Below are positions 1 through 64,000 of a stretch of DNA of 64,000 bases, one piece after another. The position numbers were made by a program, and so were the translations under genes. Below the pieces are notes generated by a model. That model was not told the origin of the DNA, made no database searches, and was given only the letters and a program-made list of their open reading frames with translations. The stretch is from the NCBI GenBank assembly GCA_017443765.1, contig JAFSYB010000025.1, positions 1 through 64,000 on the forward strand, read 5' to 3'. This stretch comes from Muribaculaceae bacterium. GTDB taxonomy: Bacteria; Bacteroidota; Bacteroidia; Bacteroidales; Muribaculaceae. The stretch's first letter is position 1; every line of letters starts with the position of its first letter.

Positions 1-991
1 CCAGGGCAGCCAGCAGCACCAGGGCATTGGGCCAGGCGAGCACGGCGGCGGCAATGAGTGCGGCGTGTGCAAGCCACATTGCCCAGCTCATGGCGGCGTG
101 TGCCACAAATGCGCGCCGTGGCACCAGCCGCGAGGTGAAGTCGCGCCGCGTGCGCAGCAGCCGATGGGCGTGATAGATGTTCTCGTAATAGACGCTGAGC
201 TGGCTTTCGGAAGCCAACTCCACGCGTGTGTTGCCCGGCCGCATGATTTGGCACAGGAACACATCGTCCTCGCCCCAGCTCAGGTTCATGGTGTTGGCAA
301 AGCCGTTCACGTCGAAGAAGCACCGCTTGCGGTAGGCGAGGTTGTCGCTCACCCCGCGGTAGGGGTGGCCAGCGACGGCGCTGGTGAGCCATTGCACGGC
401 CGTTGCCACGGTGTCGAGCACACGCCAGCGTCGCGCCCAGCGCTTGTCGCGGTGGTAGCGGTAGTGCGAGTAGCCCAGCACCACATCAGTGTCGGGGGTG
501 AAGTTGCGCATCATCGTGCGCAGCCACAGCTCGCTGGCCGGGCGGCAGTTGGCATTGGTGGTGAGCACAATGTCGTGGTGCGAGGCCTTGATGCCAATCA
601 TCAGGGCGAGTTTCTTGCGCGAGAGCGAGCGGGTGCCGTGCGGCGTGAAGGTGATGTGCAGGTTAGCGTGCTGAGCCTTCATCTCGCTGAGCATGTCGCT
701 GGTGGCCTCGGCAGCGCCGTCGGCAATCACAATCACCTCATATTCCGGGTAGTCTTGATGCAGCACAAGCGGCAGGAAGCGCACGAGCTGGTCGGTTTCG
801 TTGCAGGCGTCAACGATGATAGACACAGGCGGGAGGTCGTCGGTATAGTCGCGCTCGTGCTCAGCAACCTCGATGAAGCGTTTCAGTTGCAGCGTCTTGC
901 GCCAGTGCCACAGCGCATAGGCCGCCGCAAGCACCAGTCCGGCACCTAACAGCCCCCACACGATGGGCGATATTTCAAGGGTGAATGTCAT
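1..991 (-). CDS. Family 2 membrane glycosyltransferase (3' end beyond window)
   Basis: The frame is open from an ATG at 991 to the window edge, giving at least 330 residues, so the C-terminus is missing. An N-terminal transmembrane segment (about residues 8-27) precedes a GT-A domain: VSIIVDACNETDQL near residue 48, DGAAEAT near 90, and the acidic motif GEDDVF near 240, as in processive-type GT2 enzymes. The last visible residues are again hydrophobic, suggesting a C-terminal membrane anchor. It probably transfers sugar from a nucleotide-sugar at the cytoplasmic face of the inner membrane; donor and acceptor cannot be told. It follows, in transcription order, the broken fibronectin-domain gene, separated by two long hairpins and an octamer repeat array. 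Confidence 0.85.
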   Translation of the reverse strand, partial: MTFTLEISPIVWGLLGAGLVLAAAYALWHWRKTLQLKRFIEVAEHERDYTDDLPPVSIIVDACNETDQLVRFLPLVLHQDYPEYEVIVIADGAAEATSDMLSEMKAQHANLHITFTPHGTRSLSRKKLALMIGIKASHHDIVLTTNANCRPASELWLRTMMRNFTPDTDVVLGYSHYRYHRDKRWARRWRVLDTVATAVQWLTSAVAGHPYRGVSDNLAYRKRCFFDVNGFANTMNLSWGEDDVFLCQIMRPGNTRVELASESQLSVYYENIYHAHRLLRTRRDFTSRLVPRRAFVAHAAMSWAMWLAHAALIAAAVLAWPNALVLLAAL

Positions 992-1021
992 GTCTTGTTG
1001 TGGTTGAGAAATTTCAAACTG

Positions 1022-1053
1022 CAAAATTAGTGCAAGTTGAGCGCAGTGGCAAG
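1022..1053 (-). promoter_or_regulatory. Promoter of the glycosyltransferase
   Basis: On the minus strand a TAATTTTG -7 box (1029-1022) lies 20 bp from a CTTG -33 box (1053-1050). The ATG follows 30 bp further on. The -33 box lies inside the left arm of a perfect 22-bp inverted repeat, so the repeat could act as an operator. Confidence 0.5.
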
Positions 1054-1084
1054 AAAAATCGTGATTTTTCTTGCCACTGCGCTC
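1039..1084. repeat. Perfect 22-bp inverted repeat with 2-nt loop
   Basis: The arms 1039-1060 and 1063-1084 are perfect reverse complements separated by only GT. No T-run follows on either strand, so this is not a typical intrinsic terminator. It overlaps the -33 region of the minus-strand glycosyltransferase promoter. Confidence 0.85.
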
Positions 1085-1099
1085 GTGGGGGGCGCGAGT

Positions 1100-1151
1100 A
1101 TTCGGGCATTCGAGCATTCGAACATTCGAGCATTCGAGCAATCGAGCAATC
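1100..1151 (+). repeat. Degenerate octamer array NNTCGARY (about 6.5 units)
   Basis: Consecutive 8-bp units ATTCGGGC, ATTCGAGC, ATTCGAAC, ATTCGAGC, ATTCGAGC, AATCGAGC and a partial unit. The TCGA core is nearly constant while the other positions vary. Two further arrays of the same family lie at 9574-9653 and 17747-17834. Confidence 0.9.
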
Positions 1152-1196
1152 AATGGCTGGGATTATTCGGCTGCTTGACGCGCAATAGCCACAGCA

Positions 1197-1244
1197 ATTC
1201 ACGCCGGTTGCGCTGTAATAAAACACAGCACAACCGGCGTGAAT
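1197..1244. terminator. 20-bp hairpin downstream of the fibronectin-domain gene
   Basis: Arms 1197-1216 and 1225-1244 pair over 20 bp with one mismatch around an 8-nt A/T-rich loop. It begins 28 bp past the stop of the minus-strand gene. There is no clear U-run, so termination is inferred from position and stability only. Confidence 0.5.
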
Positions 1245-1271
1245 AGTTGCGTCAACCGCGTGCGTAGGGGC

Positions 1272-4200
1272 TTACTGCTGCTCGAGCACGAGGTTAATGA
1301 GCATGTTGACGTCGGTGATGTCAACCTCGGTGTCGCCGTTCAGGTCGGCATTTCCCGTCAGGGCGTCGGGCGAGATTTGGTTCAGCACCAGGTTGATAAT
1401 CAGGTTCACATCGGTCACATCGACGGTGCCATCGCCGTTCAGGTCGCCGGGCACTTGCTGGGTGGGGAGCGTGGTGAACTTCACCCATTCGGTCCAGTCG
1501 GTGGTGGTGTTGTCGTCCATGATGCCCTGCACCTGCACCTGATAACCGGTGTCGGGAGCCAGTCCGGTGAGTGTGCGTGGAGCGGTGATGCCCTCGAGGG
1601 TCACCCACTCGCCCGGCATTGACTCGGCGTACTGGATAAAGAAATTGTCGACATTCAGGCGGAACATATCCGTCACATCAAAGTGTCGGATGGCAATGTA
1701 ACCCATTTGTCCGTTGCAGGCGCTCAGGTCGAAGACATACTCGGTGTAAACGTTCTGTGCCTCGGTGGTGTCGGCAAGGACGATGGTGAAGTCCTCAATG
1801 GAGTTGCCCGTGGTGGAGGCATAGATGGCAAAATGCTCGGCGGCCCATTCGGGATCTTGGCTGCGGAGCCACACGCGCAGCTTGCCCTTGAGCTCCACCT
1901 GCGGTGTGATGAGCCAGTTGTCGGGCGTGAGGGCAGAGCCGCTGAAGCTGGCCGAGGTGGCGCAGCGTGCGTCGAACACGGTGGGATTGCCATATTTGTC
2001 CTCTTTTGTACGTCCTTGGACATCGGTGTCCCAGACATACCCGTTGTTGCCATCGCCATCGGCATCGATGGTCGTCCAGTTGTCGGGGATGCCGTTCTCG
2101 AAGTCCTCGAAGAAGCCAATGCGCTCGGCAGCCATTTGGTATCGCAGGTTGTAGCGCTCTTGTGCGCCGGTCCAGGTCACCGTGGCGGTATGGTCGGTGA
2201 TGTCGGTCACGGCCAGCTCGGTGGGCAAGGCATCGGCAGCAGGCGAAGTGAACGTGGCACTGGTCCACAACGAGGTTTCTCCCCCGTCATAGGTACCCTG
2301 CACGTCAACCTCGTATTTTGCCCCGGGCGACAGATTTTCGAGGCGGCAGGAGTTGCCGGTGATGCCGTTGATGGCAACATACTCGCCAAGCTCATGGAAG
2401 TCGCCATAGACGCAAATGTCATCGAAGAGCAAGTAGTCACATTCGTTGCAGTTGTAGTGTCGGAAGGCGATGTACCCCTGCTTGTCGGCATAGGCACTCA
2501 GGTCGGCATAGAGCTCGGTCCATTCCGTGGAGCCCGGCGAGGTGAGGTCGTCGGTGAGCGGCGTGAACGAGTTGATGTCGGTGTCGGTGGTTGACACATA
2601 GATGCGGTAGGTTCCGGTGTATTGGCCATCGTCGCGGATTGCGTACTTGAGCAAACCGCCCAGCGCCACCCTCGGGGTGATGATCCAGTTGTCGGGCGTA
2701 ATAAAGCCACTGACGTAGCCAAGCGATATGAGGGCGTTGTTGCCGTCGTAGGCCGGCATATCCCACTGCGATGCCATATTGATTATAGTCCAGTTATTGC
2801 CGTCGGCGTTGCTGTCGATGACCGTCCAGTCGTCGGGGATTCCTTTCTCGAAGCTCTCTGTCATGTGCACATCGTAGTATGCGGCCTGGCGGTAGCGCAG
2901 GTTATATCCCTTGGCGTTGCCGTTCCAGGAGGCCAAGGCGTTGTGCGCTGTCACATTGGTGACGGCCAGGTCGGCAGGTGCGGGGAATTGGAAAGGCGTG
3001 GTGAAAGTGCAGGCCTCGCTCCACTTGCTCACACCCGCCACGGTTTCGGCGCGCACATAGGCGGTGTAGGTGACGTTTTCGGCCAGATTCGCAATCGTCA
3101 GCGTGGGGTTGCCGGTAACCACCGTTATTGGCAGCGATGGTAGCTCATTGGGTTTGAAAAAGCCCTGACTGTAGGTCACCTGCCAGCGGTTTTGGTTGGT
3201 GTCGCCGGGTGTCCAGGCGAGCGTGGCGCTGTTGTAGGTCAGCTGCGTGGCGGCGAGGCCAGTGGGTTTGGGTGTTACCGAGCGCATCAAGAAGTAGGTG
3301 GTGAGTACGCCATCCGTTGGAGCTGCGCTGTGGTCAGACGTGCTGCCCTGGTGGCTCAAAATCACATCTCCTTCTGGGTCGGTGAGGGTAAAGGTGCACT
3401 CGTAGCCGTAATCGCCGCTCACCCACACAAAGCTGTAGGTTTCGCCGTAGCACAGGCGCAGGGTGCCGGTAGTGGAGGAGCCTGTGAGCAGGGTGAGCGT
3501 GGCCTCCACCTTGCCGTCGCTGTTCACCACCTGAATGGCGTTACCGCTCCAACCGTCGCCGTACTCGTCGATAAGCTCGTAGGTGATTTCGCCCATATCC
3601 TCCTCGTCGCAGTAGAGGGTGGTGAAGCTGGTGGTTGCCCATCCGCTGAGGTTTCCGTCGCCGTAGTCACCTTGCACGCGCACAATGTAGGAGTGTCCGT
3701 TGGTCAAGTCCTCGAGCGTGCACGACGGGGTGTTGACGGTGAGCGTTGTCCACTGATTGTTTTCGGCCGAGGCGTATTCCACGTTCCAGGCGGTTTCGCT
3801 GCCGCCGGGTGTCCAGGTGAGGGTGTCCGCGTTGGGCGTAATGTTGCTCACCGCCAGGTCCGTGGGTTTGCGGTACACCGGCCCGCTGCTGGGCGTGTAG
3901 GTGAACGTGGTCTTGGGAATGAAGTTGCGCTGGTTGACGGACACATCATCTAACGAGGAGCTGTCGTGGCCCTGCACCGAGGCACCCTCCACGGATTCGC
4001 CATAGAAATAGGCACCCTTATAGGAACCTTTCGTGGTGTTATAGATGCCAATGAGCAGGTTTCCCCCCTGGTAGGTGTAGGGCGTGTTGAAATCGACGGT
4101 AATCGTTTCGCCAGTGCCGTCGAGTGCCCCTTCATAGACGATGGTGGCCCCGGTGGTGCCGCTATAAGCGCTCAACGTGGTTGTATAAACCTCCTTGACG

Positions 4201-4476
4201 AACACCTGGAAATTGGCCGTGCCCCCAGCTGCCCGTGGCGGGTGTCTGGAGATACCAGGTCAGGCTGCTGATGGTGCCGCCCTCCATCTGGCTCAGCTCG
4301 GTAGCCGGAACCACATACTCGCACTTCAGGTAATTATCGCAGTTAAACCCATAGATGGGCACTTAACTGCTTTTCCCCTGACCATCGTGCACGGTAAGCG
4401 TGTCCGCGCTGGCCCACAGCGGCAATCCCGCCGTCAAGGCAAGCAGCGCAGTGAGGAATAGTAACTTGTGTTTCAT
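1272..4476 (-). pseudogene. Secreted fibronectin-III/cleaved-adhesin protein with C-terminal dockerin-like pair, N-terminus disrupted
   Basis: A signal peptide begins at the ATG at 4476 (MKHKLLFLTALLALTAG). After 37 codons a TAA (4363-4365) interrupts the frame, and the homologous sequence carries straight on (VPIYGFNCDNYLKC). A +1 shift follows at a five-G tract (plus-strand C run 4222-4226): removing one G joins ...TGSWG to NFQVFVKEVYTTTL. From about 4205 the frame is open for 977 residues, with several FN3 repeats and two cleaved-adhesin/MAM-like domains (ENGIPDNWTTID and NWLITPQVELKG). The C-terminus holds two dockerin-like loops (GDLNGDGTVDVTDVN, ADLNGDTEVDITDVN). As written, the product would be a 37-residue peptide, or a protein without a signal. 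Decay, phase variation and sequence error are all possible. Confidence 0.8.
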
Positions 4477-4543
4477 AATGACTGTTGTTTGGTTGTTGAG
4501 ATTAGTTTTACTCCTATTGGGATTCCCAAGGCTCGGCAGTGGG

Positions 4544-5998
4544 TCACTGGTCGGCCGGTTTCTTGCGTGCGGAGCGCTTGGCCGCCGGCTTCTTGGCGGG
4601 TTTCTTGTCGGGCTTCTCGGACACGGATTCCGTCGCGGGCTGCGCTTGGGGTTCGGGTTCGGGCACGGTCTCGTCGGGGTCGAAGTCGCCGGTGAGGTCG
4701 TGTGTGATGTTTCCACGCATCATTTCCACCTCGCGCTTGAGCTGCTCAATCTCGGCCTCCTGGTTGTTGATGGTGAGCAGGAGCGAGTTCAGCTCCTCGT
4801 TGTCGATGTCGGCGGGGAACTGCTGCTCCACACGGGTCATGAAGTCGCTGAGCACGTTCATGTAGTTGGTGAAGGCGGTATATGGCGAGTTGTAGGGGCT
4901 GTAGGCGCTGTGCACGTTGCCGTCGGCACTGTGCTTGGTGCTCATGTAGAAGAAGTGGTCGCTGGCCTGCAGGCGGTTCCAGTCCTGCTGGATGCCCTTG
5001 TCGGGGCACAGTCGCACGCGCTCGCCAATGGCGTAGAGCTTCTCGACGGCCTCCTGCTGCAGCACATTGCCGAGCCAGGCACTGGTGTCGCGGGCCTCGT
5101 CGCTCCACGACATGGGGAAAGGCACGGCCAGTGCGCCCACGGGCTTGAGCGCCTTGATGGTGTCGCTCGGGGTCCAGAAGTGGATGTCGCGCTCGGCGGC
5201 AAAGCGTGGCAGGGCTTTCATGAACTCGAAGATGCCACTCTCGCGGGGCTGAAGCTCGCCCAGGCTCTCGAAGTTCATGAACAGGTTCACAATCTGCTCC
5301 TCCTGCGGCAACTGCGCAATCCAGTCGATGAACTTGTCGGCGGTGAGCGGATAGGAAGCCCAGTCGGTGTTGCTGAAGCGGAAAGCGATGTCGTCGCTGA
5401 GCTTGCCGTTCTTGAGCAGCAGCTTCAGCTTGGGAGCGCTGGCGGCGTTGTAGACATAGTTGGGCGACTTCCAGCCCAAGATGTGTCGTGCGCCATCGGT
5501 GATGATGGCCTTGAACCCCAAGGCGGCCACCATGGCGGCGATGTCGTCGTCGTAAATGAGCTCGGTGTTTCGGAACACACGCGGCTTTTGGCCGAAGAGC
5601 TGCTCAATCATGGCGTCATGGGCCTTGACCTGGCGCGTGAACTCCTCGGGGTCTTGCAGCGAGGCGAGCGAGTGTGCGTAGGTCTCGCTCAGGAACTCCA
5701 CGCAGCCGGTGGCGGCCAAGTCCTTGAGCGCGTCGACAAACTCGGGCACATACTGCTCAATCTGTTCCAGTGCGGTGCCGCTGATAGAGAAAGCCACCTT
5801 GAAACGCTTGCCGTGCTCGGCAATCATCTCGAGCAGCGTGGCGCTGGCGGGCAGGTAGGAGCGGCGTGCAATGCGCGTGATGATGTCGTCGTTGGCAAAG
5901 TCGTCGTAGTAATAGTGGTCGTTACCGATGTCAAAAAACCGGTAATTCTTCAGCCTGAAGGGCTGGTGTATTTGGAAATAAAAACAAATTGATTTCAT
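4544..5998 (-). CDS. GH57 alpha-amylase-like protein
   Basis: 484 residues from the ATG at 5998; upstream in-frame ATG and proline codons overlap the previous gene and were not used. Family GH57 features are the N-terminal HQP (residues 11-13), a candidate nucleophile Glu146 in VFRNTELIYD, and a fourth conserved region FMNFESLGE. In active GH57 enzymes the last region carries the acid Asp; here it is Asn242. The C-terminus is a low-complexity Lys/Ala/Pro tail. It is the last gene of a minus-strand trio after a GT4 and a GH133 enzyme, an arrangement common in Bacteroidetes and linked to cytoplasmic glycogen or alpha-glucan metabolism. The Asn raises the possibility of a non-hydrolytic GH57 homologue. 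Confidence 0.85.
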   Translation of the reverse strand: MKSICFYFQIHQPFRLKNYRFFDIGNDHYYYDDFANDDIITRIARRSYLPASATLLEMIAEHGKRFKVAFSISGTALEQIEQYVPEFVDALKDLAATGCVEFLSETYAHSLASLQDPEEFTRQVKAHDAMIEQLFGQKPRVFRNTELIYDDDIAAMVAALGFKAIITDGARHILGWKSPNYVYNAASAPKLKLLLKNGKLSDDIAFRFSNTDWASYPLTADKFIDWIAQLPQEEQIVNLFMNFESLGELQPRESGIFEFMKALPRFAAERDIHFWTPSDTIKALKPVGALAVPFPMSWSDEARDTSAWLGNVLQQEAVEKLYAIGERVRLCPDKGIQQDWNRLQASDHFFYMSTKHSADGNVHSAYSPYNSPYTAFTNYMNVLSDFMTRVEQQFPADIDNEELNSLLLTINNQEAEIEQLKREVEMMRGNITHDLTGDFDPDETVPEPEPQAQPATESVSEKPDKKPAKKPAAKRSARKKPADQ

Positions 5999-6047
5999 AG
6001 GGGGTGGTGGTTGGGGGTGGTGAATAGTGAATTGTGGGTGATGGCCA

Positions 6048-7307
6048 TTAACCAATCAGTTGCTTGTAGATGTTGATTACTTTGGCTCCGGCTTTGTTCC
6101 ATCTGATTTGGTCCACCTCCTTGAGTCCGTTCTCGCGCAGCTCGCGGTACATGGCGGGATAGGAGATGATGGAATAGATGGCGTCGGCCATGGCGTTGAT
6201 GTCCCAATAGTCAACCTTGATGACGTTGTGCAATATTTCGGCACAGCCGCTCTGCTTAGAGATAATGCTGGGCGTGCCCATCTGCATGGCTTCGAGCGGC
6301 GAGATGCCAAAAGGCTCGCTCACCGAGGGCATGATGTAGACATCACTGGCCTTGAGCAGCTCGTAGACTTCCTTTCCGCGGAGGAACCCGGCAAAGTGGA
6401 AGCGGTCCATGATGTGCCTGCGCGCAGCGAGGCGAATCATCTTCTCCATCATGTCGCCGCCACCGGCCATCACAAACTGCACGTTCTCCACCTTGCGAAG
6501 CACCTGCGCGGCGGCCTCGACAAAGTATTCGGGTCCTTTCTGCATGGTGATGCGCCCCAGGAAGGTCACCACCTTGTTCTTCTTGCCTGGCGGGATGGGC
6601 ACATCGAGCAGCTCCTGGCTCAGCGGCTCCACGGCGTTGTGTACGGTGGTCACCTTTCCAGGATGGACGCCATATTTCTCAATCACCGTGCGTCGCGTGC
6701 GGTTGCTCACGGTGATGATGTGGTCGGCATAGTTCATGCCGTCCTTCTCGATGCTGAACACGGTTGGGTTCACATTGCCCCGGCTGCGGTCGAAGTCGGT
6801 GGCGTGCACATGAATCACAAAGGGCTTGCCGGTGACCTGCTTGGCATGAATGCCGGCAGGATAGGTGAGCCAGTCGTGCGAGTGTATGACATCGAAGTCA
6901 ACGGTGCGGGCAATCACGCCCGCCACAATCGAGTAGTTGTTGATTTCCTCGAGCAGATTGTCGGGGTACCGGCCCGAGAACTCGATGCAGCCCAAGTCGT
7001 TGGTGCCGATGTAGTTGAAGTCGGCGTAGATGTGGTCGCGCAGTGCGAAGTAGAGCTGCGGATCCATCACGTGACCCAAGCGCTGCTGCACGTGGTCCCA
7101 GCTCACATCACGCCATGCCACCGGCGTGTGACAGGCGCCGATGATGCGGGCGAAGTCCTTGGGCTCGTCGCCCTGCGGCTTGGGAATCACAAAGGTGATG
7201 TCCATGTCGCCGCACTCGGCCATGCCCTTGGTGAGGCCGAAGCTGGCCGTGCCCAGCCCTCCCAGGATATGCGGCGGAAACTCCCAGCCAAACATTAATG
7301 CTTTCAT
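6048..7307 (-). CDS. GT4 glycosyltransferase, glycogen synthase-like
   Basis: 419 residues from the ATG at 7307 (MKALMFGWEFPPH). The N-terminal HILGGLGTASFGLTKGMAE is the glycine-rich acceptor-side loop typical of GT5/GT4 starch and glycogen synthases. The C-terminal half has HSHDWLTYPAG, TFLGRITMQKGPEYFVEAA and the retaining-GT-B signature SEPFGISPLEAMQMG. The predicted role is elongation of a cytoplasmic alpha-glucan from a nucleotide-glucose. Neighbours are GH133 upstream (66-bp gap) and the GH57-like gene downstream (49-bp gap), so co-transcription is likely. Substrate specificity cannot be read from the sequence. Confidence 0.9.
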   Translation of the reverse strand: MKALMFGWEFPPHILGGLGTASFGLTKGMAECGDMDITFVIPKPQGDEPKDFARIIGACHTPVAWRDVSWDHVQQRLGHVMDPQLYFALRDHIYADFNYIGTNDLGCIEFSGRYPDNLLEEINNYSIVAGVIARTVDFDVIHSHDWLTYPAGIHAKQVTGKPFVIHVHATDFDRSRGNVNPTVFSIEKDGMNYADHIITVSNRTRRTVIEKYGVHPGKVTTVHNAVEPLSQELLDVPIPPGKKNKVVTFLGRITMQKGPEYFVEAAAQVLRKVENVQFVMAGGGDMMEKMIRLAARRHIMDRFHFAGFLRGKEVYELLKASDVYIMPSVSEPFGISPLEAMQMGTPSIISKQSGCAEILHNVIKVDYWDINAMADAIYSIISYPAMYRELRENGLKEVDQIRWNKAGAKVINIYKQLIG

Positions 7308-7373
7308 AGTGCGTAGTGTGTGGTTCATAGCTCGCGCTGTTCACTCCGGCGAGGGAACGGGGAGCTATGCAAC

Positions 7374-9329
7374 TTATTTATCGATTATATGCAAATTCTT
7401 AAACAGTCGCAGCACGCGCAGGATGCCGCCCACGTTGGGTGCGAAGCTCACGGCGCCGCGCCCGATGAATGGCGGGTTGCCGTCGTAAAGCTCGCTGAGC
7501 GAGCCAATGCAGCCCTCTTTCATCTCGTCCTCGTAGCCAATCATCATGCGCTCGATAAACGAGATGCTGCCAATGCCGAACACGCGGATGTAGGCCTTGC
7601 TGTAGAAGTCCATGAGCCAGGGTCGTGCGGGTCCAGCGTAGTAGGCCATCTGCCGCTCGTCGGGATTGCCTAAATAGATGGGGCGGTAGCCGTAGCTGTT
7701 GGGGCTGAGCGTGCGCAGCCCCTTGGGCGTGAGCAGCTCGCGGGTGGCCACATCAAGCACGCGCTTGCGCTGCCGGCGGTCGAGCGGCGTGTGGTCCATG
7801 GCAATGGCAATCACCATGTTGGGGCGCACGCTCAAGTCGGTGTAGGCCCCGTTCACGTAGTCGTAGAGGTAGCCACTGTCGTTAAGGAACGTTGCCGTGA
7901 AGGCAAGGCGGGCTTTGTCGCCCAGGTCGCGCCAGCGGTTCAGCCGGTCGGTCATCGCCGTGTCGCTCTCGTAGAGTTCTTGCGCAAACATGAGCGCATT
8001 GTACCACAATGCGTTAAACTCGACGAGCTTTCCGGTGCGCGGAATCATCGGCCTGCCATCGGGGTGCGTGGAGTTCATCCACGAGATGGGTGCCAGCGTG
8101 CCGTCGCTGCTCAGCAGCCCGTCAGGTTCCACACGCAGGTTGGGGTGCCGTCCGTCGGTGATGAAGTCGAGGATTTCGACCATCAGGCTGCCGTATCGCT
8201 CGCGTGCGGCCTCGTTGCTCAAGTCGTGTGCGTAGCGCTGGATGTCGTAGATGACCCACAGGGGCACATCGGGCAAGTCGAGCCCTTTCAGGTGTCGGTC
8301 GAGCGTGGCATCGCGCATCCAGCGTTGCAGGGCGGCCCCGGCGGTGTCCATGATGGCCTCGAAGTCGGGGCGGTGGTGCACCGAGAGCGTGCAGCCGGGC
8401 AGCGCAATGAGCTCGTCGCGCGCGCGAATCTTAAACCACGGGTATCCGGCAAGCAGGTAGTGGCCGTCGGCGTTGGTGATGTAGAACTGCTTGGCACTGT
8501 TCTTCATGCAGTTGTAGAAACTCGTGCGCGGGGTGCGCGGCTTGATTTCGTCCTCGTACATCTTGGCCAGGTTGCGCGTGTTCACCTCCTCGACCCCGGC
8601 CGAGAAAATCACGCTCTCGCCCTTGCGGATGTCGAGCTGGAAATAGCCCGGCACGTACAGGTCCTCGCTGTAGGGGATGCCGCGCTCCTGGTCTTTGGTG
8701 TACTCGATGTTCTTGTACCAATGCGGGTCGAAGACAAACTCCGGCTTGTGGCTCAACTGCATGAACAAGGTGGGATAGCCCTCGTACATGCAAGTGGCGA
8801 TGCCGTTTTTCACCTCGTGCCACTCGCGGCTGGCCACGTTGTTCTCGACACACAAGTCGTTGGCGCTACGGAAGGCCAGGAAGGGCCGGAATTGGAGCGT
8901 GGTCTTGGAATGCGCATCCACAAGGGTGTAGCGAATGAGGATGCGGTTCTCGTGTGTGATGAAGATTTTCTCCTTCTTCAGGATCACGCCGCCCACGCGA
9001 TAGGTGGTGGTGGGCACGCGCTCGCAGTCGTACTCGCGAATGTATTTGTGTCCGTTTGGGCTGTAGGTGCCGCCGTTGTAGCGGTGGAGGCCCAGGTTGA
9101 ACGGGGCTCCGTGCTGGATCACCGTTTCGTCGAGGCTCGACAGCAGCACGTGGTTGTTGCCGTCGAGTTCGGGCATGGGAATCACCAGCAGGCCGTGTTG
9201 CTTGCGCGTGTTGCAACCCACAATGGTCGTGCAGTGGTACGCGCCACTCTGGTTGGTGCGAAGCATCTCCTTGGGCAGCGACTGGTCCAGGTTGATCATC
9301 AGCGTCTTGTCGAAATTCAGATAACTCAT
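7374..9329 (-). CDS. Glycogen debranching enzyme (GH133-type amylo-alpha-1,6-glucosidase)
   Basis: 651 residues. The N-terminal domain has NQSGAYHCTTIVGCNTRKQHG, the hallmark of the bacterial GDE family (glycogen-binding N-domain), followed by RYNGGTYSPNGHKYI. The C-terminal six-hairpin domain includes AGYPWFKIRARDELIALPG, DGLLSSDGTLAPISWMN and ALWYNALMFAQELY, the usual catalytic surroundings with acidic residues. It should hydrolyse alpha-1,6 branch points of glycogen in the cytoplasm. It is the first gene of the GH133-GT4-GH57 unit and has a good promoter at 9405-9436. Length matches bacterial GDE proteins. Confidence 0.92.
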   Translation of the reverse strand: MSYLNFDKTLMINLDQSLPKEMLRTNQSGAYHCTTIVGCNTRKQHGLLVIPMPELDGNNHVLLSSLDETVIQHGAPFNLGLHRYNGGTYSPNGHKYIREYDCERVPTTTYRVGGVILKKEKIFITHENRILIRYTLVDAHSKTTLQFRPFLAFRSANDLCVENNVASREWHEVKNGIATCMYEGYPTLFMQLSHKPEFVFDPHWYKNIEYTKDQERGIPYSEDLYVPGYFQLDIRKGESVIFSAGVEEVNTRNLAKMYEDEIKPRTPRTSFYNCMKNSAKQFYITNADGHYLLAGYPWFKIRARDELIALPGCTLSVHHRPDFEAIMDTAGAALQRWMRDATLDRHLKGLDLPDVPLWVIYDIQRYAHDLSNEAARERYGSLMVEILDFITDGRHPNLRVEPDGLLSSDGTLAPISWMNSTHPDGRPMIPRTGKLVEFNALWYNALMFAQELYESDTAMTDRLNRWRDLGDKARLAFTATFLNDSGYLYDYVNGAYTDLSVRPNMVIAIAMDHTPLDRRQRKRVLDVATRELLTPKGLRTLSPNSYGYRPIYLGNPDERQMAYYAGPARPWLMDFYSKAYIRVFGIGSISFIERMMIGYEDEMKEGCIGSLSELYDGNPPFIGRGAVSFAPNVGGILRVLRLFKNLHIIDK

Positions 9330-9404
9330 GAATATCAGCGTGTTAGGGTGGTCTTTGGTCGTTCAAGCGCTCCCCTTTTCCACAGGAAGCGCAAATTTAA
9401 ACTC

Positions 9405-9436
9405 CAAATTTACACATTTATTACAAATTGAGCAAA
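9405..9436 (-). promoter_or_regulatory. Promoter of the GH133-GT4-GH57 operon
   Basis: Minus-strand TTTG (9436-9433), 20-bp spacer and TAAATTTG (9412-9405). It lies about 76 bp before the GH133 ATG. A second TAAATTTG at 9399-9392 lacks a well-placed -33 box. Confidence 0.6.
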
Positions 9437-9573
9437 AAAAAGGCGATTTTTTTGAAAGTGAGGTGCCGCTAAGATTGGTAAAGGCGTTAAACGGGACAAA
9501 AGATGAAACCGTGCGATTTTGTGCCGGTTCCATTGCGTGAAACCGCCGTGGAAACCCTCGAAATGGGGCGGAC

Positions 9574-9653
9574 ATTCGAGCAATCGAGTGCTCGAGTTTT
9601 CGAGTGCTCGAACATTCGAACATTCGAGTTTTCGAGCAATCGAGTGTTCGAGC
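9574..9653 (+). repeat. Degenerate octamer array NNTCGARY (10 units)
   Basis: Exactly ten contiguous 8-bp units with TCGA at positions 3-6 of each and variable flanking dinucleotides. The array starts 34 bp past the stop of the lipid kinase gene and lies upstream of the GH133 promoter. Together with that promoter it accounts for most of the gene-free stretch 9330-9686. Confidence 0.9.
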
Positions 9654-9686
9654 TGGGGGAAGACTGTGCCTGGGTGCTGACACGAA

Positions 9687-10586
9687 TCAGATACTCTTCC
9701 CCCCCTTGGGGACGAAGACGCGCAGGGCTGCGGGCTGGCACTCGATGTGCAGCAGGCGGGGCATCATCATCGGCTCGCCGTCGAGGTGCATCACATCGTC
9801 CTTTTCGCGCTCGATGTAGATGTCGCGGCCTCGGTAGATGGTCACGTGGCGGTCGTGGTCGATGCTGCTCGTGAAGAGGCGCGCACTCAGCAGCGCGGCC
9901 TCGCCCAGGTTGAAGCTGTGAATCACGGTCATATCGATCATGCCGTCCTTCATCGACGCGCGCGGGGCCATAAAAGCGTTGTTGCCATACTGCGCCGCAT
10001 TGCAAAAGGCGATGACGAAAGCGCGCTCACGGAGCTGCTGGTTGTCGATGCTGATGGCGTAGTCCTGCGCCTTGTAGCGGAAATACTCGCCCAGAGTGGC
10101 GCGTATGTAGGTGACCAGGCCGCGCGTGTCCTCGTTGGCAAACTTGTAGCTCACCTGTGCGTCGAAGCCCACGCCGCAGGTGCAGAAGAACGGCAGCCCG
10201 TTCACAGTGCCGCAGTCCACGGTTTCGATGTTGCCGTCGTTAATCACCGCGAGGGCCTTTTCCACATTGATGGGGATGTGCAGGTGCCGCGCCAGTCCGT
10301 TTCCCGAGCCGCAGGGAACCACGGCCAGCGGCACCCCCGTGCCGCGCAGCACGCGGGCCACCTCGTTCACCGTGCCGTCGCCGCCCACGGCCACCACGCC
10401 GTCGTCGCCGCGCGACAAGGCTTCGCGCGCCAACTCGGTGGCATGGCCGGGCGACTGCGTGAACACCACCGTGGTGGCGTTATGGCCGGGGTCGATACAT
10501 TTCTCCACCAGCGCCGGAATGCGCTCCTTGCTGCCAGTGCCCGAAATCGGGTTTATTATCACCGTGATATGTTGTGCTGTTGACAT
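9687..10586 (-). CDS. YegS/DagK-family lipid kinase
   Basis: 299 residues from the ATG at 10586 (MSTAQHITVIINPISG). The DAGK catalytic fold is shown by NPISGTGSKERIPALV near the start, VAVGGDGTVNEVARVLRG around residue 65 (GGDGT nucleotide loop) and VPCGSGNGLARHLHIP. It probably phosphorylates diacylglycerol or a sphingoid or other lipid at the membrane; Bacteroidales make sphingolipids, but the substrate is not readable. A -7-like TATTTTTG lies at 10615-10608. The gene is divergent from the DUF308 gene across an 11-bp inverted repeat. Confidence 0.9.
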   Translation of the reverse strand: MSTAQHITVIINPISGTGSKERIPALVEKCIDPGHNATTVVFTQSPGHATELAREALSRGDDGVVAVGGDGTVNEVARVLRGTGVPLAVVPCGSGNGLARHLHIPINVEKALAVINDGNIETVDCGTVNGLPFFCTCGVGFDAQVSYKFANEDTRGLVTYIRATLGEYFRYKAQDYAISIDNQQLRERAFVIAFCNAAQYGNNAFMAPRASMKDGMIDMTVIHSFNLGEAALLSARLFTSSIDHDRHVTIYRGRDIYIEREKDDVMHLDGEPMMMPRLLHIECQPAALRVFVPKGGKSI

Positions 10587-10652
10587 AATGGTTTCGTTTT
10601 GAAAATGCAAAAATACATAATTCTTGCGGATTATTTGCCTCATTGCGGCGAA

Positions 10653-10681
10653 AATGCTAATTTCGTGGCCAAATTAGCATT
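10653..10681. promoter_or_regulatory. 11-bp inverted repeat between divergent genes, possible operator
   Basis: AATGCTAATTT (10653-10663) and AAATTAGCATT (10671-10681) are perfect complements separated by 7 bp, midway between the divergent lipid kinase and DUF308 starts. An operator role is only inferred. Confidence 0.35.
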
Positions 10682-10740
10682 GCAAGCAAAAAAACTTGCA
10701 AAACGCATTTTCAATCTTGCATCTTGAAACTCAAAAAAAT

Positions 10741-11379
10741 ATGAAACGAATCAGTATCAATTTGTTGACCAACGTGCTACTGCTGCTGTTGGGGCTTGTG
10801 TTGATTGTGTTTTATTCGGTTACCGATGTGCTTCGCTGGGTGGCCATGGTTGCCGGTGCGCTGTTTGCGCTGCCGTCGCTGGTATATTTGTATAAGGTGA
10901 TGAAGCGCCGTGCCGACGTGCGTGCCAGCACCGACTACCTGGGCGTAGTGCCTGCGGTGGGCGGGCTGTGCTTCGGCATTGTGATGCTTTCCAAGCCCGG
11001 GCTGTTCGTGCCCGTGGTGGCGCTGCTGATGGGCGTGCTGCTGGTGGTTCTGGGGCTGTTCCACATCGTTTATTTGCTGCTGTCGCGTCGTGTGATGGGT
11101 GTGAGCGGCTGGTATTTCGTTGCCCCGCTGCTGGTGGTCACGGGCGGAGCGCTCATCCTGTTCTCGCCCGAGCTGCGCGAGCAGGGTGGCTCGGTGGCCT
11201 TGCTCACCGGCCTGGGGCTGCTCCTGTTCAACTTCACCAGTTTGCAAGAGCACTTTGCCGAGCAACGCCAGCGCAAAGCCGCTGCCACCGACACTGGTGC
11301 CGATACCGACAATCAAGCCGAAATCATCGACACCTCGGTAGCTCCCGAAACGCATAGCGAGCCTCACTACGAGCTGTGA
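10741..11379 (+). CDS. DUF308/HdeD-like multi-pass membrane protein
   Basis: 212 residues from the ATG at 10741 (MKRISINLLTNVLLLLLG). Six hydrophobic segments fall in three hairpin pairs (about residues 8-26, 31-49, 69-85, 88-110, 118-136 and 144-162), each ending with small residues and short basic loops, the pattern of DUF308 proteins such as HdeD. The tail of about 45 residues is polar and acid-rich. The exact role is unknown; family members are associated with acid or envelope stress. It is convergent with rpmE2; a 12-bp hairpin at 11480-11524 sits between the two stops. Confidence 0.75.
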   Translation: MKRISINLLTNVLLLLLGLVLIVFYSVTDVLRWVAMVAGALFALPSLVYLYKVMKRRADVRASTDYLGVVPAVGGLCFGIVMLSKPGLFVPVVALLMGVLLVVLGLFHIVYLLLSRRVMGVSGWYFVAPLLVVTGGALILFSPELREQGGSVALLTGLGLLLFNFTSLQEHFAEQRQRKAAATDTGADTDNQAEIIDTSVAPETHSEPHYEL

Positions 11380-11479
11380 CACTGTCGCGCCGGCATATAC
11401 CTGAGCACACAAGCCCTGAAGTGTGATTGAGAAAAGAACACAAGGTGCTTTTAGCCGCGCCTGGGGGGAGGCACACACA

Positions 11480-11524
11480 CACCAAAGCCGCACTCACCTG
11501 TGGAATGGGGAATGCGGCTTGGTG
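11480..11524. terminator. Hairpin between convergent DUF308 and rpmE2 genes
   Basis: CACCAAAGCCGCA pairs with TGCGGCTTGGTG (one bulged A) around a 20-nt loop. It lies between the two convergent stops; no strong U-run is present on either strand. Confidence 0.45.
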
Positions 11525-11546
11525 ATGCTGCAAGCGCGATGCGCTG

Positions 11547-11801
11547 CTATTTCTTGTTACGGTCGCCGTAGCGCTGGCGGAACTTGTCGACGCGTCCTGC
11601 GGTGTCAACGAGTTTCTGCTTGCCGGTGAAGAAGGGGTGCGACGAGCTGGTGATCTCGAGCTTCACCAAAGGATAGGTCTTGCCATCAATTTCGATGGTT
11701 TCTTTGCTGTTGACCGTGCTGCGGGTGATGAACACCTCGTCGTTCGACATGTCCTTGAATGCCACCTCGCGATAGTTGGTGGGATGCAAATCTTTTTTCA
11801 T
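11547..11801 (-). CDS. rpmE2: 50S ribosomal protein L31 type B
   Basis: 84 residues, the usual size of L31B. It opens [20 protein letters not shown], and [23 protein letters not shown] is the family signature. The zinc-binding cysteines of type A L31 are absent, as expected for the zinc-independent paralogue. It has its own promoter, which interleaves with that of the divergent PHP phosphatase gene. Confidence 0.97.
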
Positions 11802-11873
11802 TATGCCTTGATTTTTTATAATTTACTAAATGTCAGGCGCTGGCTGGCGCCCATGCTTTCTGCAATGGCGGCG

Positions 11874-11903
11874 CAAAATTACAAAGAGTTTTTGGATTAC
11901 AAA
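11874..11903 (-). promoter_or_regulatory. Promoter of rpmE2
   Basis: Minus-strand TTTG (11903-11900), 18-bp spacer, TAATTTTG (11881-11874). It physically overlaps the plus-strand promoter at 11891-11920. Confidence 0.55.
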
Positions 11904-11920
11904 AATTTTTTCTACTTTTG
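11891..11920 (+). promoter_or_regulatory. Promoter of the PHP-family phosphatase gene
   Basis: TTTG (11891-11894), 18-bp spacer, TACTTTTG (11913-11920), 32 bp before the ATG at 11953. The -33 box lies within the spacer of the divergent rpmE2 promoter. Confidence 0.55.
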
Positions 11921-11952
11921 CACGTTATTTCTATGAGATTTTAGGAAAAATT

Positions 11953-12696
11953 ATGGGACTGTTCGATTTCTTTTGCCGCAAAAAGCCTGAGGCAAAGCTC
12001 TTTTACCGCACAGATGTGCACAGCCACATCCTGCCGGGCGTGGACCATGGCTCGCAGGACGTGGTTCAGTCGCTGGAGATGCTCCGTGCCGAGCTCGACA
12101 TGGGCATCGACCGCGTGATACTCACCTCGCACGTCACTGCCGAGACGTTTGAGAACACCGTCGAGTCGCTCACGTCGGCCTACGAGTTGCTGTGCGCCGC
12201 CGTGCGTGATGCCGGTCTGCCGGTGGAGCTGTATGTGTCGGCCGAGTACCGCATGGACGACTACTGGGACCGCCAGTGGGCCGCGGGCACCGTGCTTCCC
12301 ATGCCGGGCAACTTCCTGCTGCTCGAGAACTCGTTCCAGCAGGAGCGGCTGGGCTTGGAGCCGCTCATCTACGAGCTGCGCACCAAGGGCTACATTCCCA
12401 TTCTGGCGCACCCCGAGCGCTATGGCTATTACGGCATGCGCACCACCCGCTACGCCTCGCTGCACGATGCCGGGGCGAAGTTCCAGGTCAACCTGCTCTC
12501 GCTTGCCGGCTACTTTGGCAAGCACGCGCGCGAGGCCGCCGTGTGGCTGATCAAGAACGGCTTGGTGGACATGCTCGGGAGCGACATGCACAACATCGAG
12601 CACGCCCAAATCATCAAGGACTACCTGCGCACGCGCGATTGGCAGAAGCTGCGCGCCATCGTGGAGAACGACATCATCAACGACCGCGTGCGCTGA
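11953..12696 (+). CDS. CpsB/CapC-family PHP tyrosine phosphatase
   Basis: 247 residues from the ATG at 11953. PHP-domain metal ligands are visible in DVHSHILPGVDHGSQD near residue 20, LTSHVTAETFEN, YIPILAHPERYGYYG and the C-terminal GSDMHNIEHA. Homologues (CpsB, YwqE) dephosphorylate the bacterial tyrosine kinase that controls capsule or exopolysaccharide polymerisation. No cognate kinase or wzx/wzy gene is nearby, so its target lies elsewhere. It ends just before a strong bidirectional terminator. Confidence 0.9.
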   Translation: MGLFDFFCRKKPEAKLFYRTDVHSHILPGVDHGSQDVVQSLEMLRAELDMGIDRVILTSHVTAETFENTVESLTSAYELLCAAVRDAGLPVELYVSAEYRMDDYWDRQWAAGTVLPMPGNFLLLENSFQQERLGLEPLIYELRTKGYIPILAHPERYGYYGMRTTRYASLHDAGAKFQVNLLSLAGYFGKHAREAAVWLIKNGLVDMLGSDMHNIEHAQIIKDYLRTRDWQKLRAIVENDIINDRVR

Positions 12697-12730
12697 ACTC
12701 GCGCATGAGCGGCCGTGCCGCCGCAGCATA

Positions 12731-12794
12731 AAAAAAGGCACCGGCCGAAGCGCAATCAAAGCCTGTTTTATTGCGCCTCGGCCGGTGTTTTTTT
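12731..12794. terminator. Bidirectional intrinsic terminator
   Basis: Arms 12739-12756 and 12770-12787 pair over 18 bp with one wobble. Runs of A on the left and T on the right give U-tracts in both directions. It serves the convergent PHP phosphatase and SUMF1-domain genes. Confidence 0.95.
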
Positions 12795-12810
12795 GGCGAA
12801 AATCGTCACA

Positions 12811-14502
12811 TCACATGGCCAGGCGCAAGCCCTGGTCGTGGTGTGAGTAGGTGGGGGCGTTGCTGAATCGTGCCGTCACGCGGCAGTATTGGTCGCCACT
12901 TGTGAACGAGCCACCACGGAACACTTTCGATGTCGGGTCCGCGCCGCCGGTGTAGGGCAAATACCAATCGGCACACCACTCCCACACGTTGCCGCTCATG
13001 TCGTAGAGGCCGAGTGCGTTGGGTTTCAGCGTCCCCACCGCGTGAACCATTGTGGTGACACCTTTGTACCAGCCCACTTGCCCCAGGTTGTTGCTGCCGG
13101 CATACATGAATGCCTCGCCCTGCCCGCCTCCGCGTGCGGCATACTCCCACTCGGCCTCGGTGGGCAGGCGGAAACGTTGCCCGGTGAGGGCATTGAGCTT
13201 GGTGATGAACTCCTGGCAATCGTTCCAGCTCACGCGCTCCACAGGGCGGTTCAAGTCGCCAGTCCATCGGCTCGGGTTGCTACCCATCACCGCCACCCAC
13301 AAGGCCTGGGTGACCTCGGTGGCACCGATTTTGTAGGGCGACAGTGTGACTTCGTGGGCGGGTTTCTCGTTCTCCCAAGCTTTGTCGCCCTGCTCGGCAG
13401 TGGCACCCATGGTGAATGCGCCGCCCTCCACAGCCACCATGTCGAAGGTCACATCACCCACAGTGAAAGTGGACACGCCGCCCATGTCCTTGTGCAGCAT
13501 CACGTTGATAACCAGGTTCACATCGTCGATGTCGACGACACCGTCGTTGTTCACGTCGCCCGATGCCTCGGACTGCGCCATGGCTTGCGCAAGACGAAGT
13601 CCGAGCCCATACCAGCGTTCTGTCTCGTCGCACGAGACACCACCACGCCCCGACGGACGGCATCCCGATTCACGACTGTTGAAGCAACCTCCTTTTCTCA
13701 CAATGAACGAACCCGAAGCGGGTCCTGTGGGATTGGCCAGCGGGTCGGCCGTGTAGTTGCCGTAGTAGTCTTGGCAGTATTCACTTGCATTGCCAGCCAT
13801 GTCGTACAAGCCCAGCTCGTTGGGACGCTTTGTTGCCACGGGTTGCACACCGTCGGAGGTGGCCCCCTCGTAGAGCGCGGGCAGATTGTCGTAATACCAA
13901 GCTACCTCATCAATATTGTCGCTGCCCGGGTACTTGTAGCCCTTGCTCTTGTTCCCTCCGCGTGCGGCGTACTCCCACTCAGCCTCGGTGGGCAGGCGGA
14001 AGTTCTGGCCCGTCATCTGGTTGAGCTTGGCGATGAACGTTTGGCAGTTGTTCCAGCTCACGGCCTCCACCGGCCGCTGGAAGTCGTCGACATAATTGTG
14101 CCGGCTGGAGTAGTGGCTTGGATTCTCGCCCATCACCGCCAGCCACAATGCTTGTGTTACCTCGGTCTCGCCAAGGTAGTAGCTCTTGGTCAGTGTCACC
14201 TGATGCGCAGGTTTCTCCATTGGCATGGCATCGGTGTCATCTTCGGTGGCCCCCATCACGAAAGAACCCGGAGCCACCAAAACCATCTTGAACGACACGT
14301 CGCCCACCTGATGGGTGACAGTTGCGGCAGGGGTGGCTGCGCCGCTCTTGCCCAGCATCACGTTGATGACCAGGTTGAGGTCGTCGATGTCGACCACGCC
14401 GTTGCCGTTGGCATCGCCGCGCACTCCAGTGGCATTTATGGCTCCTGCCGCAAGCAATACACTGGCGACAAGCGGAATTTTTCTGAGAATATTCATAATC
14501 AT
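12811..14502 (-). CDS. Secreted double SUMF1 (FGE-sulfatase-like) protein with two dockerin-like repeats
   Basis: 563 residues from 14502 (MIMN...; the ATG at 14496 is equally possible). A signal peptide is followed by a dockerin-like loop at about 29-50 (GDANGNGVVDIDDLN), a SUMF1 domain, a second loop near 312-337 (GDVNNDGVVDIDDVN) and a second SUMF1 domain. Both SUMF1 copies carry FRLPTEAEWEYAARGG. The formylglycine-generating enzyme site needs two Cys in the GGS-x2-C-x4-C region; here the copies read GGCFNSRESGC and GGSFTSGDQYC, so each lacks the first Cys. A true sulfatase-activating role is therefore unlikely; ligand or matrix binding at the surface is more plausible. No sulfatase gene is in the window. 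Confidence 0.85.
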   Translation of the reverse strand: MIMNILRKIPLVASVLLAAGAINATGVRGDANGNGVVDIDDLNLVINVMLGKSGAATPAATVTHQVGDVSFKMVLVAPGSFVMGATEDDTDAMPMEKPAHQVTLTKSYYLGETEVTQALWLAVMGENPSHYSSRHNYVDDFQRPVEAVSWNNCQTFIAKLNQMTGQNFRLPTEAEWEYAARGGNKSKGYKYPGSDNIDEVAWYYDNLPALYEGATSDGVQPVATKRPNELGLYDMAGNASEYCQDYYGNYTADPLANPTGPASGSFIVRKGGCFNSRESGCRPSGRGGVSCDETERWYGLGLRLAQAMAQSEASGDVNNDGVVDIDDVNLVINVMLHKDMGGVSTFTVGDVTFDMVAVEGGAFTMGATAEQGDKAWENEKPAHEVTLSPYKIGATEVTQALWVAVMGSNPSRWTGDLNRPVERVSWNDCQEFITKLNALTGQRFRLPTEAEWEYAARGGGQGEAFMYAGSNNLGQVGWYKGVTTMVHAVGTLKPNALGLYDMSGNVWEWCADWYLPYTGGADPTSKVFRGGSFTSGDQYCRVTARFSNAPTYSHHDQGLRLAM

Positions 14503-14544
14503 TATGCTTTAGAAGTTATTAAATAATTCTTTATCAATTGTTTA

Positions 14545-15183
14545 TTACTGTTCGTGATTGCCTGTAGTCGTTTGGCATTCGGGCATTGTGCAACCCTCGT
14601 GATTGGAACAACAACCGCTCTCGTTGCTCGGGTTTTCTTGGACGCGATTCTCGCCATTCATAATAAATAGGTGTTTATTCAGCTTGCCATCGGCCCATGT
14701 GGCACGCACATGCGTTTGCCCAAAGGCAATGACCTCCTCGACAAACTCGTACTCCTGCACCAGCGTGTGCTTGCCCTTGGCCTTGACAAAGGGGGAGGTT
14801 TCGCTTTTGTCAATCAGCACAAAGCAGTGGTCGTTGTGCATCACGGCCCCCCAGACCCGCTTGGCCGTAATGATGTTGCCGAGTTCGTCAAGCCCGGCAA
14901 CATCAACGGCAGTGCGGCCGGCACTGTCGGTATAAGACTTAAGCACAAAAGCTGTGTGACCCAGGTCCTGGTCGCACACCTCGTCCATGAGCACGCGCAG
15001 TTCGGTGGCCAGCGGGGTTTGGGCCAGCGTGTAGCATTGCAGCTTGAGCTGTAACGTGTTTTCGGGCAATTCGTCGCGCTGCGCCTCGGTGAGCTGCTTG
15101 ACCACGATGGTGGTGTTGGCCTCGCCGCACAGCGCCCACACGCTCACAAAGAGCGTGAGCAAAAGGGCGGTCAATGTCCTCAT
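14545..15183 (-). CDS. Small secreted protein, unknown function
   Basis: 212 residues with a clear signal peptide (MRTLTALLLTLFVSVWALCG). The mature part has no domain I recognise. The C-terminus is rich in Cys and Asn (SGCCSNHEGCTMPECQ), reminiscent of a metal-binding tail. It lies 42 bp downstream of the SUMF1 gene's start region on the same strand, so in transcription order it precedes the SUMF1 gene and may be co-transcribed with it. It is divergent from tnaA; a minus-strand TACCTTTG at 15219-15212 could be its -7 box. Confidence 0.7.
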   Translation of the reverse strand: MRTLTALLLTLFVSVWALCGEANTTIVVKQLTEAQRDELPENTLQLKLQCYTLAQTPLATELRVLMDEVCDQDLGHTAFVLKSYTDSAGRTAVDVAGLDELGNIITAKRVWGAVMHNDHCFVLIDKSETSPFVKAKGKHTLVQEYEFVEEVIAFGQTHVRATWADGKLNKHLFIMNGENRVQENPSNESGCCSNHEGCTMPECQTTTGNHEQ

Positions 15184-15237
15184 AATAGTTAAATATATGT
15201 ATATGTCGCTGCAAAGGTAATAAAAAAATTTTACACA

Positions 15238-15269
15238 ATTGCCCAGTCAAATAATTATTACTATTTTTG
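15238..15269 (+). promoter_or_regulatory. Promoter of tnaA
   Basis: ATTG (15238-15241), 20-bp spacer, TATTTTTG (15262-15269). The start codon is 45 bp further. The -33 box is half of a CAATTG palindrome. No tnaC-like leader peptide was seen. Confidence 0.65.
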
Positions 15270-15313
15270 CAAAAAATTTCCCAATATCCCAATCTTTAAA
15301 ACTACAGTGCTAT

Positions 15314-16687
15314 ATGGAATTACCCTTTGCCGAAGCGTGGAAAATCAAGATGATTGAGCCGCTGCGCAAGAGCACGCGTGCCGAGCGCGAGCAATGGCTG
15401 AAAGATGCTCACTACAACGTGTTTATGCTCAAGGCCGAGCAGGTCTACATCGACTGCCTGACCGATTCGGGCACCGGTGCGATGAGCGACCGCCAGTGGG
15501 CCGAGCTCATGCTTGGCGACGAGAGCTACGCCGGCGCCACCTCGTTCTTCAAGTTCGAGGCCATGGTGCAGAAGATTTTCGGCTTCAAATATGTGATCCC
15601 CACCCATCAGGGCCGTGCCGCCGAGAACGTGCTGTTCTCCTACCTGGTGAAGGAGGGCAACGTGATTCCGGGCAACGCCCATTTCGACACCACCAAGGGC
15701 CATATCGAGAGCCGCAAGGCCCAGGCCATCGATGTGACGTGCGACGAGGCCCGCGACACCCAGCTCGAGGTGCCCTTCAAGGGCAATGTGTCGCTCGAGA
15801 AGCTGGAGCGCGTGCTTGAGCAGAACAAAGGCAACGTGCCCTTTATGGTGCTCACCATCACCAACAACACCGTGGGCGGGCAGCCGGTGTCGATGCAGAA
15901 CATCCGCGAGACCGCCGAGCTGTGCCACCGCTACGGCGTGCCCGTGGTGATGGATTCGGCACGCTTTGCCGAGAACGCCTACTTTATCAAAACCCGCGAG
16001 GCTGGCTATGCCGACAAGACCATCAAGGAAATCGCCCGCGAGATGTACTCGCACGTCGATGCCATGACGATGAGCGCCAAGAAGGACGGCGTGGTGAACA
16101 TGGGCGGCTTCATCGCCACCGACAACAAGGACTGGTATGAGGGCGCCAAGCTCTACTGCATCCCCTTTGAGGGCTTCATCACCTACGGCGGCATGAACGG
16201 CCGCGACCTCAACGCCCTGGCGCAGGGACTTGACGAGAACACCGAGTTCGACATGCTGGAGACACGCATCCACCAGGTGCAGTATTTGGCCAGCCTGCTC
16301 GACGAGTACGGCATTCCCTATCAGCGTCCTGTGGGCGGCCATGCGCTGTTTATCGACGCCGACAAGGTGCTGTGCAACGTGCCCAAGGAGGAGTTCCCGG
16401 CACAGACACTCACGTGCGAACTCTACTTAGAGGCCGGTATCCGCGGCTGCGAGATTGGCTACATCCTGGCCGACCGCGACCCGGAAACGCGCGAGAACCG
16501 CTTTGGCGGCCTCGACCTGCTGCGCCTGTGTATCGCCCGCCGTGTCTACACCGACAACCACATGCGTGTGATTGCCGCCGCACTCAAGAACGTGTACGAC
16601 CGCCGCAACGACATCACGCGCGGCGTGGCCATCGAGTGGGAGGCCCCGCTCATGCGCCACTTCACCGTGCAGCTCAAGCGGCTGTGA
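15314..16687 (+). CDS. tnaA: Tryptophanase
   Basis: 457 residues from the ATG at 15314. It belongs to the PLP-dependent beta-eliminating lyases. It carries PTHQGRAAENVLFSYL, VMDSARFAENAYFIKTREA (substrate and PLP-Asp region) and the PLP-lysine motif MSAKKDGVVNMGG. These motifs match tryptophanase rather than tyrosine phenol-lyase, which reads DATRCVENAYFIK and MSGKKD at the same places. It cleaves L-tryptophan to indole, pyruvate and ammonia in the cytoplasm, so this organism probably makes indole. It is a single-gene unit with its own promoter and a long terminator. Confidence 0.93.
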   Translation: MELPFAEAWKIKMIEPLRKSTRAEREQWLKDAHYNVFMLKAEQVYIDCLTDSGTGAMSDRQWAELMLGDESYAGATSFFKFEAMVQKIFGFKYVIPTHQGRAAENVLFSYLVKEGNVIPGNAHFDTTKGHIESRKAQAIDVTCDEARDTQLEVPFKGNVSLEKLERVLEQNKGNVPFMVLTITNNTVGGQPVSMQNIRETAELCHRYGVPVVMDSARFAENAYFIKTREAGYADKTIKEIAREMYSHVDAMTMSAKKDGVVNMGGFIATDNKDWYEGAKLYCIPFEGFITYGGMNGRDLNALAQGLDENTEFDMLETRIHQVQYLASLLDEYGIPYQRPVGGHALFIDADKVLCNVPKEEFPAQTLTCELYLEAGIRGCEIGYILADRDPETRENRFGGLDLLRLCIARRVYTDNHMRVIAAALKNVYDRRNDITRGVAIEWEAPLMRHFTVQLKRL

Positions 16688-16706
16688 CCCGTATAATTTG
16701 TTGCCT

Positions 16707-16751
16707 CGCTACGGGTGGTTGCTTGCTGCAACAACCCGTAGCGTGTTTTTT
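16707..16751 (+). terminator. Intrinsic terminator of tnaA
   Basis: Outer arms CGCTACGGGT (16707-16716) and ACCCGTAGCG (16734-16743), continued inwards by GGTTGC/GCAAC, then TGTTTTTT. Confidence 0.93.
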
Positions 16752-16807
16752 GGGCCTTGACATTGGGCCAGAGAGAACCCACCTTAACACACACATCTTT
16801 TATTATT

Positions 16808-17725
16808 ATGGAAAAATTTGAAGTGACGATTCTTGGCTGTGGTTCGGCGGTGCCGAATGCTCGCCACATGACCACCTCCCAACTGGTAAACGTGCACGAC
16901 AAGATTTTCATGGTTGACTGCGGCGAGGGCACGCAGACGCAGATATGGCGCATGGGGGCGAGGGTGAGCGCACTGAAGCACATCTTCATCAGCCACGCGC
17001 ATGGCGACCACTTCTTCGGTCTGCTACCGCTTGTGTCGAGCCTGAGCCTGATGCTTTGCCGCACCGACGACTTGCACATCTGGATTCCCGCCGAGATGCA
17101 GGAGCTGCTCGAGCGGTGCTTTTCCCGCTGGTGCTACCTGCCGTTCACGGTGGTGTTCCACGGCATAGACCCCACCCGCCGTGCCGTGCTTGTCGACGAG
17201 AAAGAGTTCACCGTGGAAACCGTCCCGCTCAACCACTGCGTGCCTTGCTGCGGCTTCCTGTTCAGCGAGAAACCCAAGCCTCCGGTGCTGCTTCCCGAGC
17301 GGTGCAAGGCCGCGGGCATCCCGCCGCGGCAATTCGGCAAAATCAAGGCTGGAGCCGACTGGACGCTGGCCGACGGCAGCGTGGTGCCCAACAGCGCACT
17401 CACCACGCCCAGCGATTTCGTGCCACGCCGGTATGCCTACTGCAGCGACACGGCGTACTATCCGGCGGTGATTCCGCAAATCGAGGGTGTGGACCTGCTC
17501 TATCACGAGGCCACGTTTGTGACGGCCGACGAGCAGAAGGCGACATTCGCCTTCCACTCCACGGCAGCCCAGGCGGCCGCCATTGCCCGCGATGCACACG
17601 TGGGCCGGCTCGCCATTGGCCACTACTCCATCCGCTACACCGGCGAGGACGAGCTCCTTGCCGAGGCCCGGCAGGTGTTCGCCAACACAGTGGCCGCCCA
17701 AGAGGGCATGGTGCTCGAGGTGTGA
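16808..17725 (+). CDS. rnz: Ribonuclease Z
   Basis: 305 residues from the ATG at 16808 (MEKFEVTILGCGSAVPN), the normal length for short-form RNase Z. The metallo-beta-lactamase metal site is FISHAHGDHFFGL near residue 65. Later ligands are in AYCSDTAYY, LYHEATF and AIGHYSIRYT. It trims tRNA 3' trailers in the cytoplasm. The stop is followed 21 bp later by an octamer repeat array. Confidence 0.95.
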   Translation: MEKFEVTILGCGSAVPNARHMTTSQLVNVHDKIFMVDCGEGTQTQIWRMGARVSALKHIFISHAHGDHFFGLLPLVSSLSLMLCRTDDLHIWIPAEMQELLERCFSRWCYLPFTVVFHGIDPTRRAVLVDEKEFTVETVPLNHCVPCCGFLFSEKPKPPVLLPERCKAAGIPPRQFGKIKAGADWTLADGSVVPNSALTTPSDFVPRRYAYCSDTAYYPAVIPQIEGVDLLYHEATFVTADEQKATFAFHSTAAQAAAIARDAHVGRLAIGHYSIRYTGEDELLAEARQVFANTVAAQEGMVLEV

Positions 17726-17746
17726 GCGAAGATGCTTCGCCCCACC

Positions 17747-17834
17747 CGATTACTCGATTGTTCGATTATTCGAATGTTCGATTGTTCGATTATTCGTTTA
17801 CTCGATTACTCGATTCTTCTATTACTCGATTCTT
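17747..17834 (-). repeat. Degenerate octamer array NNTCGARY (11 units, inverted)
   Basis: Eleven contiguous 8-bp units reading CGATTACT, CGATTGTT, CGATTATT, CGAATGTT and so on on the plus strand, which is the reverse complement of the 1100 and 9574 arrays. One unit (CTATTACT) has lost the core. Confidence 0.9.
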
Positions 17835-17978
17835 CGGCCTCGTCAAGAGCCATTGCCCGGCCTTGTCGCACAACCAGCCCACACACCGCCACCTGGCAAT
17901 TCCCGGCATTACAGGCACAAAGCGTTAAATATCTTTAAAACCCTCAAACCAAATGGCCATTCTTTGGTCTAAAGAATG

Positions 17979-17986
17979 TATATTTG
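17979..17986 (+). promoter_or_regulatory. -7 box immediately upstream of a small secreted gene
   Basis: TATATTTG with only 6 bp between its G and the ATG at 17993, implying a leaderless or near-leaderless transcript. A -33 box at normal spacing is not convincing. Confidence 0.4.
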
Positions 17987-17992
17987 CAGGTT

Positions 17993-18310
17993 ATGATGAA
18001 ACGTGTGTCTGTCATATTGCTTTTGGTGGCGTTGCTCGGGCTGTCGCCATTGCTGGCCAGCCAACAGGGCGTGGTTAGCGGTGCCCGCGTCGAGATGGCG
18101 TCGTCGGAACCCGCCGTGCAGGGTGGCGCTGGGCAGATCACTTTCACGGCTGGTGACAGCGAGGTGCTGTTCAACGTCTTTTCCATCACCGGCCAGCTGG
18201 TGCGCTCGGTGCGTGTGTCCGCTCACAGCAGGCTCACCGTGGAGATGCCCAAAGGCTTCTACATCGTGCGCTGCGGCAGCCGGTGGTCGCGCAAAGTGGT
18301 CGTGAAATGA
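17993..18310 (+). CDS. Mini-protein: signal peptide plus secretion-tail-like domain
   Basis: 105 residues from the ATG at 17993 (17996 also possible). A signal peptide (MMKRVSVILLLVALLGLSPLL) and a short linker lead into a domain reading VFSITGQLVRSV and MPKGFYIVRCGSRWSRKVVV. This resembles the C-terminal Por-secretion-tail-like domain usually attached to large Bacteroidetes surface proteins. Here there is no passenger domain. The stop codon overlaps the start of cls (ATGA), so the two are translationally coupled. The function is unknown. Confidence 0.7.
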   Translation: MMKRVSVILLLVALLGLSPLLASQQGVVSGARVEMASSEPAVQGGAGQITFTAGDSEVLFNVFSITGQLVRSVRVSAHSRLTVEMPKGFYIVRCGSRWSRKVVVK

Positions 18311-19758
18311 TTCTGGCCGAGTTGTTTCCCAACGCCACTTTGGTGTACAACGTCCTCTGGGGGTTGTACGTTATTGTTGTTGTCGGCACGGTGGTGGTGA
18401 TTGTGGGCGAGAACCGCAACCCGGTCAAGTCGCTGGCGTGGGTGACGGTGCTGCTGCTGCTTCCGGCACTGGGGTTGGTGCTATACCTGCTCTTCGGCCG
18501 GTCGATCAAGAAAGTGCACCTCATCTCGCGCAAGGACTTGCGGCGGCTCAGGACGGTTACCGACCCCGAGCAGGAGCCATTGCTCCCCGACACGTTCTCG
18601 CCGCTTGCGCAGCGACAAGTACGCCTGGCCCGCGAGCTGGCCGAAGTGCCGCTTTACGACGGAAACCACATCGACATCTTCACCGCCGGCCAGGAGAAGT
18701 TTGAGGCTCTCAAGCGCGACCTGCTCACGGCCCAAAGCTACATCTACCTGCAATACTACATTTTTGAGAACGACCGCATTGGGCATGAGATTCGCGACAT
18801 CCTGGTGGCCAAGGCCCGCGAGGGCGTGGAGGTGCGCGTGACCTACGACCACGTGGGCTCGTTCACCATCAATGCCGGCTTTTTCCGTCGTATGCGCCGC
18901 GAGGGTGTGGATGCCCACGCATTCCTGCGGCTGACCCCGACCCAGCTTGCCAACCGCCTGAACTGGCGCAACCACCGCAAGCTAGTGGTGATTGACGGCC
19001 GCGTGGGCTACATCGGGGGAATGAACATTGCCGACCGCTACGTGAGCGGCACGCGCACACGCAAACCCTGGCGCGACACGCACCTGCGGATTACCGGCCC
19101 GGCGGTGGCCGGACTGTGCCGGATGTTTGCCATCGACTGGAATTTCATGCGCCGCCAACTGCTCACCCCCTCCATACCGGCCATCGCCCCCCATGCGGTG
19201 CTGCCCGGCGGCGACCACGTGCAGGTGCTGCCCAGCGGGCCCACCGGCCAGTGGAGCAACATCATGACGGTGTTGCTCAAGGCCATTGCCGATGCCAAGC
19301 AGTGCGTTTGGATTCAGACCCCCTATTTCCTGCCCAACGATGCCCTGCTCAAGACGCTGCAAACGACCGCGCTGGGCGGGGTTGATGTGCGCCTGATGAT
19401 GCCCCGCCATTGCGACAGCCGGTTGCTCAAGCTGGCCGCCGGGAGCTATCTCAAGGAGTGCCTGCTCGCCGGCGTAAAGGTGTTCTTCTACGAGCCTACC
19501 ATGCTGCACAGCAAAATGATTTTGGTGGACGACGACTTTGTGACCACCGGAAGCACCAACTTCGACTTCCGCAGCTTTGAGCACAACTTCGAGGGCAATG
19601 TGCTTGTGTACAGCCGTGAGTTCAACCAGCGAATGCGTGAGGTGTTCCTGGCCGATAAGCGCCACAGCACGCGCATCATCCTCAGCCACTGGCGTCGCCG
19701 CCCCCTGGTGGTCAAGGCAGCCGAGAGCATCGTGAGGCTACTGAGCCCGATACTGTAG
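18307..19758 (+). CDS. cls: Cardiolipin synthase
   Basis: 483 residues from the ATG at 18307. Two N-terminal transmembrane segments precede two phospholipase-D HKD motifs: NHRKLVVIDGRVGYIGGMN near residue 220 and LHSKMILVDDDFVTTGSTNFD near 400. It condenses phosphatidylglycerol (or related lipids) into cardiolipin at the inner membrane. Length and architecture are those of ClsA-type enzymes. It overlaps the upstream mini-protein by 4 bp. Confidence 0.95.
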   Translation: MILAELFPNATLVYNVLWGLYVIVVVGTVVVIVGENRNPVKSLAWVTVLLLLPALGLVLYLLFGRSIKKVHLISRKDLRRLRTVTDPEQEPLLPDTFSPLAQRQVRLARELAEVPLYDGNHIDIFTAGQEKFEALKRDLLTAQSYIYLQYYIFENDRIGHEIRDILVAKAREGVEVRVTYDHVGSFTINAGFFRRMRREGVDAHAFLRLTPTQLANRLNWRNHRKLVVIDGRVGYIGGMNIADRYVSGTRTRKPWRDTHLRITGPAVAGLCRMFAIDWNFMRRQLLTPSIPAIAPHAVLPGGDHVQVLPSGPTGQWSNIMTVLLKAIADAKQCVWIQTPYFLPNDALLKTLQTTALGGVDVRLMMPRHCDSRLLKLAAGSYLKECLLAGVKVFFYEPTMLHSKMILVDDDFVTTGSTNFDFRSFEHNFEGNVLVYSREFNQRMREVFLADKRHSTRIILSHWRRRPLVVKAAESIVRLLSPIL

Positions 19759-19866
19759 GTTCAGCGAATCATGCTCGGGTTCGACATGGCCCCGCCGCAG
19801 GCCGCAGGCCATGGGACGCATATAGGCTCCGCGACGAACAGGAAAAACAGCATCAACAAATTTTGT

Positions 19867-19904
19867 CAACCGCAATCAAGGGCTTGTGCTCTTACGTCTT
19901 TTTT
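19867..19904 (-). repeat. Single unit of the 31-bp intergenic repeat family
   Basis: CAACCGCAATCAAGGGCTTG followed by TGCTCTTACGTCTTTTTT is the reverse complement of the units at 22016-22201 and 30417-30478. It lies between the convergent ends of cls and speA, with a T-run on the plus strand that might help termination. Confidence 0.75.
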
Positions 19905-19949
19905 GGGCGTTATGCAAGCGGCCGGGGTCGTGGCGTTGTGTGGCAAGGG

Positions 19950-21860
19950 TCAGTTTTTCTCTAAATAGGTGTAGCCGTAAAGTCCGCTGCGGTAGTTGCG
20001 CACGAACTCGTTGCCCTCGTCGGCGGTGATTTTGCCGGTGCGTACGCTGTCGGTGACCCAGGTTTCGACGTTTCGCACGAGCTGCTTGGGCGAGAACTGC
20101 ACATACTCCAGCACCTCGGCCACGCTCTCGCCGTCGATCACCTGATTGATTTCGTAGTGGTCTTTAAACACGTCGATGTGTACGGCGTTGGTGTCGCCGA
20201 AGAGGTTGTGCATATCTCCCAGGATTTCCTGGTAGGCGCCCACGAGGAACACGCCCAGGTAGTAGGGCTGTCCGGGCTTGAGCTTGTGCACGGGCAGCGA
20301 GTGTGAAATGCCCTGGGGCGAGATGAAGTTGGCAATCTTTCCGTCGCTGTCGCAGGTGATGTCCTGTACGCTGGCCAGTCGGTCGGGTTGCTCGCCCAGT
20401 CGCTGTAGCGGCATCACGGGGAACACCTGGTCGATGGCCCAGGAATCGGGAAGCGACTGGAAGAGTGAGAAGTTGCAGAAGTATTTCTCGGGTAGCATCT
20501 TTGCCACGGCTCGCAGCTCCTCGGGTGCGTGCTTCATGCCCTCGGCGATGGAGCTCACGTCGCGTGCCACACTCCAAAAGAGCTTCTCCACCATGGCTCG
20601 CGTGCGGAGGTCGATGAGCCCGAGGCTGAACATGTTCAGAGCCTCGTCGCGGATTTGCAGCGCGTCGTGCCAGTCCTCGAGCAGGCGGGCCTTGTTGATT
20701 TTGTCCCAGATTTCGTGGAGGTCGCGCACGAGCTCGTTGTCGGTGTCGGTCACGGTGTCGGTGTCCTCGTCCCACTCGGGCAGTCCGGCCGTGCCCAGCA
20801 CGTTCATCACCAGCACCGAGTGGTGAGCCGTGAGCGAACGGCCGCTCTCGTTGATGATGTTGGGGTGCGGAATTTCGTTTTTGTTACTGGCATCGACAAA
20901 GGTGTAGACCGCGTCGTTGACATACTCCTGAATGCTGTAGTTCATTGAGTATCCGCTGGCACTGTTGCGTGTGCCGTCGTAGTCCACACCCAGTCCGCCG
21001 CCGATGTCGACAAACTCGGGCTGGAATCCCATCTTGCTCAGCTGGACGTAGAACTGCGCCGCCTCGCGCAGGGCGTTCTTGATGCGCCTGATTTTGGTCA
21101 CCTGGCTGCCAATGTGGAAGTGAGTGAGCTTGAGGCAGTCGGTGAGGCCTTTCTCGTTGAGGAAGTCGAGCGCGGTGAAGAGTTCGCTGGTGTTCAGCCC
21201 AAACTTGCTTCGGTCGCCTCCGCTCTCCTCCCACTTGCCGCTGCCGCTGCTCGACAGCTTGATGCGAACGCCGATGTTGGGCCTGATGCCCAGCCGCTGG
21301 GCCACCTCGCCAATCAGGGTGAGCTCATTGAGCTTTTCCACCACAAGGTAGATGCGCCGGCCCATCTTCTGGGCCAGCAGGGCCATCTCGATGTAACTCT
21401 CGTCCTTGTAGCCGTTGCAGATAATCATCGACTTGTCGCTGATGCCGGCCATGTTGATGGCCAGCACGGCGTGCAGCTCGGGTTTGCTGCCGGCCTCCAA
21501 GCCGATGTTGAATTTCTTGCCGTGGCCCACAATCTCCTCCACCACCTGGCGCATCTGGTTCACCTTGATGGGGTAGATAACAAAGTTCTCGCCCGTGTAG
21601 TCGTACTCCTTGGCTGCTTTCTTGAAGCAGCTGGCGATTTTCTCGATGCGGTTGTCGAGGATGTCGGGGAAGCGCAGCAGTGTGGGTGCGGTGACATTGC
21701 GCGTGCGCAGCTCTTCCATCACTTCCACCAAGTCCACCGACACGCAGCTCTGCTTAGGTGTCACGGTGACGTGGCCCTGTTCGTTGATGGAGAAATATTT
21801 CAGGCCCCAGCCTTTGATGTTGTAGAGTTCGGCGCTGTCGTCGATGCGCCACTTGTTCAT
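19950..21860 (-). CDS. speA: Biosynthetic arginine decarboxylase
   Basis: 636 residues from the ATG at 21860 (MNKWRIDDSAELYNIKGWG); an ATG at 21869 is also in frame, but family members begin at this point. A PLP-dependent fold-III decarboxylase: YPIKVNQMRQVVEEIV holds the PLP lysine near residue 104, EAGSKPELHAVL and VDIGGGLGVDYDG follow, and the C-terminal half matches SpeA. It converts arginine to agmatine, the first step of putrescine and spermidine synthesis. A -7-like TAATTTTG lies at 21920-21913. No agmatine deiminase gene is adjacent. Confidence 0.95.
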   Translation of the reverse strand: MNKWRIDDSAELYNIKGWGLKYFSINEQGHVTVTPKQSCVSVDLVEVMEELRTRNVTAPTLLRFPDILDNRIEKIASCFKKAAKEYDYTGENFVIYPIKVNQMRQVVEEIVGHGKKFNIGLEAGSKPELHAVLAINMAGISDKSMIICNGYKDESYIEMALLAQKMGRRIYLVVEKLNELTLIGEVAQRLGIRPNIGVRIKLSSSGSGKWEESGGDRSKFGLNTSELFTALDFLNEKGLTDCLKLTHFHIGSQVTKIRRIKNALREAAQFYVQLSKMGFQPEFVDIGGGLGVDYDGTRNSASGYSMNYSIQEYVNDAVYTFVDASNKNEIPHPNIINESGRSLTAHHSVLVMNVLGTAGLPEWDEDTDTVTDTDNELVRDLHEIWDKINKARLLEDWHDALQIRDEALNMFSLGLIDLRTRAMVEKLFWSVARDVSSIAEGMKHAPEELRAVAKMLPEKYFCNFSLFQSLPDSWAIDQVFPVMPLQRLGEQPDRLASVQDITCDSDGKIANFISPQGISHSLPVHKLKPGQPYYLGVFLVGAYQEILGDMHNLFGDTNAVHIDVFKDHYEINQVIDGESVAEVLEYVQFSPKQLVRNVETWVTDSVRTGKITADEGNEFVRNYRSGLYGYTYLEKN

Positions 21861-22015
21861 TCCAGTCACGGCAATTGCAGTTATTGGCGGTTCAACATTC
21901 CATTTCGGTTTGCAAAATTACTGCTTTTTTTAATATAGTCAGCGATATGGCCGCTTTTTTTGCGTGAGCCAATTCATGGATCAGCTTCGGCAAGGCTGGA
22001 AGAGCTATAAAAGAC

Positions 22016-22265
22016 AGAAGAACAAAAGCCTTTGACTGCGGTTGGCAGAAGAACAAAAGCCTTTGATTGCGGTTGACAGAAGAACAAAAGCCTTTGACTG
22101 CGGTTGGCAGAAAAACAAAAGCCTTTGATTGTGGTTGGCAGAAAAAGAAAAGCCCTTGACTGCGGTTGGCAGAAGAACAAAAGCCCTTGACTGCGGTTGG
22201 CAGAAGAATATATGGTGGTTTGATTCGGTTTCTGTTATCCGCATTTTGTTGCGCTGCGATTTGGG
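22016..22265 (+). repeat. 31-bp tandem repeat array (6 units) with conserved tail
   Basis: Six consecutive 31-bp units begin at 22016, 22047, 22078, 22109, 22140 and 22171, each with AGCCYTTGAYTGYGGTTGRC. A tail at 22202-22265 (AGAATATATGG, then TTGATTCGGTTTCTGTTATCC) also follows the copy at 30479. There are no spacers, so it is not CRISPR. With a hairpin at 22337-22371 it accounts for most of the gene-free stretch 21861-22401. Confidence 0.92.
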
Positions 22266-22336
22266 GCGGCGTTTATCCTGATGTCGGAGCGGTGCTTGTG
22301 GGCGCGATGTTGGTAAACCGGGTGTTCGTTAGGCAA

Positions 22337-22371
22337 GCGGGGCCGCCCCCATTGCTTGGGAGCGGCCCCGC
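22337..22371 (-). terminator. GC-rich hairpin downstream of the DUF2135-like gene
   Basis: GCGGGGCCGC (22337-22346) pairs perfectly with GCGGCCCCGC (22362-22371). It starts 31 bp past the minus-strand stop. There is no U-run. Confidence 0.5.
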
Positions 22372-22401
22372 CGTTTAGTGCTAAACAGCGCGTGGTTCAG
22401 C

Positions 22402-23406
22402 TCACTTTTGGCTCATGCGCTCGATGTAGCGAGCCTCCTCCATCTTGTCGGCCTCGGCCTCGGTGATGGGGCTGGGGTTGAAGTGGAGCTTCGACACGGT
22501 GCGGCGGGCTGCTGCGGCCTGCTCGGGCGTAATCACAAAGGTCATCACCTCGGTCATGTCACCATTGCCAGCGCCGGCTGCATAGACACCGGTGGCCGGG
22601 TTGCGCCCTGTAGCCACGCGAATCAGCTCGTTGTTGTAGCGCGTCAGGATAGCCCAGCTGGTGGGAATCGAAGCATCGCAGTTCTCATACATGTCCACCT
22701 TCACGGTGTAGGTGCCCGGCTCAATCAGCTCACTGGGAATCACGATGTTCTCGTTGTTCAGGTGGTCGATGCTGCAGCCGGGGTTGGAATCATGATCCAA
22801 ACCGTATTCGCCAGTGGTGCCGTCGGCCTTGGTGTAAGAGCCGCCACGGTTTCTGTAGTAGATGTGTGTGCCGCCAGGGGTGAACAGGTGCAAATCCACA
22901 TCCTTGTCGTTGTTGAACGTCAGGTTGATGGTCAAGTCGCCAGCCAAGCTCTCGACGAAATCAATCTCGGTCTCGTAGGGCGTTGTGGTGTTGCCCTCAT
23001 CATCCTGGGCAGCCACAAGCATAATCATACCCTCTTCCAGGCCGGTGCTGTAGTTGATGGGAATGATGTAGGTGTGGTAGTCGCCCTGCTGGGTCTGCGA
23101 GCTGGGAGTGCAAGTCCAGTAGCCATCGATGCCGCGCAGGCCGATGTAGAAGCGGTTGTAGGTGCGCTGGGTGACCACGGTCACGAAGTTCATGCCGCCA
23201 GCCAGAGCGCGGGCGTTGATGCTGAAGCCGTCGATTTGGTCATTGGTGGTGGCCTGCGGGAACGTGCCCTCGGTGAAGGTGGCGTTCTCGATGGTGAAGT
23301 AGCGATTCTCGACCTGCTCCTGCAGGCTTTCGTCATCGCTGCCGCAAGCCACTAAGGCAGCGGTGATTCCGGCCAGAGCCAGAAATGAAAACAAATACTT
23401 TTTCAT
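22402..23406 (-). CDS. Lipoprotein with DUF2135/YfaP-like domain
   Basis: 334 residues from the ATG at 23406. The signal peptide ends in a lipobox (AALVACGSDDE). The central part reads DVDLHLFTPGGTHIYY, YGLDHDSNPGCSIDH, ENIVIP and PGTYTVKVDMYENC, the pattern of DUF2135/YfaP domains (DvDLHv-x-P-x-G, then D-x2-G-x-GPENI). The C-terminus is an amphipathic, charged stretch. It is probably exposed on the outer membrane. It lies 20 bp downstream of the 1016-residue secreted protein and is likely co-transcribed with it. The molecular role is unknown. Confidence 0.75.
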   Translation of the reverse strand: MKKYLFSFLALAGITAALVACGSDDESLQEQVENRYFTIENATFTEGTFPQATTNDQIDGFSINARALAGGMNFVTVVTQRTYNRFYIGLRGIDGYWTCTPSSQTQQGDYHTYIIPINYSTGLEEGMIMLVAAQDDEGNTTTPYETEIDFVESLAGDLTINLTFNNDKDVDLHLFTPGGTHIYYRNRGGSYTKADGTTGEYGLDHDSNPGCSIDHLNNENIVIPSELIEPGTYTVKVDMYENCDASIPTSWAILTRYNNELIRVATGRNPATGVYAAGAGNGDMTEVMTFVITPEQAAAARRTVSKLHFNPSPITEAEADKMEEARYIERMSQK

Positions 23407-23426
23407 AATAAGAATAATTAATTGTT

Positions 23427-26400
23427 TTATGGAATAATAATATTGATTTCTCCGTTGTCGTAAATCGGGCCTTGCATTGCGGGTGCCTGCAATGCCGGTG
23501 CAGCCGATGTGCCGCTGTGATAGGTGCAGCCGGTAAACACCGTTGAGTTGTGCAGATACTCGGCCCACCCCAGTGTGCACAGCCCGGTGTTGTGAGTGGT
23601 ATCGGTGGTTTGCAGGCGCACAATGAAGTCGCCCGACAACGCATTATTGTAGTAATAATTCATGGTGATGACATTAGGTCCATCGGCAGGACGCACAATT
23701 CGCTGGGGCGAGGCTGGCAAGCTGGCCCAGCCATTGCCTTCGCCCAAAGTGCTAACCTGCTGCCAATAGGCACCGCCCACCGTACACACAAACCGGAACG
23801 AGGACTTATATTTATAAATCTGCCCATTGTAGGTGACATCCTGCGTTGTGCCGGAGAAAGTGACATCGTTGAGCTCCAGCGAAATGTTGTCGGGGTAAGC
23901 CAGCGCAAATTCCTGCCATTCGCCAGTCACAGTCTCGTGTGTGGTTTTGTAAGTAGCGTAGGCGCAAATTTTCAATGTGTGGCTCGGCACATCGGCAACG
24001 ATGGGAATCGTGACGGCAGCGGTGGCGGGCTTGCCGTTGCAAGAATACTGCACCTGTGTGACCCCGTCAGCCCCAACATAAATGACCCCCCAAGCCTCCA
24101 CCTTGTCGGGGTCGGGAATCGAAGGCGTGGCCTGCACCCAGTATTTGCAGGTGTGCTTCACCCCGTTGAACTCATAGGCGTCGGGGTGGTTGAGCGGCAG
24201 GTAACTCGCCTTACTTACCGTGGCGGTTTTCACGCTCACGCCGCCCGGCACGGTGAACGTGTAGTCGCACGTGGTGGCTTCCTGTTCCCATTCTTTTCCA
24301 AACAAACTGGCCATTACTGTGGGCCGGCAGGTATAGGTGGTCCCTGGCGTGAGTGAGCTAATAGGCATTTGGAGTTGGTTGAGGTTCCACGATTTCTCCC
24401 ACCAGTACTTGTTGGTTGAGAGTACATGGCGTATTTCGTTGTTTTGCGAATCATATAGTTTCATGCCCAGTTTCATGGGGATTGGGCAGTTGTGCTCCGG
24501 CTTCATCAGCAGGATGTTGGGGTCATCAGGATTTGGATAGGGCGTGGTGAGGCCAGGAAAAGCGTAGAATGTGCATAAGTCGGCCTCGGCCAAGGGGAAC
24601 GTGGAAGAGGCTGTGAGCAGGTCAAGGTCGAAGATTGTGGCTTTCGTCTTGAGGTCGGCATACCATTTTAAGCCCACACTAACATCTTTCAAAGCCTCGA
24701 ACCAGCGCCATTGTCCACTTTGCAGCAAGTCATCGAGGGTGACACCGGCCTGGCCTGAGAGTTTAAGCCCCGTTTCCAGATTAACCGATGCGCTCACTTT
24801 TTCGCTGAACAACTGAAGCACGGGCTTCACATAGAAACCAGCCTTGATAGAGCCTTTCAGATAGATTCCCAGATGCGGCTTCCCCTGGTCAATGACTTCG
24901 CTATAGCATTGTTTGAGGTCGGGTGTCACCATGGGCAAAGATGTCAACGCAGTTGCCGTTAATCCGCCTGCCGAGAACGAGATGCGCTGGTGGACCTTCA
25001 TCTCGCGCACACCGCCCTCAAGGCTGAACTCGCCTTCGGGCTTGCCGATGTAGGGGCCGAATTTGATAACAACAATTCCGGGCACAACGTCATATCTCCA
25101 TTTGGGGTCAAGCCAGTGTTCGTCTTCTTTTTTCTGCTCATTATTGAGGAAATCCACGATTTGCTTCTCGTTTTCCGCTATGTTTGAGCCGAGCGTGAAA
25201 GACCATTCAATGTCGTTATGCTGCAGGAACACATCGGCATGCGCATTATAGGTGAAAGGGTCGATACGAACCCACCAAGCCACGGTTACTTTGGGTTTTT
25301 TAGAAGTGATTTCAAACACATTGCCCACCTCAAGTGGGAGGATGGGAATTTGGAAATAGAATGGCTCACCTTGGTAGCCATCGGTCATGAACGACCACAC
25401 ATCGTTTAGCACCGAACGTCGGCGGTCGATGCGCCCAGGAGCCAGTTGCGGGGCATTGGCATCGTCGGTGGTCTCGGACCTGCCAGCAATCAGAATCTGC
25501 TTGAACACATCTCCCACCCTGGCCTCGGAGCAAGAAACAAGCACGTTGCCGCCAGGCAGCGTAGCCAGTGTGTCAACGACACCACTAAAGCCAAGCTCAA
25601 GGGGCGACTGGTGCACATCGGAAATAACCGTTTGGCCAATTGCGGGAAGCATGGTTGTCGGGGTGTTGGCCAGGAAAACCAGCGTGCTGTCGGTGCTTGC
25701 GACTATCCAGGGCAAATGGGCGGCAGTGATGTGATAAAGATCGTCGCGCAATTCAGGCCGAGGCGCTTGGAAAGTCAAGGAGTCGATTCCCGCAAGGGGG
25801 ATGCGGTAAACATTGTCGGTAGTCCACACTTCTTGAACAATGGCATTGTCGTACCACAAGCTATCGGTACCCAAAGTGCTGAACTGGATACTGTCGATGT
25901 CTTGATGCACAAAAGCATTGAAATCGCCGTCGTTCCGATAAACGAAGATGGCATAAGGATTTGCGTTGTCGGCCTTTGTTTCAGCAGTTTTCCGTGCCAA
26001 TTTCTGCAAGTGGCTCTCGTTGGCAAAATAGACGCGATAGAGTTTTTCCATAGAGTGATGCCACGTCTCATAGCGAGAACGAACCACCAAGTTGCCACGG
26101 TCAAATTTGATGACCGGCTGGTCGGCCAGTGGCGTGACTGTGCGCGTGCCGTCGCGAAGCTCGACAACCAATGTGAGGGGTTGAACATGATGCAAGTCCT
26201 TGCGCATCATGTGGTTGATGACGGCATTCAGGTCGTCAACGTCAATAACGCTGTCGCGGTTGCAGTCGGCATGGTTCCACGCCCTGCCTGTGAGCTCTTG
26301 CTTATGAACCATCTGGTTGATGATTGAGTTCACATCGTCAATGTCAACAACGCGGTCGTCGTTCACATCTCCGGGCATATACGGATTGTAGGGGGCTTGC

Positions 26401-26477
26401 CGTGGCTGGGCAACGGCCACTGACCACGCCGCCAACGCAAATAGCATCACTAACAGGTGCAGCAATTGTCGATTCAT
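23427..26477 (-). CDS. Large secreted protein with N-terminal dockerin-like pair
   Basis: 1016 residues. The signal peptide (MNRQLLHLLVMLFALAAW) is followed at once by two dockerin-like loops at 36-57 (GDVNDDRVVDIDDVN) and 70-92 (ADCNRDSVIDVDDLN). The next part reads VVELRDGTRTVTPLADQPVIKFD, a layout seen in Bacteroidales proteins where a short beta domain follows such loops. The rest is beta-rich without a family I recognise and includes several GxTYTC-type strands typical of Ig/FN3-like folds. The extreme C-terminus (NGEINIIIP) is not an obvious sorting tail. The GC content here is lower than in the neighbours, which may indicate a different origin. Confidence 0.7.
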   Translation of the reverse strand: MNRQLLHLLVMLFALAAWSVAVAQPRQAPYNPYMPGDVNDDRVVDIDDVNSIINQMVHKQELTGRAWNHADCNRDSVIDVDDLNAVINHMMRKDLHHVQPLTLVVELRDGTRTVTPLADQPVIKFDRGNLVVRSRYETWHHSMEKLYRVYFANESHLQKLARKTAETKADNANPYAIFVYRNDGDFNAFVHQDIDSIQFSTLGTDSLWYDNAIVQEVWTTDNVYRIPLAGIDSLTFQAPRPELRDDLYHITAAHLPWIVASTDSTLVFLANTPTTMLPAIGQTVISDVHQSPLELGFSGVVDTLATLPGGNVLVSCSEARVGDVFKQILIAGRSETTDDANAPQLAPGRIDRRRSVLNDVWSFMTDGYQGEPFYFQIPILPLEVGNVFEITSKKPKVTVAWWVRIDPFTYNAHADVFLQHNDIEWSFTLGSNIAENEKQIVDFLNNEQKKEDEHWLDPKWRYDVVPGIVVIKFGPYIGKPEGEFSLEGGVREMKVHQRISFSAGGLTATALTSLPMVTPDLKQCYSEVIDQGKPHLGIYLKGSIKAGFYVKPVLQLFSEKVSASVNLETGLKLSGQAGVTLDDLLQSGQWRWFEALKDVSVGLKWYADLKTKATIFDLDLLTASSTFPLAEADLCTFYAFPGLTTPYPNPDDPNILLMKPEHNCPIPMKLGMKLYDSQNNEIRHVLSTNKYWWEKSWNLNQLQMPISSLTPGTTYTCRPTVMASLFGKEWEQEATTCDYTFTVPGGVSVKTATVSKASYLPLNHPDAYEFNGVKHTCKYWVQATPSIPDPDKVEAWGVIYVGADGVTQVQYSCNGKPATAAVTIPIVADVPSHTLKICAYATYKTTHETVTGEWQEFALAYPDNISLELNDVTFSGTTQDVTYNGQIYKYKSSFRFVCTVGGAYWQQVSTLGEGNGWASLPASPQRIVRPADGPNVITMNYYYNNALSGDFIVRLQTTDTTHNTGLCTLGWAEYLHNSTVFTGCTYHSGTSAAPALQAPAMQGPIYDNGEINIIIP

Positions 26478-26586
26478 TACGTGTAATCTAAATTATAGCA
26501 TCGTCTTTTTTACGCCGCAAAATTACACTATATTTTGCTACTTCTTGATTATGGAGCCATAATTTAATTATAATTAACAAACAGAA

Positions 26587-27717
26587 TCAATCTTTAATTA
26601 AATAGCCATTCGCCTCAACGAAGGCCGACAACTCGTAGAGGGCTGGCAAGGCGCGGCCGGTGCGGTTGTCGAACAGCCCCCGGTTCAAGGCACCGCGCCG
26701 ACAGGGAAGGCCGTGGGCGTTCTCCTCGGGAAACCACCAGAACAGCCCGGCCACGTTGGAGTGCCGGAGCAGCTCGGCCACCAGTGCGGCGGCAAACTGC
26801 CGCTGCCCCTGTATGGTGCCGGGAGGGCATTGCGAGAAATCCTCGTCGCCCCGGCTCATGCCGTCGTGCTCGTAGTAGTAAGCCGCCTCCACCATCATCA
26901 CCGGCTTGCGGGGGAACGTGGCGGCCAGGCTGTCGAGGGTGGCGCCCAGGTTCTTGATGGTGCCGTGCCACATGGGGTAATAGCTCAGGCCGATGATGTC
27001 GTAGTCGAGCCCGGCATCGTCGAGATGGCGGTAGTAGGAGCGTGTCACGGGCCATTGGCCGGCTTTCTCGGTGTGGATGATGATTTGAGCGTCGGGGCAC
27101 ACGTCACGGCAGGCGCGGCAACCGGCGGCGAGCAACCCGGCGAGCACCTCCCAGTTGCCGCTCCCGGTGGGGTCGACATGGCCCACGGGCCAACATAAGC
27201 CGTTGGTAATCTCGTTACCCACCTGAATCATGGCGGGAGTGGCACCGGCCTGGCGCAGCACGGCAAGGCACCGGCGCGTGTAGTGGTAGATGCTGTCGGC
27301 CAGGGCAGTGCCGTCGAGGCGCTGCCAGCGCAGCGGCGTGTACTGCTTGCCCGGGTCGGCCCACGTGTCGCTGTAGTGGAAGTCGAGCATCACCTCAAAG
27401 CCGCTCTGCTTGATGGTGCGGCACAGGCTGGCCACATAGTCCAGGTCCTGGCACACCCCCTCGTCGCGGTGTGTGGGGCTGGCATTAGCCGGGTCGACAA
27501 ACAGACGCACGCGCATCATGTTCCAGCCCTGCTGGCGAAAGAGGTCGTAGGGGTTGATGGCGTTACCGGCCGAATCGCGGTAGACCGCGCCCTGCCGTTG
27601 CAGCGCGGGCAGCATCGAGATGTCGCCACCCAGCCAACGGCAGTCGATGGCCAGTGCCGACGGCACAAACAGCAAAGCGACAATGAGCCAAATCAGCGGT
27701 TTTCTCATCGGGGTCAT
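26587..27717 (-). CDS. GH53 arabinogalactan endo-beta-1,4-galactanase
   Basis: 376 residues from the ATG at 27717 (27708 also possible), with a signal peptide. GH53 features include GGDISMLPALQRQGAVY at the mature N-terminus, WNMMRVRLFVDPANASP, LDFHYSDTWADPGKQ, the acid/base motif IQVGNEITNGLCWP and the nucleophile region VMMVEAAYYYEHDG. It should cleave beta-1,4-galactan side chains of pectin outside the cell or in the periplasm. There is no SusC/D pair nearby, so this is not a full polysaccharide utilisation locus. It is divergent from the GH20 gene. Confidence 0.93.
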   Translation of the reverse strand: MTPMRKPLIWLIVALLFVPSALAIDCRWLGGDISMLPALQRQGAVYRDSAGNAINPYDLFRQQGWNMMRVRLFVDPANASPTHRDEGVCQDLDYVASLCRTIKQSGFEVMLDFHYSDTWADPGKQYTPLRWQRLDGTALADSIYHYTRRCLAVLRQAGATPAMIQVGNEITNGLCWPVGHVDPTGSGNWEVLAGLLAAGCRACRDVCPDAQIIIHTEKAGQWPVTRSYYRHLDDAGLDYDIIGLSYYPMWHGTIKNLGATLDSLAATFPRKPVMMVEAAYYYEHDGMSRGDEDFSQCPPGTIQGQRQFAAALVAELLRHSNVAGLFWWFPEENAHGLPCRRGALNRGLFDNRTGRALPALYELSAFVEANGYLIKD

Positions 27718-27827
27718 TGTGTTGAGGTGTTGGTTTTGACGTGCAAAGGTAGGCATTTTTGAGGACAACTCACGTCAAAGACACCCACTTTTTGCCATTG
27801 GGAAATCAAATTCCGTGCCTTGACTGG

Positions 27828-27857
27828 CTTGCAAATCGGGATTTTTGCGTAAATTTG
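27828..27857 (+). promoter_or_regulatory. Promoter of the GH20 gene
   Basis: CTTG (27828-27831), 18-bp spacer, TAAATTTG (27850-27857), 30 bp before the ATG at 27888. Confidence 0.55.
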
Positions 27858-27887
27858 CAATTTGAAACCAATCATGGAAGTTGCAAG

Positions 27888-30380
27888 ATGAGACAAATCA
27901 TGACCGTTTTGGTTGCGTGTGCCGCACTGCTGGCGGCCGCGCAGGCACCTGTTGCGGTGCGGTGGGAGATGGGACAGAACGATGCCGAGCCGGGGTGGTA
28001 CAGCTCGCGGCTGGTGGTCAAGAACATATCCGGCCACGCACTCGACAGGGAGTGGCAGCTGTTTTTCAACCAGTTCTCGCGCACGGTGAAACTACCCGTC
28101 GACGCGCCCGTTGACGTGCAAGAGGTGTCGACCACCTACTACCGCGTCGCGCCCAACGCGCACTACACGGCGCTGGCTGCCGGCGATTCGATGGTGGTGG
28201 ACCTGCTCATGCGCGGCACGATGGTCAACTACTGCTACCGTCCCCAAGGCGCCCACCTGGTGCTGAACGGCGACATGAGCCACCCGCTGCCCATCGACAT
28301 GGCGTGCGGCTTGCTCGACAAGCCCGGGCAGTGGCGCACCGGTGTCCCCTACCCCGACGGTGAATATATGTGGGCCTACAACGAGCGCATCAACGCCATT
28401 GGCGATGCCTACACAGGAAACGACTACGACATCTTCCCCACGCCCAAGCAGGTGGAAATCCACGACGGCTACTCGCGCTTGGGCTCGCTGGTGACCATTG
28501 AGCTGCCGCTATTACGGGGAAAACTGCTGCGTGGCTCGCGGCGTGCGCGGCAGCTGCTCGTCGAGGAGCTGCGCCGGCGCGGCATCTACACCGCCGCCGG
28601 GCAGAGCACTCGAATCAAGCTGCTCATCGCGCACTCCGGCTTGCAGCACATGGGGTTCGACGCCTACCATTTGACGGTGAACCAGGGTGAGATCACCATC
28701 GTGGCAGCCAACCCCGAGGGGTTGCTGAACGGCGTGAAGACGCTTGTGGCCGCCATCGACCACAGCAAGGGGCGACGGCTGCAGAATGTAGACGTGCGCG
28801 ACGGCGCCGACATCCCGCAACGCGGGTTCATGCTCGACATTGCCCGCAATTTCACGGGCTACGACGACCTGAAACGGTTCATCGACCTGCTCTCCTACTA
28901 CAAAATCAACCGCTTCCAGTTCCACTTCACCGACGACGAGGCGTGGCGGTTAGAGATCCCCGGTCTGCCCGAGCTCACCGAGGTGTGCTCGCGCCGCGGC
29001 TGCACGCTCACCGAGCGCGACTACCTGGCGCAGATTTTCGACGGCAACGGCAACCCCGACGACCCCACGCAGAGCGCCAACGGCTACATTACCCGCAAGC
29101 AGTTCATCGAGTTGCTGCGCTACGCGCACCAGCGCGGCATCAAGGTTGTGCCCGAGATAGAAACGCCCGGCCATGCCCGCGCTGCCATCGTGGCCATGCG
29201 CGCACGCCACGACAAATATGCCGCCGCCAATCCCGCGCTGGCCAACGAGTATGTGCTTTGGGACGACGAGAACACATCGGTCTACACCTCGGCGCAAAGC
29301 TACCACGACAATGTGCTCAACGTGGCCAGCGATGGCGTGTACCGCTTCCTGACCAAGGTGGTCGACGAGCTGGCGCTGATGTACAAGGCAGCGGGGCTGA
29401 AGCTCGATGTGGTGCACCTGGGCGGCGACGAGGTGGCAATGGCCGCCTGGAGCCAGTCGCCCGCCGTGCAGGCGCTCATGCAGCGCGAGGGCATCTCAGA
29501 TGCCCACGGCGTGAGCGAGTACTACCTGCGCCGCATAACAGGCATCCTCTACCCCCGCGGCATCCGCATCGAGGGTTGGCAGGAGGTGGCCCAGAACCAC
29601 AGCGCCGAGTTCAACGCCGAGATGACCCCGCGCATTGCCGGCGTGAACGCCTGGAGCACCGTGGGCAAGCGCGATGTGGTGCCCTACCAAATCGCCAACA
29701 GCGGCTACCCGGTCATCCTCTCAAACGTGACGAATTTCTATATGGACATGGGCTACAGCTGGCACCAGTACGAGCAAGGGCTGCACTGGGGCGGCAAGGT
29801 AGATGAGCTGGACTCGTGGAGCGCCCTGCCGTGGAACATCTACGCCAGCGCACGCACACAAATCGACGGCACGCCCATCGACCCGGCAGGCAACAGCACC
29901 GGCAAACCCGCCCTGGAGCACCGGGAAAACATCGTGGGGGTGCAGGCACAGCTCTGGGCCGAGACCATCCGCAATTTCGACCAGGTGCAGTACCTTGCGC
30001 TGCCCAAGGTGCTGGGGCTGGTGGAGCGCGGCTGGAACGCCTCGCCGGCCTGGGCCGCCAACCTGGCCGACCCGCGCCCTTACCACGAAGCCATGCACCA
30101 ATACAGCCTGAAAATCGGCACCCGCGAGCTGCCGCTGCTCGCCAGCCAGGGCTACAACTTCCGCATTGGCCCACCGGGCATCCACATCGAGGGCGGAATG
30201 GTGCACATCAACACCCAGTACCCCGGCGTGAAGGTGCACTACACGCTCGACGGTAGCGAGCCCACCCAGCAGTCGCCCTTGTGGACCGCCCCCGTGCCGC
30301 TGCCCGACGGCACCACTGTGGTCAAGGCTCGCGCCTATTACCTGAACAAGGAAAGTGTCACCACCCAGCAGCGGCTGTGA
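27888..30380 (+). CDS. GH20 beta-N-acetylhexosaminidase
   Basis: 830 residues from the ATG at 27888, with a signal peptide. The N-terminal domain (WEMGQNDAEPGWYSSRLVV) is the carbohydrate-binding CHB_HEX-type domain. A GH20b domain around residues 180-300 precedes the catalytic barrel, which has GFMLDIARNF, HFTDDEAWRLEIPGLPELTE and the Asp-Glu pair in VVHLGGDEVAMAAW. The C-terminal YTLDGSEPTQQSP is the chitobiase C-terminal domain. It removes terminal GlcNAc or GalNAc from host glycans or chito-oligomers in the periplasm or at the surface. All four domains of the long GH20 architecture are present. Confidence 0.95.
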   Translation: MRQIMTVLVACAALLAAAQAPVAVRWEMGQNDAEPGWYSSRLVVKNISGHALDREWQLFFNQFSRTVKLPVDAPVDVQEVSTTYYRVAPNAHYTALAAGDSMVVDLLMRGTMVNYCYRPQGAHLVLNGDMSHPLPIDMACGLLDKPGQWRTGVPYPDGEYMWAYNERINAIGDAYTGNDYDIFPTPKQVEIHDGYSRLGSLVTIELPLLRGKLLRGSRRARQLLVEELRRRGIYTAAGQSTRIKLLIAHSGLQHMGFDAYHLTVNQGEITIVAANPEGLLNGVKTLVAAIDHSKGRRLQNVDVRDGADIPQRGFMLDIARNFTGYDDLKRFIDLLSYYKINRFQFHFTDDEAWRLEIPGLPELTEVCSRRGCTLTERDYLAQIFDGNGNPDDPTQSANGYITRKQFIELLRYAHQRGIKVVPEIETPGHARAAIVAMRARHDKYAAANPALANEYVLWDDENTSVYTSAQSYHDNVLNVASDGVYRFLTKVVDELALMYKAAGLKLDVVHLGGDEVAMAAWSQSPAVQALMQREGISDAHGVSEYYLRRITGILYPRGIRIEGWQEVAQNHSAEFNAEMTPRIAGVNAWSTVGKRDVVPYQIANSGYPVILSNVTNFYMDMGYSWHQYEQGLHWGGKVDELDSWSALPWNIYASARTQIDGTPIDPAGNSTGKPALEHRENIVGVQAQLWAETIRNFDQVQYLALPKVLGLVERGWNASPAWAANLADPRPYHEAMHQYSLKIGTRELPLLASQGYNFRIGPPGIHIEGGMVHINTQYPGVKVHYTLDGSEPTQQSPLWTAPVPLPDGTTVVKARAYYLNKESVTTQQRL

Positions 30381-30416
30381 TTCCGACCCATGGGAGGGCG
30401 TCATCGGGAAAAAGAC

Positions 30417-30540
30417 ATAAGAACATAAGCCCTTGATTGCGGTTGGCTGAAGAACACAAGCCTTTGACTGCGGTTGGCTGAAGAATATATGGAGGCTTGA
30501 TTGGCTTTCTGTTATCCATTTTTGCGCTGTGGCATTTGGG
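30417..30540 (+). repeat. 31-bp repeat array (2 units) with conserved tail
   Basis: Units 30417-30447 and 30448-30478 match the 22016 family. The tail from 30479 (TGAAGAATATATGG, then TTGATTGGCTTTCTGTTATCC) matches the tail at 22202. It lies between convergent genes in the gene-free stretch 30381-30774; in the rest of that stretch I see no gene, only short AATTCG-type direct repeats near 30695-30720. Confidence 0.88.
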
Positions 30541-30774
30541 TAGACTAATGACTACCATAGCGGCGATTATCCGTATACTTTGGCTTTATAGCGGATAGCA
30601 TGGGCGGCTTCATGCCATACCGCCTTTTGGTGGTGTGGTGCGGTGCCGAGATAGAACGACTAATGATGACGACAAGCTGAACAACTCCTTAAATTCGCCT
30701 AATTCGTGCAATTCGCATTGAGTATAAATTACCCACACAAAACGTTACAGAACCAATACTTTTGCCCCTTTTGT

Positions 30775-32214
30775 TCATTTAGTGGAATCAATCATGTTGA
30801 CGGCATTGAGCCATCGGTTGGAGAGCAGCCTTGCCAGGAAGATTAGTCCACGGAAGCACAACTCGATGCACATGGCCGTCCACACGCCGGCGAGTCCCAT
30901 CGTGCCCACAAGCAAGGCGGCCAGGGTGATGCGCACAACCCAAATGCACAGGGCGTTCATCCAGCAGGGTGCCAGCGTGTCGCCGGCCCCCACAAACACG
31001 CCATAGGTGACCATCGAGGCTGCGAACAGCGGCTCGGCGAAAGCCTCGATGCGCAACACCTGCACGCCCAGGGCAGCCACCTCGCGAATGGGCGTCATCA
31101 GCGCCATCACCTGCGGCGCACCCACATAGAGCAGCACGCCCATCACACCCATCACCGCCATGCCCATGCCCACCGTAATGTGGGCAAAGCGGCGCGCAAG
31201 GTAGCGGCGGCGCGCACCCACACTCTGACCCACCAGCGTGGTGGCGGCCTCTTCCATGCCAACGCCCGGCATGTAGCACAGGCTCTCGGCAGTGACGGCA
31301 AACGCATTGGCGGCAATGGCAACGCTGCCCAACGGAGCCACGATGGCAATGAGCACCACCTGGGCCACGTTCATGATCATGTGCTGCAAGCCGATGGGGG
31401 CGCCAATGCGGAACGCCCGTCGCACACAAGCGCGGCGCGGGCGGTAGCTGCCGCTGTCGCGGGTCAAGCGCAGCACATCGCTGCGCACCACCAGATACCA
31501 CACCATCATCAGGCACACCAGCACCTCGGCCAGGATAGTGCCCATCGCCGCACCGGTCACGCCCAGGCCCAGCCCGGGCACCGAAACGGCGTGGCCGCAC
31601 ACCACCAGGTGGCGCGTGGGAAAGATGAACAGGAAATTGAACACCACGTCGAGCACGCACATGAGCACGTTCAGGAGGCTGGGGACACGCATATTGCCGC
31701 TGCAACGCAACATTCCGCCAGCCAGGAACTCCAGCATGAGGAACGGAATGCCGAGAATGAAAACAAGGAAATAAGCCGATGCCTGCCTTGTGATGCCCTC
31801 GTGAGCGCCAAGCCACAAGGGCAGCGGGCCGCTCACAGCCACACCCAGCGCGGTGATGGCCAGCGCCACAAGCGAGCACGCCACAATGGCCTGGCGCAAC
31901 ACCGAGCGCGCCCGCGCAAACCGGCCAGCGCCAATCAGGTGCGCCACCTGCACCGCAAAGCCCGCTGTCACCGCGCTGCACAGTCCGCCAAAGAGCCACA
32001 GCGACGGCCACACCAAGCCAATGGCAGCGGCATCGTCGGCCCCAAGGCGACCCACCATGGCGGCGTCGATATACTGCATCACAATCGATGACAGCTGCGC
32101 CAGCATGGCCGGCACACTCAGGCGCACCGACAGCAGCACCTGCTCGCGTGTGCTCATCGCGGCCCCGTCACGGATTTTGGCCAACAGGCTCTCGGTGGTG
32201 ACTCGGAATTTCAT
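30775..32214 (-). CDS. MATE-family multidrug/Na+ antiporter
   Basis: 479 residues from the ATG at 32214 (MKFRVTTESLLAKIRDG); an internal ATG at 32157 is possible, but I prefer the longer start because it gives an amphipathic N-terminus before helix 1. Twelve hydrophobic helices form two MatE repeats. The first carries SVPAMLAQLSSIVMQYIDAAMVG and the second RIGAPIGLQHMIMNVAQVVL. It probably exports cationic or organic compounds across the inner membrane using Na+ or H+. It is a lone gene with no adjacent regulator. Confidence 0.92.
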   Translation of the reverse strand: MKFRVTTESLLAKIRDGAAMSTREQVLLSVRLSVPAMLAQLSSIVMQYIDAAMVGRLGADDAAAIGLVWPSLWLFGGLCSAVTAGFAVQVAHLIGAGRFARARSVLRQAIVACSLVALAITALGVAVSGPLPLWLGAHEGITRQASAYFLVFILGIPFLMLEFLAGGMLRCSGNMRVPSLLNVLMCVLDVVFNFLFIFPTRHLVVCGHAVSVPGLGLGVTGAAMGTILAEVLVCLMMVWYLVVRSDVLRLTRDSGSYRPRRACVRRAFRIGAPIGLQHMIMNVAQVVLIAIVAPLGSVAIAANAFAVTAESLCYMPGVGMEEAATTLVGQSVGARRRYLARRFAHITVGMGMAVMGVMGVLLYVGAPQVMALMTPIREVAALGVQVLRIEAFAEPLFAASMVTYGVFVGAGDTLAPCWMNALCIWVVRITLAALLVGTMGLAGVWTAMCIELCFRGLIFLARLLSNRWLNAVNMIDSTK

Positions 32215-32332
32215 AGCAATCAAGCCGCAAAGGTAGCACATCTTCGTCGAACAGCCACCATCTCGGAGCCGCAAAAGCACGCTATCCCGAAAAAATGGAG
32301 CAAAATCGCGCTGTATGTGAAAAAAAGTTTGT

Positions 32333-32760
32333 AACTTTGCACCTTGTGAATTGGAACCGCGCCAGTGCGCGGGCCGCGATTTTCACACACTCCCACGTCG
32401 AGAAGCTGCCGCCGCTTGTAGGGCGCGCAGAGGAAGAGGGTGGGATCTACTTATTGACACAGGCGTTTTCTGGAACGCTTTGGTTTTGACGGTTCGAGAA
32501 TCTCGCAAATTCTGAAACAGATTGTCAAAAAAACAAAGCAACGGAAACGCCCCTTGGGATGATAGTTCATCATGGCCATCAGGAGGCTTCGGGTTCGTCC
32601 CGGGCCACCGGTGGGTTGATATATCATCGACGTGGGGCTTTCGGCGTTGCTCATTCCGACAATCTGGGCAATGCGAGAGCCTTCGAATCGTGGAACCGAG
32701 CAACCGACTTGGCTCCACGTTCTGTGTTTAGTGTGTTACAAAACAATGAAGCGTCCTGCC
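32333..32760 (+). ncRNA. Candidate structured non-coding RNA
   Basis: A TAACTTTG -7-like box (32333-32340) is followed by about 400 bp with no convincing protein but strong, nested pairing. GGCGTTTTC/GGAAACGCC encloses GCTTTG/CAAAGC, TTTTGAC/GTCAAAA and AGAAT/ATTCT as one rod at about 32462-32557. GATGATA pairs with TATCATC (about 32560-32628). GGCTTTC/GAGAGCC encloses GCGTTGC/GCAATGC (about 32636-32685) with G-U wobbles. Upstream, TCCCAC pairs with GTGGGA. It does not contain RNase P, tmRNA or SRP signatures that I can find. Only the strand is suggested by the -7 box; the end points are approximate. This covers most of the gene-free stretch 32215-32878. Confidence 0.45.
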
Positions 32761-32878
32761 GGGGCCGGGACGAAAAAAAAGAAAAAAAACAATTCAGTTG
32801 GGTTACTTTGCCCCGCGATGGCGCATTATCGGTAGCAGAGGAACAATTCCCAACCAACCATTAAACACATTATTAAAT

Positions 32879-32926
32879 ATGGCAAACAACCAATCCACCC
32901 AAATTCACACCACAGGCGAAACGGCT
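32879..32926 (+). pseudogene. Beheaded ORF: 16 codons left of an insertion element
   Basis: An ATG at 32879 after an A/T-rich leader opens MANNQSTQIHTTGETA and then meets the inverted repeat of the insertion element at 32927; the frame runs on into the element and stops at 32962. It looks like the start of a gene whose remainder was displaced. I cannot identify the gene. Confidence 0.4.
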
Positions 32927-34588
32927 CCTGACTTCGACACTTTTTTGAAGGATAAATTTTAACCTCCTAAAAATCAGTTGGTAAGAATTTTGGTTGCAAA
33001 AAAATGGGTGTCCCGCGTAAAGATTCGTTAACTTTGCGGCATGTTTGTCTGCAGAAAACGCAATGCAAGTGGCACCAGCAGCGTCCAGGTCGTGATGAAA
33101 GATCGCGGCCGTTATGTCGTGGTGCGCTCTTTTGGCGCATCTGCCGATGAGAACAAGCTTGGCGAGCTTGAGAGAAAGGCTCATGACTACATCATACGTT
33201 ATGGAGGTCAGCAAGTCATTGATTTTTCTGTCCAGTCGCGAACCTCGGAACTTCGTCAATTGTCAGGCAGCATCCAATCAATCGTGCAGAACGGCCCCCA
33301 CTTGCTACTCGACCGAGTCTATGACAATGTCGGGTTCAACCAGTTTGAGAGCGATATGCTCCGCAATCTTGTCGTGTCCCGCATCTGCCAGCCCCGCAGT
33401 AAGTTGGCAACAGTAGATTATCTGCGCCGCGCGTGAGGTGTTGATGTTGAGGTGCACACGATATACCGTTTCATGGACAAGCTGGACGAGATTTTTCGTC
33501 AACGCGTCCAGCAGATAAGCGTGGAACACACGAGACGTTTGTTGGGCGGAAAGATAGGCATCGTGTTCTACGATGTGACCACGCTCTACTTTGAGACGGC
33601 ACATGAGGACAAGTTGCGGTCGCCGGGGTTCTCAAAGGACGGCAAGACCGCGGAGACGCAGATTGTGCTCGGATTGCTTGTGAGCATGGACGGCTATCCG
33701 TTGTCCTACTCCGTGTTCAACGGCTCGCAGTACGAGGGGCGGACAATGATACCGATTATTGATGATTTTGTGCAGCGTTTTGAGCTGACCGATTTCGTGG
33801 TTGTCGCCGACGCTTGACTTCTTTCCCGCAAGAACATTGACCTGCTCAAAGCCGCCGGCTACAAGTTCATCCTTGCGGGACGCATCAAGAAAGAGAGCAA
33901 GAGCGTGTGTGACTGGGTGCTCGGCTTGCCCAAAGATCCGGACAAGTTGCACGAAACGACAATCAACGGTGACGAACGCATCATTGTGAGTTACTCGAAC
34001 TCGCGCGCCAAGAAAGACGCCCACAACCGCGAGAAAGGCATTGCAAGGCTGCGCAAGGCATACGTATCCGGAAAGGTCAGCAAGAAGAACATCAACCAAC
34101 GTGGCTACAACAAGTTTCTCGTGGTCGAAGATGAGGTGCATGTCAGTATTGACGAGCAGAAAATCGCCGAAGACGCACGTTGGGATGGCCTCAAGAGCTT
34201 TGTGACTAACACAGACCTTGAGGCGAGCGTGGTTATCGAGAGGTGCCATGAACTTTGGGGCGTGGAGCGGGCATTCAGGGTGGTGAAGGGACAATTGGAA
34301 ACAAGGCCGATTTTCCACTTTACCGAGCGACGCATCGAGGCTCACATCTGCATCTGCTTCATGGCGTACAAGGTCTATAAGGAACTCGAGCGGCTGCTCA
34401 AGACATTGGGCATTGACCTCGGCGTGGACAAGGCAATGGACATTGCCAAGACCATATCAACCGTCACATTCGCTCTGTCAGACGGATTGACTGCCCATCA
34501 AATCGTACTTACAACGCCTGAGCAGAGACTTCTGACACCCCTGCTGCCAAGCATCGGCTGATTTGGGTGTCCCATTGTCGAAGTCAGG
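32927..34588 (+). mobile_element. IS1634-like insertion sequence, decayed
   Basis: Perfect 13-bp terminal inverted repeats CCTGACTTCGACA (32927-32939) and TGTCGAAGTCAGG (34576-34588) bracket one transposase reading frame. The flanking bases (ACGGCT on the left, TTATAG on the right) do not form a target duplication. This suggests a rearrangement since insertion or misjudged ends. A TAACTTTG box at 33029-33036 could be the transposase promoter. A direct repeat TGGGTGTCCC near 33006 and 34564 lies just inside both ends. Confidence 0.8.
33041..34561 (+). pseudogene. IS1634-family DDE transposase interrupted by two in-frame TGA codons
   Basis: One continuous frame from MFVCRKRNASGTSSVQVV to the stop at 34559-34561 would give 506 residues. 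It is broken by TGA at 33434-33436 (after VDYLRRA) and TGA at 33815-33817 (after VVVADA). There is no frameshift. The DDE residues are recognisable: VFYDVTTLYFE (first Asp), VVVADA (second Asp) and IERCHELWGVERAF (Glu region), typical of IS1634/IS4-superfamily enzymes. At the second stop relatives usually have Gly (ADAG), so GGA to TGA is the likely change. Other genes in the window use TGA as a normal stop, so recoding is unlikely and the element is probably inactive. Confidence 0.85.
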
Positions 34589-34641
34589 TTATAGTTGTGG
34601 TGGATCTGGCATTGAGCAATTCTGACATCTGTATGATGCAT

Positions 34642-34678
34642 AAGCCCTACGATGGGCATTTGAGCTATCGTGGGGCTT
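34642..34678 (+). terminator. Hairpin after the insertion sequence
   Basis: AAGCCCTACGAT (34642-34653) and ATCGTGGGGCTT (34667-34678) pair over 12 bp with one wobble, followed by TGTTTGCTTG. It is probably the old terminator of a gene displaced by the element. Confidence 0.5.
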
Positions 34679-34715
34679 GTTTGCTTGAACACCAGCCACC
34701 GTCACCCTATTTGTT

Positions 34716-35338
34716 ATGCCCTGTCGCTCACAGCCCGAAATAGCAGAAAGCATTTGGCAACACACGCTGCAAACAATCAGTGAAACTCCTCACGAGAAAC
34801 TGAAAGACTGCGGCACAGCCAGCACTGCCATTTTCACCGATTCCTCGGCCTTGCTGGGGATTCATCAGGCAAACGATTACAGCATATTCTTGCGTCGCCT
34901 CACCGCCGATGACTCACCCGGGCTTGCGATGCTGATGGCAACCCCGATATTTCACGATATCTGAATGGTCTTGCAGCGGTTGCCAACAACATTCAAGCCG
35001 CCCTTGAGTATATCGACATTTTCTCAACAAGTGCCAGCAACCTGCGAGCTGTGCTGCTGGGAGTTTTCGGGGCTGACAACGACAATGATGCCAAGACTTG
35101 GCCATTAATTGGTATCACGGGGGCTGTTGACCTCAAGAGCGAACGCCCGGCAATATTTTTTGCCATTGAGCCACGCTATCGCCGTCAGGGTATCGGCAAG
35201 GCAGTAGTGCAAACCGTTACCGCAGCATTACATGTTTTCGGTTACAGAATCATCTCGGCCCATGTCAATGCAGAAAACACTGCAAGCCAACAACTGCTTG
35301 CCGCTGTAGGATTCCTGCACGAGGGTCAGGAATGGTGA
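34716..35338 (+). pseudogene. GNAT-family acetyltransferase, frameshifted
   Basis: The first part opens MPCRSQPEIAESIWQHTL and reaches DYSIFLRRLTADDSPGLAMLMA. Near 34939-34945 one base is missing (GCAACCCC where GCAAACCCC would keep the frame). After the shift the sequence continues NPDISRYLNGLAAVANNI to the acetyl-CoA loop RYRRQGIGKAVVQTV and NTASQQLLAAVGFLHEGQEW. The GNAT core is thus complete but out of frame. It probably acetylated the N-terminus of a ribosomal protein or a small molecule, as RimJ-like relatives do. It sits in the decayed zone beside the insertion sequence. Confidence 0.75.
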
Positions 35339-35360
35339 TGCAAGGCCATCTCCCGCCGCC

Positions 35361-37309
35361 ATGGCCGCTCGCGATGAGTTCACCGCCGATGAGCTCGACG
35401 AGCTGTTCGAGCTGCGCAACACGCCCGCGGCACACTACATCTTGATGAACGACATCGACCTGACGGAGTTCATTCAAGATGAGAACCCCACGATGGGTTG
35501 GACGCCCATCCCCGACTTCAGCGGCGAACTTGACGGCAACGGCATGACACTCAGCGGCCTGTTCATCAACCGCTCCAGCCAGAGCGGTGTGGGTCTGTTC
35601 TCGAGCCTGAGCGGCAGCACCGCCACGGTGCACGACCTGATTATCGACGCGCCGCGCATCACCGGCGGCAACTACACCGCTGTGATTGCCGGGCAAGGCA
35701 CGGGCATCTTCTACAACATCACCGTCAACGAACCGGTGATGACAGGTGCTTCTTATTCTGGAATCGTGACAGGTGACGGCGGAGGAAACATTCATGATGC
35801 AACCATCACCTCTCCAAGGGTTTCATCTGCAAGCAACCGCATCGGCATAATCACAGGAGAGGTGAGTAAAGAGAATACGGAAATCTACAACATCACCATT
35901 ACCAACGCCCAAGTGGCAGGCGGTACATACGTGGGTGGCATTGTTGGTGGCATGGGGAATGTTACGGAAACGTCTGGTTCTTTCTATGTAACAAGCCGCA
36001 CTATCAGCAAGAACCATTACTGTGGCACGATTCAGTCTGCGAGCAGCTACGCGGGGGCATCGTGGGCTATGAGCGCAATTACATGACAGGTAATGGTAGT
36101 TTCAACACCATCAACAACAATATCATCGAAGGACGGATCCTGAGCAGAGGCAGCAGTGTTGGAGGCGTTTTGGGATACCGGGACACCAGAGACTACAACG
36201 GCGAAACCACCACCTCGTACACCTATATGTCGAATAATGTGTGCGTGATGGACACGATTACCGGTTCTAACAGCAGCACGCTCCGGCGCATTCAGAACAA
36301 CGTCGCAAGCAGCACCCACGTGGGTAACAACTACGCCCTGGCCACGCTGGCGCTGATGGTCGGCGACCAGCAGGTGGCGGTGACAGCCGACGACATCTAC
36401 AACGGCATCAGCTACGGCGGCCGCACACTGAAGCGCGCCTCGACGTGGCAGGGCATCGGCTACGACAACTCGTGGACGATTGTCGACGGGCAGTACCCCT
36501 GGCTGTCGATGCAGTGCGCCCCGCCGGTGGTGACCTCGGCCACGGGCGGCACGGTTGCCAGCACCGCCGAGGGCAACGGCTCGGTGTATGTGCTGGTGGG
36601 CGAGAAGCTGTACACCGGCACGGTGAGCGGCGGCACGTGGAGCGTGGCCGTCGACGCGCTGTCGGCTGGCGATGAGGTGCGCGTGAGCGTGGAAACGGGC
36701 GGCAAGATGCCGTCGGTGCTCGTGAACGCGTCGGCCAGCGAGGATGGTGGCGATGAGCCGGGCCCGGGCGGCGACGACCCGCAGCCAAGCGACAACGAGG
36801 TGGTGCTGAAGGTTACCGCGCCCTACAGCACGTTCACCCCGGCCAAGGGCGTGACGCTGCGCGGCGTGGAGGGTGTGAAAGCCTACGCCGCCACGGCCTA
36901 CAGCGAGGGCAAGGTGACGCTCACCGAGGTGCAGGAGATTGCCGCCGGGCAAGGCGTGCTTGTGGTGGCCCTGCCGGGCACCTATCTGCTGCCCACCGCC
37001 AATGTGAGTACCTGCCAAAGCACCTATCTGGTGGGGTGCGTGTCGACGACCACGGTGAGCCGCTGCACTTCGGCCTACAGCAACCTGGTGCTTATCGAGG
37101 GCAATGCCGACACGGCACGGTTTGCCAGCGTGACCACCTCGACCACGGTGCCCGCCGGCAAGGCCTACCTGAGGCTGCCGCTCGCCGGAGTGGCCTCCGG
37201 CTCGTTTGCACTGCAGTTCAAGGTGGACAACGCCGGCGACATCAACGGCGACGGCACCATCGACGTGATTGACGTGAACGCAATCATCAACCTGATCCTG
37301 GGGCACTAA
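35361..37309 (+). pseudogene. GLUG-motif/adhesin-like surface protein, truncated and frameshifted, with C-terminal dockerin-like loop
   Basis: The first open part (from 35361) lacks a signal peptide and starts inside a domain (FTADELDELFELRNTPAAHY). It holds GLUG-like repeats (GELDGNGMTLSGLFIN, GGTYVGGIVGGMGN). At a G5 tract (36053-36057) the frame shifts: one more G would turn SSYAGAS into SSYAGGIVGYERNY, which is the second open part (36062 on). That part continues with repeats, a Gly/Asp/Pro linker, a beta-domain (FTPAKGVTLRGVEGVKAYAA) and a dockerin-like loop GDINGDGTIDVIDVN at the very end. Missing start plus shift make this a remnant or a phase-off allele of an adhesin. Confidence 0.75.
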
Positions 37310-37337
37310 CCACAGCGACCGACGAGAAATCAGAATC

Positions 37338-37446
37338 AGACATAAGAACATAAGCACATAAGCCCCGATGCAAGAAACCCGGAGCAATGGAATTATGTTC
37401 TTTTGGCAACCCAGAGCAATGGCTTATGTTCTTATGTCTTTTTTAA
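37338..37446 (+). terminator. 18-bp perfect stem with U-run after the adhesin
   Basis: AGACATAAGAACATAAGC (37338-37355) pairs perfectly with GCTTATGTTCTTATGTCT (37422-37439), then TTTTTT. The loop is 66 nt. The left arm shares its sequence with the first half of the 31-bp repeat unit at 30417. Confidence 0.7.
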
Positions 37447-37456
37447 TTGTAGTCAT

Positions 37457-37487
37457 TTTGCCGTGAGGCAAAAAAGCAGTAACTTTG
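37457..37487 (+). promoter_or_regulatory. Strong promoter with almost no leader
   Basis: TTTG (37457-37460), 19-bp spacer, TAACTTTG (37480-37487); the next ATG starts at 37495, only 7 bp after the -7 box. This matches the Bacteroides consensus very well and implies a leaderless transcript. Confidence 0.7.
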
Positions 37488-37494
37488 CACTATC

Positions 37495-37818
37495 ATGGTA
37501 CACCTATTAGCAACATCGCACAAAGGCCGGGAATACCCCGGGAGCTGGGCGGCAACGAGCCTGAGCGGTTTCTGCTCGCTGATGTCACGCAACTTGGCTG
37601 CGCTGGCTGTAATCGTGCTGCTTGCCCTGCCCATAGTCAATCATGACTGGTCGAACATCGTTACGGGTGTGTCGATAGTGCTGTTGCTGCTTGCCGCCGC
37701 GGCCATCCTGCACGAGGGCCAGGAGCGCTGGTGCGAGGCCATCTACCGGCGCCAGCTGCTCAGGCACCAGCGCCAGCCACGGGAACAGCGGCTTTCGTGT
37801 GACGACCATCCCATTTGA
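37495..37818 (+). CDS. Small two-helix membrane protein, unknown
   Basis: 107 residues. Two hydrophobic segments (NLAALAVIVLLALPIV and IVTGVSIVLLLLAAAAIL) are followed by a basic, Gln/Arg-rich tail. No family is recognised. The ATG at 37495 directly follows a near-consensus promoter; an internal ATG at residue 30 would still keep both helices. Support is the promoter and the hydrophobic pattern only. Confidence 0.5.
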   Translation: MVHLLATSHKGREYPGSWAATSLSGFCSLMSRNLAALAVIVLLALPIVNHDWSNIVTGVSIVLLLLAAAAILHEGQERWCEAIYRRQLLRHQRQPREQRLSCDDHPI

Positions 37819-37910
37819 GCACCTCACGGCTGCCGCACGATGGCGCCCCATGTGGGAATTCCCACACTAACTCAACGATTAAGCCATTTAGCAACAAAAA
37901 GACCAAAACA

Positions 37911-38438
37911 ATGAAACGAATCATTCTCACAATCGTGTGCCTGCTGCTGTCGTGGAGCGGCAGTGCTGTGCTGGCACAAGAACCCGACGTAGATGTTATT
38001 ACCAAAGCCAAAGAAAGCCCCTACCATGGACACGATGACGTTATCGTCGAGATGATGCCCGTGAGGAGAGCCGAAGCAGAACAAATCTTCAAGAGCGTTG
38101 AGCAGCCGCCCACATTCCCAGGCGGCGAGGCCGCGCTGATGAAGTATCTTATCTCGCACGTCCAGTACCCCGCCAAGGCTTATGAGAACAACGTCCAGGG
38201 ACGTGTCGTTATCCAGTTCGTGGTCGAGAAGGACGGCCATGTGGGCGAGGTAGAGGTGGTGCGTTCGGTGGATAATGATCTCGACAAGGAAGCTATCCGC
38301 GTGTGCAAAAGCCTGCCCAAGTTCACGCCAGGCCGCCAAGACGGCCAACCCGTGCGCGTGTGGTACACCCTGCCTGTGAGCTTCAAAATCCAGGTTCCAA
38401 TTAACCCGCCAGAACAATCCGCTGCCGGCGGTGATTGA
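37911..38438 (+). CDS. Periplasmic TonB C-terminal-domain protein
   Basis: 175 residues from the ATG at 37911 with a signal peptide (MKRIILTIVCLLLSWSGSAV). The C-terminal domain reads QPPTFPGGEAALMKYLISHV, VQYPAKAYENNVQGRVVIQF, VEKDGHVGEVEVVRS and FTPGRQDGQPVRVWYTLPV. This is the TonB energy-transducer C-terminal fold widely duplicated in Bacteroidetes. It lacks the membrane anchor plus proline-rich spacer of a true TonB, so it may be a periplasmic adaptor or decoy. It follows the small membrane protein by 92 bp. Confidence 0.88.
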   Translation: MKRIILTIVCLLLSWSGSAVLAQEPDVDVITKAKESPYHGHDDVIVEMMPVRRAEAEQIFKSVEQPPTFPGGEAALMKYLISHVQYPAKAYENNVQGRVVIQFVVEKDGHVGEVEVVRSVDNDLDKEAIRVCKSLPKFTPGRQDGQPVRVWYTLPVSFKIQVPINPPEQSAAGGD

Positions 38439-38947
38439 ACGCAGCCTGCAAAACCACATTGGCTTTATCAGCTCATAGCATTTAAGGTGGGGCTATAAAT
38501 CACAAAAATGAGTAACCATGTTTCGGCCATCTCGGTGCGTCTTGGCGGCATATTTTGTGGCACCCGCAATAACCTGTGTTATTGATTAAGAGTCATGATT
38601 ATTACGGAAATGCCAAAACGGTCTCTATCGCCGACAGGCGACGACAAAACAGAAAACCCGGCCATGACGGGCGCGCAGCGACTGAATGGTGGGGGGATCG
38701 CCTTAATCCACTCTCCACTTCAAGGGTAGCCACATCAAGCATAGCGGTCCTGCGTTCTAACGGTTTTGGAACGCAGGACCGCTTTTTTTGTATCTTGGGC
38801 AAAACCAAGTGTCAGCTGGCTGTAGGCCACCCGGGCTGGTTCGGGGACTGGCGACCCGCGGGCCGCTCGACCTCTTCGAGGTCGTGGCCTGGGCTTTCAA
38901 ACAACGTCACTGGCCAGGCAAGCGAAGTCGCCGGCCACGGGTGATGG
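38439..38947 (+). other. Gene-free stretch ending in an orphan terminator
   Basis: About 300 bp with no convincing coding frame lie between the TonB-domain gene and a strong plus-strand terminator at 38743-38789. The stretch could hold a small RNA or a long 3' UTR. Beyond the terminator I see only a short CGACCTC/GAGGTCG inverted repeat near 38868-38884. Confidence 0.4.
38743..38789 (+). terminator. Strong intrinsic terminator without an obvious gene
   Basis: AGCGGTCCTGCGTTC (38743-38757) and GAACGCAGGACCGCT (38769-38783) are perfect 15-bp complements, followed by seven T. The nearest plus-strand stop is 304 bp upstream. Confidence 0.9.
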
Positions 38948-40750
38948 TCACTGGTTGAGTATGATGTTGATCAGTGCGTTGATGTCGGTGATGGACACGC
39001 TGTCGGCGCCGGTGATGAGGGCTCGGCCGTCGTAGTTGGCGGCATCGTCCATGTCGAGGATAATGTTGATCAAGATGTTCAGGTCGTCGATGCCTACATC
39101 GCCGTCGCCGTTGACATCGCCGGGCAGGGAGTCGGCGGGGTAGCCCTTGCAATACCACAGCGTGGCCACGCCGTCGTCGGCGAGGCAGATTTCGGTAATG
39201 GGCTTGTCTACCACTCCGGCGCCGCCAGAGTAGGCAGCGAGGGTGCCATCGGCCCTCATATTGGCCGTCATGGACGGCGTGGAGGAGGCGGTGAGGCTTT
39301 GGTTCTTGGGGCCGTAGGTGTCGTCCGACACATTGTAGGAGTTTAGCATGGCGTCGGCGGGGACAAGGGTGGCCAGCTGCACCGTAGAGTCGTTGACCGT
39401 GTTTCCGGCCCACCTGTCGGGGAGGTAGGTGAAGTGGGTGATGAGGACGCCGTCGGCGGGAATGTAAAGGTCCCACCCCTGGCGGCGGCGGTTCTCGAGC
39501 ATATAGAACTCATTCTCGTTCATCGCTGTGACTTTCAGGGCGACATCGTTGTCGGGGTTTAGGCTGTTGAACACGGGCAGGGTGTACTGGGTGTCGTTAC
39601 GTGGCGTGATGGGTGTGATCCAGCCCATAGCCATCTTCTCGTAGGCGCTGTAGCCAATGGGGGTGTCGCCATCGATGTCGCCGCCATTGTAGCAGCCCTT
39701 GTCCATCAGGCTCCACACATTCATGCCAAAGTAGCCGTGCTTATAGGTGGTTTCGTAGAAGTCGGGCAAGCCCATGCAATGCGAGAACTCGTGGCAGAAT
39801 GTGCCGATGCCGTCGAGCACGGTGCTGTAGTCATTGTCGCCGCCAATCTCGTTGAAGACGGCAAACTTGTCGATAATCACGCCATTGCGGTCAACGGGGC
39901 CGATGCCGTCGTTATACTCTTTCGCATTGGTGAAATCCCATTGGCAGGGCCACACGGTGTTGCTGATGTGGGACTGCGCCTCGCCCACACCGGCATAGAC
40001 CACGATGCAGACATCGGCCTGCCCGTCGCCATCGTTGTCGTACTGGCTCCAGTCGATGTCGTCGCCGGCCTTGTCGATGGCTTCCTGCGTCATGCGCGCC
40101 ACACCGGCATCGAGCCCTCGCACATTGCGTCCGTAGGTGTAGCGTGTACCCGACAGGTCGTAGATGCCGTAGAGGTCGAACTGTGGGGTGTACTGGCCGT
40201 TGCTCTGGTCGGTGAAGTATTGCAGCACGCTCTTGGGGTTGGTCTTGTATTGCGCCTCGAAATCGGCCAGGGTGTTCGACATCTTCTTGTCGGAGTACTG
40301 AACGAGTAGTATGGGCACCCTCGGCGAACCGGTGGTGGGCACCTGAGTGAATTGCAGCTGGTTGTCTTCGGCACGATGCTGCCCCGCGGCCTTTGGGCCG
40401 CGCATTGCGCCGGAGCGTTGCGCGTGCTCAACGAGGGCTTGTATGGTGAAGCGGCCGGCGTTCAGGTTGAGGAACTCAAGCTCGTGGGCCGTGCGGTGTG
40501 CCGCGTCGTGGGCGCGCACCGCAGTGATGCCTGTGGCCGAGTGGTAGTAGTAGTCGCCATCGTCGGCCTGGGCGATGGTCAGGCCATCGGCCGTGGCAAG
40601 GCTGTGGCAGCGCTCATCGCCGAGCTGTTGCACCTGCAAGGAGGTGCCGTCGCTCTGCACTACGGTGAACAGCCCGGGCTTTGCCGGGATAGCGTGCGCG
40701 GCGGCCGCCGCCAGCAGCGCCACCGCAAATAGTAGTTGGATTTTCTTCAT
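38948..40750 (-). CDS. M6-family metalloprotease with C-terminal dockerin-like pair
   Basis: 600 residues with a signal peptide. An N-terminal propeptide-like region (FTVVQSDGTSLQVQQLGDE) precedes the M6 catalytic domain: VPILLVQYSDKKM, YDNDGDGQADVCIVVYAG and the zinc site FCHEFSHCMGLPDFYE, with an extended HExxHxxGxxD. The C-terminus has two dockerin-like loops, GDVNGDGDVGIDDLN and a degenerate second one (ITGADSVSITDIN). It is probably a secreted protease acting on host or dietary protein or on surface proteins. M6 members include immune inhibitor A. Confidence 0.9.
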   Translation of the reverse strand: MKKIQLLFAVALLAAAAAHAIPAKPGLFTVVQSDGTSLQVQQLGDERCHSLATADGLTIAQADDGDYYYHSATGITAVRAHDAAHRTAHELEFLNLNAGRFTIQALVEHAQRSGAMRGPKAAGQHRAEDNQLQFTQVPTTGSPRVPILLVQYSDKKMSNTLADFEAQYKTNPKSVLQYFTDQSNGQYTPQFDLYGIYDLSGTRYTYGRNVRGLDAGVARMTQEAIDKAGDDIDWSQYDNDGDGQADVCIVVYAGVGEAQSHISNTVWPCQWDFTNAKEYNDGIGPVDRNGVIIDKFAVFNEIGGDNDYSTVLDGIGTFCHEFSHCMGLPDFYETTYKHGYFGMNVWSLMDKGCYNGGDIDGDTPIGYSAYEKMAMGWITPITPRNDTQYTLPVFNSLNPDNDVALKVTAMNENEFYMLENRRRQGWDLYIPADGVLITHFTYLPDRWAGNTVNDSTVQLATLVPADAMLNSYNVSDDTYGPKNQSLTASSTPSMTANMRADGTLAAYSGGAGVVDKPITEICLADDGVATLWYCKGYPADSLPGDVNGDGDVGIDDLNILINIILDMDDAANYDGRALITGADSVSITDINALINIILNQ

Positions 40751-41021
40751 CTCTCACAAAGGATATAAAAAACGTGTGCCGCCCCATGCGGCAATGAAAA
40801 TGCAAATATAGCGCAAAAAACGGAATTGGCCGCCTGGCTTAACAATTTGTAACTAAAAACGCAAGCCGTGGCTGCGTTTCAACGTGTTTGAGGGTAATTA
40901 CCCATGGGTGTAACCATGCAAAGCCCCCCGAAGCGACACCAGGGAGCCTTTGACCATGGCGGTATCCGCAAACACACGGTTTTGCGGGTGTACTGAGTTT
41001 TGATTTCTTGCGAAACTTGAA

Positions 41022-42029
41022 TTATTTCAATTGATTATATATTTCATCCGTCACAGGTTCCAGCCACTCATTTGAGGCTCCTTCTTGGACGTCCTTATGA
41101 TAGGTCAGGTGTTGGAACCAACAATCTTTGGCGGCACCGTGCCAGTGCTTGGTCTCGGCGGGGATGGCGATGACAGTGCCAGGAGTCATTGAGATGGCCT
41201 CCTTGCCCCATTCCTGATACCAGCCGCGACCACTGACGCAGATGAGCACCTGCACCTGCTTGTGGTGTATGTGCCAGTTATTACGGCAGCGAGGTTCAAA
41301 GGTGACGTTAAGCACCCCGTCACCCACGTCGGCCAGATAGCTGTTGCCGATGAAGTACTGAGCATAGGCGTTATTGGGCTGGCCTTTGGGCCATTTGCTT
41401 CTCAGGGTATAGCCCTCGCTGTCGAGCCAAGCGCAGAGTTCATCGACGAGTTCCTGCGAGTTGCCCATGTTCACGGCACCACGCTTGTGGGCAGCCAATT
41501 GTGGGTCAACGCCTTCGAGGCCGCTCAGCGCCGCTACGGTTACTATCTCGCGGTCGGCATTGGAGAGTTGGTCGCCACCGAAGATGTCGCCGAAGAGGTG
41601 CGACTTCAGATAGTAGTCATCTTGCGGACAGAAATCGTAGTCGAATGCGCGGCCAGAGAGTTGCGTCTGCACCTCGGCACCTTGCTGCAGAGCCTTTGCA
41701 GCATCGTTCCAAACGTCAGGACGCGCCCATGGTTTGCCATCCTGCCACTCCGGCTGTCTGTTTTCCAACACCTTACTTAATACACCTAACGCATTCAGCG
41801 AGCGGGGGAAACCCGTGTAGGCATAGAGTTGCGAGAAAGCCTCCTTCAGTTCGTTGATGGTCACGCCGCCCGCCAGTGCCGAGCGCACCGCGGGTTCCAA
41901 CCGCACTAAGTCACCCTGTGCCATCAGACAGGCACACGCCGCCAGTCCCCGCTGACGTTCCGTCAGCGTCTGACCATTTACTATTGCCATAGTCAATACA
42001 ATTATTAATAACGTTTTGATTCGCCTCAT
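41022..42029 (-). CDS. Carboxymuconolactone decarboxylase-like plus cupin fusion, secreted
   Basis: 335 residues with a signal-like N-terminus (MRRIKTLLIIVLTMAIVNG). Two CMD/AhpD-type helical repeats (about 30-110 and 145-225: GGVTINELKEAFSQLYAYTG, SNADREIVTVAALSGLEGV) are joined to a cupin (about 230-320: NNWHIHHKQVQVLICVSGRG, PGTVIAIPAETKHWHGA) with His metal ligands. It is the last gene of a seven-gene redox cluster, 11 bp after the aldo-keto reductase. CMD-cupin proteins accompany aldehyde and quinone detoxification genes; the exact substrate is unknown. Confidence 0.85.
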   Translation of the reverse strand: MRRIKTLLIIVLTMAIVNGQTLTERQRGLAACACLMAQGDLVRLEPAVRSALAGGVTINELKEAFSQLYAYTGFPRSLNALGVLSKVLENRQPEWQDGKPWARPDVWNDAAKALQQGAEVQTQLSGRAFDYDFCPQDDYYLKSHLFGDIFGGDQLSNADREIVTVAALSGLEGVDPQLAAHKRGAVNMGNSQELVDELCAWLDSEGYTLRSKWPKGQPNNAYAQYFIGNSYLADVGDGVLNVTFEPRCRNNWHIHHKQVQVLICVSGRGWYQEWGKEAISMTPGTVIAIPAETKHWHGAAKDCWFQHLTYHKDVQEGASNEWLEPVTDEIYNQLK

Positions 42030-42040
42030 ATAACCTAATT

Positions 42041-42886
42041 TTAGCCGTATGTCTCGATAAGATACTTCACGAACTGCATATCGCTGAAGTTCACCGTGCC
42101 GCTGTCGTGCTGGTTCAACGTGGCAATCTCGGCCATGTCGGCGTCGGAGAGCGTGAAGTCGAAGATGTCGAGGTTCTGTGCCATGCGCTCCTTGTGTGTA
42201 CTCTTGGGGATGGCCACGATGCCGCGCTGCGTGAGCCAGCGTAGAGCCACCTGCGAGGCCGTCTTGCCGTACTTGGCACCGATGCCACCGAGCAGCTCGC
42301 TCTTGATGATGCCGTCAACGCCTTGTCCGCCCAGCGGCCCCCACGCCATCAACGCGCAGCCCGTATCGGCAAGCAGCGGCTCGATGCCGTGCTGCTGAAT
42401 CAGGGCATTGCACTGCAACTGGTTCACCATCGGCTTCACATCCACATAGTGGTGGAAGTCGAAGTAGCGAGCTTCCTGAAAGTTGCTGACACCGATGGCC
42501 CGCACCTTGCCATCCTTGTATGCCCGCTCCATCGCCCGCCACGTGCCGAACACGTCGCCGTAGGCCTGGTGGATGAGCAGCAGGTCCATGTAGTCCGTCT
42601 GCAATTTGCGCAGGCTCTCGTTGATGCTTCTGGCGGCTTTCTCCTCTCCAGCATTCGAAATCCACACCTTTGTCACGAGAAAAATATCCTCGCGCCTCAG
42701 TCCGCTCTTGCGCCATGCCGCCCCCACGCCCTCTTCGTTGGCATAGGCCTGCGCCGTGTCAATCATGCGATAGCCCACGCTCAGCGCATCGCTCACGCAA
42801 CGCTCACACTCCCCTGGATTTACTTGGAACACGCCGTATCCCAAGAGGGGCATTTCAAGCCCATTACTCAGTTTGATAGTCTCCAT
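42041..42886 (-). CDS. Aldo/keto reductase
   Basis: 281 residues, the usual length. The AKR tetrad is visible: Asp and Tyr in MIDTAQAYANEEGVG, Lys in LVTKVWI and His in LLIHQAYGDV. The NADPH site motif is IPKSTHKERMAQN. It reduces aldehydes or ketones (2,5-diketo-gluconate reductase-like subgroup) in the cytoplasm. It is a member of the 41022-47129 cluster, 40 bp downstream of the AraC-type regulator. Confidence 0.93.
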   Translation of the reverse strand: METIKLSNGLEMPLLGYGVFQVNPGECERCVSDALSVGYRMIDTAQAYANEEGVGAAWRKSGLRREDIFLVTKVWISNAGEEKAARSINESLRKLQTDYMDLLLIHQAYGDVFGTWRAMERAYKDGKVRAIGVSNFQEARYFDFHHYVDVKPMVNQLQCNALIQQHGIEPLLADTGCALMAWGPLGGQGVDGIIKSELLGGIGAKYGKTASQVALRWLTQRGIVAIPKSTHKERMAQNLDIFDFTLSDADMAEIATLNQHDSGTVNFSDMQFVKYLIETYG

Positions 42887-42926
42887 ATCTTTGATACTTT
42901 ATAGGTGAAATGATTTCCTACATATT

Positions 42927-43826
42927 TCAGTTTCTATACTCGCTCGGCGTCATTCCGACCTCCTTTTTGAACAGCCTTGTGAAGTGCTGCGGATACTGGA
43001 AGCCGAGTTTAGCGGCAATCTGGTTGAGCGACAAGTCGCGGTCGCGGACGTACTGCTTCGAGAGGTCGATGACCTTGTTTTGGATGTAGCGTTGTGCCGT
43101 CACGCCCATTTCCTTTTTCACAAGGTCGCCAAAGTAGCCGGGTGAGAGGCAGGCGCGTTGGGCAAAGTAGGCCACGGTGGGCAGTCCGCGCCGCTCGGCC
43201 TCGCCGCTGAGGAAGTAGTCGGCCAACTGGCGCTCGAAGGCGCTGATGATGTCGCTGTTCACGCGGTGGCGGGTGATGAACTGGCGGTCGTAGTATCGCA
43301 TGCAGTAGTCAAGCAGGAGTCCGATGGCATCGGTGATGAGCGTCTGCGAGTGCTTGTCGACAGGGTGCTGCAACTCCTCCTCGATGCTGTCCATCAGAGC
43401 GTTAACAATAGCCTGCTCGCGCTCAGAGAGGTGCAGAGCCTCGCGCTGGTCGTAGTCGAAGAACGTGTAGTCGTGGATGCGCCGGGCCAGCGGCATGCCA
43501 TAGATAAGGTCGGGGTGGAACAGCAGTCCTCGCGAGGGCGGCATGGGCCTCGAAGCGTCCCATTCCACCTCGAGTACTTGCCCGGGCTTGAAACTCACCA
43601 CCGTGCCAGCCTGGTAGTCGTACTTCTCGCGCCCATAGCGAATGGAGCAGCCCTCGCCCTGCTTCAGGAACAGCGCGTAGAGTCCGTAGCCGAGCCGAAT
43701 ATGATTCATGCTCACGGGCGGCTCCGTTGCGTGATTCACCACCGCCACCAGGGGGTGCAGCGTTTCCCAGCCGTACATCTTGTTATACGCATCGACCGAG
43801 TTGATTTGGATAATCTTGTCTGCCAT
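42927..43826 (-). CDS. AraC-family transcriptional regulator
   Basis: 299 residues. An N-terminal cupin-like sensing domain (AGTVVSFKPGQVLEVEWD) is followed by an AraC-type double helix-turn-helix: AQRACLSPGYFGDLVKKEMG, then LSLNQIAAKLGFQYPQHFTRLF, closing with VGMTPSEYRN. It lies inside the redox cluster, 3 bp downstream of the alpha/beta hydrolase, and is the obvious candidate regulator of the cluster. Confidence 0.93.
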   Translation of the reverse strand: MADKIIQINSVDAYNKMYGWETLHPLVAVVNHATEPPVSMNHIRLGYGLYALFLKQGEGCSIRYGREKYDYQAGTVVSFKPGQVLEVEWDASRPMPPSRGLLFHPDLIYGMPLARRIHDYTFFDYDQREALHLSEREQAIVNALMDSIEEELQHPVDKHSQTLITDAIGLLLDYCMRYYDRQFITRHRVNSDIISAFERQLADYFLSGEAERRGLPTVAYFAQRACLSPGYFGDLVKKEMGVTAQRYIQNKVIDLSKQYVRDRDLSLNQIAAKLGFQYPQHFTRLFKKEVGMTPSEYRN

Positions 43827-43829
43827 AGC

Positions 43830-44894
43830 CTATTTAAGATTGGTTTTGAAGAACTCCTCCAGCTTGTCCCAAGGGATGTAGTTGCCGTTTCCGCCGTCGT
43901 AGAGGTCGCAGTGGGTGGCACCGGGGATGATCATCAGTTCCTTGTTCTCGCCCTTGAGGAGCTTGAAGGCGTCCTCGCCCATGTAGCGGCTGTGGGCCTT
44001 CTCGCCGTGGATGATGAGGACGGCGCTTTGAATCTCGCCGGCATAATGGAGCAGACGAGTGTTCATCATGGGCATCATGCCGCCCGTGACCCAGCCGTCG
44101 GTGGAGTTGCCGCTGCGCTCATGGTAGCCCCGCGGGGTCTTGTAGTAGTCGTAGTAGTCCTTTACAAACTGGGGAGCATCGTCGGGCAACGGGTCAACCA
44201 CACCTCCGGCACGTGGATGCTCACCCGTGCGGAAGTCCTCGGTGCGCTGACGGGCCACCATCTGGCGCATCTGGTAGCGGGCTTCCTCGCTGTCGTTCTG
44301 GTCGAAGTAGCCTTTCTCGTTGATGCGCGTCAGTTCATACATCGTCGAGGCCACGGTAGCCTTGATGCGGGGGTCAACAGCCGCCACATTCAGGGCGAAG
44401 CCACCCCAGCCGCAGATACCGATGACCCCGATGCGCTCGGGGTCAACCCGTTCGCAGTTCGACAGGAAATCGACGGCGGCACTGTAGTCCTCGGTGTTGA
44501 TGTCGGGCGAGGCAATACGTCGCGGCTCGCCGCCGCTCTCGCCAGTGAACGATGGGTCGAAGGCCAGCGTCACGAAGCCGCGCTCAGCCATCGTCTGCGC
44601 ATAGAGGCCGCTCGACTGCTCCTTCACGGCTCCGAAAGGACCGCAGACGGCGATGGCCGCCAGCCTGCCCTCGGCGTTCTTGGGTACATACATGTCGGCC
44701 GCCAGCGTGATACCGAAAAGGTTGGTGAACGTCACTTTCTTGTGGTCCACCCGGTCGCTCTTTGGGAACGTCTTGTCCCACTCCTGCGTCAGTTGTAATT
44801 CCTGAATCATATTCTCTTCTTTCGTTTGTTTGTTATTATTGTTGCAAGCCGCCAGCACTCCCACTGCGAGCATTGCCAATAATATCTTTTTCAT
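43830..44894 (-). CDS. Alpha/beta hydrolase lipoprotein (dienelactone hydrolase-like)
   Basis: 354 residues. The signal peptide ends in a lipobox (GVLAACNNNN). The nucleophile elbow reads GICGWGG, with Cys instead of Ser as in dienelactone hydrolases. The acid/His region is near HGEKAHSRYMGEDAF and GATHCDLYDGG. It is probably attached to the periplasmic or outer membrane face. Substrates of this subgroup are poorly known. It sits in the redox cluster between the acetyltransferase and the AraC regulator. Confidence 0.87.
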   Translation of the reverse strand: MKKILLAMLAVGVLAACNNNNKQTKEENMIQELQLTQEWDKTFPKSDRVDHKKVTFTNLFGITLAADMYVPKNAEGRLAAIAVCGPFGAVKEQSSGLYAQTMAERGFVTLAFDPSFTGESGGEPRRIASPDINTEDYSAAVDFLSNCERVDPERIGVIGICGWGGFALNVAAVDPRIKATVASTMYELTRINEKGYFDQNDSEEARYQMRQMVARQRTEDFRTGEHPRAGGVVDPLPDDAPQFVKDYYDYYKTPRGYHERSGNSTDGWVTGGMMPMMNTRLLHYAGEIQSAVLIIHGEKAHSRYMGEDAFKLLKGENKELMIIPGATHCDLYDGGNGNYIPWDKLEEFFKTNLK

Positions 44895-44902
44895 GACTAT
44901 AC

Positions 44903-45478
44903 TTACTCATTTATTTCAATTCTCTTTATCAACTTGGCAGGGACACCGCCAACAACAGTGTTCGGCTCGACGTCCCTTGTTACCACAGCCCCCGCGGCCA
45001 CTACGGCACCATCGCCGATAGTCACTCCAGCCAGAATGGTAGAGTTGGCTCCTATCCACACGTTCTTGCCGATGTGTATCGGTGCGTAGGTCATGCTGTG
45101 GCGGTGTTCGGGATTCAGCTCGTGATTGATGGTAGCCAACACCGTGTTGTGGCCAATCAGTGCACCCTGGTCAATCGTAATGCCGCCCTGGTCTTGGAAC
45201 TTGCAGCCCATATTGATGAACACCCCTTCTGCAAGAACGGTGTTCTTCCCACAGTCGGTATGGAACGGCGGAAACAGGCCCACGCTCTTGGGCACCTCCC
45301 TGCCAAACAGCTGCTCCAGCAATGAATGCAGTTCATCGGGTGTATGATATGTCCCATTGATTTCAGACGTAATCTTCAGTGCCTCCTGCGACAGCTGATG
45401 AAACATCATGTGTACATCGGAACCATCAACAACTGGTTTTCCAGATGCCATGTACGCTCTAAAATCCTGAATGCTCAT
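44903..45478 (-). CDS. Left-handed beta-helix acetyltransferase (maltose/galactoside O-acetyltransferase-like)
   Basis: 191 residues from the ATG at 45478, which overlaps the stop of the flavodoxin gene (ATGA), so the two are translationally coupled. Hexapeptide repeats include [39 protein letters not shown] and [16 protein letters not shown]. The tail [13 protein letters not shown] is the CoA-binding end of the family. It O-acetylates a sugar or small hydroxyl compound; the substrate is unknown. The in-frame upstream extension has no start supported by context. Confidence 0.93.
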
Positions 45479-46011
45479 ATACTTTTCCCCAACTCGAAAG
45501 CTTCGTGCAACTTGGCATTGCCGTCTATTTCCCGTGCATCGTTCACTCCTCCGCAAAAGAGCGTACCTGCCAGTCGGCTTTTGGGATAACAGTCGATCCA
45601 CCCCGTCAGTCCTTTCTCTGCACGCTTCGGTATTTCTTCCTCGTCCTCGGCTGCCGTGGTCAGCAGATACACATCGCGGAACTTGTAGTCAAGCGAGAAC
45701 ATGGCGTTCATGCGATCTATCAGCGTCTTCATCTGTCCGCTCATCTCATAATAATATATAGGTGTAGCCCACACCACGACATCGGCCTCCAATACCTTTG
45801 CCATAATGTCGTTCGCATCGTCGTTGATGACGCACTTTCCCAATTTTTGACAGCCGAGGCAACCCTTGCAGAACTGAATATCCTTGCCTACGAGGGAAAT
45901 CTTTTCCACATCGTTTCCGGCCCTCTTGGCACCTTCCACGAAACTGTCGGCGAGCATATCGCTGTTTGATCCACGACGAAGACTCGTCGAAATAACAATT
46001 ACTCGTTTCAT
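45475..46011 (-). CDS. NADPH-dependent FMN reductase / iron-sulfur flavoprotein-like
   Basis: 178 residues. The flavodoxin-like FMN site is [17 protein letters not shown] near the N-terminus. A cysteine set [14 protein letters not shown] near residues 47-60 resembles iron-sulfur flavoproteins. [19 protein letters not shown] is the isoalloxazine-side loop. It probably reduces quinones or other acceptors using NAD(P)H. It follows the secreted flavodoxin-cyclophilin gene by 2 bp and overlaps the acetyltransferase by 4 bp. Confidence 0.92.
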
Positions 46012-46013
46012 AT

Positions 46014-47129
46014 TTATCTGATGATTATCTTTTTTCCATTTTGAATCACGATTCCCTTGGTGCCAGCCGTTGCCACAGTACCTGCGGGCGTATAAGCCTG
46101 AGACTTCGTTTCGTCAACCCTGACTTGCCGGCAAGCCGTTGTCCTACCGTTGAGCGAGAGGGTTACTGAGACATTGCCCCCTCCCGCGTTCACCCACTGC
46201 TTGATATCGGCCTGCGTCATGCCGTTGAGCCAGCCTATGCGGGTGAAGTTCCACGAGTTGGTGTCGTAGTAGATGCAGAGGTTGCTGCCCTGATAGAGGA
46301 TGATGTCGCCAGGCACGGTGGTTATCTGCTCGTTGTTCTGCGGGAAGGAGTATCCCAGGTCGCCCACCTTCTCGAAGTTGCCGTAGTCGTGCGCCTCGTA
46401 GGTGATGTCGCCCTGCTGCAGTTGCGCCACCAGTGCCTCGGTTGACGAGTTGCTGACCAGCATGGCGGTCTTCGTCACGCCACCGATGGTTATGTGGAGT
46501 TGTTTTGGCATATCGTTTGAAGTTTGAAAGTTTTGAGTCGTCAGCCAGTTCGTTATCAGCAAGGCACGGTTCGAGTGGTTGCTGGCGTTAATCCACAAGG
46601 CCTCGCCAGCCCATGTCACGTTGGGGAGCAACCGCTGGGCGTCACTAACCACGCCACTGATGCCACTCGAGTGGCTCGATACAATCAGTGCGAGGTGCTT
46701 GCCCGCCATCTGCGCACTGTTATTAAAAAGGTACGTCTGCATGATAGCCGCCATCTGGCTCCACCAAAGCGGTGTCACGATGATGACGTTCTGGTAGTTA
46801 TCAAGAGTTACAGACACGGGGTCGATAGTGGGATAACTGCTTGCATCGTTAGGATTCGCCTTGATGGCGTTCAGCAATTGCGCACCGAGCGTATAGTTGT
46901 TCGCCTCGTACCTCAACCCTTTCTCGGCGGGCTGAATCTCCAACTGGTCAGCAGTAATTTGACTGGCGAGGCTATTTACAATAGCCTCGCAGTTACCTGT
47001 GTAGCTGTAATACACAATGAGCGTTTTGCCCATATTCGCCAATGCCTGAGTGTTCTCGGCCTTTGCGTCGCCATCCGAAGCACTGCAGGTCAGCAGCAGC
47101 GCTGCCAGTAGCATCATAATCTGTTTCAT
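46014..47129 (-). CDS. Exported flavodoxin plus cyclophilin-like domain protein
   Basis: 371 residues. The N-terminus resembles a lipoprotein signal (LLAALLLTCSASDGD). A flavodoxin domain (about 35-190: LIVYYSYTGNCEAIVNSLA, VIIVTPLWWSQMAAIMQTYL) is followed by a cyclophilin-like domain (about 205-315: KQLHITIGGVTKTAMLV, DLGYSFPQNNEQITT, GDIILYQGSNLCIYY). The C-terminus GTKGIVIQNGKKIIIR resembles the tail of secreted Bacteroidetes proteins. It is the first gene of the redox cluster and so probably controlled by the AraC regulator encoded downstream. Confidence 0.87.
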   Translation of the reverse strand: MKQIMMLLAALLLTCSASDGDAKAENTQALANMGKTLIVYYSYTGNCEAIVNSLASQITADQLEIQPAEKGLRYEANNYTLGAQLLNAIKANPNDASSYPTIDPVSVTLDNYQNVIIVTPLWWSQMAAIMQTYLFNNSAQMAGKHLALIVSSHSSGISGVVSDAQRLLPNVTWAGEALWINASNHSNRALLITNWLTTQNFQTSNDMPKQLHITIGGVTKTAMLVSNSSTEALVAQLQQGDITYEAHDYGNFEKVGDLGYSFPQNNEQITTVPGDIILYQGSNLCIYYDTNSWNFTRIGWLNGMTQADIKQWVNAGGGNVSVTLSLNGRTTACRQVRVDETKSQAYTPAGTVATAGTKGIVIQNGKKIIIR

Positions 47130-47163
47130 ACAGTCTGTCGTTTTTAGGTTTGATTGCCGACTG

Positions 47164-47171
47164 CAAAGGTA
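47164..47171 (-). promoter_or_regulatory. -7 box of the redox cluster
   Basis: Minus-strand TACCTTTG, 34 bp before the ATG at 47129. No TTTG-like -33 box is present at 19-21 bp, which fits a promoter needing an activator such as the cluster's AraC protein. Confidence 0.5.
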
Positions 47172-47422
47172 CGCACATTATTTTATAGACACGTTATACG
47201 GATTATGGAAAGAATTACCATTATTGCGGATTCTGCCGCGAAGATATGAAATCCCTCCAGATTGGGTGATAGGGAGGGAATTATTCAATCCCCATTTTAG
47301 TACTTCGAGACCCTCGGCCTCAGGCAGACCTCCAGCCTGCGTTTCTCCTTGCGAGCGGGCGGCAAGCGGCCTTGACAAGACTGCACCTGCAACACACGCG
47401 AGTTTGTGGGTGTCCTGTAAAT

Positions 47423-47476
47423 ATCATGCAGCACTCGACAAAGCAAGCTTGTGTGCTTTGTCGAGTGCTGCATGAT
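47423..47476. repeat. Perfect 23-bp inverted repeat, 8-nt loop
   Basis: Arms 47423-47445 and 47454-47476 are perfect reverse complements around AGCTTGTG. No U-run follows on either strand. It lies in the gene-free stretch 47130-47554, about 80 bp past the stop of the 717-residue secreted protein gene; the rest of that stretch holds only the redox cluster -7 box. Confidence 0.9.
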
Positions 47477-47554
47477 TATGGCCGGCTTGAAGCAAAACCT
47501 GCCCGGCTATGGCCTCGACTCCGGCTTGGGCGATTTATTCGTGATAAACCTGCA

Positions 47555-49708
47555 TCACTGCGCAAGAATGATGTTGATTACCTGGTTTACATCGTCGATG
47601 TCCACACGTCCGCTGCTGTCCACATCGGCGCGGCCATCGTACTCGTCTGCCGTGGCGAGCTGGAGGATGATGTTGACCAAGATGTTCATGTCGTCGATGT
47701 CAACGCGTCCGTTACCGTCCACGTCGCCCTTGATGGCGGGAGCGTCCTTGACCTTTGTTACCGTGAACTGGTGCAGGAGCAGTGCGCCGTATCGCGGCAC
47801 CGAGATGTCGTGGAAGCCGAAGTAGTACACGCCGGTGGCAGCAGGCACGATGTCGTTGACGGTGTAGGTGTCGGTCACCGGCGTGGCGATGGTGAGCTGG
47901 TTCATCACACGGTCGTAGCCTTCGGGGCGCAGTCCCTGCCCATAGGCAAGCTCGAGATAGCTGACGTTGGCACCGGTGTAGGTGTTGGCGTCGAAGGTGA
48001 CGCGGTAGGTGGCCCCTCGCTCCAGGCTGATGGGCGGCGAGAGCAGCCAGTCGTCGTTGGCAAGAGCCTCGAGGTCGCTGTTCGAGCCGCAGTAGGCGCG
48101 TCCGCCCCCGCTGCTGCCGTAGTTCTTGTCCCATTGCCAGGAGATGCCGTCCTCGTTGCGGTCGAGCACGGTGAGCAGGTCGAAGCTGGCATCGGTGGCA
48201 AACCGCTGCGTGTAGGGCACGTTTAGCGCGGGTCCCACCACGGCGCGGTTCGACACGGCAGGCTCGCCAGCCACGCCGGCATTGAGCGGCTCCACCTTGA
48301 AGTAGTAAGCGGCCAGCGTTTCGGGGTCAAAGCTCAGCTCCACACGGTTGCCGGCCAGCTGTGCAGCAGCCAGCGTGTCGGCGGGCATCAGGTAGATGTT
48401 ATAGGCAAGGTCATCGTCGTTCAGCTCCGCGCCGTGCTCGCCGGCAGTGGGAGCCAGCCACGAGAGCACGGCCAGCTTTTCGCTGGGGTTGTAGTCGAAC
48501 ACCACATCGGTGGGAGCCAGCGGCCTGTCGGAGCCGACAAATGTGGTGAGTTTGGCCACGGGGCTCACGCCGTCCTGATTGCTCACGGTGACGATAAAGG
48601 TGACATCGCCAGGCTCGACGGTTACCTGCGCCGTAGCCGTGGCTCCGGGTTCGACGGAGCCCGTGGCCACCTCGGTGCCGTTGGCCTCAACCATATAGGC
48701 AAGCGTGCCGGTGAGCGGGTCGCCGGTGTAGGTGGTGGTGGGAGCGGTGAAGGTTATGGTGCCCATGGTAGCCGCGCCCACGAAATCGGCGGCCAGGTTG
48801 GTGACGGCGGCGGGAGCGTCCTCGGCAGCCTCGGGGTCGGGAATGTAGAGGTTCACGAGCCAGGCGTTGTCGGGCGACTGCATGAGCAAGGAGGCCGACA
48901 CCGCGCCGAGCGTGGGGTCTACTTCATAGAGGCAGCACTTGCCGTTGTTGAGCACCACACTCCAGAGGAAGTTTCCCGTGCGGCTATTGTAGGTCATCGA
49001 GCTGGGGTTGGTCGAGATGTTGTCGATGCCCAGGTCGCCCAGTGGCAGCACCTCCACCTCGCTCTCGGTGGTTGCATCGGTGTCGATTACATACAGGTAG
49101 CCATCTTGCCCCACGCCGTAGAGCAGTCCGTTATCGGCAAAGGCAATGGCGGCCATCGGCGTGGACAGCGTGCCGATGATTTGGCGCGTGGGCACATCGG
49201 TGGTGAAGTCGATGGTGGCCAGCTTGCGGTTGAGCACCTGCCAACTCATGTTGAAGTTGTAGAAGATGCCATAATTCTCGCCGGTGAGGGGGGTCTTGGC
49301 GAGTCCGCAACTGGAGATGTAGTTGCGGTCCATGTCGCCGAGCGTGACGGCGCGGGTGCGCGTCCACGTTTCCATGTCGTACTCCACATGATAGAGGATG
49401 TAGCTGCTGGTTTGGTCGAAGTCGTCCCACACGGTGCGGAAGTGGACACCTTTCATCTTACCGTCCTCGTAGACGGCTCCTCCCAGCGGGGCTTGGTACA
49501 CGTCCTTGTCCTGGGTGAGCTTGGTGAGGCTGCCGTCGTCGAGCACCAGCTCGTAGATGCCCTCCCGGGTGTTGTTCGACAGCCAAGAGTCGGCTTTCAC
49601 CACGCCGCAAATCACTTTGGTTTTATAGGGAGCCCGCTGCTGTGCAGTGGCTGTGAGGGTGACCAAGGTCATCAGCAGACACAAGGCCGGGATAATATAC
49701 TTTTTCAT
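47555..49708 (-). CDS. Large secreted protein with FN3-like domains and C-terminal dockerin-like pair
   Basis: 717 residues with a signal peptide (MKKYIIPALCLLMTLVTLTA). The N-terminal 280 residues have beta-propeller-like repeats (NGLLYGVGQDGYLYVID, TGNFLWSVVLNNGKC). Two FN3-like domains (about 290-490) follow, then a cleaved-adhesin/choice-of-anchor-J-type domain (LANDDWLLSPPISLERG). Two dockerin-like loops end the protein: GDVDGNGRVDIDDMN and ADVDSSGRVDIDDVN. It is probably a surface-exposed, glycan- or matrix-binding protein. It is in tandem with the 986-residue protein at 49781, 72 bp away. Confidence 0.82.
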   Translation of the reverse strand: MKKYIIPALCLLMTLVTLTATAQQRAPYKTKVICGVVKADSWLSNNTREGIYELVLDDGSLTKLTQDKDVYQAPLGGAVYEDGKMKGVHFRTVWDDFDQTSSYILYHVEYDMETWTRTRAVTLGDMDRNYISSCGLAKTPLTGENYGIFYNFNMSWQVLNRKLATIDFTTDVPTRQIIGTLSTPMAAIAFADNGLLYGVGQDGYLYVIDTDATTESEVEVLPLGDLGIDNISTNPSSMTYNSRTGNFLWSVVLNNGKCCLYEVDPTLGAVSASLLMQSPDNAWLVNLYIPDPEAAEDAPAAVTNLAADFVGAATMGTITFTAPTTTYTGDPLTGTLAYMVEANGTEVATGSVEPGATATAQVTVEPGDVTFIVTVSNQDGVSPVAKLTTFVGSDRPLAPTDVVFDYNPSEKLAVLSWLAPTAGEHGAELNDDDLAYNIYLMPADTLAAAQLAGNRVELSFDPETLAAYYFKVEPLNAGVAGEPAVSNRAVVGPALNVPYTQRFATDASFDLLTVLDRNEDGISWQWDKNYGSSGGGRAYCGSNSDLEALANDDWLLSPPISLERGATYRVTFDANTYTGANVSYLELAYGQGLRPEGYDRVMNQLTIATPVTDTYTVNDIVPAATGVYYFGFHDISVPRYGALLLHQFTVTKVKDAPAIKGDVDGNGRVDIDDMNILVNIILQLATADEYDGRADVDSSGRVDIDDVNQVINIILAQ

Positions 49709-49780
49709 AGGTGTTTTGTTTTTTATGGGAATAATGGGGCCAATGGGTTGCCAGCCAACCTCGAACTGCCTAAGTGGCCA

Positions 49781-52741
49781 CTATTGAAGAATGATATTAA
49801 TCAGTGCGTTCACGTCGGCGATGTCGGTGGTGCCGTCGCCATCAATGTCGGTGGTGCCCATGAGCGTGTCGACCGAGGTGAGTTCCAGAATCACGTTGAT
49901 GAGCGCGTTCACGTCCTCGATGTCCACGTTGCCATCGCCGGTCACGTCGCCCACGGCAGTGTCGCGGTTCAGATAGATGTCCAGGGCCACATTGCCCACG
50001 GTGATGTCGACCTCGGTGGTGAACGGCTTGTAGCCGGCGGCTGTGGCGGTGAGCGTGTAGCCGGTGAGGAAGTCTTTCTTCACCTCGATGGTGTAGGAGC
50101 CATCGTCCTGAGTGGTGGCGGCATATTGCACCTCGCCGCTGCACACGCGCACATCGGCGCCGGCAATGGCGGCTTCCGTGGCGGCATCGGTGACGGTGCC
50201 GCTCACCGTTGTGGCCTCCTTCACCGTCGAGAGGTACATCACGGGCACCTCGCAGTCGCGGTAGTAGCTGAACACATCATTGTAGCTCGACTGCTGCACG
50301 GCCACGCCGGCGTTGTCGTCATACTGGTATCGCACCGTGCATGAGCGGGTGCGCTGCGAGTGGAAGCGCAGGCGCAGGTTGGCGCCATCGTAAACAAACG
50401 GCTCGGCCAGCTCAATGACCAGCATATCGGCATGAGTGGGGTTCATGCCAGCCGAGCCACCGGGCAGGAAGGTGTACTCCCGGTCCATGACCAGGGTCAT
50501 GTCGTCGGTGGGGTGAATGGCGTTGTTGTCGACCTCGCTGTCGGTGGTGTTCTCAATCCAGGCTTGGATGTTTGCCGCACCGCTGCTGCCGGTGTTTCGT
50601 CCCTTGAAGGCAATGCGGGTAATTTTGGCCCCCTTGGCGAGCTGGATTTGGCTTGCGGGATAGATGATTTCCGACACCTGGTACATCTCTGACGGGTCAA
50701 CAGGCGCGCCGCCGGTGATGGTGCTGGTGGTTGTAGCGTCGCCCACGGCAATGTCGCTCGACACCACCTCGTCGAGAATGGTGACGGTGGCCTCGCTGGT
50801 GGCCAGCTCATAGTCGCCAATGGTGATTTTCGCCACGATGGGGAAGGAGCCTGCCTGATGCGGCGTGAAGGCGAAGTCGAAAGTGGTGGCAGCCCCGGCG
50901 GCCATCTCCACGGCATCGGCAGTGGCCACGGGTTGTCCGTCGACCAGCAGCGTGGCCGTATAGGTGCCGGCAGCCTCGGTAGGGCCGTAGTTCTTCACCG
51001 TGAGCTGGGCGGTGAGCGGGCTGTTCACCTCGCCCTGAGCGGGCAGGCTCTCGCTGGTGACCATCAGGTCGTGCTCCACGGGCACCACAGCGAAACCGCG
51101 CACATTGTCGAGTGCCACTCCAAAACCCTCGAACATCACATAGCCCACGGCGGGCTCAAAGGTGTCGATGGTCATGTCGGTGTAACGGCACTCGCCGTTA
51201 TAGCCAATGGTGGTGCGGTCGAAATCGCCGCTCACATAGTCCTTGACCAGTGTCCAGTGCTTGCGGTCGGTAGAGAAATAGATGTTCAGGTCGGGCACAT
51301 AGTAGCTGCTCTTGGCCATTTGGAAGTGCAGTGCCTCGCCCGCCTTGATTTCGAGCTTGGGCGAAATCAGATAGCGTCCCTCGCCCTCGTATTGTGTTCC
51401 TTGCCAAGTCTGAGCCACGGCAGCCTGCGAGCCGCCATAGCTCTGTGCGCGCCAGATGGCCCCGGGTATCATGTTGGCGGGGAAACCGTCCTCGAAATCG
51501 ACAAACCACTGCGAATCGTCGATTACCGTTCCGGTGAGGGTGAGGCGGAACTCGTCGACGGTGTTGCCACGCAGCACCAAGTCGCCCTCGTGGAGCCCCG
51601 GCGTGCTGTTATCCATGGCGATGACCACGATGGCGGCCTCGTGCGCCGGCACGGTGTCGCCCGCCTGGGTGAGGGTGACGAAGCCGTCGGGGCATGTGAA
51701 CTCGCTAATCACAAACGGAGCCGCCCCGGTGTTGTTGATATAGAACTCCCGGGTGACAATGTCCTGCGTTTGGCCGAAGTCGAGCGTTGCCCCGGTGGGC
51801 AGGTCCACATAGCGGCCGTTCTCCTGTTGGAGCATTTGGATGCGCGGCTCATATTTGTTGGAAATCACCTTGATGTAATCGCTGTGGTGCGTGCCGCTCA
51901 CGTTCTCCTGCACATAGAACGTCTGCAAGTCGGCGTACTGGTTGCCATCAACGTTGAACACGATGGTCATCTCGCCTGTCTCGGTGGCTCGCGGCAGGTC
52001 GCTGCCAATGGCCTGGGTGTCCACCACCGTTCCACCGGTGGTAATCAGGCTCAGCGAGAAGTCGGGGTCGCCAGCCATCAGGTCCACATTGCCCACGTTG
52101 CGGAGCGTGACGTTGACGGGCACGGCGTAGGTGTTGCCCTCGGCCATGTCAAGCTCCTCGGGACCCATATACTGCATCTCGGTGATTGTCAACAAGCGTC
52201 GGTCCACCTTCTCCACCTCGGCAGTGGTGGCGGTGAAATTGGCAATCAGCACGTAGGAGCAGGCAATGCCGATATAGCTGCCCTGTGGCACATCGGCCAG
52301 GGTGAGTGTGGTGAAAGCCTCCAGGTTCAGTGCGTCGAGGTTTTGCACATCGGTGATGGCCGCCCCCTGCGAAAAGGTGCCATCCTCGTTCTTGGTGCAA
52401 TAGAAGAATTTGAGCCAGGGCTGTCCGAACTGTGCCTCGGCATACATGGCCTGCAAGGTCACTGTTCCTCCCACGGCGGGGGTGACAAACATATTGTAGG
52501 TTGGGAAGTCGCTGGTTTGGTAGTCGATGTAGAGGCAGGAGCCCACGCCCTCGACGTTTTCCAACAGTTCGTACACTTGCTTGCCTTCAACAATGTGTCC
52601 CCAGCCATCGGGGGCGCAGTCGGGCTGGGTGTAATCCACCCCGGCAAAGTTCTCGTTGTAGGGCGAAACGGTGACGGCCCGCGCCACCTGCCACCCCAAT
52701 GCCACAACAAGCACCGGGAGCAACAGCTTAATGGTTCTCAT
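49781..52741 (-). CDS. Large secreted protein with adhesin, CARDB-like and carboxypeptidase-regulatory domains and a dockerin-like pair
   Basis: 986 residues with a signal peptide. Order of parts: N-terminal choice-of-anchor-like region; a CARDB-type beta domain (VPVNVTLRNVGNVDLMAGD); a DUF1573/abnormal-spindle-like segment (ITREFYINNTGAAPFVIS is the nearest match region); a cleaved-adhesin domain (DFEDGFPANMIPGAIWRA); another CARDB-like domain (QLTVKNYGPTEAAGTYT); and a carboxypeptidase-regulatory-like domain (VSGTVTDAATEAAIAGADV). Two dockerin-like loops close it (GDVTGDGNVDIEDVN, TDIDGDGTTDIADVN). It is probably anchored or assembled on the cell surface. The function is unknown. Confidence 0.82.
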   Translation of the reverse strand: MRTIKLLLPVLVVALGWQVARAVTVSPYNENFAGVDYTQPDCAPDGWGHIVEGKQVYELLENVEGVGSCLYIDYQTSDFPTYNMFVTPAVGGTVTLQAMYAEAQFGQPWLKFFYCTKNEDGTFSQGAAITDVQNLDALNLEAFTTLTLADVPQGSYIGIACSYVLIANFTATTAEVEKVDRRLLTITEMQYMGPEELDMAEGNTYAVPVNVTLRNVGNVDLMAGDPDFSLSLITTGGTVVDTQAIGSDLPRATETGEMTIVFNVDGNQYADLQTFYVQENVSGTHHSDYIKVISNKYEPRIQMLQQENGRYVDLPTGATLDFGQTQDIVTREFYINNTGAAPFVISEFTCPDGFVTLTQAGDTVPAHEAAIVVIAMDNSTPGLHEGDLVLRGNTVDEFRLTLTGTVIDDSQWFVDFEDGFPANMIPGAIWRAQSYGGSQAAVAQTWQGTQYEGEGRYLISPKLEIKAGEALHFQMAKSSYYVPDLNIYFSTDRKHWTLVKDYVSGDFDRTTIGYNGECRYTDMTIDTFEPAVGYVMFEGFGVALDNVRGFAVVPVEHDLMVTSESLPAQGEVNSPLTAQLTVKNYGPTEAAGTYTATLLVDGQPVATADAVEMAAGAATTFDFAFTPHQAGSFPIVAKITIGDYELATSEATVTILDEVVSSDIAVGDATTTSTITGGAPVDPSEMYQVSEIIYPASQIQLAKGAKITRIAFKGRNTGSSGAANIQAWIENTTDSEVDNNAIHPTDDMTLVMDREYTFLPGGSAGMNPTHADMLVIELAEPFVYDGANLRLRFHSQRTRSCTVRYQYDDNAGVAVQQSSYNDVFSYYRDCEVPVMYLSTVKEATTVSGTVTDAATEAAIAGADVRVCSGEVQYAATTQDDGSYTIEVKKDFLTGYTLTATAAGYKPFTTEVDITVGNVALDIYLNRDTAVGDVTGDGNVDIEDVNALINVILELTSVDTLMGTTDIDGDGTTDIADVNALINIILQ

Positions 52742-52915
52742 ACTTTACTTAATTGTTTGTGTATAAATTGTTTATGCTAATCCATGAGGATTCCTTGGCC
52801 AACTAATAGCCAATAAAAACACAAAAATAGTGGTTTTCATCGATTCTCCCTTCATTTTAATGGTCGGAAAACGCCACGCTTTAAGGTAGTTTAACGAGTT
52901 GGCATCAGAAAACGA

Positions 52916-52955
52916 GTGCCGCCCGGCGACAGATGGGTGTCGTGGGGCGGCGCAC
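52916..52955 (-). terminator. Terminator of the DUF4923 gene
   Basis: GTGCCGCCC (52916-52924) and GGGCGGCGCAC (52945-52955) pair with an inner CGACA/TGTCG stem. On the minus strand the hairpin is followed by GTTTTCTG. Confidence 0.6.
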
Positions 52956-52977
52956 GTTAGCGGTTGGCGGCCTTGCG

Positions 52978-53619
52978 TCACTTGGTGAGCTCGAAGCCCA
53001 CGCGGGCGCCGTTCTGGCTCTTGGCGAGCTTGCTCACAGCCTGCACAGCGGTGGTGTTGCTCACCTTGCCCACCTTTTGGAGCATGTTTGTCATTTGGGC
53101 GGAGTCAAACATCAGTTCCATGCCCTTGTCGGTCTTAGCCACGTTGCCCTTGAGGGTCTGTGCGGCCGACTTGAGGACGATTTCACCGTTCTGCTGGTTG
53201 TAGGTGTAGGTGCCATTGAAAGGAATGCCGTTCACCTTGGCCGAGAACTGGTTGCCCTGCAAGAACGAGAACGAGGTGTTGTTGCGCGAGATGCCCATCG
53301 TGGCAAAGTTTGAGGCCAGGCCCGATGCAATCTGGTTGACTGCGGCCACACCGCCGGCCTTGTTAAAGGCCTGCTCGGTGGTAAAGGCAGCACTGGGCGC
53401 GCTGTAGGTCCAGTTGCCCAACAGGCTCGACTGGTCAAGCATGGTCCCACCAAAAAGGATGTTGCCCAACACACCGCCCAGGACGCTGCCCAGCACGTTG
53501 CCCGATGTACCTGTACCATAGCCCGTGTTTCCATAGCCCGTGGTGCCCAGGCCGTTGGAGAAGCAGCTCGTGAGAACAAGCGACAGAGCCGCCACAACAG
53601 TGAATACAATCTTTTTCAT
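52978..53619 (-). CDS. DUF4923-family lipoprotein
   Basis: 213 residues. The lipobox is LVLTSCFSNG. A Gly/Thr/Tyr-rich linker (GTTGYGNTGYGTGTSGN) and glycine-rich VLGSVLGGVLGNILFGG precede the conserved part LLGNWTYSAPSAAFTTEQAF, FNGTYTYNQQNGEIVLK and LMFDSAQMTNMLQKVG. DUF4923 is confined to Bacteroidetes and of unknown role. It is a single gene with its own terminator, 49 bp downstream of the ugd-like gene and possibly co-transcribed with it. Confidence 0.85.
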   Translation of the reverse strand: MKKIVFTVVAALSLVLTSCFSNGLGTTGYGNTGYGTGTSGNVLGSVLGGVLGNILFGGTMLDQSSLLGNWTYSAPSAAFTTEQAFNKAGGVAAVNQIASGLASNFATMGISRNNTSFSFLQGNQFSAKVNGIPFNGTYTYNQQNGEIVLKSAAQTLKGNVAKTDKGMELMFDSAQMTNMLQKVGKVSNTTAVQAVSKLAKSQNGARVGFELTK

Positions 53620-53668
53620 TTTTCCATATTTTTAGGATTAATAGAGATTATTCGATTCATAACGCCCA

Positions 53669-54982
53669 TCACTTGCCGATGCAGGTGTAGGCGAAGCCTT
53701 GTGCCTCGAGCTCTCGCCAGTCGTAGATGTTACGTCCGTCGACGACGAACGGCGTGCGCATGAGTGCCTTGACACGGTCCCAGGCGGGGATGTAGAACTG
53801 GTGCCACTCGGTGAGCATGAGCAGCGCGTCGGCCCCCTTGATGGCATCATACATGTCGATGCCGCAGTAGACGTCGGCCCATCGCTGCTTGGTGCCGTTC
53901 ATGGCCACGGGGTCGTAGACCCTCACCTTTGCCCCGGCCTGCAAGAGCAGGTCGATAGTCACCACACTGGGGGCCTCGCGCAGGTCGTCGGTGCCAGGCT
54001 TGAACGACAGTCCCCAGATGGCCACGGTCTTGTCCTTGAGGTCGCCATCGAAGAAACGGCTCACCTTATTAAAAGGAATGCGCTTTTGTCGCACGTTCAC
54101 ATCGTCGACGGCCTTGAGCACGGTCATGTCGAAGTCGTGGCTCTCGGCGATTTTCACCAGGTCCTTGATGTCCTGCGGGAACAGCGTGCCGCCGTAGCCG
54201 CAGCCCGGGAAGATATACTTGGGCCCGATGCGGCTGTCGGTAGCCACGCCGTGGCGCACGGTGTTGATGTCGGCGCCCACAAGCTCGCACAGGTTGGCAA
54301 TCTCGTTCATGAAACTCACGCGTGTGGCCAGCATCGAAGTGGCGGCATACTTAATCATCTCGGCCGTGCGGGTGTCGGTGTAAATCACGTGCCGGTTGCT
54401 GTGGAGCAAGATGGTGCGGTAGAGCTTAGCCATTGACTCGCGTGCGCTCTCGGTTTCCACGCCGATGACAATGCGGTCGGGCTTCATGAAGTCCTTCACG
54501 GCGTTGCCCTCGGTGAGGAAGTCGGGGTTGCTGGCGATGTCGAATTTCACGTCCACCTTACGCTCGTCGATTTCGTGCTGGATAATGTCGCGCACCTTGT
54601 GGGCGGTGCCCACGGGCACGGTGCTCTTGAGGACAAAGGTGCAGTAGCGGTCGATGCGCTGACCAAACACGCGTGCAATGCGCAGGACGCTCTCCAGGTC
54701 GGTGGCACCGTCCTTGTCAAGCATGGTGTCGACGGTGCAGAACACATAGTCCACATTCTCAAAACCCTTGTTGAAGTCGGTCGAGAAATGCAGGCGCTTG
54801 TCGTTCACGTTATGCGTCATCATGTTCTCCAGCTCGGGCTCGTAGATGGAAATGGCGCCAAAGACCAAGCGGTTGATTTTCTGCAAGTCGGGGTCGACGC
54901 AGGTGACGTCGATACCCAGCTCAGAGAAGCACGCGGCAGTCACCAAACCCACATAGCCTGTTCCAACGATTGAGATGTTCAT
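53669..54982 (-). CDS. ugd: UDP-glucose/GDP-mannose dehydrogenase family protein lacking the usual catalytic Cys
   Basis: 437 residues. The N-terminal Rossmann motif is SIVGTGYVGLVTAACFSELG. LKSTVPVGTAH, SNPDFLTEGNAVKDFMKPDR (substrate-binding region) and a C-terminal domain with VAIWGLSFKPGTDDLREAPS make family membership certain. The catalytic loop, normally GYGGSCFPKD, reads GYGGTLFPQD, so the oxidising Cys is Leu267 and the Lys is Gln. The NAD-side VGTP loop is also changed (CTVDTM). A Cys sits five residues earlier (PGCGYGG), as in ordinary Bacteroidetes relatives. It may be a divergent subfamily with altered chemistry, or catalytically dead; the gene symbol is therefore tentative. Confidence 0.85.
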   Translation of the reverse strand: MNISIVGTGYVGLVTAACFSELGIDVTCVDPDLQKINRLVFGAISIYEPELENMMTHNVNDKRLHFSTDFNKGFENVDYVFCTVDTMLDKDGATDLESVLRIARVFGQRIDRYCTFVLKSTVPVGTAHKVRDIIQHEIDERKVDVKFDIASNPDFLTEGNAVKDFMKPDRIVIGVETESARESMAKLYRTILLHSNRHVIYTDTRTAEMIKYAATSMLATRVSFMNEIANLCELVGADINTVRHGVATDSRIGPKYIFPGCGYGGTLFPQDIKDLVKIAESHDFDMTVLKAVDDVNVRQKRIPFNKVSRFFDGDLKDKTVAIWGLSFKPGTDDLREAPSVVTIDLLLQAGAKVRVYDPVAMNGTKQRWADVYCGIDMYDAIKGADALLMLTEWHQFYIPAWDRVKALMRTPFVVDGRNIYDWRELEAQGFAYTCIGK

Positions 54983-55048
54983 ATCCGTAGATTATTTTGG
55001 GTTCCTAATTTTTCAAAGGGCAAATATACGAACTTTTTTTGAACAAAA

Positions 55049-55080
55049 GTTGCCGTTTCGCGAAAAAAGTCGTATTTTTG
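55049..55080 (+). promoter_or_regulatory. Promoter of the aquaporin gene
   Basis: GTTG (55049-55052), 20-bp spacer, TATTTTTG (55073-55080), 62 bp before the ATG. A minus-strand TATATTTG (55028-55021) upstream of the ugd-like gene lies nearby. Confidence 0.6.
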
Positions 55081-55142
55081 CAAATTATAGTTCGTTTGCG
55101 CCATTACAACTCACATCATTAATAACTTTTAAACGATTCATT

Positions 55143-55844
55143 ATGAAGAAGTATTTAGCTGAAATGGTGGGTACGTTTGTGCTCACGTTCCTGGGTTGCG
55201 GAGCCGCCGTGAGCCTGGGTTGCAACACTGGCTTGGTTGCCGGTACGCCCGCCGTGGTGGGTACGGCAATCGCTTTTGGCCTGGCTGTGGTGGCCATGGC
55301 TTACACGATTGGCGGCATTAGCGGCTGCCACATCAACCCGGCCATCTCGCTGGGAGTGTTCCTGAGTGGCAGGATGAGTGCCAAGGACTGTGGCATGTAC
55401 ATGGTGTTCCAAACCATCGGAGCCATCTTGGCAGCTGCCCTGCTGGGCGTGCTTGCGGGCTTCGACAGCGGCCTGGGCGCCAACGGCCTGCAATCGCTGA
55501 ACGAGATTGGCAAGGCGGGCGTGGTGTCGGTAAGCACAGGTCTGATTGCCGAGATTGTGCTTACTGCCCTGTTTGTGCTTGTGGTGCTGGGAGCCACCAG
55601 CAAAACCAACGGAGCCACCAACAACCTGGCCGGCCTGGCCATCGGCCTGTCGCTGATTCTTATTCATTTGGTAGGCATCCACTACACGGGCACGAGCGTG
55701 AACCCGGCCCGGTCCATCGGCCCGGCCATCTTCGCCTGTGGCGACGCACTGAGCCAGTTATGGATTTTCATCGTGGGGCCGCTGCTGGGTGGAGCTATCG
55801 CCGCCGGCATTTGGAAGATGATTCAGATTGACGACGAAGCTTGA
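55143..55844 (+). CDS. aqpZ: Aquaporin Z-type water channel
   Basis: 233 residues from the ATG at 55143. There are six transmembrane helices with both NPA boxes: ISGCHINPAISLG and TSVNPARSIGPA. The selectivity-filter residues of AqpZ (Phe in AIAFGLAV, His in ILIHLV, Thr and Arg before and after the second NPA) are kept, favouring water over glycerol. It acts in the inner membrane in osmotic adaptation. It is a single gene under its own promoter. Confidence 0.93.
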   Translation: MKKYLAEMVGTFVLTFLGCGAAVSLGCNTGLVAGTPAVVGTAIAFGLAVVAMAYTIGGISGCHINPAISLGVFLSGRMSAKDCGMYMVFQTIGAILAAALLGVLAGFDSGLGANGLQSLNEIGKAGVVSVSTGLIAEIVLTALFVLVVLGATSKTNGATNNLAGLAIGLSLILIHLVGIHYTGTSVNPARSIGPAIFACGDALSQLWIFIVGPLLGGAIAAGIWKMIQIDDEA

Positions 55845-55882
55845 ACTTTGCATAAAGCATAATTCACAAAGCATAGTTCACA

Positions 55883-56260
55883 ATGGACAATTTCGCAAAT
55901 TGCAAGGAGGCCACCAGCGTTTTCACCGCATTGCTGCATTGTGAATTGTGGATTGTGCTTTGTGCTTTACTATTAAGTTGCAGCGGTGGGCACGAGGAAT
56001 CGGAACAAGCCGATGCCTCGGCTGCGCGCACGTTCACGGTGGAGCAGGCGCAACAGCTGGGCCTTGAGGCCGCCCGTGCCATCGCCGCCAGCGACCACGC
56101 CGACACGCTCGCCTTGCAAGGAAGCATCATCGATGCCCACGCAACACGCAGCGAGATGAGGCTGGCCGGCAACGACGCGGCTGCCGAAGCCTTCGACGAG
56201 ACGCTGCGCGACGAACTGCGCCGCACCGACCCGCCAGTGGCCGCCGAGCTGTTCCCTTAG
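55883..56260 (+). CDS. Small lipoprotein, unknown
   Basis: 125 residues. After an N-terminal stretch the hydrophobic segment LWIVLCALLLSCSGGHEES ends in a lipobox-like LSCS. The mature part is helical, acidic and alanine-rich. The real start may be a later non-ATG codon, because the first 20 residues are not signal-like. It is 19 bp before the next lipoprotein gene, with which it seems to form an operon ending in the prenyl synthase. Confidence 0.55.
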   Translation: MDNFANCKEATSVFTALLHCELWIVLCALLLSCSGGHEESEQADASAARTFTVEQAQQLGLEAARAIAASDHADTLALQGSIIDAHATRSEMRLAGNDAAAEAFDETLRDELRRTDPPVAAELFP

Positions 56261-56279
56261 ACACAGCCCATCAACAGCC

Positions 56280-56921
56280 ATGAAACATTTCCTAAACCTT
56301 CTTCTCATGACCACCACAGCCGTGGCCGCCTTAACGGGTTGCGGCGAGGTGAGCCAGCGCGGCGAGCAAGCCGCTCACGACCTGCTTGCCGCCTGGGGCG
56401 ACACCACCGCCATGCGGCAGGTCGACAGCCACTACCAGGCCATGGTCGACAGCCTGCAAATTCCCGGCATGGCCGGGCAAATGGCCAACGCCTTGCTGCG
56501 CTCGGTGGGTGACCGCGATTCGGTGGTTGCCGTGGCGCAGGCCATTGCTCGCAACGCCGACGACTTTGCCAGCGAACACGCCCAGCCTCTTGTCGAGGCC
56601 CTGCTCGACGGCTCGATGGATGCCCGCCAAGCCACCGACCAGCTGTTCCTGCTGCACTGGGCCGCCGATGTGCTGGGGAAAAGCGAGCACATCGCCCGCC
56701 TGGATGCCGCCATCGACGAGGCCGCCAACAGCCTGAGTGCCGAGAAACAAATGCTCCTCTACAGCCGCGCCGCCACACCGGCCGCACTGGGCAAACAGAT
56801 GCGAGCGGAACGGCAACAAGTGGGTGCCGACACCACCGACCTTGACCGCCGAGCCGAGATGCTGCGCCAGTGCTACAACGAGCAGCAGCTTGCCGAGTTC
56901 CAAACCGAGTATAACCGATAA
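56280..56921 (+). CDS. Alpha-helical lipoprotein, unknown
   Basis: 213 residues. The signal ends at the lipobox AALTGCGEVS. The mature protein is nearly all helical and rich in Ala, Gln and Asp, with no recognised family. It lies 9 bp upstream of the polyprenyl synthase gene, so co-transcription is likely. Confidence 0.7.
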   Translation: MKHFLNLLLMTTTAVAALTGCGEVSQRGEQAAHDLLAAWGDTTAMRQVDSHYQAMVDSLQIPGMAGQMANALLRSVGDRDSVVAVAQAIARNADDFASEHAQPLVEALLDGSMDARQATDQLFLLHWAADVLGKSEHIARLDAAIDEAANSLSAEKQMLLYSRAATPAALGKQMRAERQQVGADTTDLDRRAEMLRQCYNEQQLAEFQTEYNR

Positions 56922-56930
56922 GCCCCCGAT

Positions 56931-57905
56931 ATGCAATCCTACAACGAATATCTGTCCTTGGTGAACCAAGCCATTGCAGCCATCAACTACCCCCCCACCC
57001 CGGCGAACCTCTACGCGCCCATAGCCTACACGATGTCGCTGGGCGGCAAGCGTCTGCGTCCGGTGCTCACGCTGATGTCGTGCGAGGCGATGGGCGGCAC
57101 GGCAGCCCAAGCCATCGACGCCGCCGTGGGGCTGGAGCTATTTCACAACTTCACGCTGCTGCACGACGACGTGATGGACCGTGCCGATGTGCGCCGGGGA
57201 CAGCCCACCGTGCACCGCCGCTGGAACGACAACGTGGCCATCTTGAGCGGCGATGCCATGCTCACCCTGGCCACGCAGCACATTGCCCGCGTGAGCCTCA
57301 AGCACCTGGCACAGGCAGTTAGTCTTTTCAACCGCACAGCCATAGAAATCTACGAAGGCCAACAACTTGACATGGACTTCGAGACACGCAACGATGTCAC
57401 GGTGGAGGATTATCTGGAAATGATTCGGCTGAAGACCTCGGTGCTGCTGGGCTGTGCCTGCCGCATGGGGGGCCTCTTGGCCAACGCGTCGGCTGCCGAC
57501 TGCGATGCCCTCTACGACATGGGCGTGAACTTGGGGCTGGCGTTCCAGTTGCAGGACGACGCCCTCGATGTGTGGGGCGACCCGGCCACCTTTGGCAAGG
57601 AGATTGGCGGCGACATCGTGAACAACAAGAAAACGTTCCTGCTCATCAACGCCCTGCAACGCGCTCAGGGCGAGGAAGCCCGCGAGCTTCGGCTATGGAT
57701 TACCGCCCCCCAGGCGCCAAGCGAGTGCAAAGTGCCAGCACTCACCAAGCTCTACGAGCGGCTGAACCTGCGCACGCTGAGCGACGAGGCCATCGCCCGC
57801 TACAACGCCCTCGCCCTCGCCGCCCTCGCACGCACCACCATGCCCGCCCCCGCACGCGAGGCATTTGCCACCCTCATCACCAGCCTCACCGGCCGCCGGG
57901 CATGA
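56931..57905 (+). CDS. Polyprenyl diphosphate synthase
   Basis: 324 residues. The trans-isoprenyl-synthase motifs are GGKRLRPVLTLMSCEAMG, the first Asp-rich motif LLHDDVMDRADVRRGQPTVH and the second LAFQLQDDALDVWGDPATFGKEIGGD. It condenses isopentenyl diphosphate units in the cytoplasm; chain length cannot be set with confidence, but the residues before the first DDxxD (NFTL) suggest a medium to long product, possibly for menaquinone. It is the third gene of a small plus-strand unit. Confidence 0.93.
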   Translation: MQSYNEYLSLVNQAIAAINYPPTPANLYAPIAYTMSLGGKRLRPVLTLMSCEAMGGTAAQAIDAAVGLELFHNFTLLHDDVMDRADVRRGQPTVHRRWNDNVAILSGDAMLTLATQHIARVSLKHLAQAVSLFNRTAIEIYEGQQLDMDFETRNDVTVEDYLEMIRLKTSVLLGCACRMGGLLANASAADCDALYDMGVNLGLAFQLQDDALDVWGDPATFGKEIGGDIVNNKKTFLLINALQRAQGEEARELRLWITAPQAPSECKVPALTKLYERLNLRTLSDEAIARYNALALAALARTTMPAPAREAFATLITSLTGRRA

Positions 57906-58094
57906 CATACTCAATGGCACTTCGGGTGGGTTCCGCAAATTGCTGATTTATATTAGCTTGTGGCAAGAGATGCTCAACAAGCGGCCTCAAGCAATTTATG
58001 GAATCCACATCGCCAATATTGATGCCCGATAAAAAGCCCTTCAGCACCGGCAAGGTCATAGGGTGGGTGTGCAGCTGCCCACCGCGCAATAACG

Positions 58095-59972
58095 TCACCT
58101 GCCTGGCTTGCGTGGCGGGCGGATGGCACCGGGGGCGTTGGGGTATAGCCGGGCGAGCAGGTCGGGACGGTGCAGGCGGCGCAGAGCGGCCTGGATGGCG
58201 CGCCGACGCTGCGGGTCGTACCAAAAGAAATACTGTCGCTGGGCGAGTTTATCCTCCTGGCTCCGGGCGCAGCACACGGGTTGCAGCGTATAGGGGTGCA
58301 GGCCGGTGTGGTAACACTCGGTGGCAACGGTCATGGGCGTTGGCGTGAAGTCCTGCACCTGCTCGAGGTGGAAGTCCAGCTCGCGTGTGATGGCGGCCAG
58401 CTCGGCCATGTCCTCCTCGCGGCAGCCAGGGTGCGACGAGATGAAATAGGGAATCAGTTGCTGCCGCAGGGCGTAGCGCTGGTTCACACGGTCGAAGAGG
58501 GCCTTGAAGCGCCTGAACAGGTCGAATGGCGGCTTGCGCATCACCTGGAGCACGGCATCGCTGGTGTGCTCGGGTGCCACCTTGAGGCGGCCCGAGACGT
58601 GGAAGCGAATGAGTTCCTCGTTATATTGCGCGTTCACGCGGTCGATGTCAGGATTCCCGGTGCGGTGCATCGACAGGTCGTAGCGCACACCGCTGCCAAT
58701 GAACGACTTTTTCACTTGGGGCAGTGCGTCCACGGCATGGTAGATGTCGAGCAGCGCGCTGTGGTCGGTGTTCAGATTTGGGCACGGCTTGGGGTGCAGG
58801 CACGATGGTCGCGCGCAGCGCTGGCACCGTTCGAGGTCGCGGCCGCCCAGGGCGTACATATTGGCGCTGGGGCCTCCCAGGTCGCTGATGTAGCCCTTGA
58901 AGTCGGGCATCTGGGTCACCTGGCGCACCTCGCGCAGAATGCTGCGCTTGCTGCGCGAGGCAATGAACTTGCCCTGGTGGGCACTGATGGTGCAAAAGGC
59001 ACAACCGCCAAAGCAACCGCGGTGCAGGCACACCGAGTGGCGAATCATCTCGTAAGCGGGAATGCGCTTGCCCTGATAGCGGGGGTGCGGCAGGCGGGTG
59101 TAGGGCAGGTCGAACGACGCATCAATTTCCTGGGTGGTCATCGGCGGGTTGGTGCGGTTCACTTTGATGGCGATGTCGCCGGTAGGCTGCCAAAGCGTGT
59201 GGCCGTGCCACAGGTTGCTCTCCACCTCCACCATCTTGAAGTTCTCGGCCTGTGCCCGCATCGACTGCCTACACTCGGCGTAGGAATGTAGCACCACCTC
59301 ATCGGTGCCACCAGTGGGAACCTCGTTTAAAGGCCGCCGCACCACGGTTTGTGGAATATCGGTGAGCTGGCCGATGTGGGTGCCGCAGTCAAGGGCTTGA
59401 GCGATGGCGATGATGGGTTTCTCGCCCATGCCGTAGACGAGCAGGTCGGCTGGGCTGTCGATGAGTATGGATGGGCGCAGGCGGTCCTGCCAGTAGTCGT
59501 AGTGTGCCACGCGACGCAGCGAGGCCTCGATGCCTCCGGCCACCACGGGCACATCGGGCCAGAGCCTTTTCAAAGCCTCGGCATAGACAATGGTGGGGTA
59601 ATCGGGTCGTGCTCCGGCGCGGCCATCGGGGGTGTAGGCGTCGTCGCTGCGGCGCCGGCGGTTGGCGGTATAGTGGTTCACCATCGAGTCCATCGCCCCG
59701 GCGTGTATGCCGAAGAAGAGGCGTGGCCGGCCCAGCTTGCCGAAGTCACGCAGGTCGTCGCGCCAGTTGGGTTGCGGCACGATGGCCACGCGGTAGCCAA
59801 GAGCCTCCAGCACGCGCCCGATGACGGCGGCTCCCATCGACGGATGGTCGATGTAGGCATCGCCAGTGAAGAGAATCACGTCGGCCTGGTTCCAGCCCAG
59901 GTGATCCATCTCCTTGCGCGTGGTGGGCAGCCATTGCCCCGCTATGTGGTGGTCGAGCGTACGATTGGGCAT
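58095..59972 (-). CDS. YgiQ-family radical SAM protein
   Basis: 625 residues from the ATG at 59972 (MPNRTLDHHIAGQWLPTTRK). The N-terminal domain is UPF0313-like (FTGDAYIDHPSMGAAVIGRV, FFGIHAGAMDSMVNHYTANR). The [4Fe-4S] motif CFGGCAFCTISAHQGK lies mid-protein. A further Cys set CQRCARPSCLHPKPCPN is typical of YgiQ. The substrate is unknown in all species. It is divergent from gmd. An upstream -7-like TATATTTG is present at 59995-59988. Confidence 0.94.
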   Translation of the reverse strand: MPNRTLDHHIAGQWLPTTRKEMDHLGWNQADVILFTGDAYIDHPSMGAAVIGRVLEALGYRVAIVPQPNWRDDLRDFGKLGRPRLFFGIHAGAMDSMVNHYTANRRRRSDDAYTPDGRAGARPDYPTIVYAEALKRLWPDVPVVAGGIEASLRRVAHYDYWQDRLRPSILIDSPADLLVYGMGEKPIIAIAQALDCGTHIGQLTDIPQTVVRRPLNEVPTGGTDEVVLHSYAECRQSMRAQAENFKMVEVESNLWHGHTLWQPTGDIAIKVNRTNPPMTTQEIDASFDLPYTRLPHPRYQGKRIPAYEMIRHSVCLHRGCFGGCAFCTISAHQGKFIASRSKRSILREVRQVTQMPDFKGYISDLGGPSANMYALGGRDLERCQRCARPSCLHPKPCPNLNTDHSALLDIYHAVDALPQVKKSFIGSGVRYDLSMHRTGNPDIDRVNAQYNEELIRFHVSGRLKVAPEHTSDAVLQVMRKPPFDLFRRFKALFDRVNQRYALRQQLIPYFISSHPGCREEDMAELAAITRELDFHLEQVQDFTPTPMTVATECYHTGLHPYTLQPVCCARSQEDKLAQRQYFFWYDPQRRRAIQAALRRLHRPDLLARLYPNAPGAIRPPRKPGR

Positions 59973-60045
59973 AGATAATTGAAAATGCAAATATACGCAT
60001 TTTTTCGCTCAATGAGCGTTTCTTCAGTAAAAAAACGGTGTTGCA

Positions 60046-60077
60046 GTTGGCACAGCCGTGGATTATTGCTAAATTTG
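60046..60077 (+). promoter_or_regulatory. Promoter of the gmd-fcl operon
   Basis: GTTG (60046-60049), 20-bp spacer, TAAATTTG (60070-60077), 23 bp before the ATG of gmd. Confidence 0.6.
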
Positions 60078-60100
60078 CACTTTCAATCAAAACTGAACCA

Positions 60101-61165
60101 ATGAACGACAAGCAACATAAGGTGGCTCTGATTACGGGCATCACGGGGCAGGACGGCAGCTATCTGGCCGAGTTCCTGCTTGAGAAAGGGTATGAGGTGC
60201 ATGGCACGCTGCGTCGCAGCAGCAGTTTCAACACCGGCCGCATCGAGCATCTTTACCTTGACGAGTGGGTGCGCGACATGAGGCAGCACCGCCTCATCGA
60301 CCTGCACTACGCCGACATGACCGATTCCAGCTCGCTCATCCGCATCATCGAGCAGGTGAAGCCCGACGAGATTTACAACCTGGCGGCACAAAGCCATGTG
60401 AAGGTGTCGTTCGACGTGCCGGAGTACACCGCCGATGTGGATGCCACGGGCGCGCTGCGCCTCATCGAGAGCGTGCGCATCGCCGGCCGCGCCGAGGTGA
60501 CCAAAATCTACCAGGCCAGCACCAGCGAGCTCTATGGCAAGGTGCAAGAGGTGCCCCAGCGCGAGACCACACCGTTCTATCCCCGCAGCCCATACGCCGT
60601 GGCAAAGCTCTACGCGTTCTGGATTATGAAGAATTACCGCGAGAGCTACGGCATGTACTGCGTGAACGGCATCCTGTTCAACCACGAGAGCGAGCGGCGC
60701 GGCGAGACCTTTGTGACGCGCAAAATCACCATGGCTGCTGCGCGCATTGCCCACGGCAAGCAGGACAAGCTCTACTTGGGCAACCTCAACGCCCGCCGCG
60801 ACTGGGGCTATGCGCCCGACTATGTGGAGTGCATGTGGCTCATCATGCAGCAACCCGAACCTGACGACTATGTGATAGCCACGGGCGAGTACCACACCGT
60901 GCGCGAGTTCTGCACCCTGGCGTTCCACTATGTCGGCATCGAGCTGGAGTGGCAGGGCGAGGGGCTCGCCGAGCGCGGCATCGACCGCGCCACCGGCAGC
61001 GTGCTTGTGGAGGTGGACCCGCGCTATTTCCGTCCCGCCGAGGTGGAGCAGCTCCTGGGCGACCCCACCAAGGCCCGCGAGCGCCTGGGCTGGAACCCAC
61101 GCAAGACCTCGTTCGACCAACTTGTGCAACGCATGGTGAGCCACGACATGAAAGCCTGCCAATGA
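60101..61165 (+). CDS. gmd: GDP-mannose 4,6-dehydratase
   Basis: 354 residues from the ATG at 60101. The extended SDR signature is [68 protein letters not shown] (Ser/Thr-Glu) and [12 protein letters not shown] (Tyr-x3-Lys) complete the active site. It converts GDP-D-mannose to GDP-4-keto-6-deoxymannose. Next comes fcl, 33 bp on, so the pair makes GDP-L-fucose for capsule or surface glycoprotein fucosylation, as known in Bacteroides. Confidence 0.97.
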
Positions 61166-61198
61166 GGCCAATGTTAACTGATTAATTAAGTTAAGCCA

Positions 61199-62266
61199 AT
61201 GGAGAAAGATAGTAGAATCTATGTGGCTGGCCACCGGGGGTTGGTGGGGTCGGCCATTTGGAATAACCTGCTGAGCAAGGGTTACACCCATCTGGTGGGC
61301 CGCACTCATGCAGAGCTGGATTTGATGGACGGTTTGGCGGTGCGCGAGTTCTTCGACCGCTGGCAACCGGAATATGTGGTGCTCGCGGCGGCCCATGTGG
61401 GCGGCATTATGGCCAATCTCACCTACCGTGCCGACTTCATCTACCAGAACCTGCAAATCCAGCAGAACGTGATTGGCGAGAGCTGGCGGCATGGGGTGAA
61501 AAAGCTCCTGTTCTTGGGCAGCACCTGCATTTATCCCCGCGAGGCACCGCAGCCCATTCCCGAATCGGCATTGCTCACCTCGCCGCTGGAATACACCAAT
61601 GAGCCCTACGCCATCGCCAAAATCGCCGGACTGAAGATGTGCGAGAGTTTCAACCTGCAATACGGCACCAACTACATCGCCGTGATGCCCACCAACCTCT
61701 ATGGTCCCCACGACAACTTCAATCTGGAAACCAGCCATGTGATGCCTGCCATGATTCGCAAGATGCACTTGGCTCGGCTGCTCCACGAAGGCGATTGGGA
61801 GGGTTTGCGCCGCGACCTGACGGCACGTCCTGTGGAAGGCACCGACGGCACGGCCACCGAGGCGGCCATCACCGCCCTGCTGGCCCGATACGGCATCGAG
61901 GCACACTGCTTGCGACTGTGGGGCACCGGAGCGCCCATCCGCGAGTTCCTCTGGAGCGAGGACATGGCCGATGCCAGCGTCTACTGCTTAGAGCACATCG
62001 ACTTTGCCGACGTGCGCGGCAACGACCCCGAGGTGCGCAACTGCCACATCAACATAGGCAGCGGCCGCGAGGTCACCATCCGGCAGCTGGCCGAGCTCGT
62101 GCAGCGCACCGTGGGCTATCAAGGCAACATTGAGTGGGACAGCAGCAAACCCGACGGCACCTTGCGCAAACTCACCGATGTGAGCCGCCTGCACGCGCTG
62201 GGCTGGCACCACCGCATGGAACTTCACGACGGCGTGCCGGCACTATACCGTTGGTACTTGAGTTAG
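61199..62266 (+). CDS. fcl: GDP-L-fucose synthase
   Basis: 355 residues. The SDR motif is IYVAGHRGLVGSAIWNNL. AAAHVGGIMANLTYRADFIY, FLGSTCIYPREAPQPIPES (catalytic Ser and Cys) and EPYAIAKIAGLKMCES (Tyr-x3-Lys) follow. An insert of about 40 residues (WEGLRRDLTARPVEGTDG region) is seen in Bacteroidetes versions. It epimerises and reduces the gmd product to GDP-L-fucose. Confidence 0.97.
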   Translation: MEKDSRIYVAGHRGLVGSAIWNNLLSKGYTHLVGRTHAELDLMDGLAVREFFDRWQPEYVVLAAAHVGGIMANLTYRADFIYQNLQIQQNVIGESWRHGVKKLLFLGSTCIYPREAPQPIPESALLTSPLEYTNEPYAIAKIAGLKMCESFNLQYGTNYIAVMPTNLYGPHDNFNLETSHVMPAMIRKMHLARLLHEGDWEGLRRDLTARPVEGTDGTATEAAITALLARYGIEAHCLRLWGTGAPIREFLWSEDMADASVYCLEHIDFADVRGNDPEVRNCHINIGSGREVTIRQLAELVQRTVGYQGNIEWDSSKPDGTLRKLTDVSRLHALGWHHRMELHDGVPALYRWYLS

Positions 62267-62346
62267 GTTGTGCGAATTGCGAGAAAAGCCATATTGCCAC
62301 GGCAATCCCGCTTATCCAAATCATGAGAAACAGCCATGCCTGAACC

Positions 62347-63978
62347 TCATTCGCCAAACAAGCGGCTGGGGGCGTCAGTGTTGTGAGGCGTGGCGACGCA
62401 GGCCGAGTCGATGACGGCGGTGCGCACCTTGAAGAAGTTCCATTGCGGGTCATCGTCGAGTAGGCGGTATCGCGGCTGGTTGCCGAGTTTGCTGGGCTGG
62501 TCGGCCAGCACGTTGTCGCGGTCCACATCGCTGGGCACGTGGGCGGCGATGAGTGCGTGCCAGGCCTGGATGCGGCTCACAGCCGACTGGTAGTCCATGA
62601 GTCCCTGCCGCTCATCCACCAGCTCGCGCAGGCATTGCACATAGAGCTGCCTGTAGGCCTCGATGCGCAGCACGCGGGCAATGAGCGGGTTGCGTTCGTC
62701 GCGGCCCCAGTGCAGTGGGTCGTGACGGCCGCTGTCGGCAATGGCGTGCACCTTGCGCGACGAGCCCAGCGTGTTGTCGAGGTCGTAGGGAATGAAAAAC
62801 ACGCGGTAGTGCTCGGGGTCGGTGCTGTTGAAGTAGAGGTAATAGTTGTTGCTGTTGTTCCAGTAGTCGTCCCAGTTTCCCACGGCTACCACGGTGGCGT
62901 AGGTGCGCACAAGCAGCGTCACATCGCACACCGTGGCCAGCCAGCGTGCGAAAGCCTCGTCGTTGAGCATGGTAAGGCTGTCGCTGAAAGCCTGCAGCTG
63001 CGTCCGTGCGGATTTCAGCTCGCCGGTGCGCGTCTTGAGCACATAGGCGGCCTCGTCGGTGTCGGTGCCGAAAGTGGCCGCCTCGAGGCCTGTGAGCGAG
63101 GCCACGCCCTGGCCGCACTTCCACAGATAACCGCCAGTGTCACCGAAGCGGTCCGCACGGTCGGCCAAGTAACGCTCGTCGATGGGTTCGAGCAGGGTAT
63201 ACACCCCATAGTAAGCCTCGCGGTCGTCGCCTTGCACGTGTACCCACAGGCGGCAGTAGGTGTCGCGTGGAGCCGTCCACACGCCAAATTGCTCGAGCAG
63301 GCGGTAGCAGAACAGCTCGCGCACGCAGGTGGGGTCGTGGTAGAAGTAGCGCAGGTGTACCTTGCGCACGCCACGCAGTGTGTGGGTGCTGTCCTTGTGA
63401 AATTTGCGCAGGTTCAGCCCGAAACCCGTTGGGTGCCACACGGTGGCGCCGGCGGTGTGGACCTGGCCAGTGTTTCCCTCGGGGCGTCGGCGCGAGCCGT
63501 TGCCTCGCAGCCGCAGCCCGGCATCGGGCACGTGTGTCTCGCCATCGCCGGTCACAAAGCGCACATTGGCGTGGACGTATTCCTTGGTGAGCCGGTCGGC
63601 ATCGTAGAGGGTGAGCAGGCGGTTCCACTCGTCGAGCGGCACGTCCAGGTGCACCTCGGGCAATGCATCATAATGCCATACGTAGTCGCAGCCCGTGCGT
63701 TCCTCGTGCCAGCAGTGGGTGAGCATTGCGCTCAGCACAGCGTTGAGGTCGTCAACGTCCACCGTGCCGCTGGCGTCCACATCGGCCCAGATAGCGACAT
63801 CGGGCTGACGCTGCTTGTGCACGATGACGTTGATAACCGCGTTCACATCGTCGATGTCCACCACCCCATCGCCGGTCACATCCTCCAGCACGCGCACAGC
63901 AGCCCCCACCGGCAGTGCCGCAAATGCAAGGGCAGCCCCAGCGAGCAAGTAATGACGAATAGAACGCTTCATGCTCAT
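62347..63978 (-). CDS. CotH-kinase-family secreted protein with N-terminal dockerin-like pair
   Basis: 543 residues from the ATG at 63978 (63972 also possible). A signal peptide is followed at once by two dockerin-like loops at about 32-53 (EDVTGDGVVDIDDVN) and 65-86 (ADVDASGTVDVDDLN). The rest is a CotH domain: RLRGNGSRRRPEGNTG, FGLNLRKFHKDSTHTLRG, VGNWDDYWNNSNNYYLYFN and FFIPYDLDNTLGSS. CotH proteins are atypical kinases in spore formers and fungi; the role in Bacteroidetes is unknown. The position of the loops (N-terminal) matches the 23427 and 12811 genes. Confidence 0.9.
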   Translation of the reverse strand: MSMKRSIRHYLLAGAALAFAALPVGAAVRVLEDVTGDGVVDIDDVNAVINVIVHKQRQPDVAIWADVDASGTVDVDDLNAVLSAMLTHCWHEERTGCDYVWHYDALPEVHLDVPLDEWNRLLTLYDADRLTKEYVHANVRFVTGDGETHVPDAGLRLRGNGSRRRPEGNTGQVHTAGATVWHPTGFGLNLRKFHKDSTHTLRGVRKVHLRYFYHDPTCVRELFCYRLLEQFGVWTAPRDTYCRLWVHVQGDDREAYYGVYTLLEPIDERYLADRADRFGDTGGYLWKCGQGVASLTGLEAATFGTDTDEAAYVLKTRTGELKSARTQLQAFSDSLTMLNDEAFARWLATVCDVTLLVRTYATVVAVGNWDDYWNNSNNYYLYFNSTDPEHYRVFFIPYDLDNTLGSSRKVHAIADSGRHDPLHWGRDERNPLIARVLRIEAYRQLYVQCLRELVDERQGLMDYQSAVSRIQAWHALIAAHVPSDVDRDNVLADQPSKLGNQPRYRLLDDDPQWNFFKVRTAVIDSACVATPHNTDAPSRLFGE

Positions 63979-63984
63979 AGCGTG

Positions 63985-63992
63985 CAAATTTA
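63985..63992 (-). promoter_or_regulatory. -7 box directly before the CotH gene
   Basis: Minus-strand TAAATTTG ends 6 bp before the ATG at 63978, again suggesting a leaderless transcript. The -33 region lies beyond the window. Confidence 0.45.
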
Positions 63993-64000
63993 CGCAATAT

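Follow-up and report, generated by a model that had tools for sequence, protein, structure and literature searches.

Results and discussion

The dockerin-bearing proteins encoded in the 64-kb stretch of DNA analysed here (the window) probably belong to a protein-display system, because likely cohesins are present in the same genome, at least one of them carried by a giant protein whose tail is of the surface-anchoring type. The reading we favour, and consider likely to be correct, is a calcium-dependent cohesin–dockerin system in which type IX secretion (T9SS) exports and anchors some of the carriers. The original prediction, made from the window alone, had proposed a shared surface-docking or anchoring system for diverse secreted cargo, and the genomic sequence supports that proposal. 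Its further statement that the receptor is unknown is overturned computationally: both the bacterium's own genome and each of the 36 congeners searched contain divergent cohesins, and one of the own carriers has a clear T9SS tail.

Dockerin modules in the window

Type I dockerin loops had been predicted at eight loci, and a dockerin profile built from the genome indeed recovers all eight, as nine modules in eight reading frames (E 1e-6 to 6e-21; table 1). The profile takes in most of the window modules, so that these matches are partly circular; Pfam Dockerin_1 (PF00404) independently detects seven of the eight loci (E 2.4e-11 to 2.5e-4), with 23.3 to 45.7 bits against a curated cut-off of 22.9. 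The module at 38948, absent from the PF00404 matches listed, is seen with the genome-built profile only. A structural model of the module at 1284..1451 has helices at residues 18-28 and 51-63, and its best Foldseek matches are dockerins, with TM-scores of 0.80/0.84 to 6kgf_D at an E-value of 1.4e-3 (none below 1e-3).

Table 1. Dockerin modules of the window.
Feature	Coordinates	Strand	Evidence
Two-loop type I dockerin, C-terminal, FN3/cleaved-adhesin protein (frame 1272-4205)	1284..1451	-	PF00404 45.7 bits, E 2.4e-11; modelled dockerin fold
Single dockerin loop just behind signal peptide, double-SUMF1 protein (frame 12811-14502)	14314..14418	-	genome-built profile E 7e-11
Second single dockerin loop of the double-SUMF1 protein, between its two SUMF1 domains	13441..13560	-	PF00404 23.8 bits; genome-built profile E 5e-10
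Two-loop dockerin, N-terminal, behind signal peptide (frame 23427-26477, 1016 aa)	26208..26375	-	PF00404 E 4.6e-7
Half dockerin ending frame 36062-37309, apparent continuation of the 35361 protein	37235..37303	+	PF00404 E 1e-5; genome-built profile; frame overlap
C-terminal dockerin with degenerate second loop, M6 peptidase (frame 38948-40750)	38957..39121	-	genome-built profile E 5e-15; Peptidase_M6 domain
C-terminal dockerin (frame 47555-49708, 717 aa)	47564..47731	-	PF00404 E 1.5e-6
C-terminal dockerin (frame 49781-52741, 986 aa; CARDB and carboxypeptidase-regulatory domains)	49787..49951	-	PF00404 E 2.9e-8
N-terminal dockerin, CotH protein (frame 62347-63987)	63736..63885	-	PF00404 E 2.5e-4; CotH domain

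The loops were expected, singly or in pairs, either next to the signal peptide or at the C-terminus. The former holds for frames 12811, 23427 and 62347 and the latter for 1272, 38948, 47555 and 49781, but the extra loop between the SUMF1 domains of 12811 fits neither position, and domain and profile searches find frame 35361-36086 itself free of dockerins. The half dockerin closes the overlapping next frame and so stands, as expected, at the C-terminal end of the 35361 locus; a frame change therefore divides this gene. Frame 1272 contains no signal peptide; a candidate one, recognised by eye, lies upstream near 4476 in a different frame and is followed by a stop, so that this gene appears interrupted or mis-assembled. 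A tRNA scan of the 64 kb found none.

The dockerin repertoire of the genome

Collecting the repeats genome-wide, as the original prediction had suggested, showed that the 3.07 Mb hold no fewer than 127 dockerin matches at E≤1e-3, of which 124 exceed the Pfam cut-off; the figure is a lower bound, 150 of 230 candidates having been scored. Dockerin numbers exceed chance, since 23 of the 24 genomes examined from the order's other families have between none and two. A spread over cytoplasmic proteins, which was to be checked for, is not what we see: 107 of the 127 dockerin proteins meet a signal-peptide rule, versus nine of the 31 other window frames. Two loops of the calcium type, D-x-[DN]-x-[DN], are present in 108 dockerins and one in the other 19; the module ends within 20 residues of the stop codon in 100 proteins and is located near the N-terminus in 17.

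The cargo of these 127 proteins includes BspA-type leucine-rich repeats (LRR; 28 proteins), SUMF1 (15), M6 peptidases (8), CotH (7) and C10 peptidases (5). Glycosidases are scarce (three alpha-amylases, two GHL10, one GH53 and one GH16), and the 25 families listed, of 39 and of 30, include no classical cellulase family. T9SS tails score above the cut-off at 11 places genome-wide, as against 127 dockerins, and most clients lack such a tail.

A divergent family of cohesins

The reported absence of cohesins is true of the window, in which a cohesin profile finds no match, and even of the whole genome if judged by the Pfam cut-off (best PF00963 score 21.5 bits versus 24.1). It does not extend to a divergent family found by profile search at 13 places in the genome, eight of which are rows of the searching profile and three of the remaining five partial matches. 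PF00963 is the commonest Pfam match among 42 diverse family members (15 of 42 at E≤1, best 5.6e-7; the next family matches two of 42). Searched against the PDB, a profile of these 42 members has four cellulosomal cohesins as its best matches (E 7e-4 to 0.016), the weaker ones (E 0.26 and up) including unrelated proteins; an earlier eight-member profile had found no PDB match.

The domain modelled (pLDDT 95) belongs to a relative from goat rumen (L182) and not to the bacterium whose DNA fills the window. All 50 PDB rows listed by Foldseek for this model are cohesins (best E 1.1e-9), and a VIA structural comparison aligned 135 residues with a Z-score of 17.3 and an rmsd of 1.8; identity to the solved cohesins listed is 8-20%. 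By computation, this relative's domain thus has a cohesin fold. The cohesin model finds its best PDB match in 6kgf_C and the window dockerin model in 6kgf_D, two chains crystallised together as a complex. It is not certain that the sequence family is new, because it may overlap with a distinct cow-rumen cohesin group, attributed to Bensoussan 2017 in a passage of PMC5742341.

Cohesin carriers and type IX secretion

The genome's main carrier, 2728 aa long, has its cohesin at the N-terminus and ends in a T9SS sorting tail (TIGR04183, 34.4 bits versus a cut-off of 23). The others include cohesin–dockerin–cohesin proteins, whose T9SS-like tails are weaker, and a small adaptor of 238 aa consisting of a signal peptide, a cohesin and a dockerin. 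TIGR04183 gives a 1489-aa cohesin protein 29.0 bits in one search and 22.2, just under the cut-off, in another, and a 687-aa one 13.9 bits, while profile search finds no such tail in cohesin proteins of 1560 and 697 aa. Seven of seven cohesin proteins from other genomes, sampled for a visible tail, score above the cut-off; the three-cohesin protein in L212 has no T9SS tail discernible by eye. The window's genome has at most two cohesins per protein, and three congeners encode scaffoldins with six tandem cohesins and a dockerin (L165, L166, L167). Relatives were sought in a contig scan with the 2728-aa carrier and a homologue as queries, an alignment of the cohesins of small adaptor proteins being too variable; homologues of the carrier in L205, L192-L195 and L203 end in a dockerin instead of the T9SS tail.

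SprA, PorV and three copies of PorU are encoded in the window's genome, the three PorU genes lying 1.6 kb upstream of a cohesin cluster. Every one of the genus's 37 genomes has two to six PorU matches, a count that contig breaks may inflate; two copies are also found in families without these cohesins. Among the matches listed, about 10 kb or less separates a cohesin gene from a PorU gene in at least seven of the 37 (G000, G001, G009, G021, G022, G026, G029). Linkage of the two as a general rule was dropped, as they are 56 kb apart in G024 and on separate contigs in G013.

Co-occurrence and gene adjacency

A search for cohesin-like partners co-occurring across genomes, likewise proposed at the outset, found both domains in all 37 genomes of the genus (the window's and 36 congeners). 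The genus is one lineage, and independent support comes from a single genome of another family (f4) and 12 other genomes of the phylum. The former is the only one of the 24 other-family genomes with more than two dockerins; it has 38, plus 24 cohesins. In phylum-wide scans, in which at most 10 and 16 candidates were scored per genome, dockerins were found in 11 of the 12 other cohesin-bearing genomes and in 124 of 382 cohesin-free ones (p=5e-5). A dockerin gene adjoins a cohesin gene in eight of these 12 (chance about 6e-14); in two further genomes the two domains share a single frame, and in G138 and G157 adjacency was not found. The dockerin of G354 is a weak match (13 bits in one search, none in another). 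An abutting pair of dockerin and cohesin genes is present in the window's genome as well (L018). Across 61 genomes compared, large dockerin counts track cohesins, not T9SS; the presence of T9SS was rejected as a cause of dockerin number, SprA being found in 57 of the 61, dockerin-rich or not.

A model of protein display and its alternatives

What was computed comprises the identity of the dockerins, the export signals carried by most clients, the cohesin fold of the relative's domain, the joint occurrence of the two domains and the adjacency of their genes, the main carrier's tail and the components of T9SS. On this basis, the window genes can be pictured as clients of a display system in a genus of Bacteroidales that includes rumen members. 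Each client would be exported by Sec and carry a type I dockerin, which usually makes up its final 60 residues, and its receptors would be the divergent cohesins encoded outside the window. T9SS and the sortase PorU would fix the carriers on the outer face of the outer membrane, and the client dockerins would hold the clients on them in a calcium-dependent manner. The window dockerins are presumed to bind the cohesins of this genome, the link between the two being one of genomic association, and the clients to cross the outer membrane and reach the cell exterior. More speculatively, and with a good deal of doubt, a T9SS-linked cohesin–dockerin handshake, recognisable as the gene pair, may be old in several Bacteroidota families, with this gut genus having expanded the dockerin into a tag of general use; clients that lack a T9SS tail might dock on T9SS-tailed carriers, perhaps already in the periplasm, and be exported and displayed riding on them. 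We know of no description of such a protein-sorting route.

An alternative is that the dockerin itself is a sorting signal, equivalent to a T9SS tail, and that a sortase or the export machinery, not surface cohesins, reads it. The 100 dockerins close to the stop codon occupy the exact place typical of T9SS tails, the giant carrier has a tail where its homologues have a dockerin, and PorU is present in several copies throughout the genus and close to the own cohesin cluster. We nevertheless judge this improbable, as the 17 N-terminal dockerins and others placed internally, ahead of a tail, do not suit a terminal signal, and high dockerin numbers accompany cohesins whereas SprA is nearly ubiquitous regardless of them. 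It is also quite improbable that the dockerins serve as end caps stabilised by calcium, or that they bind a glycan, lipopolysaccharide or an outer-membrane receptor, with the cohesin-fold domains as unrelated adhesive spacers. The cargo abounds in BspA-type repeats and Ig-like domains, and the imbalance between about 13 cohesins and at least 127 dockerins fits this explanation and counts against a display system; yet the explanation predicts neither co-occurrence, nor adjacency in eight of 12 distant genomes, nor arrays of tandem cohesins with a dockerin at their end.

A cellulosome of the conventional kind, directed at plant cell walls, would agree with the scaffoldin architecture of the congeners and with the sources of the named carrier relatives, many of which are from the rumen or other stomachs of ruminants (further ones are from horse faeces, lakes and sediments). 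The cargo, mainly BspA LRR, SUMF1, M6, CotH and C10 proteins with no classical cellulase among the families listed, makes it extremely improbable. We do not class the system as a cellulosome: congeners have multi-cohesin scaffoldins, but the families listed for the 127 clients include no dockerin-bearing classical cellulase. The display system remains our preferred reading; the cohesin family ties dockerins to type IX secretion and predicts a set of surface-displayed proteins in this gut genus, and its divergent cohesin–dockerin pairs are possible tools.

Comparison with known systems

Clostridial cellulosome pairs such as CaCohA2-CaDoc0917 of Clostridium acetobutylicum (PDB 6kgf) share both folds and the two-loop type I dockerin with the system described here, and clostridial scaffoldins resemble the congeners' tandem cohesin proteins with a terminal dockerin; the differences are the Bacteroidota host, T9SS tails on some carriers and mostly non-cellulase cargo. 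Candidatus Stygibacter (Cloacimonadota), according to the portions of PMC8542988 concerned with it, has C-terminal dockerins on signal-peptide proteins, peptidases included, and one 3,755-aa tandem cohesin scaffoldin with CBM2/CBM3 and a C-terminal surface-attachment domain. It belongs to another phylum, whereas here the cohesins are divergent, the client set is very large and the gene pair recurs in several Bacteroidota families. Dockerins also far outnumber cohesins in Ruminococcus albus, where, as a section of PMC6118326 has it, they are believed to fasten individual proteins to the cell surface and not to assemble a cellulosome; that organism is a member of Bacillota, and the carriers here are of T9SS type.

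Within Bacteroidetes, PMC5831590 at one point takes the absence of both dockerin and cohesin as typical, and in PMC11557425, a 2024 genome survey of cellulosome producers, "Bacteroid-" was found in reference titles only, in the part of the text available. Dockerins are known from Prevotella and other rumen Bacteroidetes bins, their role in gene context being called undefined in the relevant parts of PMC7480376 and PMC6071333, and for such dockerins with few or no cohesins a cohesin family mostly under the Pfam cut-off is a candidate, testable partner. Among the camel bins described there, 49 and 58 have 11 dockerins and no cohesin, and cohesins are reported from few Bacteroidetes bins (bin 136, five dockerins and one cohesin, with tandem domains; bin 129, two cohesins). 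Cohesins in the phylum are therefore not wholly new; what is added here to these accounts is the divergent cohesin family, its carriers and their genomic association with dockerins.

Dockerins in the window and across its genome

The original prediction of dockerin-like loops in eight genes of the window is borne out by our searches, which found them in eight frames, seven of these independently with Pfam, and the module is indeed C-terminal at five loci and placed behind the signal peptide at three. One of the eight frames carries two separate single loops. The 35361 locus stands, with a half-dockerin closing the overlapping frame 36062-37309; the frame starting at 35361 itself is devoid of a dockerin. 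The Pfam scan of this gene returned no match, the GLUG-type label being that of the original prediction. Ten neighbouring frames of the window were scanned, including those for a glycosyltransferase, a glycogen debranching enzyme, a UDP-sugar dehydrogenase, a radical SAM protein and a GH20 hexosaminidase, and none of the ten matched a dockerin.

At E≤1e-3, the genome as a whole (3.07 Mb in 140 contigs, computed completeness 100%) contains at least 127 dockerin matches, of which 124 exceed the Pfam cut-off; there may be more, since scoring covered 150 of the 230 candidates. The frames of all 127 matches were extracted. Our own signal-peptide rule (a charged start and a hydrophobic stretch, where the start could be any Met up to residue 120) was passed by 107 of the 127 proteins. 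Nine of 31 further frames in the window passed it too; some of these may not be real genes. Among the 20 dockerin proteins failing it, five are cut at a contig end and several resemble signal peptides missed by the rule. The dockerin ends within 20 residues of the stop in 100 proteins, starts within 45 residues of the chosen start in 17, is internal in nine and is cut in one. The commonest residues in both repeats give the loop D-x-N-G-D-G-x-V-D-[VI]-[DE]-D-[VL]-N-x-[IV]-I-N; among the 108 modules with two loops, D or E occupies position 11 of the two repeats in 91 and 76 cases, respectively. Among the 25 commonest cargo families (of 39 and of 30; Pfam, E≤1e-5) of the 127 proteins are BspA LRR (28), SUMF1 (15), M6 peptidase (8), CotH (7), Big_2 (7) and C10 peptidase (5), glycosidases being represented there by alpha-amylase (3) and otherwise by single cases.

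A divergent cohesin family

A profile search of the window gave no cohesin-like domain, in agreement with the original prediction. Elsewhere in the genome, PF00963 matches a single place below threshold (21.5 versus 24.1 bits), the N-terminus of a 2728-aa protein. An alignment of eight cohesins, iterated from this domain and from another spotted by eye in a dockerin protein, finds 13 places in the genome at E≤1e-3, or 16 when the threshold is relaxed to E≤0.1; eight of the 13 are its own rows and three others are partial. PF00963 is matched at E≤1 by 15 of 42 diverse family members, the next family by two. The 42-member profile places cellulosomal cohesins on top in the PDB, with weak scores (E 7e-4 to 0.016; unrelated proteins from E 0.26), and the eight-member profile found no PDB match.

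It was the fold that decided the identity. The model of the cohesin domain of L182, a locus from a goat-rumen MAG whose carrier is 58% identical in its best segment to the 2728-aa protein, has a pLDDT of 95; its Foldseek search gave 93 rows with E≤1e-3, and the 50 listed are cohesins without exception. The model matches CaCohA2 of Clostridium acetobutylicum with Z 17.3. A window dockerin model has as its best match CaDoc0917 (E 1.4e-3), the partner of CaCohA2 in the complex 6kgf. Judged from the modelled fold, the divergent domain is a cohesin.

Features located in this analysis and architectures of cohesin proteins (G000, the window's genome; C81 and C124, contigs; L numbers, fetched loci; f4, another Bacteroidales family)
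Location	Size (aa)	Features
Window, 1272-4500		FN3/adhesin gene, interrupted; signal peptide upstream in another frame, then a stop (read by eye); either pseudogene or assembly error
Window, 12811-14502		One secreted protein; two SUMF1 domains, single dockerin loop before each
Window, 35361-37309		Interrupted; split over two overlapping frames, half-dockerin at end of second only
G000:C124:66585-66752		Just past window end; another dockerin gene, GHL10-type glycosidase
G000:C81:1316-12256		Outside window; three tandem PorU-type genes, 1.6 kb upstream of cohesin cluster
G000	2728	Main carrier; N-terminal cohesin, C-terminal T9SS tail
G000, directly upstream of 2728-aa protein	1489	Two cohesins, dockerin, tail near cut-off
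G000	1560, then 238	Cohesin-dockerin-cohesin; then signal peptide-cohesin-dockerin
G000	190 (adjoining protein)	Two LRR-dockerin-cohesin proteins; adjoining cohesin protein
G000	804, 621, 415	Three more cohesin...dockerin proteins
Congeners		Adaptor pair as in G000
Congeners (L146, L173, L174)		Two- and three-cohesin proteins, partial dockerins
Congeners (L165-L167)	918-921	Six cohesins and dockerin
f4 (L168)		Five cohesins and T9SS tail
Ruminant MAGs labelled Prevotella (L192, L195), Prevotellaceae (L193), Bacteroidaceae (L194), Bacteroidales (L203)	1303-1323	Homologous giant carrier, terminal dockerin in place of T9SS tail; adjoined by cohesin protein of 399-410 aa

Co-occurrence and gene adjacency

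Both dockerins and cohesins occur in all 37 genomes of the genus, the window's included, each having 29-89 dockerins among some 87 candidates scored, and 1-15 cohesins. In other families of the order, 23 of 24 genomes have 0-2 dockerins; the exception, f4, has 38 dockerins and 24 cohesins, f22 has three cohesins and one dockerin, and no cohesin was found in the remaining 22. A scan of 395 genomes of the phylum, with at most 10 cohesin and 16 dockerin candidates scored per genome, detected cohesins in 13 (E≤1e-6) and dockerins in 136, a dockerin being present in 12 of the 13. Leaving aside the window's genome, dockerins occur in 11 of 12 cohesin-bearing versus 124 of 382 cohesin-less genomes (Fisher p=5e-5).

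In eight of these 12 genomes (one, G354, with a weak dockerin) a dockerin gene abuts the cohesin gene or lies up to about 140 bases upstream on the same strand; the chance of eight in 12 within 10 kb is roughly 6e-14, assuming random dockerin placement and one dockerin for G354. G064 and G437 have both domains in one frame, the G437 pair coming from the phylum scans and its dockerin not appearing with our own profile, and G138 and G157 show neither arrangement. In G266 and G345, the same dockerin gene precedes cohesin proteins of 2764 and 2780 aa, similar in size and layout to the 2728-aa carrier.

Export, anchoring and docking

The window's genome encodes SprA, PorV and three tandem PorU sortases; PorU matches number 2-6 in all 37 genomes of the genus versus 0-4 in the 24 from other families. 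Of five larger cohesin proteins of this genome tested for a T9SS tail, that of 2728 aa passes, that of 1489 aa is borderline and the rest fall below the cut-off or have none. The tail scores above the cut-off in all seven cohesin proteins picked from other genomes for a visible tail, two from f4 and five from the eight abutting pairs; in the three-cohesin protein L212 no tail was visible by eye, and in L213 the region is cut by a contig end.

Given the signals present, the dockerin proteins would be exported by Sec and the main carrier exported and anchored by T9SS. Homology, fold and gene association suggest that the former dock on the cohesins, presumably in a calcium-dependent manner, and docking is the likely explanation overall. 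In the boldest reading, dockerin proteins devoid of a tail might even cross the outer membrane riding on a cohesin carrier.

Dockerins likewise outnumber cohesins in R. albus, and the cohesin there has been proposed to serve as an anchor for individual proteins (PMC6118326). Rumen Bacteroidetes dockerins with few or no Pfam cohesins have already been described, and a camel study also recorded cohesins from a small number of Bacteroidetes bins (PMC6071333, PMC7480376). A surface-attached cohesin scaffoldin has been proposed for Cloacimonadota (PMC8542988). In the part of the literature covered, we found no account of this divergent cohesin family or of the dockerin/cohesin gene pair in Bacteroidota.

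The nearest named relative of the giant carrier comes from a goat-rumen MAG labelled Muribaculaceae. Another relative, with 29% identity, is located on a contig labelled Verrucomicrobia (L185), reflecting either transfer or mis-binning.

What the first reader, a model, noticed from the sequence alone, without database searches (positions are those of the whole stretch)
9574..9653. Degenerate octamer arrays with a TCGA core, in fixed orientation to flanking genes
Three arrays (1100-1151, 9574-9653, 17747-17834) are built from contiguous 8-bp units NNTCGARY with variable edges. Each lies between two co-directional genes, and in all three the NNTCGARY strand is antisense to those genes. Two begin 21-34 bp after a stop codon. 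Unit edges vary while TCGA and the period are kept, which argues for selection on a protein-binding or RNA-level pattern rather than recent slippage.
Basis: seen in the sequence. Interest (0 to 1): 0.68.

Follow-up and report, generated by a model that had tools for sequence, protein, structure and literature searches.

The report
Octamer arrays paired with S23 protein
The three odd DNA stretches built from 8-letter TCGA units are scattered copies of a repeat that, elsewhere in the same bacterium, directly adjoins the gene of a small helical zinc-ribbon protein (S23 family); the same gene-plus-repeat pairing recurs, with other 7-11-letter repeats, in Bacteroidota, cyanobacteria and proteobacteria, which suggests an overlooked kind of mobile or selfish element and a partner for bacterial heptamer repeats whose function is unknown.

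Summary
The arrays are real: 11 pattern matches against 0 expected. The window is a Sodaliphilus MAG (gut/rumen Bacteroidales). The TCGA core is nearly invariant (2% deviating bases against 28% in the 4-bp spacers), and arrays are intergenic and often just past a stop codon. The claimed fixed orientation does not hold in the genus (15 arrays against 14).

Flank comparison showed what they belong to. A 248-aa gene (S23/four-helix-bundle + 'suffix' + topoisomerase-type zinc ribbon) starts 17 bp after a TCGA array on contig C1 of the same genome. Its relatives are bracketed by TCGA arrays, often on both sides, sit in many gene neighbourhoods, and co-occur with TCGA arrays across 101 congeneric genomes (Fisher p=2e-8). 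Spacer dialect tracks protein clade (YR-centred 88% against 3%). Other S23 paralogues carry their own arrays (period 7-11), usually as mutually inverted pairs: 19/26 Sodaliphilus S23 genes against 13/793 background genes, 15/18 on cyanobacterial, Azospirillum and Riemerella plasmids, 9/28 in a Bacteroidota sample against 1/56 controls.

Best reading: the arrays are dispersed cis-elements of an S23 cassette, REP/RAYT-like in logic but with an unrelated protein. Binding, mobility and host function are inferred, not shown.

The parts
1095..1153 (+). Array 1: degenerate octamers NNTCGARY, 5 perfect TCGA cores plus 2-3 mutated units; between co-directional minus-strand genes 2-991 and 1272-4205
9574..9653 (+). 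Array 2: ten consecutive TCGA cores in phase 8, nine variable spacers (GCAA GTGC GTTT GTGC ACAT ACAT GTTT GCAA GTGT); begins 34 bp past the stop (9687) of a minus-strand gene. Absent at the orthologous site of the closest relative found (G303, 85-90% identity) and of about 22 other Sodaliphilus genomes
17747..17836 (-). Array 3: about 11 octamers (sense unit TCGATTRY), 8 perfect TCGA cores; begins 21 bp past the stop of the plus-strand gene ending at 17725

Best explanation
The TCGA octamer arrays are the dispersed cis-elements of a gene cassette. The cassette gene (own copy on contig C1:21164-21910, outside the window) encodes a 248-aa protein with an S23/four-helix-bundle domain, a 'four helix bundle suffix' domain and a C-terminal topoisomerase-type zinc ribbon; in most genomes that carry it the gene has TCGA arrays just before the start codon, just after the stop codon, or both. 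The protein most likely binds the array: a solved S23 relative is a pentamer of four-helix bundles, so a ring with several zinc ribbons could grip consecutive octamers, with the palindromic TCGA as the contact and the spacers read loosely. The array-bracketed gene behaves like a small mobile or selfish cassette that settles in intergenic sites, and solitary arrays such as the three in the window are its non-autonomous copies or leftovers. Shown: anatomy, co-occurrence, clade-dialect matching, variable genomic location, domain content. Inferred: DNA (or RNA) binding, stoichiometry, and how arrays are copied.
For: Flanks of array loci from different species share one gene, identified as TIGR02436/PF05635 + TIGR04258 + PF01396. 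Own copy starts 17 bp after the TCGA array C1:21080-21147. AlphaFold2 model pLDDT 84.6; best structural matches are the S23 structures 2GSC (Z 15.1, rmsd 2.0, 117 aligned) and 2RLD (Z 13.1, rmsd 2.0, 108 aligned), above unrelated helical bundles. Genus co-occurrence: 21 of 24 genomes with the gene (E<1e-35) have TCGA arrays against 18 of 77 without; p=2e-8. Spacer dialect follows protein clade: 116/132 YR-centred next to clade A genes, 3/91 next to clade B (one clade B locus is counted twice). Paralogues adjoin their own arrays: GTCCGAC, TAACG, CTATAAGG, TCTAGA, CTCCGAG, GCATTGT and others. Inverted-flank statistic: 19/26 S23 vs 13/793 genes, p=1e-24; plasmids of other groups 15/18 vs 1/36 shifted controls, p=1e-9; Bacteroidota sample 9/28 vs 1/56, p=1e-4. 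The gene sits in many neighbourhoods and is absent beside the orthologous neighbour gene in 10 relatives. Coxiella's 23S rRNA intervening sequence also has tandem heptamers upstream of its S23 ORF and terminal inverted repeats (PMC4990558).
Against: 18 of 39 array-carrying genomes lack a detected close relative of the gene; many are incomplete MAGs, but gene loss or another partner cannot be excluded. G014 has several abundant array families (CAGTT, TAGC, GTTTAG) for which no S23 gene was seen. No catalytic domain is recognised, so how a cassette would move is unknown; no target-site duplication or clean empty site was demonstrated. Outside Sodaliphilus and the plasmid set the flanking arrays are shorter and often visible on one side only. 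In the own genome only the upstream array was found next to the gene.
Confidence: 0.72

Rival explanations
1. Regulon model: the S23 zinc-ribbon protein is a resident regulator. Arrays are its binding sites; those beside its gene give autoregulation and those downstream of other genes control transcript ends, stability or translation of the next gene.
For: Arrays lie just past stops (median 37 bp) and, in Prevotella-type genomes, shortly before starts with a fixed sense orientation (23 vs 1). For TAACTGA heptamers a binding-protein/translation model was proposed (PMC4679880).
Against: Array 2 is not conserved at orthologous sites even at 85-90% identity; no fixed orientation in Muribaculaceae; divergent promoter regions are the rarest location; arrays on both sides of the gene, inverted for non-palindromic families, look like element ends rather than operators.
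Confidence: 0.3
2. RNA-level excision model: flanking inverted arrays fold the cassette transcript into a long stem that is cut by RNase III, as in 23S rRNA intervening sequences, letting an S23 cassette sit harmlessly inside operons; solitary arrays are relics.
For: Coxiella IVS: S23 ORF, upstream tandem heptamers, 28-bp terminal stem, RNase III excision (PMC4990558). S23 cassettes sit between nrdB and nrdA, between cas6 and cas4, and between cas10 and a cmr3-family gene.
Against: TCGA-family arrays have only 4-bp complementary cores with mostly mismatched spacers, which should give poor stems (not folded here); solitary arrays have no partner to pair with.
Confidence: 0.2
3. Neutral polymerase-slippage microsatellites tolerated between genes, with no dedicated protein.
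For: Unit and multi-unit duplications are visible (16-bp periods); in other phyla TCGA-period-8 hits are mostly perfect microsatellites.
Against: Core 2% against spacer 28% deviation; the same core arises at many loci and genera; reversed control essentially absent; association with and dialect matching to S23 genes.
Confidence: 0.07
4. S23 genes insert into pre-existing arrays, so arrays are merely preferred landing sites.
For: Gene and arrays co-occur and arrays outnumber genes.
Against: Insertion into one array would leave the two halves in direct orientation; non-palindromic families are overwhelmingly inverted (19/26 and 15/18).
Confidence: 0.08

Closest known systems
Intergenic heptamer repeats: GGGAATC/(GGGANTN)n of Xanthomonas and GGGGA(C/T)T of Nostoc (PMC4692102)
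   Same: Short tandem units with conserved and degenerate positions, intergenic, mostly between co-directional genes, close (about 28 nt) to a neighbouring ORF
   Different: Period 8 with a palindromic TCGA core and a 4-bp variable spacer; no partner protein was known for the heptamers
TAACTGA direct repeats of Beggiatoaceae, cyanobacteria and some Bacteroidetes (PMC4679880)
   Same: Intergenic tandem arrays, patchy distribution, suspected binding protein that might itself be the mobile element
   Different: Mostly just upstream of start codons; partner protein not identified there
REP/REPIN sequences and RAYT transposases (PMC3116915)
   Same: A gene adjoining its own repeat, with many more solitary copies dispersed between genes (comparison partly from own knowledge)
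   Different: RAYT is a Y1/HUH transposase with short palindromic REPs; here an S23 four-helix-bundle protein and tandem arrays
23S rRNA intervening sequences carrying an S23 ORF (Coxiella, PMC4990558)
   Same: S23-family ORF, tandem heptamers upstream, terminal inverted repeats
   Different: Those lie inside 23S rRNA genes; these cassettes lie between protein genes and have dispersed solitary arrays
Avd of diversity-generating retroelements (PMC10053308)
   Same: Related four-helix bundle; some short S23 paralogues give weak Avd-model hits
   Different: Reverse transcriptase and template/variable repeats were not searched for at these loci; none was noticed

Membership tests
Intergenic short tandem repeats (heptamer/STRR kind) | Tandem units of about 6-9 bp at many loci of one genome | tested here: met
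   Period 8; six array loci in the own genome and up to 150 pattern hits in a congener
Intergenic short tandem repeats (heptamer/STRR kind) | Intergenic location with conserved and variable unit positions | tested here: met
   0 of 83 arrays inside genes; core 2% vs spacer 28% deviation
S23 / 23S_rRNA_IVP four-helix-bundle family (partner protein) | PF05635/TIGR02436 match and S23 fold | tested here: met
   TIGR02436 above cut-off; PF05635 above cut-off for the Prevotella homologue, below it for the Sodaliphilus Zn-ribbon members; 2GSC Z 15.1, rmsd 2.0, 117 aligned
S23 / 23S_rRNA_IVP four-helix-bundle family (partner protein) | Pentameric assembly | not testable with these tools
   Known for XCC0516 (2GSC) from the literature; only a monomer was modelled here
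REP/RAYT | Repeat-associated protein is a Y1 (HUH) transposase | tested here: not met
   Pfam and NCBIfam give four-helix bundle + zinc ribbon, no Y1_Tnp
REP/RAYT | Gene adjoining its own dispersed repeat | tested here: met
23S rRNA intervening sequence | Located inside a 23S rRNA gene | tested here: not met
   No Rfam family at or above its gathering score in the window or six S23/array loci
Ribbon-helix-helix operators (MetJ 8-bp met boxes, omega heptads) | Cognate protein is a ribbon-helix-helix repressor | tested here: not met
   Partner gene is S23 helical bundle + zinc ribbon

The most novel reading that the evidence does not exclude
S23/four-helix-bundle genes bracketed by (usually inverted) 7-11-bp degenerate tandem arrays are a widespread, undescribed class of minimal mobile elements in Bacteroidota, Cyanobacteria and Proteobacteria; each paralogue recognises its own array, and the long-known bacterial heptamer repeats are the dispersed non-autonomous arrays of this class. 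The TCGA octamers in the window are one such family.
Probability: 0.5. Interest if true: 0.92.

Novelty: new variant of a known kind. Interest (0 to 1): 0.8.

Why it matters
Degenerate heptamer-type repeats have been described in Calothrix, Nostoc, Xanthomonas and Beggiatoaceae without a known origin or partner; the Beggiatoa author asked for the repeat-binding protein to be found. S23/PF05635 proteins have had solved structures since 2006 but no known function. Linking the two gives each an immediately testable hypothesis: one protein, its own array, a measurable specificity code (TCGA core plus YR or RY spacer). If true it defines a new class of small selfish elements in gut and environmental bacteria.

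Tried and rejected
Ribbon-helix-helix operator idea (8-bp unspaced arrays as for MetJ): dropped when the adjacent gene proved to be S23 + zinc ribbon. Fixed orientation as a general rule: dropped. Conservation of array 2 at the orthologous site: none in G303 or others. Rfam: nothing in the window or in six array loci. A clean empty site for the C1 cassette could not be shown because left and right neighbours are not adjacent in relatives. Literature searches for an S23/heptamer link found none beyond the Coxiella IVS note; subscription journals are mostly not held. Foldseek gave no match at E<=0.001; 2GSC was rank 1 at E=0.009, so the fold assignment rests on VIA-align Z, the domain models and the profile hit. 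Two cyanobacterial loci (L370, L384) have direct rather than inverted flanking arrays.

Full report
WHAT IS THERE. Phase-8 TCGA runs occur nowhere else in the 64 kb, and the four-core pattern gives 11 matches against none in 100 shuffles. In the own genome (3.07 Mb, 140 contigs) arrays also lie at C1:21080-21155, C124:69745-69804 and, weakly, C33:22985-23036. Two congeneric genomes coincide by contig coordinates with named records (Candidatus Sodaliphilus fimicaballi and S. limicaballi), so the window is a Sodaliphilus MAG.

CORE AND SPACER. In 73 Bacteroidales arrays 2.0% of core bases deviate from TCGA, against 28% of spacer bases from the array majority; the core figure is somewhat flattered because arrays were found by TCGA. 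Spacers come in two dialects: NYRN (ATGC, ACAT, TTGT, GTAA) in most Muribaculaceae, NRYN (AACA, AATA, AGCA) in Prevotella-type genomes. Outside Bacteroidales most period-8 TCGA hits are perfect microsatellites.

PLACEMENT. With a simple gene caller, 83 arrays with both neighbours are 69 co-directional, 9 convergent, 5 divergent, none inside a gene; median distance to a stop is 37 bp. In G014 (1.18 Mb fetched) nine arrays are 5 convergent, 4 co-directional, 0 divergent, against 95/368/111 for all intergenic gaps of at least 40 bp. Orientation is not fixed in the Muribaculaceae dialect (15 vs 14), though it holds for the four co-directional own-genome arrays and for the Prevotella dialect (23 vs 1). 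Array 2 is missing from the orthologous intergenic region of the closest relative found and of about 22 other genomes, so arrays come and go.

ONE FAMILY OF MANY. An unbiased tandem-repeat survey of G014 found many degenerate intergenic arrays of period 7-9 with their own cores: CAGTTNN, TAGCNNN, GTTTAGN, GTTGAGN, TCTAGANNN, CTCGGAGNN, GGGAANNNN. The window holds at least one such heptamer array (55928-55965).

THE PARTNER GENE. Comparing flanks of arrays from different species showed a shared neighbour: a gene of about 245 aa matching TIGR02436/PF05635, TIGR04258 and PF01396. The own-genome copy (C1:21164-21910) starts 17 bp after the last perfect TCGA core of the C1 array. In 101 Sodaliphilus genomes the gene and the arrays co-occur (21/24 vs 18/77, p=2e-8). 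The three gene-only genomes are partly explained: G279 carries the period-9 member, G009 a disrupted gene with imperfect arrays, G291 a short three-core run. Relatives of the gene lie in many different neighbourhoods, and the C1 gene's neighbour has no S23 gene beside it in ten relatives. Spacer dialect tracks protein clade: YR-centred 116/132 beside clade A, 3/91 beside clade B.

GENERALISATION. More distant S23 paralogues adjoin other arrays: period 9 TAACG, period 10 GTCCGAC, period 9 TCTAGA and CTCCGAG, and many heptamers. For non-palindromic units the two flanking arrays are mutually inverted. With shared 8-mers between the left flank and the reverse complement of the right flank as the measure, 19/26 Sodaliphilus S23 genes reach 5 or more against 13/793 genes (p=1e-24). 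Eighteen S23 genes on plasmids of cyanobacteria, Azospirillum and Riemerella were fetched only by protein similarity; 15 are inverted and 2 direct, against 1 inverted in 36 shifted controls. In a Nostoc plasmid stretch the S23 gene scores 32 and the best of 61 other genes 7. In the best S23 hits of 118 Bacteroidota genomes it is 9/28 against 1/56, so the association is general but weaker there.

STRUCTURE. The AlphaFold2 model (pLDDT 84.6) has a helical bundle, a helical suffix and a short beta zinc ribbon. S23 structures 2GSC and 2RLD lead the structural comparison at Z 15.1 and 13.1, rmsd 2.0; a profile search also finds 2GSC (E 5e-5). XCC0516 (2GSC) is a homopentamer.

INTERPRETATION. Shown: arrays and S23 genes form matched pairs, brackets are inverted (or palindromic-core), both come and go. 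Inferred: the protein binds the array; the cassette is mobile or selfish; solitary arrays are non-autonomous copies or leftovers. Inverted brackets speak against simple insertion of the gene into a pre-existing array. A regulatory role and RNA-level excision, as in 23S intervening sequences, remain open and are not exclusive. Published work describes the heptamers (PMC4679880, PMC4692102) and, in Coxiella, heptamers upstream of an S23 ORF (PMC4990558); I found no paper that joins the two generally.

Noticed in passing
window 55850-55883 and 55928-55965: Degenerate heptamer arrays (GCATAAA/GCATTGT type), the family that in congeners flanks another S23 gene (L349, L366).
   Followed up: partly
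window 22015-22208 and 30419-30485: The same 31-bp unit (about AGAACAAAAGCCTTTGACTGCGGTTGGC) tandemly repeated about 6 and 2 times at two intergenic loci.
   Followed up: no
window 1040-1085 and 1197-1248: Two long near-perfect inverted repeats flank array 1, terminator- or REP-like.
   Followed up: no
G000:C16:21703-22020, C16:74294-74518, C34:7393-7703 (L343, L363, L350): Three further S23-family genes of the own genome with their own arrays (heptamers, 9-mers); the C34 copy is split between two reading frames.
   Followed up: partly
L148:4429-4480 and 6016-6083: Duplicated flanks with duplicated TCGA arrays: spacers have diverged while all cores stay intact.
   Followed up: partly
L369, L370, L381: Cyanobacterial plasmid S23 cassettes sit inside CRISPR-Cas operons (cas6-cas4, cas10-cmr3), which may explain a reported statistical association of the 23S rRNA IVP domain with CRISPR adaptation modules (PMC10910872).
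   Followed up: no
G014, arrays CAGTT/AACTGAY (e.g. C7:149971-150066): Sodaliphilus carries AACTGAY heptamer arrays closely resembling the Beggiatoa TAACTGA repeats, without an S23 partner found so far.
   Followed up: no
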